From positions 89,457 through 153,456 of the forward strand of contig NZ_JAFLDR010000005.1 in NCBI RefSeq assembly GCF_017302275.1: a stretch of 64,000 nucleotides of DNA, read 5' to 3'. A program made the translations under genes and the position numbers. The notes below the pieces were generated by a model, which saw only the letters and a list, made by a program, of their open reading frames with translations, was not told where the DNA came from and ran no database searches. Each line of letters begins with the position of its first letter. Position 1 is the first letter of the stretch. This DNA comes from Sulfuritalea sp. Lineage in GTDB: Bacteria > Pseudomonadota > Gammaproteobacteria > Burkholderiales > Rhodocyclaceae. This document shows positions 1-64,000 of this stretch, in pieces.

Positions 1-633
1 GCGTTCGGCCGGCCAGCGCTGCGAAGGCTTGCGCGCGCTGATGTGGATGCCTATGGTCGGGCAGCCGGCGGCGCCGGGGCGAAAAGTCGGCGCCCCACAG
101 GGACTTCCTTCGGTCGCCGGCGCTACGGCGTTTGCCGCGATGACGCGACAGGCCGGCGGTCCGCCTTCGATGCCATACACGGCTGCGACACGAAACACGT
201 CCTCGACTTCATGACGGCCGGCATCGTCGAGTGGCAGTGCGAGATCCAGCCCGTCGACCGCGCCGAAGCCGATGACGCGTTGCGGCGCGAGCCAGCGCGC
301 GAGCCGGACCACCCGTGGTTGCGGCGTCGTGGTGGCGATGATGATGTCGTCGATTCGCATCGCGCGCAGCCCTCGCATCATTTGCAGTCGCCGCCACAGG
401 ATGCCCGGCAGCGAATCGCCGCCGGCCCGGTGCTTTGCCTTGGTATAGACGAAGACTTCGTCGAGGTCCGGGTTGCCGTCCAGCACCGGCGCGTTGTAAC
501 TGTTGACCAGGGCGCCGAGCCATGCGTCGGGGAAGCGCTGGCGCAGGGCGGCGATCAGCGGCGTGGTGCATACCAGGTCGCCGATATTGTCGCGGCGAAT
601 GACGAGGATTTTTCGGGGGGGGGCTAGGCTCAA
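1..633 (-). CDS. Glycosyltransferase family 9 (heptosyltransferase-like), C-terminus cut by window edge
   Basis: The minus strand reads an N-terminal KILVIRRDNIGDLVCTTP motif, the nucleotide-sugar transferase start typical of GT9/ADP-heptose:LPS heptosyltransferases, followed by ALRQRFPDAWLGALV and, near the edge, an IGIHISARKPSQRWP segment that is also typical of the family. These enzymes add sugars to lipid A core at the inner face of the inner membrane. No ATG lies in frame; TTG at 633 with GGCGAG upstream is the best start, which puts a run of nine C (codons 4-7) inside the gene. Only 16 bp separate it from the divergent apaH. The segment encoding about residues 169-184 is a 47-nt dispersed repeat read in frame, an insertion relative to what I expect of the family. 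The C-terminal part lies outside the window. Confidence 0.8.
   Translation of the reverse strand, partial: MSLAPPRKILVIRRDNIGDLVCTTPLIAALRQRFPDAWLGALVNSYNAPVLDGNPDLDEVFVYTKAKHRAGGDSLPGILWRRLQMMRGLRAMRIDDIIIATTTPQPRVVRLARWLAPQRVIGFGAVDGLDLALPLDDAGRHEVEDVFRVAAVYGIEGGPPACRVIAANAVAPATEGSPCGAPTFRPGAAGCPTIGIHISARKPSQRWPAER
83..129 (+). repeat. Dispersed repeat, long (47-nt) form, copy L1
   Basis: This copy begins AAAGTCGGCG and ends CTACGGC. It lies inside the GT9 gene and is read there as AVAPATEGSPCGAPTF (minus strand). It shares the 47-nt length and the central ACTTCCTTCGGTCG block with copies at 32330, 43554 and 63810 (32330 is the most divergent there). Confidence 0.85.
615..623. repeat. Homopolymer tract of nine G (nine C on the coding strand of the GT9 gene)
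   Basis: Nine consecutive G on the plus strand lie within the first codons of the GT9 gene. Homopolymer tracts at the 5' end of LPS glycosyltransferase genes are known phase-variation sites in Neisseria and others; whether this tract varies cannot be told from one sequence. Confidence 0.6.
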
Positions 634-649
634 GGTAAACTCGCCGGCT

Positions 650-1486
650 ATGGCTACATATGCAATCGGCGATGTGCAGGGATGTTACGACCCGCTCGGG
701 CGCCTGCTCGACTATATCAGCTTCGATCCGGCCGCCGACCGCATCTGGCTGGTCGGCGACCTGGTCAATCGCGGGCCACAGTCCCTGCAGGTGCTGCGCT
801 TGGTCAAGTCGCTGGGCGCTGCGGCGACGGTGGTGCTGGGCAACCACGACCTGCACCTGGTGATGCAGTCCGAGGGCTATGGCAAGGCCAGCGCCGAGGA
901 TACTTTTCGCGACGTGCTGGCCGCTCCGGATCGTGCCGAACTGCTCGCCTGGCTGCGGGCGCAGCCGCTATTCCATGTCGAAGGCGACTGGGCGATGGTG
1001 CATGCCGGCCTGTTGCCGGGGTGGTCGGTGGCGCAGGCGCAGGCGCTTTCCGACGAGGCGTCGGCGGCGCTGCAAGCTGACGACTATCGTGATTTCCTGG
1101 CCCATATGTGGGGTTCGGAGCCGCCTGCCTGGCGCGACGACCTTGCCGGCTGGGATCGCTTGCGCGTGGTGGTGAACGCGATGACGCGCATGCGTTACGT
1201 TACCGTAGCCGGCGCCATGGAGTTCCGCGCGACGGGCGCCAAGGCCCCCCCGGACAAGGGGCCGGTCGGGTGCGTGCCCTGGTTTGCCGCTCCGGGCCGA
1301 GCCAGCCGCGATCATCGCGTCATTTGCGGCCACTGGTCGGCGCTGGGTTATCGCGACGAGGACAATGTTCTGGCGCTCGACACCGGATGCCTCTGGGGCG
1401 GTTGCCTCACGGCGGTGCGGCTGGAGGATCGCCGCGTGTTTCGCCAGCCCTGCCCGCAACAGGCCAAGCCTTCGGGCTGGGACTGA
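650..1486 (+). CDS. apaH: Symmetrical bis(5'-nucleosyl)-tetraphosphatase ApaH
   Basis: A 278-residue calcineurin-like phosphoesterase that hydrolyses Ap4A to two ADP and also acts on Np4-type RNA caps in related species. The metal-binding motifs appear in order: GDVQGCYD (7-14), GDLVNRGP (36-43), GNHDLH (64-69), and later VICGHWSALG. Length matches the family (about 270-280). The ATG at 650 starts exactly at the conserved MATYAIGD sequence; a longer in-frame reading upstream runs through the antisense of the GT9 gene and is not credible. It is divergent from the GT9 gene with only 16 bp between starts and convergent with the lipoprotein gene that follows. Confidence 0.96.
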   Translation: MATYAIGDVQGCYDPLGRLLDYISFDPAADRIWLVGDLVNRGPQSLQVLRLVKSLGAAATVVLGNHDLHLVMQSEGYGKASAEDTFRDVLAAPDRAELLAWLRAQPLFHVEGDWAMVHAGLLPGWSVAQAQALSDEASAALQADDYRDFLAHMWGSEPPAWRDDLAGWDRLRVVVNAMTRMRYVTVAGAMEFRATGAKAPPDKGPVGCVPWFAAPGRASRDHRVICGHWSALGYRDEDNVLALDTGCLWGGCLTAVRLEDRRVFRQPCPQQAKPSGWD

Positions 1487-1512
1487 TTCCGTCGCCCGGC
1501 GTGGCCGCGCCG

Positions 1513-1974
1513 TCAGTGCGAAACGCGCGTGACGCCGCTGCCGGACAGGACCCGCACCTTTTCACCGGCGCGGAACTGTTCGTCGGCTTCCTGTGTCACG
1601 GCGATGATCTTTCCGCTATCGAGTCTTATGGTGATTTCGAGGCCGTCTTTCCTGCTGGCCTTTTCCTCGATGACCTGGCCGGCGACGCCGCCGGCCACCG
1701 CGCCGAGTACCGAACCGACGGTGGAGCCCTTGCCATGTCCTAGGTTGCTGCCGGCGACGCCGCCGACGATGGCGCCCGCACCGGCACCGACGCCCGACTG
1801 TGTGCCTTCGATGGTCACGGTGCGCACCGATTCGACGATGCCCATGCGCACCTGCATTTCGCCGCGCGTTTGCGAACGCGAGTAGGCCGAGCCCGACTGG
1901 CTACCGGCGCAAGCGGCGAGAAACACCGTGCCCGAGATCATCGACGCGACAACGAGTATTCGTTTCCGATTCAT
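1513..1974 (-). CDS. Glycine-zipper 2TM outer-membrane lipoprotein (SlyB/PcP family)
   Basis: A 153-residue lipoprotein: signal peptide with lipobox LAAC|A near residue 20-24, then a glycine-zipper stretch (GVGAGAGAIVGGVAGSN and GSVLGAVAGGVAGQ) typical of SlyB/PcP/17-kDa antigen proteins, and a C-terminal beta-rich part. These sit in the outer membrane and help stability under stress. Start choice: ATG 1974 with GGAG about 8 nt upstream; two earlier in-frame ATGs (1980, 1986) fit less well. Any longer reading overlaps the kinase gene upstream. Confidence 0.85.
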   Translation of the reverse strand: MNRKRILVVASMISGTVFLAACAGSQSGSAYSRSQTRGEMQVRMGIVESVRTVTIEGTQSGVGAGAGAIVGGVAGSNLGHGKGSTVGSVLGAVAGGVAGQVIEEKASRKDGLEITIRLDSGKIIAVTQEADEQFRAGEKVRVLSGSGVTRVSH

Positions 1975-2009
1975 CTGCATCTCCATGTCATGGCAGCTGC
2001 CCGTGGCGC

Positions 2010-2945
2010 CTACCAGAGGTCTTCGCCAAAGGCCGCGCGATACCGCGCCGCAATCTCGGCGGCGGTCAGCTTGTGGTTCTGGCCGCCGCGATGGGCGATC
2101 TTGATCGATCCCATCAGGGACGCCAGCCGTCCGGTCTTTTCCCAAGCCCAGCCCTTGCCGATGCCGTGCAGCAAGCCGGCGCGATACGCATCGCCGCAAC
2201 CGGTCGGATCCACCAGCGACTGCGGTGGCGCCGTCGGAATCTCGATGCGGCGACCCTCGGCGTAGATGTGCGATCCGCTGCCGCCCAGCGTAACTATCAG
2301 CGCTTTTACCTCGCCGGCCAGTTGCTCCAGCGAGCGCCCGGTGCGTTCGGTCAATAGCTTGGCTTCGTAGTCATTGACCGTGCAGTAGTCGGCGAGTTTC
2401 AGGAAGTCCATGAGTTCGTCGCCATTGAACATCGGCAGGCCCTGGCCCGGATCGAAGACGAAGGGAACGCCGGCGTCCCTGAATTCGCGCGCATGCTGCA
2501 GCATGCCGTCGCGGCCGTCGGGCGATACGATGCCGAGTCCGACACCACGGGCGTCCGTTACCTTGTTTTGGTGTGACTGCGTCATCGCCCCCGGGTGGAA
2601 GGCGGTGATCTGGTTGTCGTCGAGGTCGGTGGTGATGAAGGCCTGGGCGGTGAAGCTGCCCGGCACGTCCCTGACGTGGGTGGCATCGAGGCCGAGCTGC
2701 TTGAGGCGATGCATGTAAGGCGCACTATCGTCGCCGACCGTCGCCATGATCAGCGGCTCATCGCCGAGCAGGCGCAGCGAGTAGGCGATGTTGCCGGCAC
2801 AGCCGCCGAACTCGCGCCGCATGTCGGGCACCAGGAAGGCGACGTTGAGGATGTGGATCTGCTCGGGCAGGATGTGGTTCTTGAAGCGATCGCCGAAGAC
2901 CATGATGGTGTCGTAGGCCATCGAACCGCAGATAAGTGTTTTCAT
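2010..2945 (-). CDS. PfkB-family carbohydrate/adenosine kinase
   Basis: A 311-residue ribokinase-fold kinase. The N-terminal substrate region includes FGGCAGNIAYSLRLLG; the C-terminal signature DPTGCGDAYRAGLLHG holds the catalytic Asp and the anion hole. The family phosphorylates sugars or nucleosides with ATP; the DxxGGN-like region and the length are close to bacterial adenosine kinase-type members, but the substrate cannot be fixed from sequence. It follows the DUF3426 gene by 15 bp in the same direction, so it may be the last gene of the accB-accC-prmA run. Confidence 0.88.
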   Translation of the reverse strand: MKTLICGSMAYDTIMVFGDRFKNHILPEQIHILNVAFLVPDMRREFGGCAGNIAYSLRLLGDEPLIMATVGDDSAPYMHRLKQLGLDATHVRDVPGSFTAQAFITTDLDDNQITAFHPGAMTQSHQNKVTDARGVGLGIVSPDGRDGMLQHAREFRDAGVPFVFDPGQGLPMFNGDELMDFLKLADYCTVNDYEAKLLTERTGRSLEQLAGEVKALIVTLGGSGSHIYAEGRRIEIPTAPPQSLVDPTGCGDAYRAGLLHGIGKGWAWEKTGRLASLMGSIKIAHRGGQNHKLTAAEIAARYRAAFGEDLW

Positions 2946-2960
2946 TCGGGCTTTCGGGGG

Positions 2961-3956
2961 TCAGGGATAAAAGAGGTAGAGCCGGTAGCCGCTGGCGGCC
3001 ATTTCGCCGGTATCCACGCGTACGTTGACGGCGATGTCCGCGTTGGGTGGCATGCCATCGACGGTGGAAGAACGCGGTGGCAGGTAATTGGCCGGAGCAA
3101 GCACCTTGCGCGCCACGGGCTTGTCGGCCGTGTCGGTCAACGTCAGTTCGAGATGGGGGAACTCCTGGGCGAAAGGCGCGCGATTCTTCAGGGTCGCAGT
3201 CAGGGTGAGGAGGCCCTTGGTTTCGGTGTCGGGATGCAGGTCTGAGGCTTCGATTCCGACCAGCCCGACCTTGGCCGGCAGGCCGACTTCGCAAGCGGCC
3301 AGATCGCACAGGGAAACCAGTGCCGGCCTTGCCTCCGGCCACACTACGGCGAGTTCGGTTCGAAACGCGAGTGCGGCCTGCAGTCCGAGCAGCAGCGTGG
3401 CGAACAGGCTGCCGGCTATCCACGGCCAGCGTCGTGGCGGCGGTTCGGAAACGATATCTTCCCGCTCCTGCCCCTCGGGCTCGGTTGCGGCCTCACCGGC
3501 ATCGACGGTTTCGGCTTCGGGTGGATCTGGCGGCGCCATGTCCGCTTCGACAGGTGCGATTGCTTCAGGTAATTCGCGGGCCACGGGGGCGACCAAGCCG
3601 TGTGAAGTGTCGGCCGCGGCGCCTGTTTCGGTGAACGCATCGGCACCACCGGGCAGCTGATCGGCTTGTAGCGGCTCGAAGCCGGAAACGCCTTGCTCGG
3701 CGTCGGGTGCCGGCGCGAGGTCATCCACAAAAGTCGGCGTTGGCGAGACGGCAAGCTCCGGCCCGGAATTGGCGGCCGCCGCGCCGCGCGCCGCCAAAGG
3801 AGGGGCGGGGTGCACCAGCAGCGGCTCCTCGATCAGGCTGTCGAGCGCATTGAAGGCATGCTGGCAGGCACCGCAACGCACGCGGCCGAAGCGCGCCTTG
3901 ATCTGTTCGGCGGTGACGCGAAAGCGCGTGTCGCAGGCCGGGCAGCGCGTCAGCAC
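2961..3956 (-). CDS. Zinc-ribbon and DUF3426 domain membrane protein
   Basis: About 331 residues. The N-terminus is an MJ0042-type zinc ribbon with C5, C8, C28 and C31, followed by a long acidic Pro/Ala/Glu-rich linker, one membrane segment (WIAGSLFATLLLGLQAALAF), and a C-terminal DUF3426 domain. Such proteins are common next to prmA in beta- and gammaproteobacteria; the function is unknown. The GTG at 3956 is chosen because GGAGGG lies 6-7 nt upstream and because homologs begin at LTRCPACDTRF; it overlaps the prmA stop by 7 bp. The linker contains a short dispersed repeat read as AVSPTPTF. Confidence 0.85.
   Translation of the reverse strand: MLTRCPACDTRFRVTAEQIKARFGRVRCGACQHAFNALDSLIEEPLLVHPAPPLAARGAAAANSGPELAVSPTPTFVDDLAPAPDAEQGVSGFEPLQADQLPGGADAFTETGAAADTSHGLVAPVARELPEAIAPVEADMAPPDPPEAETVDAGEAATEPEGQEREDIVSEPPPRRWPWIAGSLFATLLLGLQAALAFRTELAVVWPEARPALVSLCDLAACEVGLPAKVGLVGIEASDLHPDTETKGLLTLTATLKNRAPFAQEFPHLELTLTDTADKPVARKVLAPANYLPPRSSTVDGMPPNADIAVNVRVDTGEMAASGYRLYLFYP
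3730..3752 (+). repeat. Dispersed repeat, short (23-nt) form, copy S1
   Basis: Two mismatches to the core GTCGGCGCTGGCGACACGG. It lies in the linker of the DUF3426 gene and encodes AVSPTPTF on the minus strand. Confidence 0.75.
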
Positions 3957-4849
3957 CGCGTACCCTCCAGCCTCACCCATCCCTCGCGTTCGGCGCCGAC
4001 GCGCAACGCGACCAGCGGCGCATAGGCGGCAATCACCTGGTCGGCCTGGAGCGCCAGCACGCCCGCCAGCGCGATACGGCCGCCGGGCGCGATTCGTCCG
4101 GCGAGCAGCGGCGCCAGCACGCAGAGGGGGTTGGTAAGAATATTGGCGACCACGATGTCGAACTGTTCGTCGAGTTTTTCCCGGGAATGGCGCAAGGCAA
4201 GCGTCACCCTGTTGTTGGCGGCATTGTCGCGCGCCGCGATCAGCGCATTGTCGTCGATATCGACGCCCAGCACCGAGGCCGCGCCTAGCCTCGCCGCCGC
4301 GATGCCGAGGATGCCGGAACCGCAGCCGTAATCAAGCACTGTCTCCCCGCCGCATAGCGTGTCGCAAAGCCATTGCAGACAGAGGAAGGTGGTCGGGTGC
4401 GAGCCGGTGCCGAAGGCCAGGCCTGGATCGAGTACCAGGTTGATCGCGGAGGTGTCGGGCGCGGCGTGCCACGACGGTACGATCCACAGGCGCTCATTGA
4501 CCCGGATGGGATCGAACTGGGCCTGGGTCAGTCGCACCCAGTCCTGTTCCGCTACCTCGTCGAGCTCGATTTCGGGCAGGTTGTCGATGCCCGCCGCCAC
4601 CGTCGCTGCGGCGATGCGCCCGATCAGGTCTTCGCTCGGATCGAACAAGGCCACCACCCTGCTTTCGCTCCAGAGCGGGGTGGCCGGCCCGCCGCCGGAC
4701 GCATCGGGTTCGCCGAATTGAGGCGTCTCCAGATCGGTACCGGCCCGCGCATCCTCGACGCTCACGGAAATGGCACCGGCCGCCATCAGGGCATCCGAGA
4801 GCGTGTCCGCATGCGCGGCGTCGGTCTCCAGGGTGACGCTGACCCACAT
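3950..4849 (-). CDS. prmA: Ribosomal protein L11 methyltransferase PrmA
   Basis: A 299-residue SAM-dependent methyltransferase that trimethylates ribosomal protein L11. Key motifs are DPGLAFGTGSHPTT (the PrmA hallmark), the SAM-binding VLDYGCGSGILGIAAARLG, and VVANILTNPL near the C-terminus. Length matches the family. The ATG at 4849 starts at MWVSVTLE; it is 4 bp from the accC stop, so it is in the same operon as accB-accC, an arrangement seen in many beta- and gammaproteobacteria. Confidence 0.95.
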   Translation of the reverse strand: MWVSVTLETDAAHADTLSDALMAAGAISVSVEDARAGTDLETPQFGEPDASGGGPATPLWSESRVVALFDPSEDLIGRIAAATVAAGIDNLPEIELDEVAEQDWVRLTQAQFDPIRVNERLWIVPSWHAAPDTSAINLVLDPGLAFGTGSHPTTFLCLQWLCDTLCGGETVLDYGCGSGILGIAAARLGAASVLGVDIDDNALIAARDNAANNRVTLALRHSREKLDEQFDIVVANILTNPLCVLAPLLAGRIAPGGRIALAGVLALQADQVIAAYAPLVALRVGAEREGWVRLEGTRC

Positions 4850-4853
4850 GGAA

Positions 4854-6218
4854 CTACTTCCCCTTGCTGGCGTCGTTGCGCGCGGCGAGCTTTTCTTCGA
4901 GGTAGTGGATGCTGGTGCCACCCTTGATGAATCGCTGGTCCAGCATCAGATCCTGGTGTAGCGGGATGTTGGTCTTGATGCCGTCCACCATCATCTCGGA
5001 AAGGGCGATCCGCATCCGCTTGATGGCCTGCTCGCGCGTGTCGCCGTAAGCGATCACTTTCCCTATCATCGAGTCGTAGTGAGGCGGAACCGTGTAGCCG
5101 GAATAGGCGTGAGAGTCCACCCGGATGCCCGGGCCGCCGGGCGGATGCCAGTTGATGATCTTGCCCGGCGATGGCGTGAACTTGAACGGGTCCTCGGCAT
5201 TGATGCGGCATTCGACGGCGTGGCCGCGGATTTCGATATCGCGTTGCTTGAACCAGAGCTTCTCGCCGGCGGCGATCCGGATCTGCGCCTGGACGATGTC
5301 GATCCCCGTGATCAGCTCCGTCACCGGATGCTCGACCTGGACCCGCGTGTTCATCTCGATGAAATAGAACTCGCCGTTTTCGTAGAGGAACTCGAAGGTT
5401 CCCGCGCCGCGGTAATTGATGCGGCGGCAGGCTTCGGCGCAGCGGTCGCCGACACGGGCGATGACGCGGCGGTTGATGTCGGGCGCAGGTGCCTCCTCGA
5501 TCACCTTCTGGTGCCGGCGCTGCATCGAGCAGTCGCGTTCGCCCAGGTAGACGGAGTTGCGGTAGGCGTCGGAGAGCACCTGGATTTCCACATGGCGCGG
5601 ATTTTCGAGGAACTTCTCCATGTAGACGGTGGGATTGTTGAAGGCGGCGCCGGCCTCGGCGCGGGTCATATTGACCGCGTTGAGCAGGGCGGCCTCGGTA
5701 TGCACCACGCGCATGCCGCGCCCGCCGCCGCCGCCGGCGGCCTTGATGATCACCGGGTAGCCAACCGCGCGGCCGATCTTGACGATTTCCTTCGGGTCGT
5801 CGGGTAGTGCGCCCTCGGACCCGGGCACGCAGGGCACCCCGGCCTCCTTCATGGCATTCTTTGCGCTGACCTTGTCGCCCATCAGGCGGATGGTTTCCGG
5901 GCGCGGACCGATGAAGGCAAAGCCGGATTTCTCGACCCGTTCGCCGAAATCGGCGTTCTCCGACAGAAAGCCGTAGCCGGGGTGTATCGCCTCGGCATCG
6001 GTGACCTCGGCGGCGGAAATGATGGCAGGAATGTTGAGGTAGCTCTGGCCCGACGGAGCCGGCCCGATGCACACCGATTCGTCGGCGAGCTTGACGTATT
6101 TGGCCTCGGTGTCGGCTTCGGAATGCACGGCGACCGTGCGCACGCCGAGTTCGCGGCAGGCACGCAGGATGCGCAGGGCGATCTCTCCCCGGTTGGCTAT
6201 TAGAACCTTGCCGAACAT
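4854..6218 (-). CDS. accC: Acetyl-CoA carboxylase, biotin carboxylase subunit
   Basis: A 454-residue biotin carboxylase that uses ATP and bicarbonate to carboxylate the biotin on AccB, the first step of fatty acid synthesis. It shows the N-terminal [17 protein letters not shown], the ATP-grasp glycine loop [12 protein letters not shown], and the catalytic [14 protein letters not shown] segment. Length is standard (about 450). Start at 6218, two bases after the accB stop, so the two subunits are co-translated. Confidence 0.97.
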
Positions 6219-6220
6219 GC

Positions 6221-6673
6221 TTAGCCGATCACAAACATGGGCTGTCCGTACTCCACCGCCTGGCCATTTTCGACCTGGATCGCCTTGATGACGCCGGAAA
6301 TGTCGGCTTCGATTTCGTTCATCAATTTCATCGCCTCGATCACGCACAGGGTGTCGCCGGCCTTGACGGTCTGGCCGACCTCCACGAAGGGTGACGCGTC
6401 CGGGCTGCTGGCACGATAGAAGGTGCCCACCATGGGAGCTTTCATGACGTGTCCTTCGGACGGTGCAGGAATCGGCTCGGCGGCAAGGGTCGGCGCTGGC
6501 GCGACGGCAGCGTGGGCGGCAACGGGTGTCGGCATGCTGACCATGGCGGACGCCGGGGCGGCGGTGAGGTGCTTGGCGATGCGGATTCGTTCTTCACCTT
6601 CGGTGATCTCGAGCTCCGAAATGCCGGAGTTCTGCACGAGATCGATCAGGGTCTTGAGTTTTCTCAGGTCCAT
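6221..6673 (-). CDS. accB: Acetyl-CoA carboxylase, biotin carboxyl carrier protein
   Basis: A 150-residue BCCP. The C-terminal biotinyl domain carries the [12 protein letters not shown] motif whose Lys is biotinylated by BirA; the N-terminal helix ([20 protein letters not shown]) is typical. The Ala/Pro-rich linker between them contains a short dispersed repeat read as AVAPAPTL. First gene of accB-accC-prmA; AGGAG is visible just upstream of the ATG. Confidence 0.97.
6486..6508 (+). repeat. Dispersed repeat, short form, copy S2
   Basis: Two mismatches to the 19-nt core. It lies in the Ala/Pro linker of accB and encodes AVAPAPTL. Confidence 0.7.
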
Positions 6674-6723
6674 GGGGACTCCTCAAACAGGGATTGGCGG
6701 CCGTGGCCGCCGATTAAGATGAA

Positions 6724-7215
6724 TCAGGACGCGGCGCGCAGGCGGCTCAACGCGGCTTCCAGCGCCAGTTCGTAACCTTGGGCGTCGAGGCCCGCGATCA
6801 CGCCGACGGCGATATCGGAAAAATACGAATGCTGGCGGAAAGGCTCCCGCGCATGCACGTTCGAGAGGTGTACCTCGATGAAGGGAATCGCGACCGCCGC
6901 CAGCGCATCGCGCAGGGCTACGCTGGTATGGGTATAGCCGGCCGGGTTGATGATGATGAAACGGATGCCTTGTTCGCGGGCCGACTGGACCCGGTCGATC
7001 AGTTCGCCTTCATGGTTGCTCTGGAAACTTTCGAGGCGGACGCCGAAGGCGCGGGCGCGCGCTTCCATCGCCTTATGGATGCTGGCCAGCGTAGTATGTC
7101 CATAGATGTCGGGTTCCCGGCTGCCCAACAGGTTGAGGTTGGGCCCGTGCAAGACCAGAACAGCGTCATCGGAGCCGGCGGTGGTGCCTGCTTTACTGTT
7201 ATTTCGCTTCGTCAT
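6724..7215 (-). CDS. aroQ: 3-dehydroquinate dehydratase, type II
   Basis: A 163-residue type II dehydroquinase of the shikimate pathway. The diagnostic [45 protein letters not shown] and [18 protein letters not shown] motifs are present, covering the catalytic Tyr/Arg loop and His. The first 18 residues are an extension that the family usually lacks, so the true start may be a little later. It lies about 50 bp upstream of accB in the same direction; aroQ-accB-accC order is common in proteobacteria. Confidence 0.96.
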
Positions 7216-7252
7216 GACCGCAAGTTTGCCGCAAATGCCTGCAGTTTGTCCA

Positions 7253-7798
7253 CTATCGAGCTACGAGTTCCGCCAACTTCGGCTCCAGGTCGGCTTCACT
7301 CCAGCGCCCCAACTTGGTCATCACGAGCCCGCCCCGGCGGTCAAACACCGCCGTAAATGGCAGGCCCTGCCTGGTATTGCCGAGTGCCGCACTGCTGGTC
7401 ATGACCGCCATGTTGCCGATCAGCAAAGGGTAGCTAACCAGGGTTGATTTCTGAAAATCCACGATTTTGTCGGCATCATCCGTACTGATTCCTACAAATT
7501 GAACGCCGTTGGCGCGATATTTCTCCTGTAAGCGGGAAAATCCAGGCATCTCCTCGCGGCAGGGCTGGCACCAGGTGGCCCAGTAGTTGATCACCAGAAT
7601 CTTCCCCTGCCATTGTCGAAGGTTCTGCATTTGTCCATTTGTGTCGGTCAGCGAAAGCTCAGAAAGCGCCGCCACGGAGACCGCCGGAACGGGGGAGGTC
7701 GGCTCGGTCACTTTGAGTGGCACGAGGGCACGATAGGTCATGAACGCAACAATCAGAGCGAACCCGATCACCGCCGGCCAGAATGCCCGGTGTTTCAC
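7253..7798 (-). CDS. TlpA/ResA-like membrane-anchored thiol-disulfide oxidoreductase
   Basis: About 181 residues: one N-terminal membrane anchor ([20 protein letters not shown]) then a periplasmic thioredoxin fold with [15 protein letters not shown] (CxxC) and a cis-Pro region ([11 protein letters not shown]). Proteins of this type reduce periplasmic disulfides, often for cytochrome c assembly. The start is GTG 7798: GGAGG lies 7 nt upstream and it overlaps the stop of the gene before it (GTGA), so the two are translationally coupled. A longer reading would run through that gene. Confidence 0.85.
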
Positions 7799-8385
7799 TT
7801 CGCTGCCTCCCGCAACAGATCTGCGACTGCCGATGCCCGCGCCCGGAGCCGTCCGCGTCCGCCTTGCTGCCTTTCGTCCAGGGGTGGGAAAACGGATATG
7901 AGTATCGGTAGCTCGTTCCACTCCAAACGTAGCTGGGCATCAATGCCAATCCGTTTGTTAGGCATCGTATCGTAGGAGATGCCATGAGATAGGAGGGCGA
8001 TCTCGACATCTTTGCTGCTATCCGCGAACAGGTCGATCTCCACGGCGGAGTAGCGACCGGCCGTGCCGTCGAGCGCACTCCCGGTCAGGTAGGGATTGAA
8101 GTCGGCGAGCAACTCCATCACCTCCAAGGCAGTGCTGCGCAGGTCGTACAATCGCTCGCGCTGCTCGTCTTCCTGAAACAGCGACTGCCAGGCGCGCAAT
8201 TCCGTTTCCACTTCCTCGTTGGTCGGCAGCGCCTCGCTGTCTCCGGCTCCCAAGCTGCGCGCCGCCTTGCGCTTGGCCGAGCCATAGTCGCCGATCCCCT
8301 CTTCCGCCATTAGGCGCGCGGCGGCGGCGGCAATGGAGCGGCGCAGGGTAATGGACGGGGATGGGGCAGGCTTGCGGCGTGGCAT
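7795..8385 (-). CDS. Conserved hypothetical protein, possible nucleotidyltransferase fold
   Basis: A 196-residue protein with no family I can name with certainty. It has no signal peptide or membrane segment. The N-terminal half is helical and rich in Ala/Arg/Glu; the C-terminal half contains LTGSALDGTAGRYSAVEIDLF followed by DVEIALLSHGISYD, which looks like the GS...G(x)...D pattern of minimal nucleotidyltransferases (inference). Its 3' end overlaps the TlpA-like gene by 4 bp and it is divergent from mpl with 120 bp between. It could also be an uncharacterised regulatory protein. Confidence 0.65.
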   Translation of the reverse strand: MPRRKPAPSPSITLRRSIAAAAARLMAEEGIGDYGSAKRKAARSLGAGDSEALPTNEEVETELRAWQSLFQEDEQRERLYDLRSTALEVMELLADFNPYLTGSALDGTAGRYSAVEIDLFADSSKDVEIALLSHGISYDTMPNKRIGIDAQLRLEWNELPILISVFPPLDERQQGGRGRLRARASAVADLLREAAK

Positions 8386-8505
8386 GGCGGGATCGGCAAA
8401 AGCGGCTGGCGGGTTGTGTCGGCCGCCTGCGGGGCTGCGGACGGCATCCCCTGCGGGATAGAATTCGCCTCATTATTCCATTGATTCCGGCAAATCGCGC
8501 GCGAC

Positions 8506-9855
8506 ATGCACATTCATATCCTCGGTATCTGCGGCACGTTCATGGGCGGCATCGCACTGCTGGCCCGCGCCGCAGGCCATCGCGTCACGGGTTGCGACGC
8601 CAACGTCTATCCGCCGATGAGCACGCAACTGGGTGAGCACGAGATCGACCTGGTGGCCGGCTACGATGCAGGGCAACTGGCGCTGGAGCCGGACCTTTTC
8701 GTCGTCGGCAATGCGATATCACGCGGCAATCTGCTGCTCGAAGCCATCCTCGAGCACAACCTGGCATATGTCTCAGGGCCCCAGTGGCTGGCCCAGAACA
8801 TCCTGCGCGGACGCTGGGTGCTTGGCGTTGCGGGGACGCACGGCAAGACTACGACGACGGCGTTGCTGACCTGGATACTGGAAGAGGCCGAACTCAATCC
8901 ATCCTTCCTGGTCGGTGGGGTACCGCAGGGGTTCGGCGTATCCGCACGATTGACCGATTCGCCCTTCTTCGTCATCGAAGCCGACGAGTACGATACGGCT
9001 TTTTGCGACAAGCGTTCAAAGTTCATCCATTACCAGCCGAGGACAGTGGTCCTCAACAACCTTGAGTTCGATCACGCTGACATCTTCGCCGATCTTGGTG
9101 CCATTGAAACGCAATTTCATCATCTCGTGCGCACCTTGCCGGGAAATGGCCGGATCGTCGCGAATGCCGGGGAGGAGTCCCTGAGGCGTGTCCTGTCGCG
9201 CGGTTGCTGGACTCCGGTTGACTGGTTCAACGGCGATGAGGGCTGGCAGGCGGGAGAGCCGAATGCCGACAGGGGCTTTGCCCTGAGCCTTGCCGGACAG
9301 GTGCAAGGCCGGCTCGGGCGGTTTGAACTGGCCGGCGCACACAACCGCGCCAATGCCGTGGCGGCGGTGGTTGCCGCGCGCCACGCTGGGGTGCCGGTGG
9401 CGGTGGCGCTCAAGGCGCTGGAGAGCTTCAGCGGCATAAAACGGAGACTGGAAGTGCGTGGCACCGTGCGCGGCGTCACCGTGATCGATGATTTCGCCCA
9501 CCATCCGACGGCGATCCGCGTCACGCTTGAAGGTCTGCGCCAGCGTGTCGGTCGCGCACGGATCCTGGCCGTGCTGGAGCCGCGTTCGAACACCATGAAG
9601 CTGGGTTCGATGAAGGCACAATTGCCCGAAAGCCTCGCAGAGGCCGACGCGACCTATTGCTTTGCCAGCAATCTGGGCTGGGATGCGACGGCGGCGTTGG
9701 CCCCGCTTGGTGGACGGGCTCAGGTGTTCGATGATCTGTCCGGGCTGGTTGCTGCCGTGGTCGCCGAGGCCCGCGAGGGCGATCAGGTACTGGTGATGAG
9801 CAACGGTGGGTTCGGCGGGGTACACGACAGATTGCTCGCCGGCTTGGCGAACTGA
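8506..9855 (+). CDS. mpl: UDP-N-acetylmuramate:L-Ala-gamma-D-Glu-meso-DAP ligase
   Basis: A 449-residue Mur-ligase family enzyme that reattaches the recycled murein tripeptide to UDP-MurNAc. Features: N-terminal MHIHILGICGTFMGGIALLA, the ATP-binding GVAGTHGKTTTTALL, EADEYDTAFCDKRSKF, NNLEFDHADIF, and the C-terminal DDFAHHPTAIRVTLEGLR that distinguishes Mpl from MurC. Length matches Mpl (about 450). It is followed by a strong bidirectional terminator. Confidence 0.96.
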   Translation: MHIHILGICGTFMGGIALLARAAGHRVTGCDANVYPPMSTQLGEHEIDLVAGYDAGQLALEPDLFVVGNAISRGNLLLEAILEHNLAYVSGPQWLAQNILRGRWVLGVAGTHGKTTTTALLTWILEEAELNPSFLVGGVPQGFGVSARLTDSPFFVIEADEYDTAFCDKRSKFIHYQPRTVVLNNLEFDHADIFADLGAIETQFHHLVRTLPGNGRIVANAGEESLRRVLSRGCWTPVDWFNGDEGWQAGEPNADRGFALSLAGQVQGRLGRFELAGAHNRANAVAAVVAARHAGVPVAVALKALESFSGIKRRLEVRGTVRGVTVIDDFAHHPTAIRVTLEGLRQRVGRARILAVLEPRSNTMKLGSMKAQLPESLAEADATYCFASNLGWDATAALAPLGGRAQVFDDLSGLVAAVVAEAREGDQVLVMSNGGFGGVHDRLLAGLAN

Positions 9856-9893
9856 ATTGGCTCGACGGCGGAAGTTCAGTATCGCCAAAGCAA

Positions 9894-9923
9894 AAAAGGC
9901 CTGCGATTCGCCGCAGGCCTTTT
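9894..9923. terminator. Bidirectional intrinsic terminator between mpl and cytochrome c4
   Basis: A perfect 12-bp stem (AAAAGGCCTGCG) with a 6-nt loop, flanked by A- and T-runs on the two sides, serves both converging genes. Confidence 0.9.
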
Positions 9924-9940
9924 CCGTTGATGGGTCGTGC

Positions 9941-10612
9941 TTACCGGCCGAGCGTCGAGATGTACTCGGCAACGGCCAGAATGTCCTTTTCATCCATGCG
10001 ACCGGCGATGTCGCGCATGACCCGGCCCGGGTCGGTGGCGCGCTTGCCCGACTTGTAGGCCTTCAGCTGGTCGCCGAGGTAGCCGGCATGCTGGCCGCCG
10101 ATGGCCGGAGCCAGCACGGCAGGAACCCTGGACATGGTCTTCGCCCAGTCGCGGTTGCCGATGCCGTTCAGGCCGTGGCAGCCGACGCACGCGGCGATAA
10201 CATCGGGACGCCCCTTGCCCTTGAAGAAAATCTTCTCGCCCTGGGCCAGCAGTTCGGCGCTCTGTGCCTTGTTGGGCTGCACCTTTTGGCTGGAGAACCA
10301 TGCTGCGATATCGGCAATATCGACTTCCGCCACGGCCTGCGCCTGCGGGCTCATCACCTCGTTGCTGCGCCGGCCGGCCTTGAAATCGTGTAGCGACTTG
10401 GTGATGTACTCCGGGACCTGACCGGCGAGCTTGGGTGCTTTCAGCGCGGCGAAGATTTCCGGCGGGCTGTTGCCATCGGCTCCATGACAGGCCCCGCAAG
10501 CCCCAGCTTTTTGCTGGCCGGCGGCCGCGTTGCCGCCAGGCTTTGCCGCGGCTACGGAGACGCTAGCCAGAGTCGCGCAGACAAGCGCGGCAAGCACGTG
10601 CGTGATAGTCAT
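9941..10612 (-). CDS. Diheme cytochrome c4
   Basis: A 223-residue periplasmic c-type cytochrome with a signal peptide (cleavage near AAA-K24) and two heme motifs, CGACH at 39-43 and CVGCH at 142-146, in two similar halves, as in cytochrome c4. Each half ends with a Met-containing region that can supply the distal ligand (for example VMSPQ). It probably donates electrons to the terminal oxidase encoded divergently. An FNR-like box lies between the two starts. Confidence 0.9.
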   Translation of the reverse strand: MTITHVLAALVCATLASVSVAAAKPGGNAAAGQQKAGACGACHGADGNSPPEIFAALKAPKLAGQVPEYITKSLHDFKAGRRSNEVMSPQAQAVAEVDIADIAAWFSSQKVQPNKAQSAELLAQGEKIFFKGKGRPDVIAACVGCHGLNGIGNRDWAKTMSRVPAVLAPAIGGQHAGYLGDQLKAYKSGKRATDPGRVMRDIAGRMDEKDILAVAEYISTLGR

Positions 10613-10675
10613 TTTTCTTGATTCCCCTTGAATCGGGTTGCGAAAATGCCCGAACCTTGAAATAATCCGGCGCTG

Positions 10676-10689
10676 TTGATTTAGGTCAA
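10676..10689. promoter_or_regulatory. FNR/Anr-like box in the cytochrome c4 / cox intergenic region
   Basis: TTGAT-TTAG-GTCAA matches the FNR consensus TTGAT-N4-ATCAA with one mismatch, in a 157-bp divergent intergenic region that is clearly AT-rich compared with its surroundings. It suggests oxygen-responsive control of the cytochrome, the oxidase operon or both. Confidence 0.55.
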
Positions 10690-10769
10690 TTATGTTTTAA
10701 CATTTCTAAACTGGCAACTATCCCGAAGATATTTCTGCGGCTGCCGGCATCGGAATACAAGGGGGAACA

Positions 10770-11531
10770 ATGGCGCACGAAGCCCATCACGGGGATGCAC
10801 ACGCTCACGCCCACTGGGATACCAGTGTCTGGCCATTCGTCATCAGCTTCGGAATTCTGTTCCTGGCGCTAGCGTTTTCCCTGCACTTCGTCTACCACGC
10901 CAGCTTTGCCGCGATCCTGACCCTGGGCCTGGCGTTTCCGCTGATCATCGCGGGAGTCGCGGGCTGGACCAGCGAGGCGATGGGCAAGGGCGAAGGCCTG
11001 TCCTACGGTGCGATGGGCTGGTTCATCCTGGCCGAAGCGATGATTTTCATTTCTTTCTTCGTCGCCTACTGGTACACCAAGTTGCACGTCGAGGTCTGGC
11101 CGCCGGCAGGAAACGTGACCCTGCCCAAGGTATTGCCGCTGGTGATGACCTTTGTTCTGGTGTCGTCTTCGCTGACGATCCACTACGCCGAGCACCTTTT
11201 GCATGTGGGCAACAAAGGCGGGTTTCGCATCTGGTACCTGCTGACCATGATCCTTGGCGCCACCTTCCTCGGCATGTCGATCTACGAGTGGTCGCATCTG
11301 ATCGGTGCCGGCTTCACCATCAGCACCAATGCCTTCAGCACCATATTCTTCTCGGTCACCGGTCTGCATGGATCGCACGTCGTGGTCGGCCTGGCGATTT
11401 TCATGGCGGGTCTGCCCTCGGTTATGCGCGGTGACGACATCGACGAGGGGTTCATGCGCACCGCCGGCCTTTACTGGCATTTTGTTGACATCATTTGGTT
11501 CTTCGTCGTATCACAAATCTATTACTGGTAG
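10770..11531 (+). CDS. coxC: Cytochrome c oxidase subunit III
   Basis: A 253-residue integral membrane protein with about seven membrane segments. The His-rich start (HEAHHGDAHAHAHWD) is followed by ILAEAMIFISFFVAYWY, a subunit III signature containing the conserved Glu, and ends with TGLHGSHVVVGLAIF and YWHFVDIIWFFVVSQIYYW, the classic C-terminal motif. It is the first gene of the oxidase cluster, whereas in many aa3 operons subunit III follows I and II. Its 3' end overlaps the next gene by 37 bp. Confidence 0.95.
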   Translation: MAHEAHHGDAHAHAHWDTSVWPFVISFGILFLALAFSLHFVYHASFAAILTLGLAFPLIIAGVAGWTSEAMGKGEGLSYGAMGWFILAEAMIFISFFVAYWYTKLHVEVWPPAGNVTLPKVLPLVMTFVLVSSSLTIHYAEHLLHVGNKGGFRIWYLLTMILGATFLGMSIYEWSHLIGAGFTISTNAFSTIFFSVTGLHGSHVVVGLAIFMAGLPSVMRGDDIDEGFMRTAGLYWHFVDIIWFFVVSQIYYW

Positions 11532-12385
11532 TTGCGGCAGCGGCTGTCTGGAGCGCCAGCGGCGGCGCCTTGGCGGTCAGCGAGCCGACGCGGAACAGCG
11601 CGCCGGATGCGTCGATCATGCAAATCGACGAACCGCGCTTTCTGGGGAATCGGCTGCAGAGGGAAACATGGTTGACCGACACGGAGGGGCGGCACTTCCG
11701 GGTTGCGGACATGATGGGCAAGCCGCTGATCCTGCTGTTGTCGTATTACGGTTGCGACGGTACCTGTCCGACCATGAACGCGGAACTGGCCAAGGTGTTG
11801 GAGAAGGTCGAGCGTTTCAAGCTTGGCAAGGATTTCCGGGTGCTGACGGTATCCTTCGACAAGCGCGACACGGTGGCGACGGCGCAGGACTTCATGGTCA
11901 AGTCGGCGGGTGTGCCGGCGGCGATGAAGGACGGATGGCGGCACGCGGTGCTGCAGTCCGGATCTGACGCCGGTGGCGTCGAGAAGTTTGCCGGGGAGGT
12001 GGGGTTTCGCTTCTTCTGGTCGGATGCGGCAAAGGCGTTTCTGCATCCGAACGTGCTTGTGTTTCTGACGCCCGAGGGACGCGTTGCCCGCTATATCTAC
12101 GGCACGCGGATGGATGCAAGAACGATTGAACTGGCGATCACCGACGCCGATTGGGAGCGCATTTCCAATTCGACGGCGGTGTTCGACATATTTACCGGTG
12201 CCTGCTTCAGCTACAACTATGCCGAGGGCAGGTATCAATGGAATTACTCGCTGCTGGCCGGCATTGGTTCGCTGCTCCTCGGTCTGGTGTCGATCGGATC
12301 CGGGGCATTGATCTACCGTCGGCGCATGTCTCGCAGGCAGGGAAATGGAATCGAAGGAAAGAAAGGGGAAGCAAGGAATGCATAA
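11495..12385 (+). CDS. SCO1/SenC-family protein with C-terminal membrane anchor
   Basis: About 296 residues: N-terminal signal/anchor, thioredoxin-like SCO domain with the copper-binding CxxxC motif in YYGCDGTCPTMNAEL, the matching His in FLHPNVLVFL, and a C-terminal membrane segment (YSLLAGIGSLLLGLVSIGSGALIY). SCO proteins deliver copper to the CuA site of subunit II. The start is a TTG inside the coxC 3' end, with no good ribosome-binding site, so translation is probably coupled to coxC. Its own 3' end overlaps coxB by 8 bp. Confidence 0.85.
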   Translation: MVLRRITNLLLVVAAAAVWSASGGALAVSEPTRNSAPDASIMQIDEPRFLGNRLQRETWLTDTEGRHFRVADMMGKPLILLLSYYGCDGTCPTMNAELAKVLEKVERFKLGKDFRVLTVSFDKRDTVATAQDFMVKSAGVPAAMKDGWRHAVLQSGSDAGGVEKFAGEVGFRFFWSDAAKAFLHPNVLVFLTPEGRVARYIYGTRMDARTIELAITDADWERISNSTAVFDIFTGACFSYNYAEGRYQWNYSLLAGIGSLLLGLVSIGSGALIYRRRMSRRQGNGIEGKKGEARNA

Positions 12386-13184
12386 ACAACTGGTAGCCAT
12401 CCTCCGACGCACATCGGTCGCGGCCTTCGGGTTTGCCCTTGCTGCCTCCTCATGGGCGGCCGGGCCGGCACAATCCGCCGCGTCGAAGATCAACGACCCG
12501 GCACGCGGTTGGGACAGCCTTTGGCACGAGGTGATCGTCGATATCACGATCATCGGCATCCTGTTCGCCGTGGTTACCGCCTGGTTCATGTTTTCCTCGC
12601 GGCGCACGGCCGACAACCAGGTGGGTGCTTCACCGAAGCTGTCGCCGGCATCCGCCGTCGGTTGGACCGTCCTCCCCATATTTATTTTTCTTTCGATCGA
12701 CCTCTATACCGCGGCCAACGGCTGGGTGCTGTGGAACCACTACCGCGACGTTCCCGCCGACCGCCTCGAGGTCAAGCTCGAATCGGGAATGTACAGCTGG
12801 GATTACACCTATCCCAACGGGGTCCGTACCCAGAACGAACTGATCGTTCCCGCCGGCAAGCCGGTGATGTTGCGCATGACCAGCCGCGATACGCTGCACA
12901 GCCATTACATTCCCGATTTCCGCGTCAAGGAGGATTCGATGCCGGGTCGGGTCACCTACCTGTGGTTCCATCCGACCAAGCCGGGCGAGCACCTTGTGAC
13001 CTGTGCCGAATACTGCGGAGTGATGCACAGCTACATGGCCGGTCGCGTCATCGTCAAGTCGACCGACGAATACGCCGCATGGATGAAGCAGGAGGAAACC
13101 ATGCTTGCCGCCGCTGCGACGACGGAAGCACCGGCTGTACCGGCTAAGGCTGGCGCGCCGGCCGCCAAGCCCAAGAAGACCTGA
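12378..13184 (+). CDS. coxB: Cytochrome c oxidase subunit II
   Basis: A 268-residue subunit II with signal peptide, two membrane segments (about 50-75 and 95-118) and a periplasmic cupredoxin domain. The CuA ligands are visible: HSH at 174-176, C209, E211, C213, H217 and M220 in CAEYCGVMHSYM. There is no CxxCH, so no fused cytochrome c; electrons must come from a separate carrier such as the cytochrome c4. The C-terminus is an Ala/Pro/Lys tail. Start ATG 12378 with AAGGGGA upstream. Confidence 0.95.
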   Translation: MHKQLVAILRRTSVAAFGFALAASSWAAGPAQSAASKINDPARGWDSLWHEVIVDITIIGILFAVVTAWFMFSSRRTADNQVGASPKLSPASAVGWTVLPIFIFLSIDLYTAANGWVLWNHYRDVPADRLEVKLESGMYSWDYTYPNGVRTQNELIVPAGKPVMLRMTSRDTLHSHYIPDFRVKEDSMPGRVTYLWFHPTKPGEHLVTCAEYCGVMHSYMAGRVIVKSTDEYAAWMKQEETMLAAAATTEAPAVPAKAGAPAAKPKKT

Positions 13185-13198
13185 GGGAGAAGTAGAAG

Positions 13199-14770
13199 AT
13201 GAATCTCAAGGAATGGATCTTTACCACCGACCACAAGCGGGTCGGCATCCTCTATCTGATCGGGTCGCTGGCGGCCTTCGCCGTCGCCGGCATCATGGCC
13301 CTGCTGATGCGTGCGGAGCTGTCCACCATCGGCCCGACCATCACCGCCAATCCGACCAACTACAACGTCTGGCTGTATACCCACGGCGCGGTGATGATCC
13401 TCGGCTTCCAGATCCCGGCGCTGACCGGCTTCTTCGCCAACTTCTGCATCCCGCTGATGATCGGCGCCAAGGACGTCGCATTTCCTCGCGTCAACGCCCT
13501 GTCGGTCTGGCTGTTCTATGTCGGCGTGATCTTGGCGCTGCTGACCTTCTTCATTCCCGACCCCCCCGACATCATGTGGACCGGCTATCCGCCTTATTCA
13601 ACGATAACCACCGGCAACACGGCGATGTATTCCTTCACCGTGCTGATCCTCGGCTTCGCCTCGATCATCGGCGGCGTCAACTTCCTCACCACCGTGGCCT
13701 ACATGCGCGCCCCGGGGATCACCCTCAACAAGCTCAATATCTTCGTCTGGTGCACCTTGGGCGCCTTCGTACTCCAGCTCATCTTCGTACCGGTGCTGGG
13801 CACGGCGGTGTCGCTGATCAGCATGGACAAATACCTGGGCACCAACTTCTTCGATCCGGCCAAGGGCGGCGACGTGCTTACCTACCAGAACCTGTTCTGG
13901 TTCTATTCCCACCCGGCCGTCTATGTGATCTTCCTGCCCTTCATCGGCGTGGTCTTCGAGGTGCTGTCGTCCCACGCCAGGAGCGCCGTGTTCAACTACA
14001 AGATGGTGGTCTATGGCGGCATCGGCGGCATCGTCCTGCTGGCCGGCGAGGTATGGGTCCACCACCTTTACGTGTCCGGCATGGCCGACTGGCTGCGCAT
14101 CGGCCAGATGGTGACGACGCTGATGATCTCGATCCCGGTCGGCCTGATGATGATCAGCCTGGTGGGAACCTTGTACAAGAGTTCCATCGCCTTTACCACG
14201 CCGATGTTGTATGCGCTCGGGGTCGTCTTCCTGTTCCTGATCGGCGGTTTGACCGGAATTCCGCTCGCCGTGCCTTCGCTGACCCTGGCCGTGTCCGACA
14301 CCTATTACGTGGTCGGCCACTTCCACTACGTCATGGCGGTCGCCGGCACCTTCTCCATCTTCGCCGGGATCTACCACTGGTTCCCCAAGTTCTCTGGCCG
14401 CATGTACAACGAGTTCTGGGGCAAGGTCGGTTTCTGGCTGACCTTCATCGGCAGCAACGTGGTGTTCTGGACCATGATGGACATCGGCGTCGATGGCATG
14501 CCGCGCCGGTACTACGACTATGCACACTTCCCGCAGTTCGAGTCGGCACATCAGCTGATGACGGCGGGCGCCGTGGTGCTTGGCCTCGGTTTCGCGATTG
14601 CCGTGCTGAACTGGATCATCGGCGCCATGAAGGGCCCGCCGGCCGGCGACAATCCCTGGGGTTCGCCGTCGCTGGAGTGGACCACCGTCTCGCCGCCGCC
14701 GCATGGCAATTGGCCGACGCCGCCGTCGGTGGCGGAGGATTGGCATCCCTACGCCTACAAGAAGGGCTGA
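13199..14770 (+). CDS. coxA: Cytochrome c oxidase subunit I, A2-type
   Basis: A 523-residue 12-helix heme-copper oxidase core. Heme and copper ligands: H62 (THGAVM), H238, H288 and H289 (VWVHHLY), H374 and H376 (GHFHYVMA). The helix VI motif is YSHPAVY (236-242): the D-channel Glu of the usual GHPEVY is replaced by Ala and the YS pair is present, which defines the A2 subfamily known from Rhodothermus caa3. The K-channel Lys lies in GTLYKSSIAF (K327). Strong start context, 14 bp after coxB. Confidence 0.97.
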   Translation: MNLKEWIFTTDHKRVGILYLIGSLAAFAVAGIMALLMRAELSTIGPTITANPTNYNVWLYTHGAVMILGFQIPALTGFFANFCIPLMIGAKDVAFPRVNALSVWLFYVGVILALLTFFIPDPPDIMWTGYPPYSTITTGNTAMYSFTVLILGFASIIGGVNFLTTVAYMRAPGITLNKLNIFVWCTLGAFVLQLIFVPVLGTAVSLISMDKYLGTNFFDPAKGGDVLTYQNLFWFYSHPAVYVIFLPFIGVVFEVLSSHARSAVFNYKMVVYGGIGGIVLLAGEVWVHHLYVSGMADWLRIGQMVTTLMISIPVGLMMISLVGTLYKSSIAFTTPMLYALGVVFLFLIGGLTGIPLAVPSLTLAVSDTYYVVGHFHYVMAVAGTFSIFAGIYHWFPKFSGRMYNEFWGKVGFWLTFIGSNVVFWTMMDIGVDGMPRRYYDYAHFPQFESAHQLMTAGAVVLGLGFAIAVLNWIIGAMKGPPAGDNPWGSPSLEWTTVSPPPHGNWPTPPSVAEDWHPYAYKKG

Positions 14771-14784
14771 CAAACGCAAGGCAA

Positions 14785-14811
14785 CAAGGCGTTCCGGGGC
14801 GGGACGCCTTG
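14785..14811. other. Hairpin between coxA and the second SCO gene
   Basis: CAAGGCGT and ACGCCTTG form a perfect 8-bp stem around an 11-nt G-rich loop. No T-run follows, so it is more likely an mRNA-processing or stability element than a terminator. Confidence 0.4.
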
Positions 14812-14826
14812 CATTCCGGCAGGTCG

Positions 14827-15477
14827 ATGAAGAGCGAAGCGGGAATCTGGTTGCTGGTCGCCGGCGCGGTGCTGACACTGGGCGGCGCCTATCTCGCCTG
14901 GAGCAGTTTTGCCGCCGGCCCGCTGCCGGCCGGGGAGGTGCCGACGGCAAGCGTTTTTCGGGAGCGCCAGCCTTTGCCTGCCTTTGAGCTGCGGGGGCCG
15001 CAAGGCGTGCTTACCGATGTCGACCTGCGCGGCGGCTGGACCTTTCTTTTTTTTGGCTATACGCAGTGTCCTGACGTCTGTCCAGCGGCCCTGGCTCTGA
15101 TGAAGGAGGTCGGGGTGGCCCTGAAGGTCGACAAGGCCGTGCCGCCGGCGCCGACTTTCAGGGTGGTATTCGTTTCGGTCGATCCACGTCGCGATAGCGC
15201 GGAATTGCTGGGCCAGTACCTGGGGGCCTTCGATCCGGCGTTCATCGGTGTCAGCGGTGACGATGCCGCGCTCGCGCCGCTGGTCGCGGCACTGGGCATT
15301 TACTACCGACGTAATGATGCGACGGATGGCAAGAACTATACCGTCGACCATTCCGCCGCGATCCATCTGATTGATCCACAAGGGCGACTGGCCGCTGTTT
15401 TCTCGCCGCCGCAGGATGCCGCGAAAATTGTCGCGGACTTTCGCCGTATTGTGGCCAGCGGAAGCCCGCGAGGATAG
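14827..15477 (+). CDS. SCO1/SenC-family copper chaperone
   Basis: A 216-residue membrane-anchored protein with one N-terminal helix and a thioredoxin-like SCO domain. The CxxxC motif is in GYTQCPDVCPAALALM and the third ligand His in YTVDHSAAIHLIDP. It is the second SCO protein of the cluster and belongs to the more classical type. The loop before the conserved VVFVSVDPRRD strand contains a short dispersed repeat read as AVPPAPTF. Confidence 0.92.
   Translation: MKSEAGIWLLVAGAVLTLGGAYLAWSSFAAGPLPAGEVPTASVFRERQPLPAFELRGPQGVLTDVDLRGGWTFLFFGYTQCPDVCPAALALMKEVGVALKVDKAVPPAPTFRVVFVSVDPRRDSAELLGQYLGAFDPAFIGVSGDDAALAPLVAALGIYYRRNDATDGKNYTVDHSAAIHLIDPQGRLAAVFSPPQDAAKIVADFRRIVASGSPRG
15136..15158 (-). 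repeat. Dispersed repeat, short form, copy S3
   Basis: Two mismatches to the 19-nt core. It is read as AVPPAPTF in the second SCO protein, just before the VVFVSVDP strand. Confidence 0.7.
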
Positions 15478-15531
15478 GTCGCGTGCTAGACTTTTAAAAT
15501 TGGTCCGGCTTCAATAATTTTTCGTTAAAGA

Positions 15532-16428
15532 GTGAAAGTACTCGCCCTCGCACTTCAATCCAGCCCTCATCGCCTGCGTCAATATTTCCTATTGACCAAG
15601 CCGCGCGTGGTATCGCTGATCGTGTTCTGTGCAGTTATCGGCATGTTCCTCGCGGTTCCCGGCATGGTGCCTTGGCGCATCCTGCTTGCCGGTACGATCG
15701 GGATTGCGCTGGTGGCTGGCGCCGCCGCTGCGGCGAACTGCCTGATCGAACAGAAGATCGATGCGCTGATGGCGCGCACGCGCGGGCGGCCATTGCCGCT
15801 CGGCGAAGTCAATTCCCTGGAAACCGTCATGTTTTCCGGTGCCCTCGGCGGTGCCGGGCTGTTCCTGCTCTACACCCTGGTGAATCCCTTCACCATGTGG
15901 CTGACGTTCGCCACCTTCGTCGGCTATGCGGTGATCTACACCGTGTTCCTCAAGCCGAATACCTCGCAGAACATCGTCATCGGCGGCGCGTCAGGCGCCA
16001 TGCCGCCCGTGCTCGGCTGGGCGGCCGTGACCGGCGACGCACCGGGCGAGGCATGGCTGCTGTTCCTGATTATTTTCGTGTGGACGCCGCCGCATTTCTG
16101 GGCTCTCGCGCTGTACCGCACCAAGGAGTATGCCGCCGCCGGCATTCCCATGCTGCCGGTCACGCATGGCGCCGAATACACCCGTCGGCACGTCTTTCTC
16201 TACACCGTCGGCCTGACGCTGGTGACCCTGGTGCCCTACGTCATAGGCATGTCCGGCGGTTTCTACCTGACCTGTGCCGTGCTGCTCGACGCCGTGTTTC
16301 TGGGCTACGCATGGCTGATCTGGCGCGACTATTCGGACGTCGTGGCGCGCCTGACGTTCCGCTGGTCGATCATCTACCTGGCGCTGCTTTTCCTGGCGCT
16401 GTTGATCGATCATTACCTGATCGCCTGA
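15532..16428 (+). CDS. ctaB: Protoheme IX farnesyltransferase (heme O synthase)
   Basis: A 298-residue polytopic prenyltransferase that converts heme B to heme O for the aa3 oxidase. It has TKPRVVSL at the start, the first Asp-rich motif region [22 protein letters not shown] (here shortened to its key residues N, E, D, R) and [20 protein letters not shown]. The usual NxxxDxxxD is NCLIEQKID, with E and Q in place of the first D region. The start is GTG 15532. It completes the oxidase cluster and is followed by a terminator. Confidence 0.95.
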
Positions 16429-16461
16429 TCGCGGGCGCATCCAGGTCCGCAAAGCGAAAAA

Positions 16462-16486
16462 GGCAACCCCGCCGACCGGGGTTGCC
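16462..16486. terminator. Bidirectional terminator between ctaB and rpoH
   Basis: A 9-bp stem GGCAACCCC with a 7-nt loop lies between the two converging genes, with A-rich and T-rich flanks. Confidence 0.85.
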
Positions 16487-16507
16487 CTTCGTTCTTGCCT
16501 TAGTCGA

Positions 16508-17404
<897 letters not shown>

Positions 17405-17428
17405 TTTGCAACCTCCTTGGACACAATA

Positions 17429-17455
17429 TTAGCACTCAAAACCTTAGAGTGCCAA
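17429..17455. promoter_or_regulatory. CIRCE operator (HrcA binding site) upstream of rpoH
   Basis: TTAGCACTC, nine spacer bases, GAGTGCCAA: the CIRCE consensus TTAGCACTC-N9-GAGTGCTAA with one mismatch. It ends 25 bp before the rpoH start. Confidence 0.9.
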
Positions 17456-17470
17456 AATTGGCGGAAGTTC

Positions 17471-17487
17471 CCGACAAATTTTGTCGG
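17471..17487. promoter_or_regulatory. 17-bp palindrome upstream of rpoH
   Basis: CCGACAAA-T-TTTGTCGG is a perfect 8-bp inverted repeat with a 1-nt centre, 16 bp beyond the CIRCE element. It looks like an operator; the regulator is not identifiable. Confidence 0.4.
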
Positions 17488-17500
17488 ACATACCGAAGTT

Positions 17501-17890
17501 TCAGACTTTGGGCGGAGCGCCGGGGGGGCGCTTGGTTTTCTTGAAGAAGCGTTTGGACGGCTTGGAACCGGGGACTGCGTCCGGTCGCCTTTGCTGGTCC
17601 GGGCGTCGCCCCTGAGCTTGTCCGGCGCCCTGTCCGGGTCCCTGACGCCTCCCGGATTGTTCGGTTTGCGAACCCGACTGTATGCGATTGCCGGGTGCCA
17701 GACAGATTTCAAGTTCGATAATCTCGTCCCAGATGGCGTCGGTGCGCTGATGATCGGGTATGGCCAGCAATTCGCGCAGGCGACGCCGAGGATCAGGGGC
17801 CGGCGGCTCCTGACGTACGGGCTCGGCGGCTTGTTGCGCGCCAGGCGCGGCGTCACTGGCCGGCTGCTCGGAGGGAAGCTCTTCGTTCAT
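17501..17890 (-). CDS. Hypothetical protein, 129 residues
   Basis: Not a family I recognise. It has a Pro/Ala/Glu-rich N-terminus, a short likely folded segment (RRRLRELLAIPDHQRTDAIW followed by DEIIELEICLAPGNR), then a Gln/Gly/Arg-rich disordered stretch and a basic C-terminus (SKRFFKKTKRPPG). No signal peptide. The basic tail suggests nucleic acid binding (inference). It lies just upstream of rpoH in the same direction, and the palindrome and CIRCE lie between them. Confidence 0.6.
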   Translation of the reverse strand: MNEELPSEQPASDAAPGAQQAAEPVRQEPPAPDPRRRLRELLAIPDHQRTDAIWDEIIELEICLAPGNRIQSGSQTEQSGRRQGPGQGAGQAQGRRPDQQRRPDAVPGSKPSKRFFKKTKRPPGAPPKV

Positions 17891-18019
17891 TATCCTATTA
17901 TCGCCCGAATATGGAATTCCGTTTCAGTGTTGTCCTTCACGTCGGTTCGGGGCGGGTTTTTTTGCCACGGCCGGGACGGATAGTCAATGCTGCCGCGCTG
18001 GGTCGCCGAGCCGCGGCCG

Positions 18020-18919
18020 TCAGCACGAATCCAGATGCCGTCCCAACGAGATGTTCGCACCCAGCCAGCCAAGCCCGCCGGCGACTGCCAGCAGCAGTGC
18101 CGAATCCATCGCGCTGAGGGGCTGCAGGCTCAGGGTCAGCTCATACAATTTCGCCAGGTCCGCGATCGGGGCTCGCAACCAGAGAGTCGCGGCCGTCGTG
18201 ACGATCCAGGCAACCACCCCTCCGCCCAACCCAAGCAGTACGCCATGGTAAATGAACGGGCGCCGGACGAAGCTTTCCGTTGCGCCCAGAAGGTCGCTGA
18301 CCTCGATCTCGGCACGGTGGACCAGCAACTGCATGCGAACGATGCTGAAGCAAATCGCGATGAGGCCGGCACCCAGAAGGGCTCCCAGCAGCAATACGGC
18401 GTTGCGCCCCAGCCCGATCAGCGCTTCGAGCCGGCGTACCCAGGCCGAGTCGAGCTGCACGTGCGCCACGCCGTCCCAGCGGCGGTACTCGGCGGCGAGG
18501 CGTTCCATGGATTCCGGACGCTCGTCCGTGACGCTGACCACGAAGGCATCGGGAAAGGGGTTGCCCGGGAGTACCTCGATCGCTTCGCGCAGGCCGGGAT
18601 TGGCCTTCATGCGGGCAAGCGTCTCTTCGCGCGGGACGAAGCGCGCCTGCTTGACGCCTGCGGCCCCGCCCAGGCGCGATCCGACTTCCGTCGCGGTCGC
18701 ACGGTCGGCATTGACCGACATGAAAACGGAAATCTGTGGCGCGGCCGAGACCCTGTCCGTCAGTTGTCGCGCGTTTGCCAACAGCATCTGGCCGCCTGCG
18801 GGAAGAGCCAGCGCGACCCCGATCGCAAGGACGAAGAGCAGGCTGTTGAGGGGCACGGCCAGCAAGCGGCGCCACGCCAGCACGGCGGCATCCCGGTGAT
18901 GGAGCAGCCAGACCTTCAT
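18020..18919 (-). CDS. ftsX: Cell division protein FtsX
   Basis: A 299-residue four-helix permease-like protein of the FtsEX complex, which activates amidases at the septum. One N-terminal membrane helix (SLLFVLAIGVALALPAGG), the periplasmic ECD region with VSAAPQISVFMSVNADRATA, and three C-terminal helices (near 170-190, 225-245, 270-290). The conserved cytoplasmic loop EIEVSDLLGATESFVRRPF matches FtsX. It overlaps ftsE by 4 bp. Confidence 0.94.
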   Translation of the reverse strand: MKVWLLHHRDAAVLAWRRLLAVPLNSLLFVLAIGVALALPAGGQMLLANARQLTDRVSAAPQISVFMSVNADRATATEVGSRLGGAAGVKQARFVPREETLARMKANPGLREAIEVLPGNPFPDAFVVSVTDERPESMERLAAEYRRWDGVAHVQLDSAWVRRLEALIGLGRNAVLLLGALLGAGLIAICFSIVRMQLLVHRAEIEVSDLLGATESFVRRPFIYHGVLLGLGGGVVAWIVTTAATLWLRAPIADLAKLYELTLSLQPLSAMDSALLLAVAGGLGWLGANISLGRHLDSC

Positions 18920-19563
18920 GTCCGCAGTCGACCGTGGTCAAGGTGCAGGCGCCGCGCCGCGGGAAACAGTTCGTGCGCATAGGTGGCGATCAGCATCGTG
19001 ACGCCGACCTGGTGGAAGTCATGGAAAATCCGCGCCACGTCGTTTGCGGTTTCCGCATCAAGGTGCGCGGTCGGTTCATCCGCCAGTAGCAGGCCGGGCC
19101 GGCCCACGACGGCGCGGGCAATCGCCAGCCGTTGCTGCTCGCCGCCGGACAGCATGACCGGCAGGGCCTTTTCGCGCTTGCCGAGTCCGACCTTGTCGAG
19201 CGCGGCGCGCACCCGCTGGGCCGCTTCGCGTGGCGGGAAACCGGCGATCGACAGCGGGAGCATGACGTTCTGAAAGGCGTTGCGATCGAACAGCAGTTTC
19301 TGGTCCTGGAAGACCATCCCGATCCGGCGGCGCAGGAAGGGCAGCGCCGCCCGCGATAGTCCACTCAGGTTCTGGCCACCCACCAGTACCGCCCCGGACG
19401 TAGCCTGCTCGATGGCAGCTACCAGCTTCAGCAGCGTCGATTTACCGGCGCCGGAATGACCGCCGACCAATACCATTTCGCGCTCCGCGACTTCGAAGCT
19501 GACCTCGGACAGCGCATCGACTCCGGGCGGGTAGCGCTTCGCCACGCGATCGAAACGGATCAC
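18916..19563 (-). CDS. ftsE: Cell division ATP-binding protein FtsE
   Basis: A 215-residue ABC ATPase. Walker A GHSGAGKST (35-43), signature LSGGEQQ (138-144), Walker B LLLADEP (158-164). The H-loop, normally THD, reads TYAHE (194-198): Tyr195 takes the place of the switch His. GTG 19563 is the start; it begins 2 bp after the ftsY stop and gives the standard length; the longer reading enters ftsY. ftsY-ftsE-ftsX is the normal order. Confidence 0.93.
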   Translation of the reverse strand: MIRFDRVAKRYPPGVDALSEVSFEVAEREMVLVGGHSGAGKSTLLKLVAAIEQATSGAVLVGGQNLSGLSRAALPFLRRRIGMVFQDQKLLFDRNAFQNVMLPLSIAGFPPREAAQRVRAALDKVGLGKREKALPVMLSGGEQQRLAIARAVVGRPGLLLADEPTAHLDAETANDVARIFHDFHQVGVTMLIATYAHELFPAARRLHLDHGRLRT

Positions 19564-19565
19564 CG

Positions 19566-20540
19566 TCAGGATCCCAGCAGCGCTTCGACGAACTCTCCGG
19601 CGCGAAACGCCTGCAGATCGTCGATTCCCTCGCCGACGCCGATGAAACGCACCGGCTTCGGGCATTGGCGCGCAATCGCCGCCAGCACGCCGCCCTTGGC
19701 GGTGCCATCGAGTTTGGTGATGACCAGCCCGCTGACGCCGATCGCCTTGTCGAAGGCCTTGACTTGCTGCACCGCGTTCTGGCCGATGTTTGCATCCAGT
19801 ACCAGCAATACCTCATGCGGCGCGGAGGCGTCGGCCTTGTTGATCACGCGTCGGACCTTGGCGATTTCTTCCATCAGGTGCAGTTGCGTCGGCAGTCGGC
19901 CGGCGGTATCGGCGAGCACGACATCGAGCTTGCGCGCCCGGGCCGCCGTGATCGCGTCGAACACCACGGCCGCCGGATCGCCGCCGTCCTGTGCGATCAC
20001 GGTGACGCCGTTGCGGTCGCCCCAGGTCACCAGCTGTTCGCGTGCGGCGGCGCGGAAGGTGTCGCCGGCCGCGAGCAGCACGCTCTTGCCTTGCGCCTGG
20101 AAATACTTGGCCAGTTTGCCGATCGAGGTGGTCTTGCCGGCGCCGTTGACGCCGGCAATCATGATCACGAAGGGCTGGTGGCCGTCGGCCTGCAGCGCTT
20201 GTTCCAGCGGCGCGAGCAGGGTTTGCAGCGCCTCTGCCAGTGCCTTGCGCAACTGGGCGGGAGTCTCCAGCCTGTCGCGCTTGACGGTCGCCTTAAGTTC
20301 GGCAAGCAGCCATTGGGTCGCATCGATGCCGCAATCGGCCATCAGCAGCGTCGATTCCAGCTCTTCCAGCAGTTCGTCATCGATTCTGGCGCGGCTGAAG
20401 AGTTCGCCGAGCGGCGTATTGAGCGTGGCACGGGTACGCGATAGGCCCGCCTTGAGTCGTTCGCTCCATGACGGGCGCGGCGTGGCCGGGGCGGTAGCCT
20501 GAGCGGTGGGGTCGTCCTTCGATTTCAGGAAACCAAACAT
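19566..20540 (-). CDS. ftsY: Signal recognition particle receptor FtsY
   Basis: A 324-residue SRP GTPase that docks ribosome-nascent chains at the membrane. NG-domain motifs: G1 [16 protein letters not shown]2 region [12 protein letters not shown]3 [16 protein letters not shown]4 [10 protein letters not shown], and [12 protein letters not shown] at the end. The N-terminal A domain is short (about 40 residues), as in many betaproteobacteria. Confidence 0.96.
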
Positions 20541-20641
20541 GCGGAATGCGGTCCGAGGCGGGAGCCGCTAAGATGCGGGACCCGGAGATTTTAACAGATG
20601 CCTTTTTTCAGCCCACGCGGCACACGCCGCCGCCATCCGAC

Positions 20642-22006
20642 ATGAAACCACTGTTTTTTGCCTGCGCTGCGCTGGCTGTTGCCGTGGCGCCAGCGCCGAC
20701 TTTCGCCAATCCGTTCGAAACGAAACTCGCCAACGGCCTGCGTGTCATCGTCAAGGAAGATCCGCGCGCGCCGACTGCCGTGCACATGGTCTGGTACCGC
20801 GCCGGCAGCATGGACGAAAAGGATGGCACCTCGGGCGTCGCCCACGTGCTGGAGCACCTGATGTTCAAGGGCACCAAGACGCTCAAGTCCGGCGAATTCA
20901 ACAAGCGCGTGGCAGAGGCCGGCGGCCGCGACAACGCCTTCACCAGCCGCGACTACACCGCCTATTTCCAGATCGTACCCAAGGGCGCCCTGCCGGAAAT
21001 GATGAAGCTCGAAGCCGATCGCATGGCCAACCTGACGCTGGATGCGAAGGAGTTCGCCGCTGAGATCAAGGTGGTCATGGAGGAGCGTCGGCTGCGCACC
21101 GACGACAATCCCCAGGCACTTGTCTATGAAGCCCTGAACGCCGCGCTGTTCCAGGCCCATCCGTATCGGCGTCCGATCATCGGTTGGATGGACGATCTGG
21201 AGAACATGACCTGGCAGGACGCGCGCGACTGGTACCGGAAATGGTATGCGCCGAACAATGCCTATGTCGTGATCGTGGGTGATGTCGATCATCGCGAGGT
21301 GTTCCGCCTGGCGCAGAAGTACTACGGCTCGCACAAGGCGCAGGCTCTGCCCGAGCGCAAGCCGCAGAACGAGCCGGCGCAGGCTGGCCAGCGCCGCCTG
21401 AGCGTCAAGGCGCCGGCCAAGCTGCCCTATCTGGCGATGGCGTGGAAGATGCCGAAACTGCGCGACGTGCGCCAGGATCGCGATCCCTATGCGCTGGAAA
21501 TGCTGGCGGCGGTGCTCGACGGTCACGACGCTTCGCGCTTCTCGAAGAACCTGGTGCGCGGCAGTCGCATCGCCCAGTCCGCCGGCGCCGGCTACGATGG
21601 CACGCTGCGCGGCGAAGCGACTTTCATCCTTGATGGACAGCCGGCGGAAGGCAAGACCATCGCCGAACTGGAGGCGGCGCTGCGCGCCGAACTCAAGCGC
21701 ATCCAGGACGAGGGCGTGTCGGCCGAGGAACTGGAACGGGTCAAGACCCAGGCCATCGCTTCGCAGATCTACAAGCGCGATTCGCTGATGGCACAGGCCA
21801 TGGAAATCGGCGGCATGGAGGCGGCGGGCGTGTCCTGGCGCGACATCGATGTCCTGCTCGACCGGCTCAAGGCCGTCAGCGCCGACGACGTGCAGGCCGT
21901 GGCGAAAAAATACTTCCCTGACGATGCCCTGACCGTCGCCGTCCTCGATCCGCAACCGCTCGACCAGAGCAAACCGAAGAAGCCCGTCGCGGCCGCGAGG
22001 CACTGA
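20642..22006 (+). CDS. M16-family zinc metallopeptidase, catalytic partner
   Basis: A 454-residue periplasmic insulinase-type peptidase. The inverted zinc motif HVLEHLMFKG (HxxEH) lies near residue 70, with the downstream Glu in EIKVVMEERRLRTDDNP. A signal peptide covers the first 21 residues, and its end includes a short dispersed repeat read as AVAPAPTF. ATG 20642 is chosen because it begins the signal peptide. The next gene, starting on the stop codon, encodes a partner that lacks the zinc motif; together they probably form a heterodimer. Confidence 0.9.
   Translation: MKPLFFACAALAVAVAPAPTFANPFETKLANGLRVIVKEDPRAPTAVHMVWYRAGSMDEKDGTSGVAHVLEHLMFKGTKTLKSGEFNKRVAEAGGRDNAFTSRDYTAYFQIVPKGALPEMMKLEADRMANLTLDAKEFAAEIKVVMEERRLRTDDNPQALVYEALNAALFQAHPYRRPIIGWMDDLENMTWQDARDWYRKWYAPNNAYVVIVGDVDHREVFRLAQKYYGSHKAQALPERKPQNEPAQAGQRRLSVKAPAKLPYLAMAWKMPKLRDVRQDRDPYALEMLAAVLDGHDASRFSKNLVRGSRIAQSAGAGYDGTLRGEATFILDGQPAEGKTIAELEAALRAELKRIQDEGVSAEELERVKTQAIASQIYKRDSLMAQAMEIGGMEAAGVSWRDIDVLLDRLKAVSADDVQAVAKKYFPDDALTVAVLDPQPLDQSKPKKPVAAARH
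20681..20703 (-). repeat. Dispersed repeat, short form, copy S4
   Basis: One mismatch to the 19-nt core. It forms the end of the signal peptide of the M16 peptidase, read as AVAPAPTF. Confidence 0.8.
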
Positions 22007-23304
22007 TGAAGCAAAGCAAATTCCTGATCGCGATTCTCCTGGCCTGCCTGGCATCGAGCCTGGCCCTCGCCGGCGTCAAGATTGAACACTGGGTCGCTCC
22101 GTCGGGAGCTCGGGTGTTTTTCGTCGAAACCCGCGTGCTGCCCATCCTCGATGTGCAGATCGACTTTGCCGCCGGCGGCGCCTTCGTTGCGCCCGCCAAG
22201 GCCGGCCTGGCCGGCCTGACGCGAGGCCTGCTGGAAGCGGGTGCGGGCGAGCTCGACGAGGAAAAGATCGCCGGGCGCCTGGTCGACATCGCTGCTCGCA
22301 TCGGCGGCGGTGCCGACAGCGACCGCGCCAGCGTCAGCCTGCGCACGCTTTCGGCCAGCAAGCAGCGCGAAGCCGCGCTTGACCTGATGCGCACCGTGTT
22401 GTCAGCGCCGACTTTTCCGCAATCGGTGCTGGAACGTGAAAAGGCCCGCAGCATCGCCAGCATTCGCGAGGCCGAAACCCGCCCCGACGCCATCGCCGGC
22501 AAGCGCTTCGCCGCCGCGATCTATCCCGACCATCCCTATGGCATCAGCCCCACGGTGGAGTCGGTCAGCGCGATCACGCGCGAGGACCTGATCGCGTTTC
22601 ACCGCCAGCACTACGGCGCGAAGGGCGCCATCGTGTCCATCATCGGTGACGTCTCGCGCGCCGAGGCGGAGGCGATCGCCCAGCGCCTGACCGAAGCGCT
22701 GCCGCCGGGCGGCGGCGCGCTCGTGCCGCCGCCGGTGAAGAAGCCGCAACGCGCGACGATCAAGGTGGACCACCCCGCCGCGCAAAGCCATGTCCATGTC
22801 GGCCTGCCCGCCATCAGTCGCGGCGATCCGGATTATTTTCCTCTGCTCGTCGGCAACTACACGCTCGGTGGCGGCGGCTTCGTCTCGCGCCTGATGAAGG
22901 AAGTCCGCGAAAAGCGTGGCTATGCCTACAGCGTGCATTCCTACTTTTCGCCGCGCAAGCTGGAAGGCCCGTTCGAAATTGGCCTGCAGACCCGGCGCGA
23001 CCAGGTGACTGACGCGCTCAAAGTGGTCGACTCGGTCCTCGGCGACTACATCGCCAAGGGGCCGACGCAGCGCGAACTTGCTGCCGCGAAGAAGAACATG
23101 GTCGATGGCCTGGCACTGCGCATGGACAGCAATGCCAAGCTGCTCGGTTACCTGTCGGCGATCGGCTTCTACGGTTTGCCGTTGAGCTACCTCGACGATT
23201 TCCCGGCCAAGGTCAATGCGGTCACCGTCGAGCAGGTCAAGGCCGCCTTTTCACGCCACGTCAAGGCGGAAAACCTTGTCACTGTGGTGGTTGCGGCGGA
23301 CTGA
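22006..23304 (+). CDS. M16-family peptidase-like protein, non-catalytic partner
   Basis: A 432-residue secreted protein of the same fold as its neighbour. In place of HxxEH it reads AGLAGLTRGLLEAG, so it cannot bind zinc there; it keeps the Arg/Tyr segment EKRGYAYSVHSYF in the C-terminal half that helps bind substrate in the partner. It overlaps the first gene by one base (TGATG), which implies equal production. Residues near 138 (TVLSAPTFP) coincide with a short dispersed repeat. Confidence 0.88.
   Translation: MKQSKFLIAILLACLASSLALAGVKIEHWVAPSGARVFFVETRVLPILDVQIDFAAGGAFVAPAKAGLAGLTRGLLEAGAGELDEEKIAGRLVDIAARIGGGADSDRASVSLRTLSASKQREAALDLMRTVLSAPTFPQSVLEREKARSIASIREAETRPDAIAGKRFAAAIYPDHPYGISPTVESVSAITREDLIAFHRQHYGAKGAIVSIIGDVSRAEAEAIAQRLTEALPPGGGALVPPPVKKPQRATIKVDHPAAQSHVHVGLPAISRGDPDYFPLLVGNYTLGGGGFVSRLMKEVREKRGYAYSVHSYFSPRKLEGPFEIGLQTRRDQVTDALKVVDSVLGDYIAKGPTQRELAAAKKNMVDGLALRMDSNAKLLGYLSAIGFYGLPLSYLDDFPAKVNAVTVEQVKAAFSRHVKAENLVTVVVAAD
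22393..22415 (-). repeat. Dispersed repeat, short form, copy S5
   Basis: Two mismatches to the core. It is read as TVLSAPTF in the non-catalytic M16 protein. Part of this peptide is acceptable for the family, so independent origin is possible. Confidence 0.55.
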
Positions 23305-23319
23305 GCCCGGCGTTTCGCC

Positions 23320-24594
<1,275 letters not shown>

Positions 24595-24612
24595 TCCGGC
24601 GGGTCATAGCCG

Positions 24613-25437
24613 CTAGCGCTGGCAGGCGGCGCAGAAGAACGTGGCGCGCTGGCCCTGGCGCAGTTCCCGGACGGGACGACCGCAGACGCGGCAGGCTTCG
24701 CCGCAGCGGCCATAGACAAAATACTGCTGCTGGAAATACCCCGAACTTCCATCCGAGTGGATGAAGTCGCGCAGGCTGCTGCCGCCCGCGTCTATCGCCG
24801 CGGCGAGGGTAGACTTGATCGCCGGCACCAGGCGTTCCAGGCGCCGCAATGAAATTCGGCCCGCCGCCCGGCGCGGGTCGATGCCGGCGCGAAACAGGCT
24901 TTCCGATGCATAGATGTTGCCGATGCCGACCACCCGGTGGCTGTCCATCAGCGTCGGCTTGATTGCCGCCGAAAGCCCCGCGAGTTCCTCCTTGAGCCAG
25001 GTGGCGCAGAATTCGTCCGACAGCGGCTCAATGCCAAGGACCGACAGCAGCGGATGCGCCAGCGGGTCTCCGGGAAGCCACAGTACTGCGCCGAAGCGGC
25101 GCGGGTCCCTGAGGCGCAGGGCGACGTCGCCGCCGTCGGCAGCGAACACCAGATCGAAGTGGTCGTGTTTGTCTGGTGGCAGTGCGGCGGAAACCAGGCG
25201 CAGGCTGCCGGACATGCCGAGGTGGACCAACAGGTGTCCGATGCCGAAGTCGAGCAATAGATACTTGCCGCGCCGGCTGACCGACACAAGCTGCCTTCCT
25301 GCCAGCTCGGGGCCGAGCCGGGCCGGCAGGGGATAGCGCAGGGCCGGCACCCGCGCGATCGCGTCGATGACGCGGCGGCCGGTCAGCGCAGGCGTGATGC
25401 CGCGTCGCGTGACCTCGACTTCGGGCAGCTCAGGCAT
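24613..25437 (-). CDS. mutM: Formamidopyrimidine-DNA glycosylase
   Basis: A 274-residue repair enzyme that removes 8-oxoguanine. It begins MPELPEVEVTRRGI (catalytic Pro2, Glu3), has the H2TH region with GIGNIYASESLFRAGIDP, and ends in the zinc finger CRVCGRPVRELRQGQ with a second CxxC. It is convergent with the ferredoxin gene and divergent from the TPR protein gene; the two starts are only 24-51 bp apart. Confidence 0.97.
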   Translation of the reverse strand: MPELPEVEVTRRGITPALTGRRVIDAIARVPALRYPLPARLGPELAGRQLVSVSRRGKYLLLDFGIGHLLVHLGMSGSLRLVSAALPPDKHDHFDLVFAADGGDVALRLRDPRRFGAVLWLPGDPLAHPLLSVLGIEPLSDEFCATWLKEELAGLSAAIKPTLMDSHRVVGIGNIYASESLFRAGIDPRRAAGRISLRRLERLVPAIKSTLAAAIDAGGSSLRDFIHSDGSSGYFQQQYFVYGRCGEACRVCGRPVRELRQGQRATFFCAACQR

Positions 25438-25488
25438 GCCGGAACGCGCAGGAAAAATCTGGTGAAACTGCTAACATCTCCGCATTGT

Positions 25489-27231
25489 ATGTGCTACCGG
25501 CGCTTGGTCGCCGCGTTCCCTCCAGGTGCCGCCGTCATGATTCTCTTTGCCCCTGTTTTCGCGCTTACGCTCACACTGGCCAGCGTCAGCGGGTGGGCGC
25601 AGGCGCCAGCGCCTGCCGTCGCGGATCCCGTGCCCAAGGTCGATCGCCTGCCCAAGCAGGAACTCACGGCGCAGATCCTCTACCAGTTCCTGCTCGCCGA
25701 AATTGCCGCGCAGCGTGGCCAGTTCGGGTTCGCCGCCGGTGCCTTCGTCGACCTGGCGAAAGGCACGCGCGACCCGCGGGTGGTGCGTCGCGCCGCCGAG
25801 GTGGCCTTTCATGCCCGCCAGTACGACGCGGCGCTGGAAGCCACGCGGCTATGGCTGGCGCTGGAACCGGATTCGCAGCAGGCGCGGCAGATGCTGTCGA
25901 CGCTGCTGCTGGCCGGTGGGCGCATCGACGAACTGGCGGCCAGCCTGGCGCGCGACATTGCCGCGGCACCAAATGCCGGCGAAGGCTTGCTGCGGATCCT
26001 GCGCGCCTTTGCGCGCTATCCCGACAAGGCAATCGTGCTGCGCCTGATCGATAAATTGAGCGAACCCTACCTTGAACTTTCCGAGGCCCGATTCGCTCGC
26101 GCCCAGGCCGCCGCCGGTGCCGGGAATGTCGACCGGGCGCGAGCGGAAATCGACAAGGCGCTCGAATTGCGACCGGGCTGGGAACCGGCGGCCCTGTTCA
26201 AGACAGACCTGCTGCCCAAGGGAGCGGCGCAACTGGAATTCCTCAAAGGCTGGCTGACCGACAATCCGGATGCGCAACAGGCGCGACTGGGATATGCCAG
26301 GGGCCTGGTGGGCGAGAAGCGCTATGAAGATGCGCGCGTCGAGTTTCGTCGCCTGCTGGCCGCCAACCCCGACAATCCGGACATGCTGTATGCAGTGGGC
26401 GTGCTTTCGCTGCAGGTCGGCGACGCGGGCGATGCCGAGCAGCAGCTCAAGCGCTTCGTCGAGATCGGTCGTGGCGAGCAGAATCCAGCGCGCTTCTACC
26501 TGGGCCAGATTGCCGAGAAGGCAGGTCGCCTCGATGACGCCTTGCGCTGGTTCGACCAGGTCGGCGCGGGCGAACATGCGCTGCCTGCGCTGGTGCGCGC
26601 CGCCCAGGTCCTGGTACGCCAGAACAAGTTCGACGAAGCCCGCGAACGGGTCGTTCGGGCGCGTGCCGGCCAACCCGGTGACGTCCGCCTGGTGGTGGCC
26701 GAGGGGCATCTGTTGCGCGATGCCGGTCGGCACGCGGAAGCCTTTGCCTTGCTCGACAAGACGCTCGCATCGCAGCCCGACGATCCGGACATCCTCTACG
26801 AAACCGCCTTGGCCGCGGAAAAGATCGGCAACCTGGACTTGGCCGAACGTCACCTGCGCCGCCTGATCGTGCTCAAGCCCGAGTCGCCGCAAGGCTACAA
26901 CGCGCTCGGTTATTCCTTCGCCGACCGCAACATTCGCCTCGACGAGGCGGTGCAGTTGATCGACAAGGCGCTGGTGCTGTCGCCCGATGACGGTTACATC
27001 CTCGACAGCAAGGGATGGGTGCTGTTCCGCCAGGGCAAGCTGGCCGCGGCGCTGGAAGTTCTGCAGAAGTCCTATGCCAAGCAGCCAGATGCGGAAGTCG
27101 CCGCCCACATCGGCGAGGTCCTGTGGGCCATGGGTCGCCGTGACGAAGCGCTGGCCATCTGGCGCGAGGCGAGCAAGGCCTATCCGGCGAATGAAGTGCT
27201 CTCCTCCACGATTAAACGCTTCGTTCCCTGA
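25489..27231 (+). CDS. Secreted tetratricopeptide-repeat protein
   Basis: About 580 residues: an N-terminal signal peptide (MILFAPVFALTLTLASVSGWAQA region) and then many TPR units along the whole length, for example LLAAGRIDEL-type helices, YNALGYSFADRNIRLDEAV and DSKGWVLFRQGKLAAALEVL. Such proteins stand just before lolB in many betaproteobacteria and are thought to act in envelope assembly. Start is uncertain: GTG 25462, ATG 25489 (gives a basic n-region, chosen here) or ATG 25537. Confidence 0.85.
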   Translation: MCYRRLVAAFPPGAAVMILFAPVFALTLTLASVSGWAQAPAPAVADPVPKVDRLPKQELTAQILYQFLLAEIAAQRGQFGFAAGAFVDLAKGTRDPRVVRRAAEVAFHARQYDAALEATRLWLALEPDSQQARQMLSTLLLAGGRIDELAASLARDIAAAPNAGEGLLRILRAFARYPDKAIVLRLIDKLSEPYLELSEARFARAQAAAGAGNVDRARAEIDKALELRPGWEPAALFKTDLLPKGAAQLEFLKGWLTDNPDAQQARLGYARGLVGEKRYEDARVEFRRLLAANPDNPDMLYAVGVLSLQVGDAGDAEQQLKRFVEIGRGEQNPARFYLGQIAEKAGRLDDALRWFDQVGAGEHALPALVRAAQVLVRQNKFDEARERVVRARAGQPGDVRLVVAEGHLLRDAGRHAEAFALLDKTLASQPDDPDILYETALAAEKIGNLDLAERHLRRLIVLKPESPQGYNALGYSFADRNIRLDEAVQLIDKALVLSPDDGYILDSKGWVLFRQGKLAAALEVLQKSYAKQPDAEVAAHIGEVLWAMGRRDEALAIWREASKAYPANEVLSSTIKRFVP

Positions 27232-27239
27232 GCACATCA

Positions 27240-27764
27240 ATGAGGGTCTGGCTGGCCTGGCTGGCCATGGTACTGCTGGCGGGTTGCGCCGGAGTGCCGG
27301 GCGGCGAACCGGACGCCGCGCTGGGGCCGCCGCTTGATGGTTTTTCCGCCGCAGGCCGGATGTCGCTGCGCCAGGGCGATCGCAGCGACCACCTGCAGTT
27401 CGATTGGCAGCATTCGCCGCAGCGCGACGTGATGGTGTTTTCGACTCCGCTGGGGCAGGGGTTGGCCGAACTCGGTCGCGATGCCGGCGGAGCGTGGCTG
27501 GCTTTGCCCGGCGCGCAAGAACGGCGCGCCGCCAACCTGGGTGAACTGGCGAAACTCGTTTTCGGCGCGTCCTTGCCGCTGGATGTGCTGGCGGACTGGT
27601 TGCGCGGAGCGCAACCCGAGCGCGAAGGCATTGCGGATGGATGGCGGATCGTGATTTCTGAAACCTTGCCGTATCACCAGCGCCGACTTCCGCGGCGGCT
27701 GGAAGTGCGTCGCGGCGACGTCGAACTGCGGATTGTGATCGACGCCTGGGGTCGCAATGATTGA
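27240..27764 (+). CDS. lolB: Outer-membrane lipoprotein insertase LolB
   Basis: A 174-residue lipoprotein; the lipobox is LLAGC|A near residue 17. LolB receives lipoproteins from LolA and inserts them into the outer membrane. FSAAGRMSLRQGD, LQFDWQHSPQRDVMVFSTPLG and the terminal RIVIDAWG match the family. The gene lies 8 bp after the TPR gene and overlaps ispE by 8 bp, the usual order. A short dispersed repeat is read as PYHQRRLP near the C-terminus. Confidence 0.92.
   Translation: MRVWLAWLAMVLLAGCAGVPGGEPDAALGPPLDGFSAAGRMSLRQGDRSDHLQFDWQHSPQRDVMVFSTPLGQGLAELGRDAGGAWLALPGAQERRAANLGELAKLVFGASLPLDVLADWLRGAQPEREGIADGWRIVISETLPYHQRRLPRRLEVRRGDVELRIVIDAWGRND
27668..27690 (-). repeat. Dispersed repeat, short form, copy S6
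   Basis: Two mismatches to the core. It is read as PYHQRRLP in LolB, a different reading frame from the APTF-type copies. Confidence 0.65.
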
Positions 27765-28602
27765 CTGGCATCGCGCGTGGCCGGCGCCGGCCAAGATCAA
27801 CCTGTTCCTGCATGTGGTCGGGCGGCGCGCAGACGGCTATCACCTGCTGCAGACCGTTTTCCGCTTCCTCGATTTCGGCGATACCCTGCGTTGCGAGCCG
27901 CGCGCCGACGGCCGCATCGTTCTGGCCACTCCGCTGCCCGGCGTGGCGCCGGAAACCGATCTCACCGTGCGCGCCGCGACCGCCCTGCGCGCCGCGACCG
28001 GAGCTACCGCAGGCGTCACCTTGCACCTTGAAAAGCGGCTGCCGATGGGCGGCGGGCTGGGCGGCGGCAGTTCGGATGCGGCGACCACGCTGCTCGCGCT
28101 CAACCGCTTGTGGCGCATTAACCTGACATCGCCGCAACTTCAGCAGATCGGCCTCGCGCTCGGTGCCGACGTACCGATCTTCGTCCATGGCCGCAGCGCC
28201 TTTGCCGAAGGCATCGGCGAACGTTTCGCCGACGTCCGCCTGCCGTCCGCCTGGTACCTGGTGCTGGTCCCGGGCGTGGCGGTGCCGACCCCGGAGATCT
28301 TTCGTTCCCCGCAGTTGCGCCGCGACACGCCGGCGATCGCGGCGAGCGACTGGCGACCCGGCAGCGGCCACAACGACCTCGAACCCGTGGCCTGCGCGCT
28401 CTATCCCGAAGTAGGTCGCCACCTCGACTGGCTGCGACGATATGGTGACGCGCGCATGAGCGGTTCGGGCGCGTGCTGTTTCGTCGAGTTCGTGGACGAG
28501 GCGTCGGCGCGGACCGCATTTGCGGCGCTTCCGGCTGACATGCGCGGCTTCCTCGCGGCCGGATTGGACCGGCATCCGATCCAGGCCCTGGCCGGGGAGT
28601 GA
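27757..28602 (+). CDS. ispE: 4-diphosphocytidyl-2-C-methyl-D-erythritol kinase
   Basis: A 281-residue GHMP kinase of the MEP isoprenoid pathway. PAPAKINLFLHVVGRRADGYH is the N-terminal signature (key residues K, N), LPMGGGLGGGSSDAATTL the ATP loop, and ARMSGSGACCFVEF the C-terminal GHMP motif. Starts inside the end of lolB. Normal lolB-ispE-tRNA-prs-rplY-pth-ychF order. Confidence 0.96.
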   Translation: MIDWHRAWPAPAKINLFLHVVGRRADGYHLLQTVFRFLDFGDTLRCEPRADGRIVLATPLPGVAPETDLTVRAATALRAATGATAGVTLHLEKRLPMGGGLGGGSSDAATTLLALNRLWRINLTSPQLQQIGLALGADVPIFVHGRSAFAEGIGERFADVRLPSAWYLVLVPGVAVPTPEIFRSPQLRRDTPAIAASDWRPGSGHNDLEPVACALYPEVGRHLDWLRRYGDARMSGSGACCFVEFVDEASARTAFAALPADMRGFLAAGLDRHPIQALAGE

Positions 28603-28668
28603 TGCCGGTTCGGAGTTCGTCGGCGCGCCGGGCCGCTGGTTTCTTCCGCGTTCCGTCCTGTCGCCTGC

Positions 28669-28701
28669 CTCCGCCGAGACTCCTCCGAGACTCCTCCGAG
28701 A
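28669..28701 (+). repeat. Three tandem 11-bp repeats abutting a -35 box
   Basis: Three contiguous copies of CTCCTCCGAGA (the first reads CTCCGCCGAGA) end exactly at the TTGACA of the tRNA-Gln promoter. The 11-bp period is about one DNA turn, so they present one face of the helix, as an activator or UP-like array would. Confidence 0.6.
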
Positions 28702-28730
28702 TTGACAGCGGGGGCGAAAACCCCGAAAAT
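28702..28730 (+). promoter_or_regulatory. Sigma-70 promoter for tRNA-Gln and probably prs
   Basis: TTGACA (28702-28707), 17-bp spacer, GAAAAT (28725-28730). It lies 44 bp before the tRNA. No terminator follows the tRNA, so prs may be co-transcribed. Confidence 0.55.
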
Positions 28731-28773
28731 GCGCGTCCTTTCGACCTCCGCCCCCAAGGCAGAGACACGAAGT

Positions 28774-28850
28774 TGGGGAGTCGCCAAGTTGGTTAAGGCA
28801 CTGGATTTTGATTCCAGCATGCGAAGGTTCGAATCCTTCCTCCCCAGCCA
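28774..28850 (+). tRNA. tRNA-Gln (anticodon UUG)
   Basis: The cloverleaf closes: acceptor TGGGGAG/CTCCCCA, anticodon stem CTGGA/TCCAG around a TTTTGAT loop with anticodon TTG, T-arm GAAGG-TTCGAAT-CCTTC, discriminator G and encoded CCA. Confidence 0.95.
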
Positions 28851-28908
28851 ACCCTTCACGGATAGCGCCGGCGTTATTCCTCCTTCCGCTTGACCTGAGC
28901 AGACCGAC

Positions 28909-29859
28909 ATGGCCTACGACAGCCTGATGGTTTTTACCGGCAACGCCAATCCCAAGCTGGCGGCCGATGTGGTCAAGCGCCTTAACATCTCGCTGGGCCG
29001 CGCCAACGTCGGGCGCTTTTCCGATGGCGAGGTCAGCTGCGAAATCCTCGAGCACGTGCGCGGCCATGACGTGTTCGTGCTGCAATCGACCTGCAATCCG
29101 ACCAACGACAACCTGATGGAACTGATGGTCATGGTCGACGCGCTGAAGCGTGCCTCGGCCGGGCGCATCACTGCCGCCATCCCCTATTTCGGCTACGCCC
29201 GGCAGGACCGCCGGACGCGTTCGGCGCGCGTCGCGATCACGGCCAAGGTGGTCGCCAACATGCTGCAGACCGTCGGCGTGCAGCGCGTGCTGACGGTCGA
29301 CCTGCACGCCGACCAGATCCAGGGCTTTTTCGACATTCCGGTGGACAACATCTACGCCGCGCCCATCCTGCTCGGCGACATCTGGCGCCAGCGCCATGAA
29401 GACCTGCTGGTGGTGTCGCCCGACGTCGGCGGCGTGGTCCGCGCGCGGGCACTGGCCAAGCGCCTTGAATCCGACCTGGCGATCATCGACAAGCGGCGGC
29501 CGAAGGCCAACGTGTCGGAAGTCATGAACATCATCGGCGAAGTCGATGGCCGCACCTGCGTCATCATGGACGACATGGTCGATACCGCCGGCACCCTGTG
29601 CAAGGCCGCGCAGGCCCTCAAGGAGCATGGCGCCAAGCGCGTCCTGGCCTACTGTACCCACCCGGTGCTGTCGGGCAGCGCCGTGTCGCGCATCATGGGC
29701 TCGGAACTCGACGAACTGGTGGTCACCGACACCATTCCGCTGTCGGACGACGCGCGCGCCTGCGAGCGCATCCGCCAGATTTCGATCGCCGAACTGATGG
29801 CGGAGACCATGCTGCGCATCAGCAACGAGTCGTCCGTCTCATCGCTTTTCATGGATTGA
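28909..29859 (+). CDS. prs: Ribose-phosphate pyrophosphokinase
   Basis: A 316-residue class I PRPP synthase; it makes PRPP from ribose-5-phosphate and ATP for nucleotides, His and Trp. Motifs: [33 protein letters not shown], the flexible loop [21 protein letters not shown] and the PRPP loop [14 protein letters not shown]. Length standard. Confidence 0.97.
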
Positions 29860-29922
29860 TTTTCCCCCTGGCCTGGTCGCGGGCGAGGGATTTCACCCTG
29901 GCAGTACTTAACGGAGCAAATC

Positions 29923-30582
29923 ATGCAACTTGAATTCAATGCAAACAAGCGCGATGGACAGGGCACTGGAGCGAGCCGCCGCCTGCGTCGCACCGGCCGG
30001 GTTCCCGGCATCATCTATGGCGGCAGCGCGAAACCGCAGCAGATCGACATCGACCACAACGAGCTGTTCCAGCTGCTGCGCAAGGAGGCCTTCTATTCCT
30101 CCGTGCTTAACGCCAACGTCGAGGGCGCCAAGGAAATGTGTCTGCTGCGCGACGTGCAGCGCCACCCGTACCGCCCGGTCATCCTGCACGTCGATTTCCA
30201 GCGCGTCGACGCCACGCACAAGATCCACCAGAAAGTGCCGCTGCACTTCATCAATGCCGACATCGCTCCGGGCGTCAAGCTGGGCGGCGGCATGGTGTCG
30301 CACGTCATGAACGACGTCGACGTCAAGTGCCTGCCGGGCGACCTGCCGGCCTTCATCGAAGTTGACCTGAAGGATCTCGCTTCCGGCAATTCGATCCACG
30401 TTTCGCAGCTCGTTTTGCCCAAGGGCGTCGAGGTCGCGCATCACGGCGAAGGGGATCCGGTGGTCGCCACCATCATGATGAAGGGCGGCAGTGCGGTTGA
30501 AGAAGCCGAAGCCGCTCCGGTGGTCGTGGCGCCTGCCGCCGCGGCTCCCGCCAAGAAGGCCGAGCGCGTCGACAAGAGATAA
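29923..30582 (+). CDS. rplY: 50S ribosomal protein L25/general stress protein Ctc
   Basis: A 219-residue long-form L25 (TL5/CTC): an N-terminal 5S rRNA-binding domain (KRDGQGTGASRRLRRTGRVP) and a C-terminal beta domain, with an Ala/Pro/Lys tail. GGAG lies 8-11 nt before the ATG. Between prs and pth, as in most proteobacteria. Confidence 0.95.
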   Translation: MQLEFNANKRDGQGTGASRRLRRTGRVPGIIYGGSAKPQQIDIDHNELFQLLRKEAFYSSVLNANVEGAKEMCLLRDVQRHPYRPVILHVDFQRVDATHKIHQKVPLHFINADIAPGVKLGGGMVSHVMNDVDVKCLPGDLPAFIEVDLKDLASGNSIHVSQLVLPKGVEVAHHGEGDPVVATIMMKGGSAVEEAEAAPVVVAPAAAAPAKKAERVDKR

Positions 30583-30585
30583 TCC

Positions 30586-31191
30586 TTGCAGGCACGTTTG
30601 CGCCTGATCGTCGGCCTCGGCAACCCCGGGGCCGAATACGCTGAAACCCGGCACAACGCCGGGTTTTGGTTTTGTGAGCGCCTGGCGCGCGAACTCGGTG
30701 CGTCCTTCACCCGCGAATCGCGCTACCACGGCTTTGTCGCCAGGTTGCGGCTGGATGGCGAGGATCTTTGGTTCTTGATGCCGCAGACCTTCATGAACCG
30801 TTCCGGCCAGGCGGTGCGCGCGCTGACCCAGTTCTTTCGCATCGAAGCCGCGGAAATACTGGTGCTGCATGACGAACTCGACCTGCCGCCGGGCCAGATG
30901 CGGCTCAAGTTCGGCGGCGGCCTCGGCGGTCACAACGGTCTCAAGGACATTACCGCGCACCTCGGCACGCAGGACTACTGGCGCCTGCGCATCGGCATCG
31001 GCCACCCCGGCGACCGCGACGAAGTCGTGAACTACGTGCTCAAGCCGCCGCGCCGCGAGGAGTGCGAGGAAATCGACGCGGCGCTGGACCGTGCGCTGCT
31101 GGCCTGGCCGACGCTGGCGAAGGGCGAGTTCAACGCGGCGACGCAGAAGATCAATACCGTGCCCAAGTTGGCACCCAAGGAAACCCCATGA
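30586..31191 (+). CDS. pth: Peptidyl-tRNA hydrolase
   Basis: A 201-residue Pth that frees stalled peptidyl-tRNAs. [20 protein letters not shown] holds the catalytic His; [13 protein letters not shown] and [13 protein letters not shown] follow (Asn and Asp of the active site), then [13 protein letters not shown]. Start is TTG 30586, three bases after the rplY stop. The 3' end overlaps ychF by 4 bp. Confidence 0.96.
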
Positions 31192-32282
31192 GCCTCAAAT
31201 GCGGCATCGTCGGCTTGCCCAACGTCGGCAAGTCCACCCTCTTCAACGCGCTGACCAAGTCCGGCATTGCGGCGGAGAACTATCCCTTCTGCACCATCGA
31301 GCCCAACGTCGGCATCGTCGAAGTGCCGGATGAACGGCTCAAGGCGCTCTCGGCGATCGTCAAGCCGCAGAAGATCCAGCCTGCCATCGTCGAGTTCGTC
31401 GACATCGCCGGCCTTGTCGCCGGTGCCAGCAAGGGCGAGGGCTTGGGCAACCAGTTCCTCGCCAACATCCGCGAGACCGACGCCGTGGTGCACGTCGTGC
31501 GCTGCTTCGCTGACGACAACGTGGTGCACGTTGCCGGCCGCATCGACCCGCTGCACGACATCGAGGTGATCGATACGGAACTGGCGCTGGCCGACATGGC
31601 GACGGTGGAAAAGGCGCTCAATCGCTACACCAAGCAGGCCAAGGCCGGCGGCGACAAGGAAGCCAAGCTCCTGGCGGCTGTGCTGGAGAAATGCATGGCG
31701 CAACTCGACCAGGGCAAGCCGGTGCGCGCGCTCGACCTGTCGAAGGAAGAGAGGGCCAACCTGCGCCAGTTCTTCCTCATCACCGCCAAGCCGGTGCTCT
31801 ATGTGGCGAACGTCAAGGACGACGGGTTCGAGAACAACCCGCACCTCGACGTGGTGCGCGCCCATGCCGCCAGGGAAGGCGCCGACGTGGTGCCGCTGTG
31901 CGCCGCGATCGAAGCCGAGATCGCCGACCTCGAGGACGACGAAAAGCAGATGTTCCTCGCCGACATGGGCCTCGAGGAACCGGGCCTCAACCGCCTGATC
32001 CGCGCCGGCTACCACCTGCTCGGCCTGCAGACCTACTTCACCGCCGGCGTCAAGGAAGTGCGCGCCTGGACCATCCACAAGGGCGACTCGGCGCCGCAGG
32101 CCGCCGGCGTGATCCACACCGATTTCGAAAAGGGCTTCATCCGCGCCCAGACCATCGCCTTCGAGGACTTCATTGCCTGCAAGGGCGAGGCGGGTGCCAA
32201 AGAAGCCGGCAAGATGCGCGCCGAAGGCAAGGACTACGTCGTCAAGGATGGCGACGTCATGAACTTCCTGTTCAACGTCTAA
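31188..32282 (+). CDS. ychF: Redox-regulated ribosome-binding ATPase YchF
   Basis: A 364-residue Obg-family P-loop ATPase. G1 [16 protein letters not shown]3 [20 protein letters not shown], and the family-specific NVKD replaces the GTPase NKxD, giving ATP preference. The C-terminal TGS domain ([17 protein letters not shown]-like region) ends with [14 protein letters not shown]. It overlaps pth (ATGA). Confidence 0.96.
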
Positions 32283-32297
32283 GGCCCCGAAAGTCTT

Positions 32298-32318
32298 GTC
32301 TCCGGCTCAGCCGGAGAC
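32298..32318. terminator. Hairpin after ychF, probable terminator
   Basis: GTCTCCGGCT and AGCCGGAGAC form a 10-bp inverted repeat around one base. No T-run follows; it may be a weak or Rho-assisted terminator. Confidence 0.5.
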
Positions 32319-32329
32319 GGTGTCCCCCG

Positions 32330-32376
32330 AAAGTCGGCGCCCCACGGGGACCTCCTATGGTCGCTGGCGGCACGGC
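32330..32376 (+). repeat. Dispersed repeat, long form, copy L2
   Basis: A 47-nt copy between ychF and the PAS sensor gene, ending 13 bp before that gene's stop codon. It has a few differences from L1/L4 in the central block (CCTCCTATGG). Confidence 0.85.
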
Positions 32377-32388
32377 GTGTTGCCAGCC

Positions 32389-33381
32389 TCAGGCCGGATG
32401 TTTATTGCGTTCGCGCTGTCGGTTGGCGACCGTCTGGGTGATGTCGGTGATAACCCAGACAGTCTGCCCGGGCCTGCCGGTCATGCGGCGCCCGGACAGT
32501 TCCGCCCAGAACTGCCCGCCGTCTGCGCGGCGCAGGCGGTACATGCCGTTCACCGGGCTCCCCGATTCGAGCGCCCGCGTGTGGTCGGCGAGAAACAGCC
32601 CGGCCTCGGCCTGGCCGACGAAATGCTGGTCGAGCCTTGAGCCGGAAAGGTCCTGCAGGCGGCGGCCCAGCAGTTCGCCCAGCCGCATGTTGCATTTGGC
32701 GATTTGACGGTTATCGAGCACGGCGATGCCACTCGGCGAGGAATCGAAGATCGCCTGCTGTTCGGCCAGCAGGATGTCCGCTTCGGCGCTGTGCCGCAGG
32801 ATCCGCGTCGCTGACTGGTAGAGCGTGCGTTGCACGATGATGAACACCGCGATGCAACTGGCGGCCGCGATGACCGGCCACTGCGCGCCGGTACCGAGGG
32901 TGAGGACATAGGTGGCGACCGCCGGCCCCAGGATCGGAATGATGAAAAGCCAGAAGGTGACGTTGCTCACCGCGACGAAGACCGAACCGGTAAAGGCCGT
33001 GATCACCGCCATCATGGCGACGAACATCTGCGCATCGGGGTGGGTCGCGGGCGGGTAGAGCGGGCCGAACAGTGCGCCCCAACCCAGGCTGGCGAGCATC
33101 GCGCCGGTGGCGAACGACCATTCCCAGCGGCGAACAGAGGCGCCTTGCCGCTCGGCCTTGCCGAACATGTACCAGAGCCAGGCCTGCATTGCCGAGACCG
33201 AAAGCATGTAGGCGGTCCATTGCTTGAGCAGTTCCAGGCCGGTCGTTTCGAACAGCACCAGGAAACAGAGGAAGATCCCTATCAATGCGGCGACGATGCC
33301 GGACGGCAGGCGACTGTAGAGCATCTCGACGCGGCGCACTTCCGCGTCGTCGCCGCTTCCGGGGGGCGGGTCGTTGTTCAT
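32389..33381 (-). CDS. Membrane PAS-domain sensor without output domain
   Basis: A 330-residue protein: about five or six membrane segments in residues 30-190 (for example GIVAALIGIFLCFLVLF and VPVIAAASCIAVFIIV-like), then one PAS domain (IFDSSPSGIAVLDNRQIAKC ... QTVWVITDITQTV). Such architecture normally continues into GGDEF/EAL or a kinase; here the frame stops about 15 residues after the PAS domain, right next to a long dispersed repeat. It may be a truncated diguanylate cyclase or a stand-alone sensor. Confidence 0.75.
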   Translation of the reverse strand: MNNDPPPGSGDDAEVRRVEMLYSRLPSGIVAALIGIFLCFLVLFETTGLELLKQWTAYMLSVSAMQAWLWYMFGKAERQGASVRRWEWSFATGAMLASLGWGALFGPLYPPATHPDAQMFVAMMAVITAFTGSVFVAVSNVTFWLFIIPILGPAVATYVLTLGTGAQWPVIAAASCIAVFIIVQRTLYQSATRILRHSAEADILLAEQQAIFDSSPSGIAVLDNRQIAKCNMRLGELLGRRLQDLSGSRLDQHFVGQAEAGLFLADHTRALESGSPVNGMYRLRRADGGQFWAELSGRRMTGRPGQTVWVITDITQTVANRQRERNKHPA

Positions 33382-33428
33382 GGCCGTTTTTCCCCGGCGA
33401 TCGGACTCATGGCACGGCTTGCCCGAGG

Positions 33429-33797
33429 TCAGGCGACTCCCTGCTGCCCTGCAATCTCGGCGCGCACCGTATCCATGTCGAGCGCCATGGCCTGTTCGAT
33501 GAGCTGTTCGAAGGCGGGGCCGGGCAGTGCGCCGGCTTCGGAATAAATGATGATCTGGTCACGGAAGATCATCAGCGTGGGGATCGAGCGGATGTTGAAG
33601 GCGCCGGCGATTTCCTGCTGTTCCTCGGTGTTTACCTTGGCAAAGACGATTTCCGGCTGCTTTTCCGAGACGGCTTCGAAGGTAGGCGCGAAGCCGCGGC
33701 AGGGCGCACACCAGGGTGCCCAGAAGTCTACGATCACGGTGGCGTTGTCGTTGATGGTCTGTTGAAAGTTTTCGGTGTTGAGTTCCAGCGTGGCCAT
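33429..33797 (-). CDS. Thioredoxin-family protein with WCAPC active site
   Basis: A 122-residue single thioredoxin fold; active site W29-C30-A31-P32-C33 instead of the WCGPC of TrxA, and cis-Pro in RSIPTLMIF. It has a 15-residue C-terminal extension and no signal peptide. It acts in the cytosol. The Gly-to-Ala change alters redox potential in related enzymes; whether this is the main thioredoxin cannot be told. Confidence 0.88.
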   Translation of the reverse strand: MATLELNTENFQQTINDNATVIVDFWAPWCAPCRGFAPTFEAVSEKQPEIVFAKVNTEEQQEIAGAFNIRSIPTLMIFRDQIIIYSEAGALPGPAFEQLIEQAMALDMDTVRAEIAGQQGVA

Positions 33798-33869
33798 GGG
33801 CGGCTCCCAGATGAATTGAATCGCTTGAATCCTACCGTTTTGCCCGATGCCGTGCTATCACTCTGCCCA

Positions 33870-34778
33870 ATGATTGCCCTCCCGCTTCCTTATCGTGGCC
33901 GCTTCGCGCCGTCGCCCACCGGGCCGCTGCATTTCGGCTCGCTGGTGGCCGCCACCGGATCCTTCCTCGAGGCCCGCAGTCGCGGCGGCGAGTGGCTGTT
34001 GCGCATGGAAGACGTGGATCTGCCGCGCTGCTCGACGGCGGCGGCCGACGAGATCCTGCACACGCTTGAAGCTTTCGGTTTTGCCTGGGACGGAGAGGAG
34101 GTCTGGCAGAGCCGGCGTGGCGCGGCGTATGCCGCTGCGCTGGAACGCCTGCGGGCGGCGCGCCGGGTGTTCCCCTGCGCCTGCACCCGTCGCGAACTGG
34201 CCGACTCGGCCATCGCTCCCGACGGCGCCGCCATCTATCCCGGCACCTGCCGCGACGGCCTGCCGTCAGGTCGCACGGCGCGATCCTGGCGGCTGCGCGT
34301 GGGCGACGCCCGCGTCGGCTTCGACGACGCGATCCAGGGGAGGATCGAAAGCGATCTGGTGCGCGAGGCAGGCGACTTCGTCCTCTTGCGCGCCGACGGC
34401 CTGCATGCCTATCAGCTGGCGGTGGTGGTGGACGACGCCGCGGCCGGCATCACCGACGTGGTGCGCGGCGCCGACCTGCTGACATCGACCGCGCGCCAGA
34501 TCTTCCTGCAACAATGCCTGGGGTTCGCGACACCTTCCTACGCCCACCTGCCGGTGGTGGTGAATGCCGCCGGCGAGAAGTTGTCCAAGCAGACCCTGGC
34601 GCCACCGCTGGATGCCCGACATCCGGCGCAGGCCCTGGTTGCCGCGCTGCGCTTCCTCGGTCAGGCGCCGCCCGCCGATCTGGCCCTGGCCGGAGTCGAT
34701 GACGTCTGGCGCTGGGCGCTGGCAAACTGGCGCCTGGATCGCGTGCCGCGCGGGCCGTTGCCGTTCCCGGTGGCATAA
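33870..34778 (+). CDS. gluQ: Glutamyl-Q tRNA(Asp) synthetase
   Basis: A 302-residue GluRS-like enzyme without anticodon-binding domain that glutamylates queuosine in tRNA-Asp. GRFAPSPTGPLHFGSLVAAT contains the HIGH-like motif (HFGS), GEKLSKQT the KMSKS-like motif, and CACTRREL...YPGTCRDG the zinc site. Start ATG 33870 begins MIALPLPYRGRFAPS; the longer reading enters the antisense of the thioredoxin gene. queE in the same window supplies a queuosine precursor step. Confidence 0.94.
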   Translation: MIALPLPYRGRFAPSPTGPLHFGSLVAATGSFLEARSRGGEWLLRMEDVDLPRCSTAAADEILHTLEAFGFAWDGEEVWQSRRGAAYAAALERLRAARRVFPCACTRRELADSAIAPDGAAIYPGTCRDGLPSGRTARSWRLRVGDARVGFDDAIQGRIESDLVREAGDFVLLRADGLHAYQLAVVVDDAAAGITDVVRGADLLTSTARQIFLQQCLGFATPSYAHLPVVVNAAGEKLSKQTLAPPLDARHPAQALVAALRFLGQAPPADLALAGVDDVWRWALANWRLDRVPRGPLPFPVA

Positions 34779-34804
34779 TCGGCCACGGACAGGAGGTGTG
34801 CCAC

Positions 34805-35287
34805 ATGCTCGTCGATGACGTTGCCGGTTTGCGCCGGGTACTGCAGGGCAATCGGGTGATCGCCGTGGTCGGCCTCTCGCCGAGCTGGAATCGTCCCAGC
34901 TATTTCGCCGCCAAGTACATGCTCGAACACGGTTATACGGTGATCCCGGTGAATCCCTCCGCGCCGGAGATACTCGGCCAGAAGAGCTATCCCGACCTCG
35001 CTTCGATTCCCGTCGAAGTGGACATGGTCGACGTGTTTCGCAAGGCGCAGGATGCCGGGCCGATCGCCGACGAGGCAATTCGCATCGGCGCCAAATGCCT
35101 CTGGCTGCAACTCGGCGTGATCAACCGCGAAGCGGCCGAACGCGCCGCAACCGCCGGGCTCGACGTGGTGATGGACCGCTGCGTGAAGATCGAATACGCG
35201 CGCCTGTTCGGCGGCCTCAACTATGCCGGTGTCAATACGCGCGTGATCTCGTCCAAACGGCCGCCCTGCCCGCCGCTGATGCAATAG
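34805..35287 (+). CDS. CoA-binding domain protein (YccU family)
   Basis: A 160-residue Rossmann-fold protein. IAVVGLSPSWNRPSYFAAKYML and VIPVNPSAPEILGQKSYPDL are the CoA-binding signature; CVKIEYARLFGG is conserved near the end. Function unknown in the family. ATG 34805 is chosen because AGGAGGTG sits 8 nt upstream; the GTG at 34796 is inside that ribosome-binding site. Confidence 0.9.
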   Translation: MLVDDVAGLRRVLQGNRVIAVVGLSPSWNRPSYFAAKYMLEHGYTVIPVNPSAPEILGQKSYPDLASIPVEVDMVDVFRKAQDAGPIADEAIRIGAKCLWLQLGVINREAAERAATAGLDVVMDRCVKIEYARLFGGLNYAGVNTRVISSKRPPCPPLMQ

Positions 35288-35290
35288 GGG

Positions 35291-35959
35291 CTATTTCCCC
35301 GGGGCGTTGCCCCAAAGTACCTTGTGCAGTTGCAACTGGAAACGCAGCGGCAGGCGATCTTCGAGGATCCACTGCGCCAGTTGCGCCGGATCGATCTGGC
35401 CCTGCACCGGCGCGAACAGCACTGGACAGCGCTCGAAAAGTCGGCGCTGGCGACACGCGGATACGGCCCATTCGTAGTCCTCGCGCGAGGCGAGGACGAA
35501 TTTCAGTTCGTCGTCGGGCGCCAGCAGGTCGATATTTTCCCAGCGGTTCTTCGCAGACTCGCCCGAACCGGGGGCCTTGAGGTCGACGATGCGCGCCACG
35601 CGCGGGTCGACCGCGCCGATGTCGAGCGCGCCGCTGGTTTCCAGCGAGACCGAATGGCCGGCGTCACACAGTGCGGCCAGTAGCGGCAGGCAGGCCTTTT
35701 GCGCGAGCGGTTCGCCGCCGGTGACGCAGACCGTGGCGCAGTCGAAGGCGGCGACCCGCTGCAGGATGCCCTCGATGGCCAGCAATTCGCCGCCGCTGAA
35801 GGCGTAGGCCGTGTCGCACCAGGTGCAGCGCAGCGGGCAGCCGGTGAGGCGGATGAAAACCGTGGGCAGCCCGACGCGGCTGGATTCGCCCTGGATGGAA
35901 TGGAATATCTCGGTGACGCGCAACGCGGCATTTGCCGCGGAACCCGATGTGGCCGGCAC
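35291..35959 (-). CDS. queE: 7-carboxy-7-deazaguanine synthase
   Basis: A 222-residue radical SAM enzyme of queuosine synthesis that contracts 6-carboxytetrahydropterin to CDG. The cluster motif is C41, C45, C48 in GCPLRCTWCDT; IFHSIQGES precedes it and CVTGGEPLAQ follows. Start GTG 35959 shares one base with the cpoB stop. It closes the tol-pal run, as in Pseudomonas. A short dispersed repeat is read as CRQRRLF near residue 170. Confidence 0.95.
   Translation of the reverse strand: MPATSGSAANAALRVTEIFHSIQGESSRVGLPTVFIRLTGCPLRCTWCDTAYAFSGGELLAIEGILQRVAAFDCATVCVTGGEPLAQKACLPLLAALCDAGHSVSLETSGALDIGAVDPRVARIVDLKAPGSGESAKNRWENIDLLAPDDELKFVLASREDYEWAVSACRQRRLFERCPVLFAPVQGQIDPAQLAQWILEDRLPLRFQLQLHKVLWGNAPGK
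35437..35459 (+). repeat. Dispersed repeat, short form, copy S7
   Basis: One mismatch to the core. It is read as CRQRRLF in QueE. Confidence 0.75.
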
Positions 35960-36708
35960 TACTTCTTCTTCAGGCGCAGCTTCGCCCGTTTTCCCGGCTC
36001 GCTGTTGGGATAGCGCTCGGCGAGTTGCTCGAGCGTCGCCCGGGATGCCTTCCAGTCCTTCAACGCGTCGAAGCTCGCGACCCGGCTTTCGAGCGCGACG
36101 GGCGCCCGCTCGTCATTGGGCCAGCCGGTGGCGAACTTGCCAAACAGCTCGGCCGCCACCGCGTGGTCCTTAGCCTGGCTGTGGGCGTAGGCGCCCCAGT
36201 AGTGCGCCGAGGCGGCGAGGCTGCCGCTCGGATACGTCTTGATGAAGCCGCCGAAAGCGGTCGCCGCTTCCTTGAATTTGGCGGCCTTGAGCGCCGCCAG
36301 GGCGGCTTCGTAATCCCGCGTTTCCTGGGCCGGGTCCACCTTCGGCGCTTCCACCTTGGCTTCGACCTGCGCCTGTTCGAGCTTCCTCAGGCGATTGTCG
36401 AGATCGACGTAGAAATCCTTCTGGCGCTTCTGCGCGGCGTCCAGTTCGTGGGTCAGGACTTCGATCTGGCCACGCAGCCGGGCAAGGTCGGCCTTGATCG
36501 ATTCGACCTGGTTGGCGAAGTCGATCTGGTTGCGGCTGACGACGTCGAGGCGCTTGCCGAGCTCGGCCAGTTCGCCGCGTACTTGTCCGCGCAGCTGCTC
36601 TATCCGTTCGCGGGCCTCTTCGTCGTCGAACACGCCCGCCGCGGCGGGCAGGGGCAGCGCGGCCGCGAGCGAAAGGGCCGTCAGCAGCGCGGCCAGGCCA
36701 AGGCGCAT
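35959..36708 (-). CDS. cpoB: Cell division coordinator CpoB (YbgF)
   Basis: A 249-residue periplasmic protein: signal peptide (to about AAAG25), a coiled-coil from about 30 to 105, a linker, and C-terminal TPR repeats (YEAALAALKAAKFKEAATAF, GSLAASAHYWGAYAHSQ). It links Tol-Pal to peptidoglycan synthesis. ATG 36708 lies 2 bp after the pal stop. Confidence 0.94.
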   Translation of the reverse strand: MRLGLAALLTALSLAAALPLPAAAGVFDDEEARERIEQLRGQVRGELAELGKRLDVVSRNQIDFANQVESIKADLARLRGQIEVLTHELDAAQKRQKDFYVDLDNRLRKLEQAQVEAKVEAPKVDPAQETRDYEAALAALKAAKFKEAATAFGGFIKTYPSGSLAASAHYWGAYAHSQAKDHAVAAELFGKFATGWPNDERAPVALESRVASFDALKDWKASRATLEQLAERYPNSEPGKRAKLRLKKK

Positions 36709-36710
36709 GC

Positions 36711-37268
36711 TCAGAACTCGCCCGAGTAGAGCATGTCGCCGCGCCGGTTCTTCGCCCAGCACTCCTCGGTGGCGTCGGTGCAGGCCGGCTTTTCTTCACC
36801 AAGGCTGACGGCTTCGAGCTGGTCTTCCCTGCCGCCGAGCAGCGCCAGCGCCTTGCGCACCGCGTCGGCGCGCTTTTGCCCCAGCGCCAGGTTGTATTCG
36901 CGGCTGCCGCGCTCGTCGGCGTTGCCCTGGATCAGCATCTTCATCTTCGGGTTGGCGGCGAGGAATTTGGCGTGGGCGGTCAGCAGGGACTGGAATTCGT
37001 CCTTGACGACGTAGCTGTCGTAGTCGAAGTAGATGCTGCGCTTCGACAGCGGGCTCTTCGGATCCTTCAGCGCGGCGATGCCGTAAGGATCGATCGCCGG
37101 TCCGGGCGTGACCGGCTTGACGGCCGGGGTTTCGACCTTGACGCCGGACGGCGTGCGCGACTCGACGCCGGCGGGGTTCTGTTCGGGCGCCGGCGGTTGC
37201 GAACCGCAGGCGGCCAGCAGCAGGGTCAGGGCGGAAAGAAGCGGAAGGGTGAAGTGGCGTGCGCGCAT
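36711..37268 (-). CDS. pal: Peptidoglycan-associated lipoprotein Pal
   Basis: A 185-residue lipoprotein; lipobox LLAAC at residue 21. The OmpA-like domain includes IYFDYDSYVVKDEFQSLL and IQGNADERGSREYNLALGQ, with the Asp and Arg that bind meso-DAP. The C-terminus RRGDMLYSGEF is typical of betaproteobacterial Pal. Confidence 0.97.
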   Translation of the reverse strand: MRARHFTLPLLSALTLLLAACGSQPPAPEQNPAGVESRTPSGVKVETPAVKPVTPGPAIDPYGIAALKDPKSPLSKRSIYFDYDSYVVKDEFQSLLTAHAKFLAANPKMKMLIQGNADERGSREYNLALGQKRADAVRKALALLGGREDQLEAVSLGEEKPACTDATEECWAKNRRGDMLYSGEF

Positions 37269-37310
37269 GATGGCTTCCTTGTGATGGCGGCTGCGGATTT
37301 CTGTCGAGAC

Positions 37311-38576
37311 CTATCGGACCAGCGGACCCCAGGCGGGTTCCCGCACGTCGGCGGCCTGCACGGAGAGCTTCTGCTTGACGCGGCCGTCGCTGGAGACCGC
37401 CGCCAGCACGCCGCGCCCGCCGATTTCGGTGGCATAGAGGATCATGCGGCCGTTGGGCGCGAAGCTGGGCGACTCGTCCTTGGCCGAATCGGTGAGGATC
37501 ATCGTCTGCCTGGTCGCCAGGTCCATCAGCGCCAGCTGGAAGCGGCCGCTGTTCCGGGCGATGAAGGCCAGGCTCTTGCCGTCCGGGGACAGGCGTGGCG
37601 TGACGTTGTAGCTGCCCTCGAAGGTGACGCGCTCCGCGTTGCCGCCGGACGTTGCGATGCGGTAGATCTGCGGGCTGCCGCCGCGGTCCGAGGTGAAATA
37701 GATGTGCTGGCCGTCGGGCGACCAGCGCGGTTCGGTATCGATGCCGGAGGAAGTGGCGATGCGCGTCACGCCGCTGCCGTCGGCGTTGACCACGTAGAGC
37801 TGCGACGAGCCGTCCTTGGTCAGCACCACGGCCAGTTGCTTGCCGTCGGGCGACCAGGCGGGCGCCGAGTTGGAACCCTTGAAGTTGGCGGCGACATGGC
37901 GCCGGCCGCTGGCCAGGTCATGGACATAGACCACCGGCTTCTTGGCCTCGAACGAGACGTAGGCCAGCTTGCCGCCATCCGGCGACCAGGTCGGCGAGAT
38001 GATGGGCTCGCGCGAGGCCAGCGCGGCCTGGTCGTTGCTGCCGTCGGCGTCGGCGATCTTCAGCTCGTAGCGCCCGGTGCTCTTCACCACGTAGGCGATG
38101 CGCGTCGAGAACACGCCCGGCTCGCCGGTGAGCTTCTCATAGACATAATCGGCGATGCGATGCGCCGTCGCGCGCAGTTGCGCACCGGTGTGAAGGAAGG
38201 CCGGATTGCCCAGTATCGCCTGCTTCTGCACGTCGGACAGGCGCATGCGGGTTTCGTAACGGCCCTGCTCCATGCCGGTGACACTGCCGCCGACCACGGC
38301 ATCGGCACCGCGTGCCTTGAGGTCGTCGAAGGGCGGCGTGGCGCTGTCGGCCAGCGGGCTGCCGGCATCGACCAGGCGGAACAGGCCGCTGCGTTCCAGG
38401 TCGGCGCGCACCACCGAGGTCAGGGCCTGGGCGACGATTCGCTCGCCGGTGAAATCGGCGATCGCCACCGGCAGGCGGTTCGTCCCGGCACCGGTGATCT
38501 CGACCGTGAGCTGCGCATGCGCTGCGAGCGAGAACATCAGGGCGGCGCAGGCGGGAATCAGACGATGGGATTTCAT
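37311..38576 (-). CDS. tolB: Tol-Pal system beta-propeller protein TolB
   Basis: A 421-residue periplasmic protein: signal peptide (to about AHA-Q), N-terminal domain (VEITGAGTNRLPVAIADFTG), and a six-blade beta-propeller with repeated WSPDGGKLAYVS / WSPDGKQLAVV / LSPDGKSLAFIA blades. It binds Pal and TolA. Confidence 0.97.
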   Translation of the reverse strand: MKSHRLIPACAALMFSLAAHAQLTVEITGAGTNRLPVAIADFTGERIVAQALTSVVRADLERSGLFRLVDAGSPLADSATPPFDDLKARGADAVVGGSVTGMEQGRYETRMRLSDVQKQAILGNPAFLHTGAQLRATAHRIADYVYEKLTGEPGVFSTRIAYVVKSTGRYELKIADADGSNDQAALASREPIISPTWSPDGGKLAYVSFEAKKPVVYVHDLASGRRHVAANFKGSNSAPAWSPDGKQLAVVLTKDGSSQLYVVNADGSGVTRIATSSGIDTEPRWSPDGQHIYFTSDRGGSPQIYRIATSGGNAERVTFEGSYNVTPRLSPDGKSLAFIARNSGRFQLALMDLATRQTMILTDSAKDESPSFAPNGRMILYATEIGGRGVLAAVSSDGRVKQKLSVQAADVREPAWGPLVR

Positions 38577-38624
38577 CGCGGGAATTATAACGCCTGGCTT
38601 TCCGCCCCCTCGCCGGGGGGAGCT

Positions 38625-39380
38625 TCAATCAACCAGGGGTTTGAAGCGCAGTTCGAGCGACCGCGAAAACAGGTCGGCCGGTTCCGGCTTGGGTAGCGGG
38701 TTCGATTTGAGGATGGCGCGTTCGATGGCGGCATCCAGCGCGGTATGGCCGGAGGAGCGCTTCAGGCGCACGGTGACGATCTCGCCGCTGGGCAACTGCG
38801 TGACGTCGAACACGGCTTCGGGGTTGCCCTTGACCTCGGGCGGTACCACGATATTGCCGCGGATCTTGCCGCGGATGCGGCCCAGGTAGTCGGCCATCGC
38901 CTTGTTGCGCGAGGCGGCGGCCTGGCTTGCCTTCATTTGCGCCAGCTCCTGCGCGGCACTGTCGACCTGCTTGCGCTGCGTGAGCTGTTCCGCCTCGCGT
39001 TTGAGCTGTTCCTGGAACGGGTCGACGCGCGCCGGCGCGGGTACCGGCTCCGGTTTCGGCGGCGGCTTGGGCTTCTCCTTTTCCTTGATCGCGATGTCCG
39101 GCTTGGGCGGCGGCGGCAGCGGCTTCGGTTCCGGCACCGGGACCGGTGTTGGCGCCGGCTCGGGAGTCGGCGCTGGTGGCACGGCAATCGGCGCGGCCGG
39201 GGCCGGTGCGGGCACGGCACGTACCAGCTCGACTTCCACCGCGTCGGTGGACTTGGTCTGCCAGCGCACGCCGTAGAACAGGAAGCCGGCCAGCACCAGA
39301 TGCACGGCGATCGCCAGCGCGAAGGAAATGCGTTTGCCGGCCTTGTTGGCCGGCGGCCGGAGCGGGGAATCCTTGCTCAA
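38625..39380 (-). CDS. tolA: Tol-Pal system protein TolA
   Basis: A 251-residue inner-membrane protein with one N-terminal helix (ISFALAIAVHLVLAGFLFYG), a Pro-rich then Lys/Glu/Ala-rich middle (shorter than in E. coli), and a C-terminal TonB-like domain ending DLFSRSLELRFKPLVD. The Pro-rich part contains a short dispersed repeat (AVPPAPTP). The start codon directly follows the tolR stop. Confidence 0.94.
   Translation of the reverse strand: MSKDSPLRPPANKAGKRISFALAIAVHLVLAGFLFYGVRWQTKSTDAVEVELVRAVPAPAPAAPIAVPPAPTPEPAPTPVPVPEPKPLPPPPKPDIAIKEKEKPKPPPKPEPVPAPARVDPFQEQLKREAEQLTQRKQVDSAAQELAQMKASQAAASRNKAMADYLGRIRGKIRGNIVVPPEVKGNPEAVFDVTQLPSGEIVTVRLKRSSGHTALDAAIERAILKSNPLPKPEPADLFSRSLELRFKPLVD
39163..39185 (+). 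repeat. Dispersed repeat, short form, copy S8
   Basis: Two mismatches to the core. It is read as AVPPAPTP in the Pro-rich region of TolA. Confidence 0.65.
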
Positions 39381-39803
39381 TTACTTCACCTGCTGAGCCA
39401 TCACCGGCTGCACGAGGAGCCCGATCTTCGTTACCTGCTGGCGCTGCAGTTCGTCCATGACGGCCAGCACCGCTTCGTACCTGACGCTCTTGTCGCCGGC
39501 GATCAGCACCGCCTGCTGGGGATTGGCGGCCTGCGCCCGGCGGATCCTGGCCGCCAGGTCGGCGCGCGCCACCATCTGTTCGGCGCCGCCCCTGGCGCGA
39601 TCGCGGATGGCCAGCGAGGCGTCGGCCTTGATGATGACTTCCAGCGGCGCCACCGGCGGCTGGCTGCTCTTGCCGACGCTGGGCAGGTCGACACTGCCGG
39701 TCTGGATCATCGGTGCCGTGACCATGAAGATGACGAGCAGCACCAGCATCACGTCGATGTAGGGAACGACGTTGATCTCGTTCATGAGTCGCCTTTGTCT
39801 CAT
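39381..39803 (-). CDS. tolR: Tol-Pal system protein TolR
   Basis: A 140-residue ExbD/TolR-type protein with one helix carrying the proton-path Asp ([20 protein letters not shown]) and a periplasmic domain. ATG 39803 gives the N-terminus [13 protein letters not shown] 39785 would remove it. The start codon lies inside the left arm of a perfect 24-bp inverted repeat and has no visible ribosome-binding site; the gap to tolQ is 127 bp instead of the usual few bases. Confidence 0.94.
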
Positions 39804-39837
39804 TGGCAAAGCTCAATGAGACAAAGGCGACTCATGA
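39782..39837. repeat. Perfect 24-bp inverted repeat over the tolR start
   Basis: Arms 39782-39805 and 39814-39837 are exact reverse complements around the 8-nt spacer GCAAAGCT. The left arm holds the first codons of tolR (from ATG 39803); the right arm is an inverted copy of the same sequence. Confidence 0.95.
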
Positions 39838-39861
39838 CCCACTGCTGGGCAATCCCCCCAT

Positions 39862-39882
39862 CCCCCTTTCCGGGAAAGGGGG
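39862..39882. repeat. Palindrome in the tolQ-tolR gap
   Basis: CCCCCTTTCC and GGAAAGGGGG form a 10-bp palindrome around one base. It lies in the 127-bp insertion between tolQ and tolR; a T/A-run follows on the plus strand, not on the coding strand. Confidence 0.7.
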
Positions 39883-39930
39883 TGACTATTTTTGCGCCGC
39901 TGGACGCGGCGATTTCAAGCACGGAAACCC

Positions 39931-40608
39931 TCATCGCATCTGCCGCTGCAGGATGTTGGAAAATTCTTCCATGAAGCTTTCGAAGCGCACGGCGAGGCGG
40001 TCGACGTCGTGGGCGAAACGGTTGTAGGCGATCACGGCCGGGATCGCGGCGAACAGGCCGATGGCGGTGGCGACCAGCGCCTCGGCGATGCCCGGGGCGA
40101 CCGCCGACAGCGTGGCGGTGCTCATGTTGGCCAGGCCGCGGAAGGCGTGCATGATGCCCCACACCGTGCCGAACAGGCCGACGTAGGGCGAGACCGAGCC
40201 AACCGAGGCGAGGAAAGCCAGGTGCGCTTCGAGGTCGTCGATCTCGCGCTGGTAGGTGGCGCGCATGGCGCGCCGCGCGCCATCGACCACGGCGGTCGAA
40301 TCAAGCACCTTCTGCCCGCGCAGCTTGCTGTATTCGCGGTAGCCGGCCTCGAAGATGCGTTCCTGCGCGCCGCTGTGGTGGCGGTCATTGACGGCGCTCT
40401 GGTAGAGCGCGTTGAGGTCGCCGCCGCTCCAGAAGTCGCGCTCGAACTTGTCCGTCTTGCTGCGCGCGTCGCGAATGGCGAAGGCCTTGCGGAAGATCCA
40501 GTACCAGGACGTCAGCGAAACGAGCGTCAGCAGCAGCATCACCAACTTGACCACCAGGCTGGCGTGGAGGATGAGTTCGATGATGGAAAGGTCTTGGGTC
40601 ACGTTCAT
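39931..40608 (-). CDS. tolQ: Tol-Pal system protein TolQ
   Basis: A 225-residue ExbB/TolQ channel protein with three membrane helices (near 15-38, 130-155, 168-190). SVSPYVGLFGTVWGIMHAF and GIAEALVATAIGLFAAIPAV are the family motifs. Its ATG overlaps the stop of a ybgC remnant (ATGA), the original operon junction. Confidence 0.96.
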   Translation of the reverse strand: MNVTQDLSIIELILHASLVVKLVMLLLTLVSLTSWYWIFRKAFAIRDARSKTDKFERDFWSGGDLNALYQSAVNDRHHSGAQERIFEAGYREYSKLRGQKVLDSTAVVDGARRAMRATYQREIDDLEAHLAFLASVGSVSPYVGLFGTVWGIMHAFRGLANMSTATLSAVAPGIAEALVATAIGLFAAIPAVIAYNRFAHDVDRLAVRFESFMEEFSNILQRQMR

Positions 40609-40709
40609 TGCGGGGCTTCCTGCAGTGCGGACGGTTGTCGGTGGATGGCGCGCGGCATCGGAATCGCCCCGCCCCGCACCGGATCGATGCAGGCGACGCG
40701 TATTTTCGC
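40605..40709 (-). pseudogene. Remnant of a ybgC 3' end at the tolQ start
   Basis: The minus strand reads AKIRVACIDPVRGGAIPMP and, further on, SALQEAPQ-stop, closely matching AKVRVACIDPVRGKPIRMP and SALLDAAS of the intact YbgC at 41638-42072. Similarity stops upstream at about 40709, just beyond the end of the glycosyltransferase gene. The stop overlaps tolQ (ATGA). Confidence 0.85.
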
Positions 40710-40741
40710 ACCAAGCGGGGCGCGAATGAGCAAGGCGACGT

Positions 40742-41563
40742 TCAAGGTCTTGCCTCGACCAGGTCGAAGATCCACTTGCGCCGGACCTCCCAGGCGTAGC
40801 GTTGCGGGACGCTGGAACTCACCGGCAGGCTTACCTCCAGATGCGCGCTGCCGGTGCCTTCCCTGGCCTGTGCCAGGACCACCCGTTTCACCTCCGCGTA
40901 AATCGCGCGACGGCTATCGAGGGGCAGGTCGCCGCCGGCATGTCGCATGAGATCGTGCTTGATGTTGGCGTAACAGAAGTTGATCCGATGGTTCAGCGGG
41001 CGGTCCTTGATCTCGTAATGCCGGGTGCGCAACTCGTGATCGTGGTCGATTGCCGTGAAGTGTTCGCCGGGAAAGCCGGCCGCGCGCACGCCGGCCATTT
41101 CGAGGCGGACATACAGGTCGTCGTCCATGTAGCTGACGCCTTCGAATGCCTCGTCATAGCCCCCGACGGCCGCGAAGTCCTGCCGTGCGCAGACGAAGCT
41201 GCCATAGGCGCCGAAGCTGACGGGTTGCGGGCGCAGATAGCGGCCGCTGCCGAGCAGGGGCAAAGCGCTTGCCATGAAGGCGTCGCCGACCAGGATGTCG
41301 GCATCGACCAGGCATAGCCAGGGGGCGCCGGCGATCGCGGCGCCCAGGTTCTGCGCATGGGATTTGTGAAACACCGGCGCGTCGGTGACCCGCAGCAGCC
41401 TCACCCCGGGGTAGTTGGCGCTTACCCAGTCCGCGGCGCCGTCGGGACAGTCGTAGTCGACCACGATGCATTCGGAATCGGGCTGCGCCACCATGCGTGG
41501 CAGGGTTTGTCGCAGGTGGTCGAGGCGCCCCTTGCAGGTGGTGACGAAGCTCATTGCCGGCAT
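40742..41563 (-). CDS. Family 2-type glycosyltransferase
   Basis: A 273-residue GT-A fold transferase. SFVTTCKGRLDHLRQTLPRM begins the nucleotide-binding domain, VDYDCPDGAADW and LCLVDADILVG (DxD motif) follow, and GGYDEAFEGVSYMDDDLYVRL is like the galactosyltransferase C-terminal motif. It is about 45% similar by eye to the N-terminal half of the GT gene at 42077, so the two are paralogs. It lies between ybgC and tolQ, where other genomes have no gene. Confidence 0.85.
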   Translation of the reverse strand: MPAMSFVTTCKGRLDHLRQTLPRMVAQPDSECIVVDYDCPDGAADWVSANYPGVRLLRVTDAPVFHKSHAQNLGAAIAGAPWLCLVDADILVGDAFMASALPLLGSGRYLRPQPVSFGAYGSFVCARQDFAAVGGYDEAFEGVSYMDDDLYVRLEMAGVRAAGFPGEHFTAIDHDHELRTRHYEIKDRPLNHRINFCYANIKHDLMRHAGGDLPLDSRRAIYAEVKRVVLAQAREGTGSAHLEVSLPVSSSVPQRYAWEVRRKWIFDLVEARP

Positions 41564-41637
41564 GGCGTGGCCCGCCGCCCTTCAGCCCGCGGGTCGCGCG
41601 CGACGCGACCGGTTCTTCATGCGCGACCGGCTTGCGG

Positions 41638-42072
41638 TCATGACGCCGCGTCCAGCAGGGCGGAAACCTGATCCAGGATCGCATCCGGCATGCGAATCGG
41701 CTTGCCCCGCACCGGGTCGATGCAGGCGACGCGGACCTTGGCCTCGAGCAGCAATTCCGTGCCGCGCAGGACGCGCTGGACGAAGACCATCTGTGCCCGG
41801 CCCAGCGAGGCGACCGCGGTTTCGATGGTCAGCAGGTCGTCGAGGACCGCCGGCTTGAGGTAGTCGGCGCTGACGGCACGCACCGCGAACGCCACGCCTT
41901 CCTTCATGAGCACGTTCTGGTCGTGTCCCAGGGCGCGCAGAAATTCGGTGCGTCCGCGCTCTATGTAGCGCAGGTAGTTTGCGTAATACACGATGCCGGC
42001 GGCGTCCGTGTCTTCGTAATAGACGCGCAGCGCCAAGCTGTGGATCGGCTTTGCCGGCGCGGTGTGTTTCAT
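41638..42072 (-). CDS. ybgC: Acyl-CoA thioesterase YbgC (4HBT family)
   Basis: A 144-residue hotdog-fold thioesterase. RVYYEDTDAAGIVYYANYLR contains the catalytic Asp; ERGRTEFLRALG follows. It belongs at the head of tol-pal, but here it is separated from tolQ by a glycosyltransferase gene. ATG 42072 begins MKHTAPAK; it is 4 bp from the stop of the GT-methyltransferase gene. Confidence 0.92.
   Translation of the reverse strand: MKHTAPAKPIHSLALRVYYEDTDAAGIVYYANYLRYIERGRTEFLRALGHDQNVLMKEGVAFAVRAVSADYLKPAVLDDLLTIETAVASLGRAQMVFVQRVLRGTELLLEAKVRVACIDPVRGKPIRMPDAILDQVSALLDAAS
41861..41883 (+). repeat. Dispersed repeat, short form, copy S9
   Basis: Three mismatches to the core; the weakest copy. 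It is read as RAVSADY in YbgC. Confidence 0.45.
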
Positions 42073-42076
42073 CGCA

Positions 42077-43549
42077 TCAGTCCCTGTCGGCCTCGAAAAC
42101 CATGGTTTCCAGCGCAAGCAATCCTGGCGGCATGCGCTCCTCGTTTTCCAGTCCGCACAGCTCCTCGATCCGGCTCGTCATCAGCGGGCAGCGCACGATG
42201 TTCGAAAAGCCGGCGGCAGCCAGCGCGTGGCGCATGGCCTTGTCGTCGTAGATGAACTGGTGGCCCCAGTCGCGTACCGAATTGTTGATCACATAGATGT
42301 CCTCGGCAGCCGGAGCCCAGGGCAGGAAACGCTGCTTCGACCAGTCCAGGTAGGCTTGCTGGAGCGCGGATTTCTCCGGCGTGTAGAGGTCGACCAGGAA
42401 GGCGAAGTCCGGCGTCGCGAGCCGCATTGTGCCACCGCGACGGAGGATGCGCCGGCATTCGGCGAGCAGATCGCGGCCCTGCGCATACGCCATGTGTTCG
42501 ATGAGATGTTCGCTGAATATGTAGTCGAAGCTCTGGTCGGGAAAGGGCAGTGGACGGGTTGCGTCGAGCGGCAGGACACCCGGCACCCGGGGTCGCAGGT
42601 CGGTGTTGAGCCAGCCCTCGAGCAGATGGTCGCCGCAGCCGATGTGCAGCTTGCGCGTCGCATGCGCGGCCAGGTAATCGCCGGCCGCCTTCTGCGCCGG
42701 CAAGCCAGCCGACGGGGCCCCGGGCACGGGCGCCATTTCGTAGACCAGGCGGCGGGTCATAGCCCAGCCGGGCATCAGCCTGGCCTCCGCGCCGTCGGGC
42801 AGCCTTACCTCGAAGCGGGAGGTCGCCACGCCTTGCGCGGCATCCTGCAACACCGTGCGGCGGACTTCGGCATAAATCGTCTGCCGCATTTCCTGTCCGA
42901 GCGCAGCGGGACCCAGTTGGCGCACGAGGTCGTACTTGACCTGCAGGTAGATCGCATTGATCCGCTGGTTGACCCACCGGTCGCGGACCTCGTGGAAGCG
43001 GGTGCGCTCTTCGTCGCCATGCGGCAGCGAGGAAATCAGCCGCCCCGGAAAGGGCGCCGGGCGCCGGCCGAGCCTTTCGAGCCGGAGATAGATGTCGTTG
43101 TCTTCGCTGCCCCAGCCAGCCAGGACCTCGTCGTAGCCGCCGATGCGCTCGAAATCGGCGCGGGCGCACAGATGCATGCCCCATTGCTCCCAGGCGACCG
43201 GTTGCGGGCGATAGTAGGAACCCTCGCGCAGCAGGGGTGCGAGCGTCGCCGCGAATTCGTCCGCGATCAGGATGTCGGCATCGATAAAGCACAGCCACGG
43301 TGCGGTGGCGGCGCGGGCGCCCAGGTTGCGGGCACGCGAGGCGCTGAACAACGGCGCGTCCCTGACATGGACGACGCGAACGGCAGGAAAGTGTTCCGCG
43401 ACCCACAGGCGGGTCTGGTCCGGACAGTCGTAATCGACCACCACGCATTCCGCGCCGGGCTGGCGCGCGAGCAGCGGCAGCGACTGCCGCAGGTGATGCA
43501 GGCGACCCTTGCAGGTGACGATGAAGGCGATCTTGGTCAGTGAGCCCAT
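42077..43549 (-). CDS. Glycosyltransferase-methyltransferase fusion protein
   Basis: A 490-residue two-domain protein. Residues 1 to about 265 are a GT-A glycosyltransferase (AFIVTCKGRLHHLRQSLP, CFIDADILIADEF with the DxD motif, GGYDEVLAGWGSEDNDIYLRL). Residues about 300-490 are a class I SAM methyltransferase (RKLHIGCGDHLLEGWLNTDL, SFDYIFSEHLIEHM, ECRRILRRGGTMRLATP). No membrane segments. Start ATG 43549 follows directly on a long dispersed repeat, which supplies the leader and no ribosome-binding site. Probably builds and methylates a surface glycan (inference). Confidence 0.85.
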   Translation of the reverse strand: MGSLTKIAFIVTCKGRLHHLRQSLPLLARQPGAECVVVDYDCPDQTRLWVAEHFPAVRVVHVRDAPLFSASRARNLGARAATAPWLCFIDADILIADEFAATLAPLLREGSYYRPQPVAWEQWGMHLCARADFERIGGYDEVLAGWGSEDNDIYLRLERLGRRPAPFPGRLISSLPHGDEERTRFHEVRDRWVNQRINAIYLQVKYDLVRQLGPAALGQEMRQTIYAEVRRTVLQDAAQGVATSRFEVRLPDGAEARLMPGWAMTRRLVYEMAPVPGAPSAGLPAQKAAGDYLAAHATRKLHIGCGDHLLEGWLNTDLRPRVPGVLPLDATRPLPFPDQSFDYIFSEHLIEHMAYAQGRDLLAECRRILRRGGTMRLATPDFAFLVDLYTPEKSALQQAYLDWSKQRFLPWAPAAEDIYVINNSVRDWGHQFIYDDKAMRHALAAAGFSNIVRCPLMTSRIEELCGLENEERMPPGLLALETMVFEADRD

Positions 43550-43553
43550 GGTT

Positions 43554-43600
43554 GCCGTGTCGCCAGCGACCGAAGGAAGCCCATGTGGGGCGCCGGCTTT
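43554..43600 (-). repeat. Dispersed repeat, long form, copy L3
   Basis: A 47-nt copy on the minus strand, ending 4 bp before the GT-methyltransferase start codon, so it forms the gene's 5' leader. The rest of this 145-bp gap shows no gene. Confidence 0.85.
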
Positions 43601-43694
43601 CGAGCCACGCAGGGCTCCACTCGCGCCGGGGATTCATGTCGGATGCGGACCGGGAAGATAAGCATGTTCATGCGTCGACCTTTGCGGGAGCGCC

Positions 43695-44438
43695 TCAATA
43701 GCCGGCCGGGATCACCGGATGGTGCCCCGTCTTGCGGATCACCGCCAGCGCGTCGGCGGTAACCGCCAGCGGCCAGCGCGGGGAAATGCTGTCGAAGAAC
43801 CGGATCGACTGCACATGTTCGACCAGGTAGGCGTAGTCGGCCTGGTCCAGCGCCAGCCGCATTCCGGGCCTTCGTTCCGGAAGCCCGCGGAGGAAGTCGC
43901 GGGTGAGCGTGATGTTCGGCAATTCGAGCCCGGCCGGCTGGTAATGGAGGTCCTCGACGATGTAGAGCCCGCCGTCTGCCAGGTGCCGGAACAGGATCGC
44001 CAGGGAAATCTGCTGGTGGTGCGAGGCATGGCTGCCGTCGTCGATGATGATATCGAACTTGCTGCCGACCTTCGCCGCCACCGCGTCCAGTTCGCCCCGG
44101 TTGCCCTGGTCGGCCTGCCATACGCGCGCACGTTCGTTGGAAAAGCGCGAGAAGTCGACGATGTCGAGGCCGTGGATTTCGGCCCGGGGCAGGTAATCCG
44201 ACCACATGCGCAGGCTCGGGCAGGCGAGCTGGTCGATGTCCTGCGGGCGTTCGGCCTGGACCTGGCCGTGCACCAGGCCGATCTCCAGCATTCGCAAGGG
44301 CGCCTCGCGCAAGGGCGCCAGCAGCGCCTGGTAAACGCGGGTGTAGCCGTGGGCGCAGTTGTAGGTCGTGCCCTTGTCGCTGCAATAGCGGTTGGCCAGT
44401 CGCGTCAGTTCGTCGTCGGGCCAGAGCTCGGGAGCCAT
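43695..44438 (-). CDS. Class I SAM-dependent methyltransferase, sugar O-methyltransferase-like
   Basis: A 247-residue methyltransferase. LRMLEIGLVHGQV is the SAM loop; FDIIIDDGSHASHHQQ and LFRHLADGGLYIVEDLHYQ are characteristic of the CmcI/rhamnosyl O-methyltransferase-like group. The N-terminal [20 protein letters not shown] is also typical of that group. Start ATG 44438 overlaps the HAD-like gene by 34 bp, so expression is coupled. Substrate unknown. Confidence 0.82.
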   Translation of the reverse strand: MAPELWPDDELTRLANRYCSDKGTTYNCAHGYTRVYQALLAPLREAPLRMLEIGLVHGQVQAERPQDIDQLACPSLRMWSDYLPRAEIHGLDIVDFSRFSNERARVWQADQGNRGELDAVAAKVGSKFDIIIDDGSHASHHQQISLAILFRHLADGGLYIVEDLHYQPAGLELPNITLTRDFLRGLPERRPGMRLALDQADYAYLVEHVQSIRFFDSISPRWPLAVTADALAVIRKTGHHPVIPAGY

Positions 44439-45835
44439 TGCAGTTGCTTTCCAAGTGATGTGAGCAGGGCCGAGGCGGAAATCGCCTCGGCCAGGTTGGT
44501 CATCGTCGTGGCGGGCGGTGTCGCCATTTCCGCCACCAGTTCGGTGCGATCCTGGCGCAGCATGGCAAGCGTCGCCGTGTGGCACTGGAGCAGCACCGCC
44601 ACCAGTTGTGGATCGAGCTCCCTCGATGGCGAAAGGCGCGGGCTGAAGAAAGCGCCGGTCGGGTCCACGCCTAGCGTAGTGCCATGCGGCGCCGGATTGA
44701 GCACTTCGATGCCGGGCGAATAGGGATTCAGCGCCGACGAGCGCAGCGCGAAGCCGAAATCCAGCTTGTCGGAAGCGACCACCTCCTGCGGCGCGACGCG
44801 GGCCAGCGGCCAGTTGTCGATGAATATCAGGGCAAACAGCCGTACCCGGATATCGTGGCGATGGGCGAAGCCGTGCCAGGAACTGCCGGTGGCGGCGATG
44901 TCGCACACCAGGCTGTCGCGCAGGCCGCGCTGCAGCAGGTAGTCGCGTTCCGCCGTGCCGCCGCTGGACAGCGCGTCGCGCGAGACGTGGATGTATTCGG
45001 ACGCTTCGCCGGGAAACAGGGTGGAAAAGATGTCCGCTGCCAGGTAGCAGTCGCGCGCGCTGAACAGGATCTTTTTCGCCCCGGCGGCGTCACGTCGCGT
45101 ACGCAGCATATGCGTCAGGAAGACCAGCAGCGGCAGGTTGAACTGGCAGGCATGCCGCCACAGTTCATGCGCCGGGTTGCCGGCGTCGTGGGGATTGCGC
45201 AGGCGCAGGCTGCGCATGATCCGCGCCAGCGCGCGAAAGCCATTGCCGGCGACCATGGATTCGGCGCGACTGGGCTGGGTGCCGGTGTAGTGGATGGTCG
45301 GGATGCCGTGCCGGCGCGGGGTTTCAACGTCGGAATGCAGGTTGTCGCCGACGTGGGTCGCGATGATCCAGCGCGATGCGAGCTCCGGCCAGATGCGGCC
45401 GAAATGCTTGCCAAGGTTGCTGACGTAGAGCTGCACGTGGGTACGCAGCCCGACGTGCTGCAGCAGGCGGCGCAGAACCTCCGGCGGCAGGTACATGTCC
45501 GAAATGACCAGGTCGCCTTCGCGCACGCGCCGCAGGTTTTCCGCGACGGGAACGGCATTGTCGAATTCGGCGTCGATCTCCGCCACCAGCAGGCGCGCGG
45601 CATCGGCACGGGTCAGGGTGCCGCTGTCCACCAGCAGGGTGTAGATGTCGTGGATGTCGAACGCCGGCCGGATTTCGGCGAGCCGCAATTCCGCCGCGCG
45701 GCGGGCGGCGGCGAAGCCGCTGGCGCCGAAGGCGCGCTCGATGATGGTAAAGATCCCCTGCGCATCGACGCATTTGCGTGCGAGCAGCGTATCGAACAAG
45801 TCGAAAGAATTGACCGTCGTGCGCAGCCCGGTCAT
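44405..45835 (-). CDS. HAD-superfamily hydrolase-like protein of glycan clusters
   Basis: A 476-residue protein. The N-terminal [10 protein letters not shown] is the HAD motif I (DxFDT); [22 protein letters not shown] contains motif II and [21 protein letters not shown] motif III/IV, so the catalytic core looks complete. The C-terminal half is not assignable. It resembles the large HAD proteins (COG5610-like) found with glycosyltransferases. ATG 45835 overlaps the ruvB stop by 4 bp, so it is co-translated with a DNA repair gene. Confidence 0.75.
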
Positions 45836-46893
45836 TCCTGCCACAGTTCCCCGCTGCCCTTGACTGCGGATTCGAGTCCGAAATGGCGCCAGATGCTCGG
45901 TGTCGCGACCCGCCCGCGCGGCGTGCGTTGCAGGTAGCCCTGCTGGATCAGGTAGGGTTCCAGCACGTCCTCGATGGTGTCGCGCGCCTCGCCGATGGCG
46001 GCCGCGAGATTGTCTACGCCGACCGGTCCGCCGCCGAACTTTTCCAGCATGGCGCCGAGCAGCTTGCGGTCCATCACGTCGAGGCCGAGGTGGTCCACGT
46101 CGAGCATGGTCAGCGCCGCATCGGCGACGGCGCGCGTGATCCTGCCGTCGGCCTTGACCTCGGCGAAATCGCGCACCCGACGCAGCAGGCGGTTGGAGAT
46201 GCGCGGCGTGCCGCGCGAGCGTTTGGCAATCTCCGTCGCGCCTTCCTCGACAATGTCGCAATTCAACAAGTGCGCCGAGCGGCGCACGATCAGAGCGAGT
46301 TCCTCGGGCGTGTAGAACTCAAGCCGGGCAACGATGCCGAAGCGGTCACGCAGCGGGTTGGTCAGCATGCCGGCGCGCGTGGTGGCGCCGATCAGCGTGA
46401 AGGGCGGCAGGTCGAGCTTGACCGAGCGAGCCGACGGCCCTTCGCCGATCATGATGTCGATCTGGAAGTCTTCGAGGGCCGGGTAGAGGATTTCCTCGAC
46501 CACCGGCGAGAGGCGATGGATCTCGTCGATGAACAGCACGTCGTGCGGTTCGAGGTTGGTCAGCATCGCGGCGAGGTCGCCGGCGCGTTCCAGCACCGGG
46601 CCCGAAGTCTGGCGCAGGTTGACCCCCATCTCGTGCGCGATGATGTGCGCCAGCGTGGTCTTGCCCAGCCCCGGCGGGCCGAACAGCAGCACGTGGTCCA
46701 TCGATTCCGAACGGCGCTTGGCCGCCTCGATGAAAATTTCCAGCTGTCCGCGGATCTTCTGCTGGCCGACGTAATCGGCGAGCTTGCGCGGCCGCAGCGC
46801 GCGCTCCAGCACGTCTTCCTGGTTCGATTCCTTGCCCGCCGAGATCAGGCGCTCGGGCTCGGCGGCGGCGAATTTGTCGGTCTGGATTGTCAT
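45832..46893 (-). CDS. ruvB: Holliday junction branch migration ATPase RuvB
   Basis: A 353-residue AAA+ motor. Walker [21 protein letters not shown], Walker [14 protein letters not shown], sensor 1 [20 protein letters not shown], and the C-terminal winged-helix [13 protein letters not shown]. Length standard. It lies 16 bp after ruvA. Confidence 0.97.
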
Positions 46894-46909
46894 GACGCGA
46901 GTTTAACCC

Positions 46910-47506
46910 TCAGCCGGTCTTCGACAGCAGCTTGAGCGCGGCGCGGATGCCATCCGCCACCGACGCATCGGGCGCCAGCCCCTTCATGGCCGAAGCCGCT
47001 TCGCGCTCGTTGTAGCCCAGCGCCAACAGCGCATTCATGATGTCGGAAGCGGCATCCGCCGCCGTGTCGCCAGCGCCGACTCTTGCGCCGCCGACGGCGA
47101 GCGTCTTCGGCAACCGGTCGCGCAGTTCCAGCAGCAGGCGTTCGGCGGTTTTCTTGCCGATGCCCGGTACCTTGGTCAGCCGTCCGGCTTCCTGCAGGGT
47201 GACCGCCTGCGCCAGTTCCGCCACTGACATGCCGGAGAGCACCGCCAGCGCCGTGCGCGCGCCGATGCCGGAGATCTTCAGCAACTGGCGAAAGGCCGCG
47301 CGTTCTCCTTCCGAGGCGAAGCCGTAGAGGAAGTGGCCGTCTTCGCGCACGATCAGGTGGGTATGCAGCGTCACTTTTTCGCCGCTGGCCGGCAGGTTGT
47401 AGAAGGTGCTCATCGGCACGTCGATTTCATAGCCGAGGCCATGGACGTCGACGGTGATGGCGGGAGGGTTCTTTTCGACGAGGATGCCGCTGATGCGTCC
47501 GATCAT
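46910..47506 (-). CDS. ruvA: Holliday junction DNA-binding protein RuvA
   Basis: A 198-residue protein with the OB-fold N-terminus ([20 protein letters not shown]), two helix-hairpin-helix motifs ([18 protein letters not shown] and [20 protein letters not shown]) and the C-terminal RuvB-binding domain. The flexible linker between domains II and III holds an exact copy of the dispersed repeat, read as [10 protein letters not shown] 47506 overlaps the GT1 gene by 4 bp. Confidence 0.97.
47061..47083 (-). repeat. Dispersed repeat, short form, copy S10
   Basis: Exact match to the 19-nt core. It encodes VGAGDTA in the interdomain linker of RuvA. Confidence 0.85.
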
Positions 47507-48762
47507 GGGGTCGTCTCCGGGCGGGATGGAGCGGTGCCGAGCGCCAGCTCCTGGATACGCGATGCGATGTTGCCGATCACCGCATTCTGGTCGAAGTTGG
47601 CGTACTTCCGGGCGAAGGCCAGCGCATTCTGGCGGAGGCCGGGTTCCTGCAACACGCGCTGGAGCATCGCGGCAAGCTCGGTGGGAGGCTGTTCGGGATG
47701 CTGGACCAGGCCGGCACCCATGTTTTCCACCCGTTTCGCGAACAGGTACTGCTCCAGGTGGCCGGGCATCATGAGCACCGGCTTGCCGGCCATGAGGAAG
47801 GCCACGGTCGCCGCCGCGCTGGCATAGGTAAGGGCGGCATCGGCCTGGGCCGCGACCTTCTTGAGGTCCGCCGGGCGCGGCGAGAAGGCAAGGTGGGGCG
47901 CGGCGTAGCGGGCGACCAGCGTGGCCGGCAGGTTCGGCGCGTAGATCAGCACGCTGCCTCGCAGCGCATGCAGCGCCTGCAATGCCGCCTCGAGGTGCAG
48001 GGTGTCCGCACGCAGGTAGGAGAACACGCGGGGACCGGGCACCGCCGGCCAGTCGCTGTCCTCGGCCACCGCGGCGGGCAGCATGCCCCAGTAGCGCGCC
48101 GGACCACGTTGGGGGTAATGATCAAGTTCGGGGAAGCTCAGCAGGCTGTCCTCGGCAACGCAAAAGAGCCGGGCAAAATACTCCAGCGGCGGCTTCCCGA
48201 AGTTCGCCAGCACCGCGTTGACGCTCCCCAGCGCAAGGCGGTCGGCGCCCGCGAGTTGCTCGTCCGCGACGGGTGACCAGGGCCGCATGTTGGGGGTCGG
48301 ATGGATCTGCGGCGGGGTGAAAAAGCCGCTGCCGAAAATCATGGCCGGCTTGCCGAGCGTGCGCGCGGCGAGGATGGCGGTCGGCGCGTGGTCGGCAAGC
48401 AGCAGCGAACTGTCGGAAAGCCGCAGCAGTTCGCGCCAGGCGACGACCAGGCCGAGCAGGTCCCGGGGATCGGCATAGCCGAAGCGCAGCAGTATGTCGG
48501 CGTAATTGATCGGCGGGCCCGGGCGCGGCTGCTCGGGCATGACCGGTGCCTGCAGCCAGGCAAAGCCGGATTCGGGCAGCAGGCGAACCGCCTGGTGGGG
48601 TTGCGTCACCGCCCAATGCACGTCCATGCCGCGCTGGCGCAGTTCCCTTGCCACCGGCAGGAAGGTGCCGACATGCCCGAGGTTCGCGCCGAACTCCCAA
48701 GCGTACATCACGGCCGGCCGGGTTGCCGTGCCGTGCCCTGCGCCTGGTGTATCCCCATCCAC
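47503..48762 (-). CDS. Glycosyltransferase, UGT/MGT-like (GT1 fold)
   Basis: A 419-residue GT-B fold protein. [21 protein letters not shown] is the N-terminal acceptor-domain start; the C-terminal donor-domain motif is [20 protein letters not shown] followed by [21 protein letters not shown], as in UDP-glycosyl/macrolide transferases. GTG 48762 shares one base with the ruvC stop and has GGAGG 8 nt upstream; its 3' end overlaps ruvA by 4 bp. It is thus inserted exactly between two repair genes. Confidence 0.83.
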
Positions 48763-49307
48763 TACAGCAACCTCCCGCCGCGCACACGCCTGCCCAGCGT
48801 CGCCAGCCCGCCCATGCCCTGCCCGCCGTGGGCGTGGGCGATGGCGCAGGCCAGGGCGTCGGCGGCGTCGGCGCTGGGTGTGCCCGGCAGCCCGAGCAGG
48901 CGCGCGACCATGGCCTGCACCTGTTCCTTGGCCGCCTTGCCGTGGCCGACCACGGCCTGCTTGACTTGCAGCGCGGTGTATTCCGCCACCGGCAGGTCGG
49001 CCGTCACCAGCGCGGCCACCGCCGCGCCGCGTGCCTGGCCGAGCAGCAGCGTGGATTGCGGATTGACATTGACGAAGACGATTTCGACCGCCGCCTGCCG
49101 CGGCTGGTAGGTGGCGATGATCTCGGTGATTCCATCGAGCAGGGTCTTGATGCGTTGCGGCAGGGTGTTCTCGACATCTGTCCTGATGCAGCCGCTGGCG
49201 ACGTAGGCGAGCTGGCTGCCGGTCTTGTCGATGATCCCAAACCCGGTGCTTCTCAATCCCGGATCAATACCCAGAATGCGCAAGGATGTGGCCGCAGTCG
49301 CGTTCAT
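48762..49307 (-). CDS. ruvC: Crossover junction endodeoxyribonuclease RuvC
   Basis: A 181-residue Holliday junction resolvase. [17 protein letters not shown] carries the first catalytic Asp, [23 protein letters not shown] the Glu, and [17 protein letters not shown] the final Asp pair. ATG 49307 overlaps the transporter gene by 4 bp. Confidence 0.96.
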
Positions 49308-50164
49308 TTGCGAGCAAGATACACGCCCCATACCGCCAGCGCCATGCCCGCCAGCGCCATGCCGGCCAGGCGCTCGTCGAACAGGAACCAGGCGATCAGC
49401 GCGGTGCACGGCGGCACCAGGTAGAACAGGCTGGCGAGGTTCACCGCCGTGCCCTTGCGGATCAGCATGTTGAGCAGGGAGATCGCTCCCAGCGATAGCA
49501 CCAGCACCAGCCAGGCCAGGGCGAAGATGAAATCGGGTGCCCATTCGACGCGGAAATTGTCGGACAGGCCTACCACGATCCCCGTCGCCACGGCGGTTGG
49601 CAGGAACTGCGCGATGGCGCCGGTGCGCCAGTCGAAGCTGGGACAGAAGCGCTTCTGGTACAGCGTGCCGGCAGTGATGCCGGCGAGTGCCGCCAGCGCC
49701 GGCCACAGCGCGTCGAGGCCGAAGCCGCTGCCGATCTTGCCCGAGACCACCATGGCGACGCCGACGAAACCCAGCACCAGACCCAGCCATTGCCGGGCCA
49801 GCACGGCTTCGTTGAGCAGCCAGCCGGCGCCCACCGCGGTCAAGAGCGGCTGGATGCCGACCACCAGGCTGGCGACACCGGCCGGCAGGCCCTTGGAGAT
49901 CGAGACGAAGACGCCGCCCAGATAGATCGCATGCACCAGTAGGCCGGAAACCCCGATGTGGAACCACTGCCGCCCATCCTTCGGCCAGGGCGCACGCATT
50001 GCCAGCGCGATCACGGTCATCAGCGAAACCACCAGCAGGTAGCGGACCAGCAGGAAGGAGAGCGGCTCGGCGTGCGGCAGGCCGTACTTGGCGCCGATGA
50101 ATCCGGTGCTCCAGAGTATGACGAAGAGCAGCGGGGCGAAGCGGAGCACGGGCGACGATGACAC
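49304..50164 (-). CDS. EamA/DMT-family transporter
   Basis: A 286-residue membrane protein with about ten helices in two EamA repeats ([19 protein letters not shown] in the first; the second begins near [19 protein letters not shown]). The family exports metabolites such as amino acids or nucleotide sugars; substrate unknown. It lies between yebC and ruvC and overlaps ruvC. Confidence 0.88.
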
Positions 50165-50165
50165 G

Positions 50166-50891
50166 CTATTCGTCGATCACGGCGGTGGTGTAGACCTCCT
50201 GCACGTCATCCAGGGATTCCAGTGCGTCGAGCAGTCTCTGCATTTTCAGCGCGTCCTCGCCGGCGAATTCGGTTTCGTTCTGCGGCTTCATCGTGACTTC
50301 GCCGAATTCCGGCTTGAAGCCGGCCTTTTCCAGCGCGTCCTTGACGTTGGCGAAATCGTTGGGCGGCGTGATCACCTCGATCGAGCCGTCCTCGTTGCCC
50401 ACCACGTCGTCGGCACCGGCCTCGATCGCCGCGTCCATCAGCTTCGCCTCGTCGGTGCCGGGGGCGAAGATCATCTGCCCGCAATGGGTGAACAGGAAGG
50501 CCACGCTGCCGTCGGTGCCGAGGTTGCCGCCGTGCTTGGCGAAGGCGTGGCGCACCTCGGCCACGGTGCGGGTCTTGTTGTCGGTGAGGCAATCCACCAT
50601 CACCGCGGCGCCGTTGATGCCGTAGCCTTCGTAGCGGATTTCTTCGTAATTGACGCCTTCGAGCTGGCCGGTGCCGCGCTTGATGGCGTTGTCCATGTTG
50701 TCCTTGGGCAGGCTCTGCGCCTTGGCTTTTTCGATCGCTAGGCGCAAGCGCGGGTTGCCGCCGGGGTCGCCGCCGCCCATCTTCGCGGCGACGGTGATTT
50801 CCTTGATCAGCTTGGTGAAGACCTTGCCCCGCTTGGCGTCCTGGCGCCCCTTGCGGTGCTGGATGTTGGCCCATTTGGAATGTCCGGCCAT
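50166..50891 (-). CDS. yebC: YebC/TACO1-family protein
   Basis: A 241-residue protein. [20 protein letters not shown] is the family start, [20 protein letters not shown] and [19 protein letters not shown] follow. Family members act as translation factors at difficult peptide motifs or as regulators. Start of the minus-strand run to queE. Confidence 0.96.
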
Positions 50892-50971
50892 AGTCGTTTC
50901 CCTGGTTGCGCGGCGTTGCCGCGTTGTTGTCACTTAGAATTGCAATTTTAACATCCGGGGGAATCCCAGCC

Positions 50972-52513
50972 ATGGCCCAAGCCCTGCCCATCGCCAAGAG
51001 CGGCGAGATCGAACTCGTCCTGCTGTCGCAACTGGCCAACCGCCATGGCCTGATCACTGGCGCCACCGGCACCGGCAAGACGGTGACCCTGCAGCGGGTC
51101 GCGGAGCAACTGTCGCTGGCCGGCGTGCCGGTGTTCCTCGCCGATGCCAAGGGCGACCTTTCGGGTCTCGGCGCCGCCGGCGTCGCCTCCGACAAGCTCA
51201 AGGCGCGGCTCGAAAAAATGCGCGTCACGGACTGGCAGCCGCGCGCCAACCCGGTGGTGTTCTGGGATGTGTTCGGCGAGGCCGGCCACCCGGTGCGGGC
51301 CACGGTATCCGACATGGGGCCGCTGTTGCTGGCGCGCCTGCTCAACCTCAACGATACGCAGTCGGGCGTGCTGCAACTGGTGTTCAAGATCGCCGACGAC
51401 CAGGGCCTGCTGCTGCTCGACCTCAAGGACCTGCGCGCCATGGTGCAATACGTCGGCGACAACGCGGCGCAGTTCAAGACCGAGTACGGCAATGTCTCGG
51501 CGGCGTCGATCGGCGCCATCCAGCGCGGCCTGCTGACACTGGAGGAGCAGGGCGGCGACAAGTTCTTCGGCGAGCCCATGCTCGACATCCAGGACCTGAT
51601 GCAGACGGTGGATGGCAAGGGCGTGATCAACGTGCTGGCCGCCGAAAAGCTGATGAATTCGCCGCGCCTCTATGCCTGCTTCCTGCTCTGGCTGCTGGCC
51701 GAGCTGTTCGAGCAGCTGCCGGAAGCGGGCGACCTGCCGAGGCCCAAGCTGGCCTTTTTTTTCGATGAGGCCCACCTGCTGTTCAACGATGCGCCGCCGG
51801 CGCTGCTGGAAAAGGTCGAGCAGGTGGTGCGCCTGATCCGCTCCAAAGGTGTCGGCGTTTACTTCGTCACGCAGAACCCGCTCGACATCCCCGACACGGT
51901 GCTCGGCCAGCTGGGCAATCGCGTGCAGCATGCGCTGCGCGCCTTCACGCCGCGCGACCAGAAGGCGGTCAAGTCGGCGGCGCAGACCCTGCGCGCCAAT
52001 CCGAAATTCGATGCCGAAGCGGCGATCATGGAACTCGGCGTCGGCGAGGCCCTGGTGTCCTTCCTTGACGAGAAGGGCAGCCCGACGGTGGTCGAGCGCT
52101 GCTTCGTCCTCGCCCCCGGGTCGCGCATCGGTCCGATGACGCCCGAGGAACGCCAGGCGGCCATGGCGGGATCGCTGGTGGCGGGCGTTTACGAAAAGCT
52201 GGTGGATCGAGAATCGGCCTACGAGAAACTCAAGGGCGCACGCGCGGGCGAGGCACAAGAAGTCGGCGCTGGCGACACGGCGATGCAGGCTCCTGCGGCA
52301 GGCACGGCGCCCGCCCAGGCGCCGGCCGAAGGCGGCGGCCTGCTCGGCGGCCTCGGCGACATGCTGTTCGGCAGCACCGGCCCGCGCGGCGGCCAGCGTG
52401 ACGGCCTGGCGCAGTCGATGGCCAAGACCGTGGTACGCACCATCGGCTCGCAGGTCGGGCGCGAGATCGTGCGCGGCGTGCTCGGTTCCATCCTGGGTGG
52501 CCGGCGCCGCTGA
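50972..52513 (+). CDS. HerA-like P-loop ATPase (DUF853/YjgR family)
   Basis: A 513-residue ATPase. Walker [21 protein letters not shown], Walker [19 protein letters not shown], then [21 protein letters not shown] and [14 protein letters not shown], all typical of the family. The C-terminal tail is Gly/Ala rich ([20 protein letters not shown]) and contains an exact copy of the dispersed repeat, VGAGDTA. Function unknown. Divergent from yebC. Confidence 0.9.
52259..52281 (+). repeat. Dispersed repeat, short form, copy S11
   Basis: Exact match to the 19-nt core. It encodes VGAGDTA in the C-terminal linker of the HerA-like ATPase, the same peptide as in RuvA. Confidence 0.85.
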
Positions 52514-52584
52514 GCCGCGGCGCGCAAGCTCGGCGGGATTTCGGATCGCCTGCCGGCGACGTTCGCACCTATAATCCGGCGACG

Positions 52585-54603
52585 ATGAAGGCATATTCAT
52601 TTCGCTTCGGGCGCGCCGCGCGCACGCGATGGCAGCGCGCGCTGCCGCTCGTGCTCGCTTTCATCGGCGGGCCGGGAATGGCGCAGCAGGTTTCCGAGAA
52701 GGACTATTTCGACGAGTTGCCGGTGGTGTTGTCGGTCAGCCGCCTGGCCCAGCCATTGCGCGATGTGCCGGGCTCGGTCACCGTCATCGACCGCGACCTG
52801 ATTCGCCGTTCCGGGGCGCGCGAGGTCGCCGATCTGCTGCGCCTGGTACCCGGCTTCCTTTACACGGCGCGCAGCGGTGCCAACCCGCAGGCGAGCTACC
52901 ACGCCGGCATGGATACCTACGGCGCGCGCATGCAGGTGTATGTCGATGGCCGCTCGCTGTACTCCTCTTTCCTGTTCGGTGACACCAACCTCGGGCTGCG
53001 GGGCATCATTCTCGAGGAGATCGAACGCATCGAGGTGCTGCGCGGTTCGAACTCGGCGTCATACGGCGCCAACGCCTTCCTGGGCGTGGTCAACATCGTC
53101 ACGCGGAATGCGGCCGATACCCATGGCACGATGGTATCCCTGACCGGGGGCGACGGGGGCGTCAATGACAATGTCGCCCGTGTCGGCTGGGGCGACGAGA
53201 AGGCCGGATTCAGGGTCGTTGCCGCCCGGCGCAGCGACAGCGGCATCGATGGCATCTACGACGACAGCCGCGTTTCACGATTGCAGTTTCGTGCCGACTG
53301 GACGCCCTCGCTGAACGACGACGTGATGTTCCAGCTCGGTGCCGGCGAGATATCGCGCGGCGACGGCACCGGCACCGCCAGCAATCCGCGGCGGACCATA
53401 GGTCAGGCTACAGTACATGCGTTGCTGCGCTGGCAACGGCGGCTGGGGGGCGATGAAAAGCTGGACCTGCGTTTCAGCCACGAGCGCGAGGCCTTTGCCG
53501 ACCGCGCTCTGGTGACCGGCGCGGTCCTGGGTCCGGTCAGCGCGATCAATGATTCCAACGGCAACGTGCGGCGCAGCGAGCTTGGCCTGCAGCACAGCTT
53601 TGCCTGGAACGACGCGGTACGCGTCGCATGGGGGGGCGAGTGGCGCCATGAAGTCCTGCATGCCCCGGCCCTGTATTTCGGCGCCGGCGACCTTTCCCTG
53701 CACCAGTGGCGCGCGTTTGGCACGCTGGAATGGCGGCCCCATGAGCAATGGCTGTTGCAGGCGAGCGGCATGCATGAAAGCCACAGCTACACCGGCAGCG
53801 CCCTTTCGCCCCGCCTGGCGGCCAATTTCCACCTGACGTCGGACCACACCCTGCGCGCCGGCGCAAGCAGATCGCAGCGCGCACCGAACTTCTACGAACT
53901 GCGCGCCGATACTCGCCTGTTCAACCTGTCCCCGGGCAATGCGTTCGTACCCGTTGGCGCGCAGATTCCTGGGGTCGGCTGGCTATTTCTGTCGTCCGGC
54001 ACGGTCAAGGCGGAGACCCTGATCAGTCAGGAACTCGCCTACCTGGGACACTTTCGTGAGATCAACCTGAAGGTCGACGCGCGCGCCTTCATCGAGCGTA
54101 TGAACGACCGCGTCGCTGTCGAAGGCAGAAATCTGCCCAATCCGGCCCTGGTTCCGGTGCCATTCGTCGCGGTCGGTGACTTCGTCAACCGCCCCGGCCC
54201 GCGCTTGCATGGCTTCGAATACCAGTTCGATTGGCGACCGCTGGCGGATACCCGCCTGATGTTTTCCGAGCTGCAGATTCGCAGCAAGGCCGGCTGGAAC
54301 GCCGCCGAGGCACTGGAAGCTCCGGAGCGCTCCAGTTCCCTGACATGGTTGCAGAAGTTGCCGGGCAACGTCGACTTCACCGCGATTTCGACCGCATCGA
54401 CGCCTTTCAAATGGGCCGGTGGCGGCGACCTGATCAATACGCCGCGCCGGCTCGACTTGCGCTTGGGCAAGCCCTTCGCCATCGGCGCGACGCGCGGAGA
54501 AGTCAGCGCGACGGTGCAAGCGGTCAATGGCGGCCACCAGATCTACAAGATGACCCAGCGCTTCAACCGGCGCGGCTTCGTCAACCTGCGGCTGGATTTT
54601 TAG
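52585..54603 (+). CDS. TonB-dependent outer-membrane receptor
   Basis: A 672-residue receptor: signal peptide to about MAQ35, a plug domain (LPVVLSVSRLAQPLRDVPGS; RSGAREVADLLRLVPGF; IEVLRGSNSASYGANAFLGV), and a C-terminal beta-barrel ending in FVNLRLDF. The start of the mature part (YFDELPVVLSVSRL) is at the TonB-box position. First gene of an operon with a binding protein and a hybrid kinase; it probably imports or senses the ligand they respond to. Confidence 0.93.
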   Translation: MKAYSFRFGRAARTRWQRALPLVLAFIGGPGMAQQVSEKDYFDELPVVLSVSRLAQPLRDVPGSVTVIDRDLIRRSGAREVADLLRLVPGFLYTARSGANPQASYHAGMDTYGARMQVYVDGRSLYSSFLFGDTNLGLRGIILEEIERIEVLRGSNSASYGANAFLGVVNIVTRNAADTHGTMVSLTGGDGGVNDNVARVGWGDEKAGFRVVAARRSDSGIDGIYDDSRVSRLQFRADWTPSLNDDVMFQLGAGEISRGDGTGTASNPRRTIGQATVHALLRWQRRLGGDEKLDLRFSHEREAFADRALVTGAVLGPVSAINDSNGNVRRSELGLQHSFAWNDAVRVAWGGEWRHEVLHAPALYFGAGDLSLHQWRAFGTLEWRPHEQWLLQASGMHESHSYTGSALSPRLAANFHLTSDHTLRAGASRSQRAPNFYELRADTRLFNLSPGNAFVPVGAQIPGVGWLFLSSGTVKAETLISQELAYLGHFREINLKVDARAFIERMNDRVAVEGRNLPNPALVPVPFVAVGDFVNRPGPRLHGFEYQFDWRPLADTRLMFSELQIRSKAGWNAAEALEAPERSSSLTWLQKLPGNVDFTAISTASTPFKWAGGGDLINTPRRLDLRLGKPFAIGATRGEVSATVQAVNGGHQIYKMTQRFNRRGFVNLRLDF

Positions 54604-54606
54604 GCA

Positions 54607-55545
54607 ATGCACGGCCGATTGGCGAAGCTCGTCGCGACCGCCTGCCTATGTCTAATGACATATGGATCGGCCTGGGCGGCGGGAGCGATTTCGGTCTGGG
54701 TCGCCCTTTCGGAAGACGGCGGCGCGCATGCCGAGGCTGCACAGGCCTTGCGGGCGGAACTCGATCGGACGCCAGCATCGCGCATCGACTGGCAGGTCGC
54801 GCACTGGACCCGCTTCACGAGTTCCAAACCGGAACCGCAGTGGGTGGTCGCAATCGGCGCGACGGCGCAGCGCGCCATGCAGGAACTGTTCGCCGACGAT
54901 GCCACGCCGCCGCCCCTGCTGTCGCTGCTGGTGCCGCGTTTCGCCTTCGAGCGCATCGCCGATCCCGGCCGCCTGCGTGCCGGGACGCTCTCAGCGGTGT
55001 ACCTCGACCAGCCGCCGGCGCGTCAACTCGACCTGATCCGGCTGGCGCTGCCGGACGTACGCAATCTCGGCATGCTGGTGGGCGCCGAATCGAAGGCACA
55101 TGTCGTCGCATTCGACAAGGCGGCGAAGGAACGTGGCATCAATGTGGTGGTGGCGCAGGCCGAAACGGAGCGGCTGTTCCCGACCTTGCAGGCTATGCTG
55201 TCCGAGGTCGAAGCGCTGCTCGCCGTGCCTGATCCGGCGGTATTCAACAGCAAGTCGGCGGCCAACATACTGATGACGGCCTATCGAAGTCGGGTACCGC
55301 TGGTCGGCTTTTCACCGGCCTACGTGAAGGCCGGTGCGCTGCTTGCCGTGTATTCGACGCCGGTCCAGATCGGTACTCGTGGTGGCGCAATGTTGCGCCA
55401 GGCTCTGGCAGGCCGGAACCTGCCGCCCCCGCAATGGCCAAGCGATTTCGTCGTGTCGGTTAGCCTGGACGTGGCGCGCTCGCTCGGCTTCGTGTTGCAT
55501 GGTCCGCAACTGGAAGAGCAATTGCGCCAGAAGGAGCGTCCATGA
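54607..55545 (+). CDS. Periplasmic ABC-type substrate-binding protein
   Basis: A 312-residue secreted protein with signal peptide (LVATACLCLMTYGSAWA). The fold looks like the type 1 binding proteins of the YtvO/TrpX type: GALLAVYSTPVQIGTRGGAML and VSLDVARSLGF are typical near the C-terminus. No permease or ATPase gene is nearby. It lies 3 bp after the TonB receptor and overlaps the kinase gene by 4 bp, so it more likely feeds a signal to the kinase than a transporter. Confidence 0.82.
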   Translation: MHGRLAKLVATACLCLMTYGSAWAAGAISVWVALSEDGGAHAEAAQALRAELDRTPASRIDWQVAHWTRFTSSKPEPQWVVAIGATAQRAMQELFADDATPPPLLSLLVPRFAFERIADPGRLRAGTLSAVYLDQPPARQLDLIRLALPDVRNLGMLVGAESKAHVVAFDKAAKERGINVVVAQAETERLFPTLQAMLSEVEALLAVPDPAVFNSKSAANILMTAYRSRVPLVGFSPAYVKAGALLAVYSTPVQIGTRGGAMLRQALAGRNLPPPQWPSDFVVSVSLDVARSLGFVLHGPQLEEQLRQKERP

Positions 55546-57473
55546 GCATGCAAAGGAGCCTGCGCGCGCGCCTGCTCGTCTCCGCCCTGCTGCCGGTGAC
55601 ACTCGTCGCCGTGCTGCTGACGATACTTTTCATGTCGCGTGCCATCGATGACCTCGAGCAGGGGTTGCAGACGCGTGGCAAGGCGATCGCTCGGCAGATG
55701 GCCAGCGCGGCGGAGTTCGGCATCTTCGCCGGACAGCGTGCCGGGCTTTCCATTCTGACCGAATCGGCTTTGCGCATCGATCCTGATGTCCGGGGCGCGG
55801 CGATCGTGCAGGAGACGGGTGCGATCATGGCGCGCAGTGGCGAACTGAATCTCGCCGGCTGGCCCGCGCTTGGGCGTATCGAGGGCCATCGGGTGGAGTC
55901 CGGCGTGCTGCTGTTCATCGAACCGGTGATGCGCAGCAGCGTTCCCGTGGATGATATCTATGGAGGCGGGGCGCAAATACTGCCTGCGGCGGCGGTCGCC
56001 GTGGTCGGTCATGTCGTGGTGGAAATGTCGTTGCGCGCGGTCGCCGTCAGGACCGAGCGCCTGATTGCCATCGGCATCCTGATCGCTTTGCTGGGATCGG
56101 TGCTTGGTGGGTGGCTGGCGCGAATCATTGCGCGGGGAGTGACCGGCCCGCTGCTGGAAGCCAACGAAGTGGTCGAGCGCATCGGCGCCGGCGACATGAC
56201 GGCGCGAATGGGTAGCAGATCGGCCGGCGCCCTGGGCAAGCTCGCAGCCGGTATCAACGACATGGCGGAGCGCGTCGGCCTGAACCAGGATGACCTGCGG
56301 GCGCGGATTGCGGAGGCCACCGCAGGACTGCAGCGCGAGAAGGAGGCGGCCGAGCATGCCACCATCGCCAAGTCGCATTTCCTCGCGGCGGCCAGCCACG
56401 ATCTGCGTCAGCCCCTGCACGCACTGGGTCTCTTCGTTTCCGCGCTGGCGCAGTCCGACGCGGCGCGACGCGAACCGGAACTGGTGTCCAGTATCCAGTC
56501 CGGTGTGAATACCCTGCAGAACCTCCTCGACGCAATCCTGGACATTTCGCGTCTCGATGGCGGCAACCTGGTTCCGGAGATCGAACGTTTCCCCCTCGGC
56601 CCGGTGCTGGAGCGCGCGGTGGGCGACGTCGCATTGCTCGCCAAGGACAAGGGCCTGCGTTTGCGCGTGCGGCCGACCCGGGCCTGGGTACGCAGCGACC
56701 GCAAGATCGTCGAACGCATCCTGCTCAATCTGATCGGCAATGCCTTGCGCTATACGCGCAGCGGCGGAGTGCTAGTGAGCTGCCGGCAGCGCAAGGATGC
56801 CGTGCTGATCGAGGTGTGGGACACCGGGATGGGCATTCCGGACCATGCGCGCGAGGAAATCTTCGAGGAATATGTGCAACTCGACAACATCGAGCGTGAC
56901 AGCGCCAAGGGGCTGGGACTGGGACTGGCGATCTGCCGGCGGCTGGCGGAACTCCTGGGCGTTCCGCTCGGTGTCCGCTCTCGTCCCGGACGCGGTTCCG
57001 TGTTCTGGATCCAGTTGCCGGTTGTTCCGCCGGCAGGCGCCGACGAGTCGGGCGGGATCGATGCGGCACGCGGCGAGTTGCTGGATTCGTCGGTCCACCT
57101 GTCGGGAACGGTGCTGGTGGTAGACGGTGATCCGCTGGTGCGGGCCGGAATGCAGATGGCAATCGCGGGCTGGGGCATTCGCGTGATGCTCGCCGCCAAC
57201 CGCGAGGAAGCGCTGGGCTGCTGCCGCGGCGCGGAACCGGCACCGGATGTCGCGATATGCAATCTTCGCCTTCCCGGCCGCGTGTCCGGCATTGCCGTGG
57301 CCCAGGAGCTGCAGCGGGAATTCGGAGGCTGTGGCGTCCTGCTGATCGGAACGGAGCTCAGCGAAGAGGTTCTGGCGGAGGCGCGCGCTGCCGGATTTTC
57401 ACTGCTGCGCCAGCCGCTGCCGCCCGGGAGACTCAGGGCGGCATTGCAGCAGATGTTGCCGATTGCCGCCTAG
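55542..57473 (+). CDS. Membrane-bound hybrid histidine kinase with degenerate receiver
   Basis: A 643-residue protein: helix 1 (10-32), periplasmic region (35-170), helix 2 (173-195), HAMP (195-250), coiled coil, HisKA with H286 in SHDLRQPLHALGLF, HATPase_c (N-box NLIGNALRYT 396-405, GLGLGLAIC), and a C-terminal receiver-like domain (522-640). In the receiver the acidic pair D528/D530 is kept, but the phospho-acceptor position is N574 (ICNLRLPG) and the conserved Lys is Q624. It is the last gene of the receptor operon; no partner regulator is in the window. Confidence 0.92.
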   Translation: MSMQRSLRARLLVSALLPVTLVAVLLTILFMSRAIDDLEQGLQTRGKAIARQMASAAEFGIFAGQRAGLSILTESALRIDPDVRGAAIVQETGAIMARSGELNLAGWPALGRIEGHRVESGVLLFIEPVMRSSVPVDDIYGGGAQILPAAAVAVVGHVVVEMSLRAVAVRTERLIAIGILIALLGSVLGGWLARIIARGVTGPLLEANEVVERIGAGDMTARMGSRSAGALGKLAAGINDMAERVGLNQDDLRARIAEATAGLQREKEAAEHATIAKSHFLAAASHDLRQPLHALGLFVSALAQSDAARREPELVSSIQSGVNTLQNLLDAILDISRLDGGNLVPEIERFPLGPVLERAVGDVALLAKDKGLRLRVRPTRAWVRSDRKIVERILLNLIGNALRYTRSGGVLVSCRQRKDAVLIEVWDTGMGIPDHAREEIFEEYVQLDNIERDSAKGLGLGLAICRRLAELLGVPLGVRSRPGRGSVFWIQLPVVPPAGADESGGIDAARGELLDSSVHLSGTVLVVDGDPLVRAGMQMAIAGWGIRVMLAANREEALGCCRGAEPAPDVAICNLRLPGRVSGIAVAQELQREFGGCGVLLIGTELSEEVLAEARAAGFSLLRQPLPPGRLRAALQQMLPIAA

Positions 57474-57479
57474 CTTCGT

Positions 57480-58319
57480 CTAGCGGCCCAACAGTTCAAG
57501 GCGGCGGCAAAGCTCTAATGTGGGTCCCGCCTGGTTCATCGAATAAAAGTGCAGGCCCGGCGCTCCGCATTCGACTAGGCGCTGGCACAACTCGGTCACC
57601 ACGTCCAGGCCGAAGGCCCGGACGGAATCCGCATCGTCGCCGTAGCTTTCGAACTTGCGCCGCATCCAGCGCGGGATTTCGGCGCCGCATGCGTCGGAAA
57701 AGCGCGCCAGCTTGGAGAAGCTGGCGACGGGCATGATGCCCGGCACGATGGGCACGATTATGCCAAGTGCAATGGCCTCATCGACGAAATGTTCGTAGGC
57801 GTCGGCGTTGTAAAAGTACTGGGTGATCGCCGAGTTGGCCCCGGCGTCGATCTTGCGCTTGAAATTCAGCAGATCCTCGCGCGGGCTCTTCGCCTGCGGA
57901 TGCCATTCCGGATAGGCGGCAACCTCGATGCGGAAGCGGTCGCCGGTTTCGGCGCGGATGAAGCCGACCAGCTCGTTGGCATGGCGGAACTCGCCGGCAT
58001 CGACCATGCCCGAGGGCAGGTCGCCGCGCAGGGCGACGATGCGCCGTATGCCACTGTCGCTGAACTCGGCCAGCAGTTCGCGGATGCCGGCGCGGGTGGA
58101 GCCGATGCAGGAAAGGTGCGGCGCGGCATCGTGGCCTTCGGCGGCAATTTCCTTGACCACTGCCAGGGTGCGTTCGCGCGTCGAGCCGCCGGCGCCGTAG
58201 GTGACGGAAAAGAATTCCGGCTTCAGCACCGCCAGGCGCTGGCGCGTGAGGCGCAGCTTTTCCACGCCGTCGTCGGTATGCGGCGGGAAGAATTCGATGG
58301 ATAGCTCAATACTCATCAT
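57480..58319 (-). CDS. metF: 5,10-methylenetetrahydrofolate reductase
   Basis: A 279-residue flavoenzyme that makes methyl-THF for methionine synthesis. SIEFFPPHTDDG, EFFSVTYGAGGSTRERT, HLSCIGSTRAGI, RGDLP and GANSAITQYFYNADAYE match the family. It is convergent with the kinase gene (6 bp) and lies near ahcY, the other part of the methionine/SAM cycle here. Confidence 0.96.
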   Translation of the reverse strand: MMSIELSIEFFPPHTDDGVEKLRLTRQRLAVLKPEFFSVTYGAGGSTRERTLAVVKEIAAEGHDAAPHLSCIGSTRAGIRELLAEFSDSGIRRIVALRGDLPSGMVDAGEFRHANELVGFIRAETGDRFRIEVAAYPEWHPQAKSPREDLLNFKRKIDAGANSAITQYFYNADAYEHFVDEAIALGIIVPIVPGIMPVASFSKLARFSDACGAEIPRWMRRKFESYGDDADSVRAFGLDVVTELCQRLVECGAPGLHFYSMNQAGPTLELCRRLELLGR

Positions 58320-58349
58320 GCGTTCCTAAAGTATCGGCCGCGGTGTCCG

Positions 58350-58700
58350 TCAGGCCTTCGGCGAACCCGGCAGCAGCTTGGTCAGCAGCCAGGAAATGAC
58401 GCTGTACAGCGTCGAGCCGAGAATGCCTGCCCACAGGCCATCGACCACGAAGCCGTCGAGCAGCCAGGCGGCGAGGAGGAACATCAGGCCGTTGATGACG
58501 AAGATGAAGAGGCCCAGCGACAGCAGCGTCACCGGCAGCGTCAGCAACAGCAGCAAGGGCCGGATCACCGCGTTGATCAGGCCCAGCACCAGCGCCACCC
58601 CCAGGGCCGTCGCGAAACTCGCGACGTGGATCGAGGGCAGCAGCCAGGGCAGGGCCAGCAGTGCGGCGGCGTTGATCAGCCAGACAACAATCAGGCGCAT
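58350..58700 (-). CDS. Small membrane protein, phage holin superfamily IV (DUF360)
   Basis: A 116-residue protein of four hydrophobic helices (INAAALLALPWLLPSIHV, FATALGVALVLGLINAVIRP, LLTLPVTLLSLGLFIFVING, and a last one near 90-110). LINAVIRPLLLLLTLPVT is the family signature. Common between ahcY and metF in betaproteobacteria; function unknown, despite the holin name. Confidence 0.88.
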   Translation of the reverse strand: MRLIVVWLINAAALLALPWLLPSIHVASFATALGVALVLGLINAVIRPLLLLLTLPVTLLSLGLFIFVINGLMFLLAAWLLDGFVVDGLWAGILGSTLYSVISWLLTKLLPGSPKA

Positions 58701-58731
58701 GGCGGGATGTTCCGGGTGGCGTCGCTGGTGC

Positions 58732-60141
<1,410 letters not shown>

Positions 60142-60177
60142 GATGGCTCCTTGAACTGTGACCGGGAGGGTGGCGAA

Positions 60178-60270
60178 CTCACCCTTGCCCGGTACGGGTT
60201 GGGTGAGCGCAGTTTGAAAATGGTCCGAGCCTGGGGGGTATGCGGAACTACCCTTGCAGCGCTCCTCGGA
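60178..60270 (-). ncRNA. SAH riboswitch in the ahcY leader
   Basis: The minus strand reads CCGAGGAGCGCTGCAA, later AGGCTCGG, then GCGCTCACCC and a hairpin CTCACCC...GGGTGAG. This is the conserved order of the SAH riboswitch (P1 CCGAG/CTCGG and the pseudoknot GAGCGC/GCGCTC). SAH binding raises ahcY expression. Confidence 0.93.
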
Positions 60271-60278
60271 AGCCGCAC

Positions 60279-60284
60279 ATTATA
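60279..60284 (-). promoter_or_regulatory. -10 box of the ahcY promoter
   Basis: TATAAT on the minus strand; transcription would start about 7 nt on, right at the 5' edge of the riboswitch. No good -35 match is visible. Confidence 0.6.
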
Positions 60285-60303
60285 TCTGTTTCCCGGAATT
60301 GCG

Positions 60304-60332
60304 TTGCGCACCGCCGCAAACCCGTCTATAAT
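60304..60332 (+). promoter_or_regulatory. Promoter of tRNA-fMet
   Basis: TTGCGC (60304-60309), 17-bp spacer, TATAAT (60327-60332), 13 bp before the tRNA. Confidence 0.75.
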
Positions 60333-60345
60333 CGCTGCTCTCTGA

Positions 60346-60424
<79 letters not shown>

Positions 60425-60431
60425 AAAAAGA

Positions 60432-60469
60432 CAATAAGGCCAATCACTTGACGGTGGTTGGCCTTATTG
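60432..60469 (+). terminator. Terminator after tRNA-fMet
   Basis: A 16-bp stem (one G-U-type mismatch) begins CAATAAGGCCAA and closes TTGGCCTTATTG, around a 6-nt loop, followed by CTTT. Confidence 0.8.
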
Positions 60470-61890
<1,421 letters not shown>

Positions 61891-61931
61891 TCGCACCGCT
61901 GGCAGCGCAAACTCGCGGTAGCATTCCGGCC

Positions 61932-62606
61932 ATGTTTTCTCCAAGCGACCTCGCCGCGATCTGGCTCACGCTCAAGCTGGCGACCGTCACCACGCTGCTG
62001 CTGCTGCTGATCGGTACGCCGATCGCGTGGCGGCTGGCGCGCACGCGTTCCTGGTGGAAGGGGCCGCTGGCGGCCGTGGTCGCCATGCCGCTGGTCTTGC
62101 CGCCGACCGTGCTCGGCTTCTACCTGTTGCTGCTGATGGGCCCGAACGGTCCGGTCGGCCGCTTCACCGAATGGATAGGCATCGGCCTGCTGCCCTTCAG
62201 CTTCGGCGGCCTGGTGGTCGCCTCGGTGGTTTATTCGCTGCCCTTCGTCGTGCAGCCACTGCAGAACGCCTTCGAGGCCATCGGGGAGCGGCCGCTGGAG
62301 GCGGCCGCCACCTTGCGCGCTTCGCCGCTCGACGCCTTCTTCAGCGTCGCCGTGCCGCTCGCCCGGCCCGGCTTCCTCACCGCGACGATACTCGGCTTCG
62401 CCCACACCGTCGGCGAGTTCGGCATCGTGCTGATGATAGGCGGCAACATCCCGGACAAGACGCGCGTGGTTTCGGTGCAGATCTACGACCACGTCGAGGC
62501 GATGGACTACGCCGCCGCACATGGCCTGGCCGCCGGCATGGTGGCGTTCGCCTTCCTCGTGCTGCTGGCGCTCTACCTGCTGAATTCGCGGGGGCGCAAG
62601 TCGTGA
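61932..62606 (+). CDS. modB: Molybdate ABC transporter, permease
   Basis: A 224-residue permease with five helices. [29 protein letters not shown], the EAA loop [20 protein letters not shown] and [14 protein letters not shown] are typical. It overlaps modC by 4 bp. Confidence 0.95.
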
Positions 62607-63679
62607 GCGTCGCCGCCCGCTTCGCGCTGGCCTGGCCGGGATTTACGCTCGACGTCGACCTCGACCTGCCGGGCCGCGGCGTCACGGCGCTGTTCGGCCA
62701 ATCGGGCTGCGGCAAGACCACCTTGCTGCGCTGCATGGCCGGGCTGGAACGCGGCAGCGGCCGGCTAGCGGTGAATGGCGAGACCTGGCAGGACGAGGCG
62801 AGCTTCATGCCGATCCACCGGCGTGCCCTGGGCTACGTGTTCCAGGACGCGCGGCTGTTCGCGCATCTCGACGTGCGCCGCAATCTCGACTACGGGCGGC
62901 GCCGCGCTTTTCGCCGTGCTGCCAGCGCCGACTCTTCGCGGCGCGATGCCATCATCGACCTGCTCGGCCTCGGTCCGCTACTCGAACGCATGCCGGAACG
63001 GCTGTCCGGTGGAGAGCAGCAGCGCGTGGCGATCGCCCGGGCGCTGCTTACGGCGCCGCGCCTGCTGCTGATGGACGAGCCGCTGGCCTCGCTCGACCAT
63101 GCCCGCAAGCAGGAATTCCTGCCCTGGCTGGAACGCCTGCGCGAAGAGCTGGACATCCCGTTGATCTATGTCAGCCATGCCCCCGACGAGGTTGCGCGGC
63201 TGGCCGATCACATCGTGGTCATGGACGCGGGCCGTGCCGTGGCGCAGGGACCGCTGGCCGAGACCCTGGCGCGCATCGACCTGCCGATCCGGCTGGGCGA
63301 GGATGCCGGCGCCGTGTTCGCCGCCCGGGTGGCCGAGCGCGATGCCGAATGGCATTTGGCGCGCGTGGAGTTCGCCGGCGGCGAGCTCTGGGTGCGCGAC
63401 AACGGCACGCCGGTCGGGCGCGAAGTGCGCGTGCGTATCCTGGCGCGCGACGTGTCGATCGCCAACAGCCGCCATGACGACGTCAGCATCCTGAACCTGC
63501 TCCCGGCCACGGTGGAGGCCGATGCCGCCGAGGACCATCCCTCGCAGGTGCTGGTGCAGTTGCGCGTCGGCGAAACCCTGCTGCTCGGCCGACTGACGCG
63601 GCGCTCGGCGCAACGCCTCGACCTTGCGCCCGGGCGCCAGGTCTGGGTACAGATCAAGGCGGTGGCGCTGGTCGGCTAG
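62603..63679 (+). CDS. modC: Molybdate ABC transporter, ATP-binding protein
   Basis: A 358-residue ABC ATPase with C-terminal Mop domain. Walker [21 protein letters not shown], signature [16 protein letters not shown], Walker [14 protein letters not shown]-loop YVSHAPDEV. The C-terminal [16 protein letters not shown] and [20 protein letters not shown] form the Mop oxyanion-binding unit. Start GTG 62603 overlaps the modB stop. A short dispersed repeat is read as RAASADS in the helical region. Confidence 0.95.
62913..62935 (-). repeat. Dispersed repeat, short form, copy S13
   Basis: Two mismatches to the core. It is read as RAASADS in ModC. Confidence 0.7.
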
Positions 63680-63867
63680 GTGGCATCGAGTTCGGCTTTG
63701 CGTTGCCGAAGGACCTCGACGCATTGGTCGCGAAGCACCCGCCATTCGCCCGCCAGTAGCCACCGGCGGGAATCGCTGTTTGGCCGTACGCGGCAGGATC
63801 TTGGCGTCAAGAGTCGGCGGCCCACAGGGACTTCCTTCGGTCGCCGGCGACACGGCGCGCGATGCAA
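63676..63867 (-). CDS. Possible small or broken ORF containing a long repeat
   Basis: The frame ends SRRWLLAGEWRVLRDQCVEV plus a basic/acidic tail ([11 protein letters not shown]), which looks like the end of a real protein, but its first half is the long dispersed repeat (CRRRPKEVPVGRRLL). There is no ribosome-binding site; the only start is TTG. It may be a gene fragment into which the repeat was inserted. It overlaps the modC end by 4 bp on the other strand. Confidence 0.25.
   Translation of the reverse strand: MHRAPCRRRPKEVPVGRRLLTPRSCRVRPNSDSRRWLLAGEWRVLRDQCVEVLRQRKAELDAT
63810..63856 (+). repeat. Dispersed repeat, long form, copy L4
   Basis: A 47-nt copy downstream of modC, containing the perfect 12-bp palindrome GTCGCCGGCGAC. 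The rest of 63680-64000 shows only the two doubtful minus-strand reading frames listed here. Confidence 0.85.
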
Positions 63868-63899
63868 CGCTGCTATTGAGACTTCCGTAATTCATGACA

Positions 63900-63998
63900 T
63901 CACCACAAGGTAGCCTGCATCCAGCAAGCGGCGATGATCGAGGGGCGCTTTTGAGCGCTCTTGAGTTTGTTGCGTGCGGTCGTGTGCAGTTCGCTCAG
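63900..63998 (-). CDS. C-terminal end of an unrecognised protein, cut by window edge
   Basis: About 32 codons read LSELHTTARNKLKSAQKRPS and later IIAACWMQATLW before a TGA. The composition is protein-like and vaguely resembles a transposase or DNA-binding C-terminus; another frame here is also open, so this is uncertain. Confidence 0.25.
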   Translation of the reverse strand: MSELHTTARNKLKSAQKRPSIIAACWMQATLW

Positions 63999-64000
63999 AT

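Follow-up and report, generated by a model that had tools for sequence, protein, structure and literature searches.

A short sequence recurs inside the protein genes of a 64-kb stretch of a Sulfuritalea genome (hereafter the window), and it raises the question of whether we are looking at a small mobile or copying element inserted in frame, or at a recognition site kept by selection. An initial annotation offered both readings. What stands of it is a recognition site under selection in core genes, and what does not is the mobile in-frame element, at least for the short form: the repeat is best read as a genome-wide recognition word, and probably as a DNA uptake sequence. The word has the form R-A-R-A-GTCGGCG-CTGGCG-NN-ACGGCG (23 letters, with small variations), and the position-specific profile of 121 sites from this genome shows two nearly free positions inside it.

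All 13 short copies claimed for the window were recovered with 0-3 mismatches, against 0.09 expected from a dinucleotide shuffle; their start positions differ from the earlier ones (3 on the + strand, 1 on the - strand) because those were counted from another base. A scan of the whole host genome (4.41 Mb) returned 761 matches, about 0.17 per kb, versus 12 for the reversed word. The split between strands is 392:369 (8 and 4 for the reversed control), so the word is over-represented on both. Copy number also exceeds that of codon-preserving shuffles, a comparison that had been proposed with the repeat: coding sequence holds 86 words versus a mean of 21.4 (maximum 28) in 40 synonymous-codon shuffles, and the window 13 versus 3.1 (maximum 6). 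Over 20 positions and 624 kb, the counts for zero to six mismatches are 30, 41, 28, 10, 10, 32 and 230, and those for the reversed sequence 0, 0, 0, 0, 9, 51 and 269; decayed copies (4-6 mismatches) are thus not in excess over the reversed sequence in these 624 kb. By eye, both consensus forms lack stop codons in all six frames, as had been stated.

We called the genes of the window with our own simple gene caller. Perfect short words lie at 47062..47080 (-), in a variable linker of ruvA (46910-47506, -), where L061-L064 carry word-like sequence, each in its own spelling, and L065 has none; and at 52262..52280 (+), in a variable C-terminal stretch of a HerA_C ATPase (50972-52513, +), a place without the word in a second species (genome G002). 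In AccB, the biotin carboxyl carrier protein (6221-6673, -), the word at 6489..6507 (+) precedes the biotinyl domain; it is present in G002 too and reads GTCGACGCCGG in the genus genome G011. The copy at 15137..15155 (-) falls in a SCO1/SenC protein (14827-15477, +) with five extra residues relative to solved homologs, and in G002 the word is interrupted by 24 nt at the same position. Two neighbouring genes follow, with a word at 20682..20700 (-) in the N-terminal region ahead of an M16 domain (20642-22006, +), retained in G002 and found as the intermediate GTCGACGCTGG in G011, and another at 22394..22412 (-) in an M16-family protein (22006-23304, +), where two solved homologs align without a gap and G002 retains the word. 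G002 likewise keeps the words of lolB (27669..27687, -; gene 27240-27764, +) and of a QueE-like radical-SAM gene (35440..35458, +; gene 35291-35959, -), the latter identical in L061. The copy at 39166..39184 (+) belongs to a TonB_2-domain protein (38625-39380, -), lies outside that domain and is GTAGACGCCGG in G011/L062. Further words are located in a zinc-ribbon/DUF3426 gene recognized by Pfam (3733..3751, +, two mismatches; gene 2961-3956, -), in an ungapped stretch of adenosylhomocysteinase, AhcY (59663..59681, +; gene 58732-60141, -), where G002 and G011 have none, and in modC (62914..62932, -; gene 62603-63679, +). A weak match at 41863..41881 (+), in a YbgC-like thioesterase (41638-42072, -), has three mismatches and no A-tract; it is doubtful and perhaps arose by chance, nearly the same residues being found in word-less relatives.

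The short copies were described as lying in protein genes throughout. This is correct for the window and not for the genome, where 35 of 119 copies, counted over 864 kb, fall between genes, versus 15.8% of random points; the intergenic share is 29% in our genome and 33% in G002. Of the intergenic words next to a gene 3' end, 59% (n=32) and 47% (n=60) lie within 15 nt of it, versus 17% and 19% of random points. Within genes, 39 of 45 sense sites share one reading frame, and the sites fall in linkers, near gene ends or in conserved protein that aligns without gaps (AhcY, M16). Placement is permissive, and the sites are conserved above their flanks: 44 of the 53 alignable sites of our genome are kept in G002 (identity 0.859 vs 0.749 in the flanks, p=2.6e-6), as are 40 of 58 in the reverse direction (0.811 vs 0.746, p=0.0017).

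The word is also respelled between species, and the dialects are clade-specific. The spelling GTAGACGCCGGCGNNACGGCG has 175 copies in G011 and 0 or 1 in each of 30 other genomes of the genus, ours included, and several orthologous sites in G011 are respelled toward GTAGACGCCGG, with intermediates present. Among ten of our sites that can be aligned to G011, four are in dialect (three fully, one as in AccB), four are canonical-like, including the intermediate ahead of the M16 domain, and two have no word.

In the long forms, a module of about 24-27 nt splits the word; we know of no parallel to this in DUS or USS. The four 47-nt copies reported for the window are all present, and only the first lies inside a called gene: 83..129 (+), which carries the 24-nt module a and belongs to a partial gene (1-633, -) whose heptosyltransferase matches are below cut-off. 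The others are intergenic, at 32330..32376 (+) after ychF (31188-32282, +), at 43554..43600 (-), and at 63810..63856 (+) downstream of modC; the G002 gaps that match 32330 and 43554 (the latter 4 kb) are without the word. A conversion between long and short forms, as had been suggested, is at best partly right: the long form is indeed a word plus a module, but five of the six type-a sites (out of 12) that could be bracketed in G002 face a word-less stretch. With a word at one of six, we rejected insertion of the module into an existing word as the origin of the type-a form. In two aligned cases, a degenerate long-like stretch in our genome is matched in G002 by a short word.

A mobile or copying mini-element, similar to Rickettsia palindromic elements or to REP/RAYT and inserted in frame with the 23-nt form as its short version, would account for the inserted modules of the long forms, for type-a copies that look lineage-specific (some of the G002 stretches being long), for a 24-mer that recurs in other contexts and other genera, also in tandem, and for words in phages; moreover, the single Y1 transposase gene of our genome sits in a 3.3-kb locus that holds one perfect word. 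A mobile repeat is nevertheless an unlikely explanation of the short form, for which the mini-element is largely refuted, and we give it little credence overall. Decayed copies are not in surplus, and orthologous sites are respelled by point changes through intermediates. None of the 27 sites present in only one of G000 (our genome) and G002 shows a clean insertion of word length: ten align without a gap, and the gaps at the other 17 differ from that size, so that the latter may have been gained by recombination or indels. Shared residues in orthologs had been named as evidence against an inserted segment, and solved homologs of two proteins, AhcY and M16, do share the stretch ungapped; SCO has its five extra residues, and in RuvA and HerA the stretch varies. 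By eye, we saw neither shared flanks nor target duplications among the displayed copies. Folding is no better than that of shuffles (z -0.2 to -1.35), and we rejected a hairpin or REP structure. A RAYT, which the initial annotation had proposed to look for, was rejected as well: the presence of Y1 transposases does not follow that of the word, with no match in the word-rich genomes G018, G058, G118, G163, G195, G139 and G103. Rickettsia palindromic elements are inserted segments of 100-150 nt that contain palindromes; they share in-frame repeats within genes with the Sulfuritalea word, which has no insertion at its two best-tested sites and no hairpin. REP/RAYT systems share the many short dispersed copies, but the word has no palindrome, is mostly genic and is not associated with a Y1 transposase.

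Could the word instead be read inside the cell? A genome-wide binding site of an intracellular protein (in chromosome organisation, segregation, recombination or repair), under selection at many loci and changing its spelling along with the protein, would fit the free central positions, the conservation above flanks, the dialects and the absence from an acquired-looking island, as would any recognition function. We regard it as unlikely, since the sites are at low coding constraint and often near gene 3' ends, as uptake words are, and since the words in sampled G002 show no bias in orientation relative to GC skew (46:45 and 24:29), unlike segregation or Chi-type signals; a replication-oriented signal was rejected on the same ground. 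To our knowledge, known intracellular genome-wide sites are far fewer or much shorter. A coincidence of peptide preference (VGAGDTA, AVxPAPTF) and codon bias could draw on the strong frame preference and on the roughly 21 words that remain after synonymous shuffles. It is refuted by those shuffles and by the intergenic copies, the word occurring on both strands and in several frames with its reversed form almost absent, and deserves practically no weight.

In a family survey, at least 134 copies were found in 28 of 249 genomes, from six of 68 genera of Rhodocyclaceae; other families sampled have at most six, and all 24 congeners carry 76-757. In G017 the word is nearly lost, with 76 copies and not one in 88 kb, and in G280 it has 0 copies at ≤2 mismatches; both retain ComEC. 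We tentatively rejected G017 as the carrier of another dialect: in these 88 kb, a small sample, there is no word, and none of the 10-mers listed comes near the excess that G000 and G002 display. An acquired-looking 120-kb conjugative-type stretch (TraC, TraG-type and integrase genes) contains 0 words versus 21.3 expected, while some phage contigs carry them. L371, clearly a phage contig (50% GC), has perfect words, which a simple drive in the core genome does not predict; a search for near relatives of two word-bearing phages, in which insertion events might be seen, found none.

The same traits are described for DUS and USS in passages of three papers (PMC2397512, PMC1939737, PMC3630211). According to passages of two of these (PMC3630211, PMC2397512), the DUS of Neisseriaceae are, like the Sulfuritalea word, numerous, on both strands, in permissive core-gene spots and intergenic, conserved above flanks and divided into clade dialects; DUS are absent from recently acquired genes, and the Sulfuritalea word from the 120-kb stretch but not from some phage contigs. 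The sequences are unrelated, the neisserial core GCCGTCTGAA having 0 copies in 864 kb and thus no enrichment, and DUS have 10-12 positions, compared with ~23-26 and a 2-nt free gap here. Density is several-fold below that of Neisseria, for which the passages give ~1900 copies in 2.2-2.3 Mb; inverted pairs, common in DUS genomes by the same passages, are rare (one close pair in 864 kb, three in 1.2 Mb of G002), and interrupted forms are a further difference. For the origin of DUS, the passages of one paper argue for point mutation (PMC1939737) and those of another for recombination (PMC2397512). The USS of Pasteurellaceae are similarly genome-wide; excerpts propose their spread by accumulated point mutation plus uptake drive (PMC1939737) and extend the motif beyond its core (PMC12616744). 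They belong to another bacterial family and are shorter, and our genome shows no enrichment of their cores: in 864 kb, AAGTGCGGT has 5 copies and ACAAGCGGT 2, fewer than their reversed forms with 11 and 24.

We consider it likely that the repeat is an uptake-sequence system that functions as DUS and USS do, in a third bacterial family, and on balance favour a third, independently evolved system in Rhodocyclaceae, with a gapped ~23-26-nt word, genus- and species-level dialects and interrupted words. We infer that an uptake receptor reads the word and that drive operates. The natural transformation machinery would include a DNA receptor at the cell surface that prefers DNA with the word; fragments bearing it would enter more often and then recombine over their homologs. 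Mutations toward the word would spread and those away from it be repaired where protein or regulatory function permits, and an altered receptor preference would lead to respelling of a species' words. ComEC, present in all 40 genomes searched, permits this reading without supporting it; like GspH/FimT-type pilins (38 of 40), it is nearly everywhere, and both were rejected as markers of word-bearing genomes. These candidates do not track the word, and they yielded no specific receptor. Our searches of open-licence papers turned up no report of competence in Sulfuritalea, nor of an uptake sequence in Rhodocyclaceae among the open-licence papers listed.

The word resembles the "own-DNA" tags used in DNA uptake, which so far are known from no more than two other families of bacteria. 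A third case, in which the word is different and longer and its stepwise respelling can be seen, would mean that these systems arise repeatedly; it would make the drive model testable on intermediates, offer self-tagged DNA as a gene-flow tracer in uncultured bacteria and imply self-tagged sex in free-living betaproteobacteria. Even without an uptake receptor, a word of ~20 informative positions at ~760 places, respelled in one species, calls for explanation. Such a length is long for a mutation-built word, a point against the uptake reading. Words are spaced more evenly than random in G002 (p=0.0035) and only marginally so in our genome (p=0.053). The stretches sampled from our genome split 78:43 by contig strand, in contrast to the 392:369 found genome-wide.

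With up to three mismatches allowed, the 19-mer GTCGGCGCTGGCGACACGG is matched 13 times in the window, where dinucleotide shuffles predict 0.09. The surrounding genome (G000; 4,409,354 bases, 88 contigs) matches this short repeat, hereafter the word, 392 and 369 times on the two strands, compared with 8 and 4 times for the reversed word. The coding sequence within 864 kb of this genome, referred to as the own stretches, contains the word 86 times, whereas 40 synonymous-codon shuffles average 21.4 and reach at most 28, a strict control because the encoded peptides are preserved; the initial annotation had proposed such a test of enrichment over codon-shuffled sequence. The profile from 121 own sites and 80 sites of the congener G002 reads R-A-R-A-GTCGGCG-C-T(c)-GGCG-N-N-ACGGC-g-a, and in both genomes alike two almost free positions are flanked by almost fixed ones; the sites were picked by their match to the 17 other core positions, and this sharpens the profile there. 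Folding of the DNA beyond that of shuffles was not significant for the short word or for either strand of the long form (z = -1.35, -0.21 and -0.72).

All 13 short window copies lie inside genes according to our simple gene caller. The claim that every short copy does so holds for the window and fails genome-wide: counting matches with at most three mismatches at 20 informative positions, 84 of 119 copies in the own stretches are genic and 35 intergenic (15.8% of random points are intergenic), and 1.2 Mb of G002 gives 154 genic and 77 intergenic copies among 231 (random points, 14.2%), with a caller that may overlook genes, equally for words and random points. Intergenic words that neighbour a gene 3' end (32 own, 60 in G002) stand at a median of 13 and 17 nt from it (random points: 152 and 128 nt), and 59% and 47% of them are within 15 nt, compared with 17% and 19%. 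Within genes, the usual reading is VGAGDTA in sense (39 of 45 sites) and AVxPAPTF in antisense (25 of 41). Orientation showed no preference with GC skew in 800 kb of G002 (46:45 and 24:29); the contig strands split 78:43 in the own stretches, which skew does not account for, and 392:369 genome-wide. Spacing is slightly more even than random (own CV 0.84, p=0.053; G002 0.82, p=0.0035).

An origin of the short word as an inserted segment is made unlikely by ungapped alignments of two proteins and by the lack of any clean insertion between congeners. The initial annotation had asked whether the encoded peptide is an extra segment. It is none in adenosylhomocysteinase (word at 59663; solved homologs 3d64 and 3n58, the two best) or in the M16 protein (3amj, 3gwb), which align without gaps across the word; among the genes it named, SCO does have five additional residues at the word, and ModC has only a one-residue gap nearby in the single chain compared. 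QueE homologs leave the word site uncovered, and in RuvA and HerA the word falls within variable stretches. Among 121 own sites, 53 could be aligned to G002 (about 73-89% aligned identity), and at 44 the word stands in the corresponding place; in the reverse direction, 58 of 231 were alignable and 40 have it. Identity is higher at the site than in its flanks in both comparisons (0.859 vs 0.749, p=2.6e-6, and 0.811 vs 0.746, p=0.0017). The 27 sites whose partner has no word include 10 ungapped ones and 17 with 1-30 gap columns. A clean insertion of the word's length is seen at none of them; modules that interrupt the word, or long-like stretches, make up three of the wider gaps, and a few of the sites (e.g. 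C2 58162) lack the A-tract and match by chance. Mismatch classes 0 to 6 at the 20 informative positions hold 30, 41, 28, 10, 10, 32 and 230 sites in 624 kb of own sequence, from which contig C1 is excluded, and 0, 0, 0, 0, 9, 51 and 269 in the reversed sequence. This histogram has no surplus of decayed copies, which is unlike the remnant of an old mobile family.

The congener G011 has its own spelling, GTAGACGCCGGCGNNACGGCG, with 175 copies at up to one mismatch and 0 or 1 in each of the 30 other genus genomes, and retains many old-style words (355 at up to two mismatches). At 32 sites in 135 kb of G011, all three differing positions are old in nine and new in ten. Ten own window sites could be aligned to it: 39166 (TonB_2), 47062 (ruvA) and 52262 (HerA) have the full new spelling, and 6489 (AccB; GTCGACGCCGG) and 20682 (M16; GTCGACGCTGG, classed as canonical-like) have part of it; 22394 (M16), 27669 (lolB) and 41863 (thioesterase) are old-style, and the word is absent at 35440 (QueE-like) and 59663. 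Fourteen G002 sites, several of them the same loci, gave six in dialect, four canonical-like and four without the word. Respelling is found where the protein has a linker or a variable stretch, and the old style within alignable domains. We read this as G011 words apparently changing letter by letter to the new spelling where the protein permits, in which case something must read all sites; the respelling is the strongest single argument.

The closest RuvA relatives (L061-L065; 86-90% identity) belong to three Sulfuritalea, one Rhodocyclaceae bacterium and one uncultured beta proteobacterium; L062 and G011 give identical alignments to the window, and L065 has no word. We accordingly take the genus to be Sulfuritalea. 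In the first search, each of 24 congeners had between 76 and 757 copies, the lowest being G017 (76) and G021 (196). Across the family, 28 of 249 genomes, from 6 of 68 genera, have at least 134 copies at up to two mismatches (own genus 8/9, g35 7/8, g80 7/7, g62 4/4, g24 1/1, g54 1/1), and the remaining 221 have at most 25. In an order-wide sample (399 genomes, 51 families), counts above six occur only in four members of the own family, G000, G058, G118 and G085. Spelling varies: G118 mostly runs on as ...ACGGCAC, G047 has GTCGGTG in some copies, and each of the 16 matches listed for G084, of 23 overall, is spelled GTCGACGCTGG. G017 and G280, of word-rich genera, have nearly or wholly lost the word and retain ComEC. 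A few perfect or near-perfect words also occur in other families (G395:C34:277115 and 285457, G348:C3, G608:C55, G490:C5), some clustered on a single contig; they may have been acquired horizontally from bacteria that carry the word, or come from contaminated bins.

By analogy with known systems, we think it fairly probable that the word works like an uptake sequence. For DUS and USS, the uptake words of Neisseriaceae and Pasteurellaceae, the literature reports occurrence on both strands, at permissive places in core genes and near gene ends, with sites better conserved than their flanks, absence from acquired DNA, and dialects (PMC2397512, PMC1939737, PMC12616744, PMC3630211). The word resembles what is described there in strand distribution, placement, conservation and dialect pattern, and perhaps in its absence from one island. 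In a 120-kb stretch of C1 (G000:C1:80000-200000, L145-L150) it is missing altogether, against 21.3 copies expected. GC there is 0.56-0.585, lower than in the genome, and ten long products scanned include TraC, a TraG/TrwB-type coupling protein, an integrase, a DNA methylase and Wadjet JetA, which suggest an island of conjugative type; the others are ordinary, among them glutamate dehydrogenase, a Na/H exchanger and a CorC-type protein. Core counts gave no enrichment of the known DUS and USS cores in the Sulfuritalea sequence. All 40 genomes searched have ComEC, whether rich or poor in the word, and 38 of 40 have GspH-type pilins, so neither is informative on the word. The word is therefore likened to DUS and USS in behaviour and assigned to neither class.

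A simple drive in the core genome does not predict words in phages. At least 120 IMG/VR stretches hold an exact word, and L371 (IMGVR_UViG_3300016484_000260), a clear phage contig with terminase, primase/helicase and holin at 50% GC, has two perfect words 215 nt apart (1242-1480), each apparently supplying the C-terminus encoded by a small gene (KVGAGGTA..E stop, read by eye); recombination between phages and hosts that carry the word is a possible source.

In G000, the 24 nt inserted in the long form are matched 74 times, and the reversed control never. Type a, described from 37 distinct copies among the 74, is CCCCACAGGGACTTCCTTCGGTCG and splits the word after GTCGGCG, leaving the free NN positions unchanged; of the 12 located in the own stretches, 10 lie between genes. 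The unit TCCCACAGGG[AG][CT]TTCCTTCGGTC[GA] recurs in several Rhodocyclaceae genera (L201-L205, L208-L211, L212-L213, L219-L220). In other genera the 24-mer, often beginning TCCCACAGGG, stands outside the word, in tandem arrays of up to five units in G095 (L201-L205) and between inverted repeats in G158 (L212-L213); in Sulfuritalea G006, G008 and G018 it is inside the word at all five loci read. Type b, TATGCGMAGCGGTATCCC..GGGA, splits the word after AAAGT and is matched in 30 of 31 genus genomes (1-22 copies each). At each of the 28 loci inspected, out of 30, it stands between a left half and a right half or at least the beginning of one, and a few of these right halves are degenerate (L295, L302, L309). 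A third split, of 27 nt, appears in one alignment and in L297. At bracketed type-a sites, the matching G002 stretch lacks the word in five of six, some stretches being kilobases long or differing in genes.

Viral contig L339 carries five perfect words (883-2238), three of whose four spacings are exactly 316 nt, a tandem repeat containing the word. L324 and L435, from the viral collection, have six words each (up to three mismatches), some adjoining sequences that may resemble integron recombination sites. At 41271-41549 and 43248-43526 the window has diverged direct repeats, two pairs of 119 and 109 nt that lie 1,977 apart at 71-74% identity; they are apparently a duplication of coding sequence.
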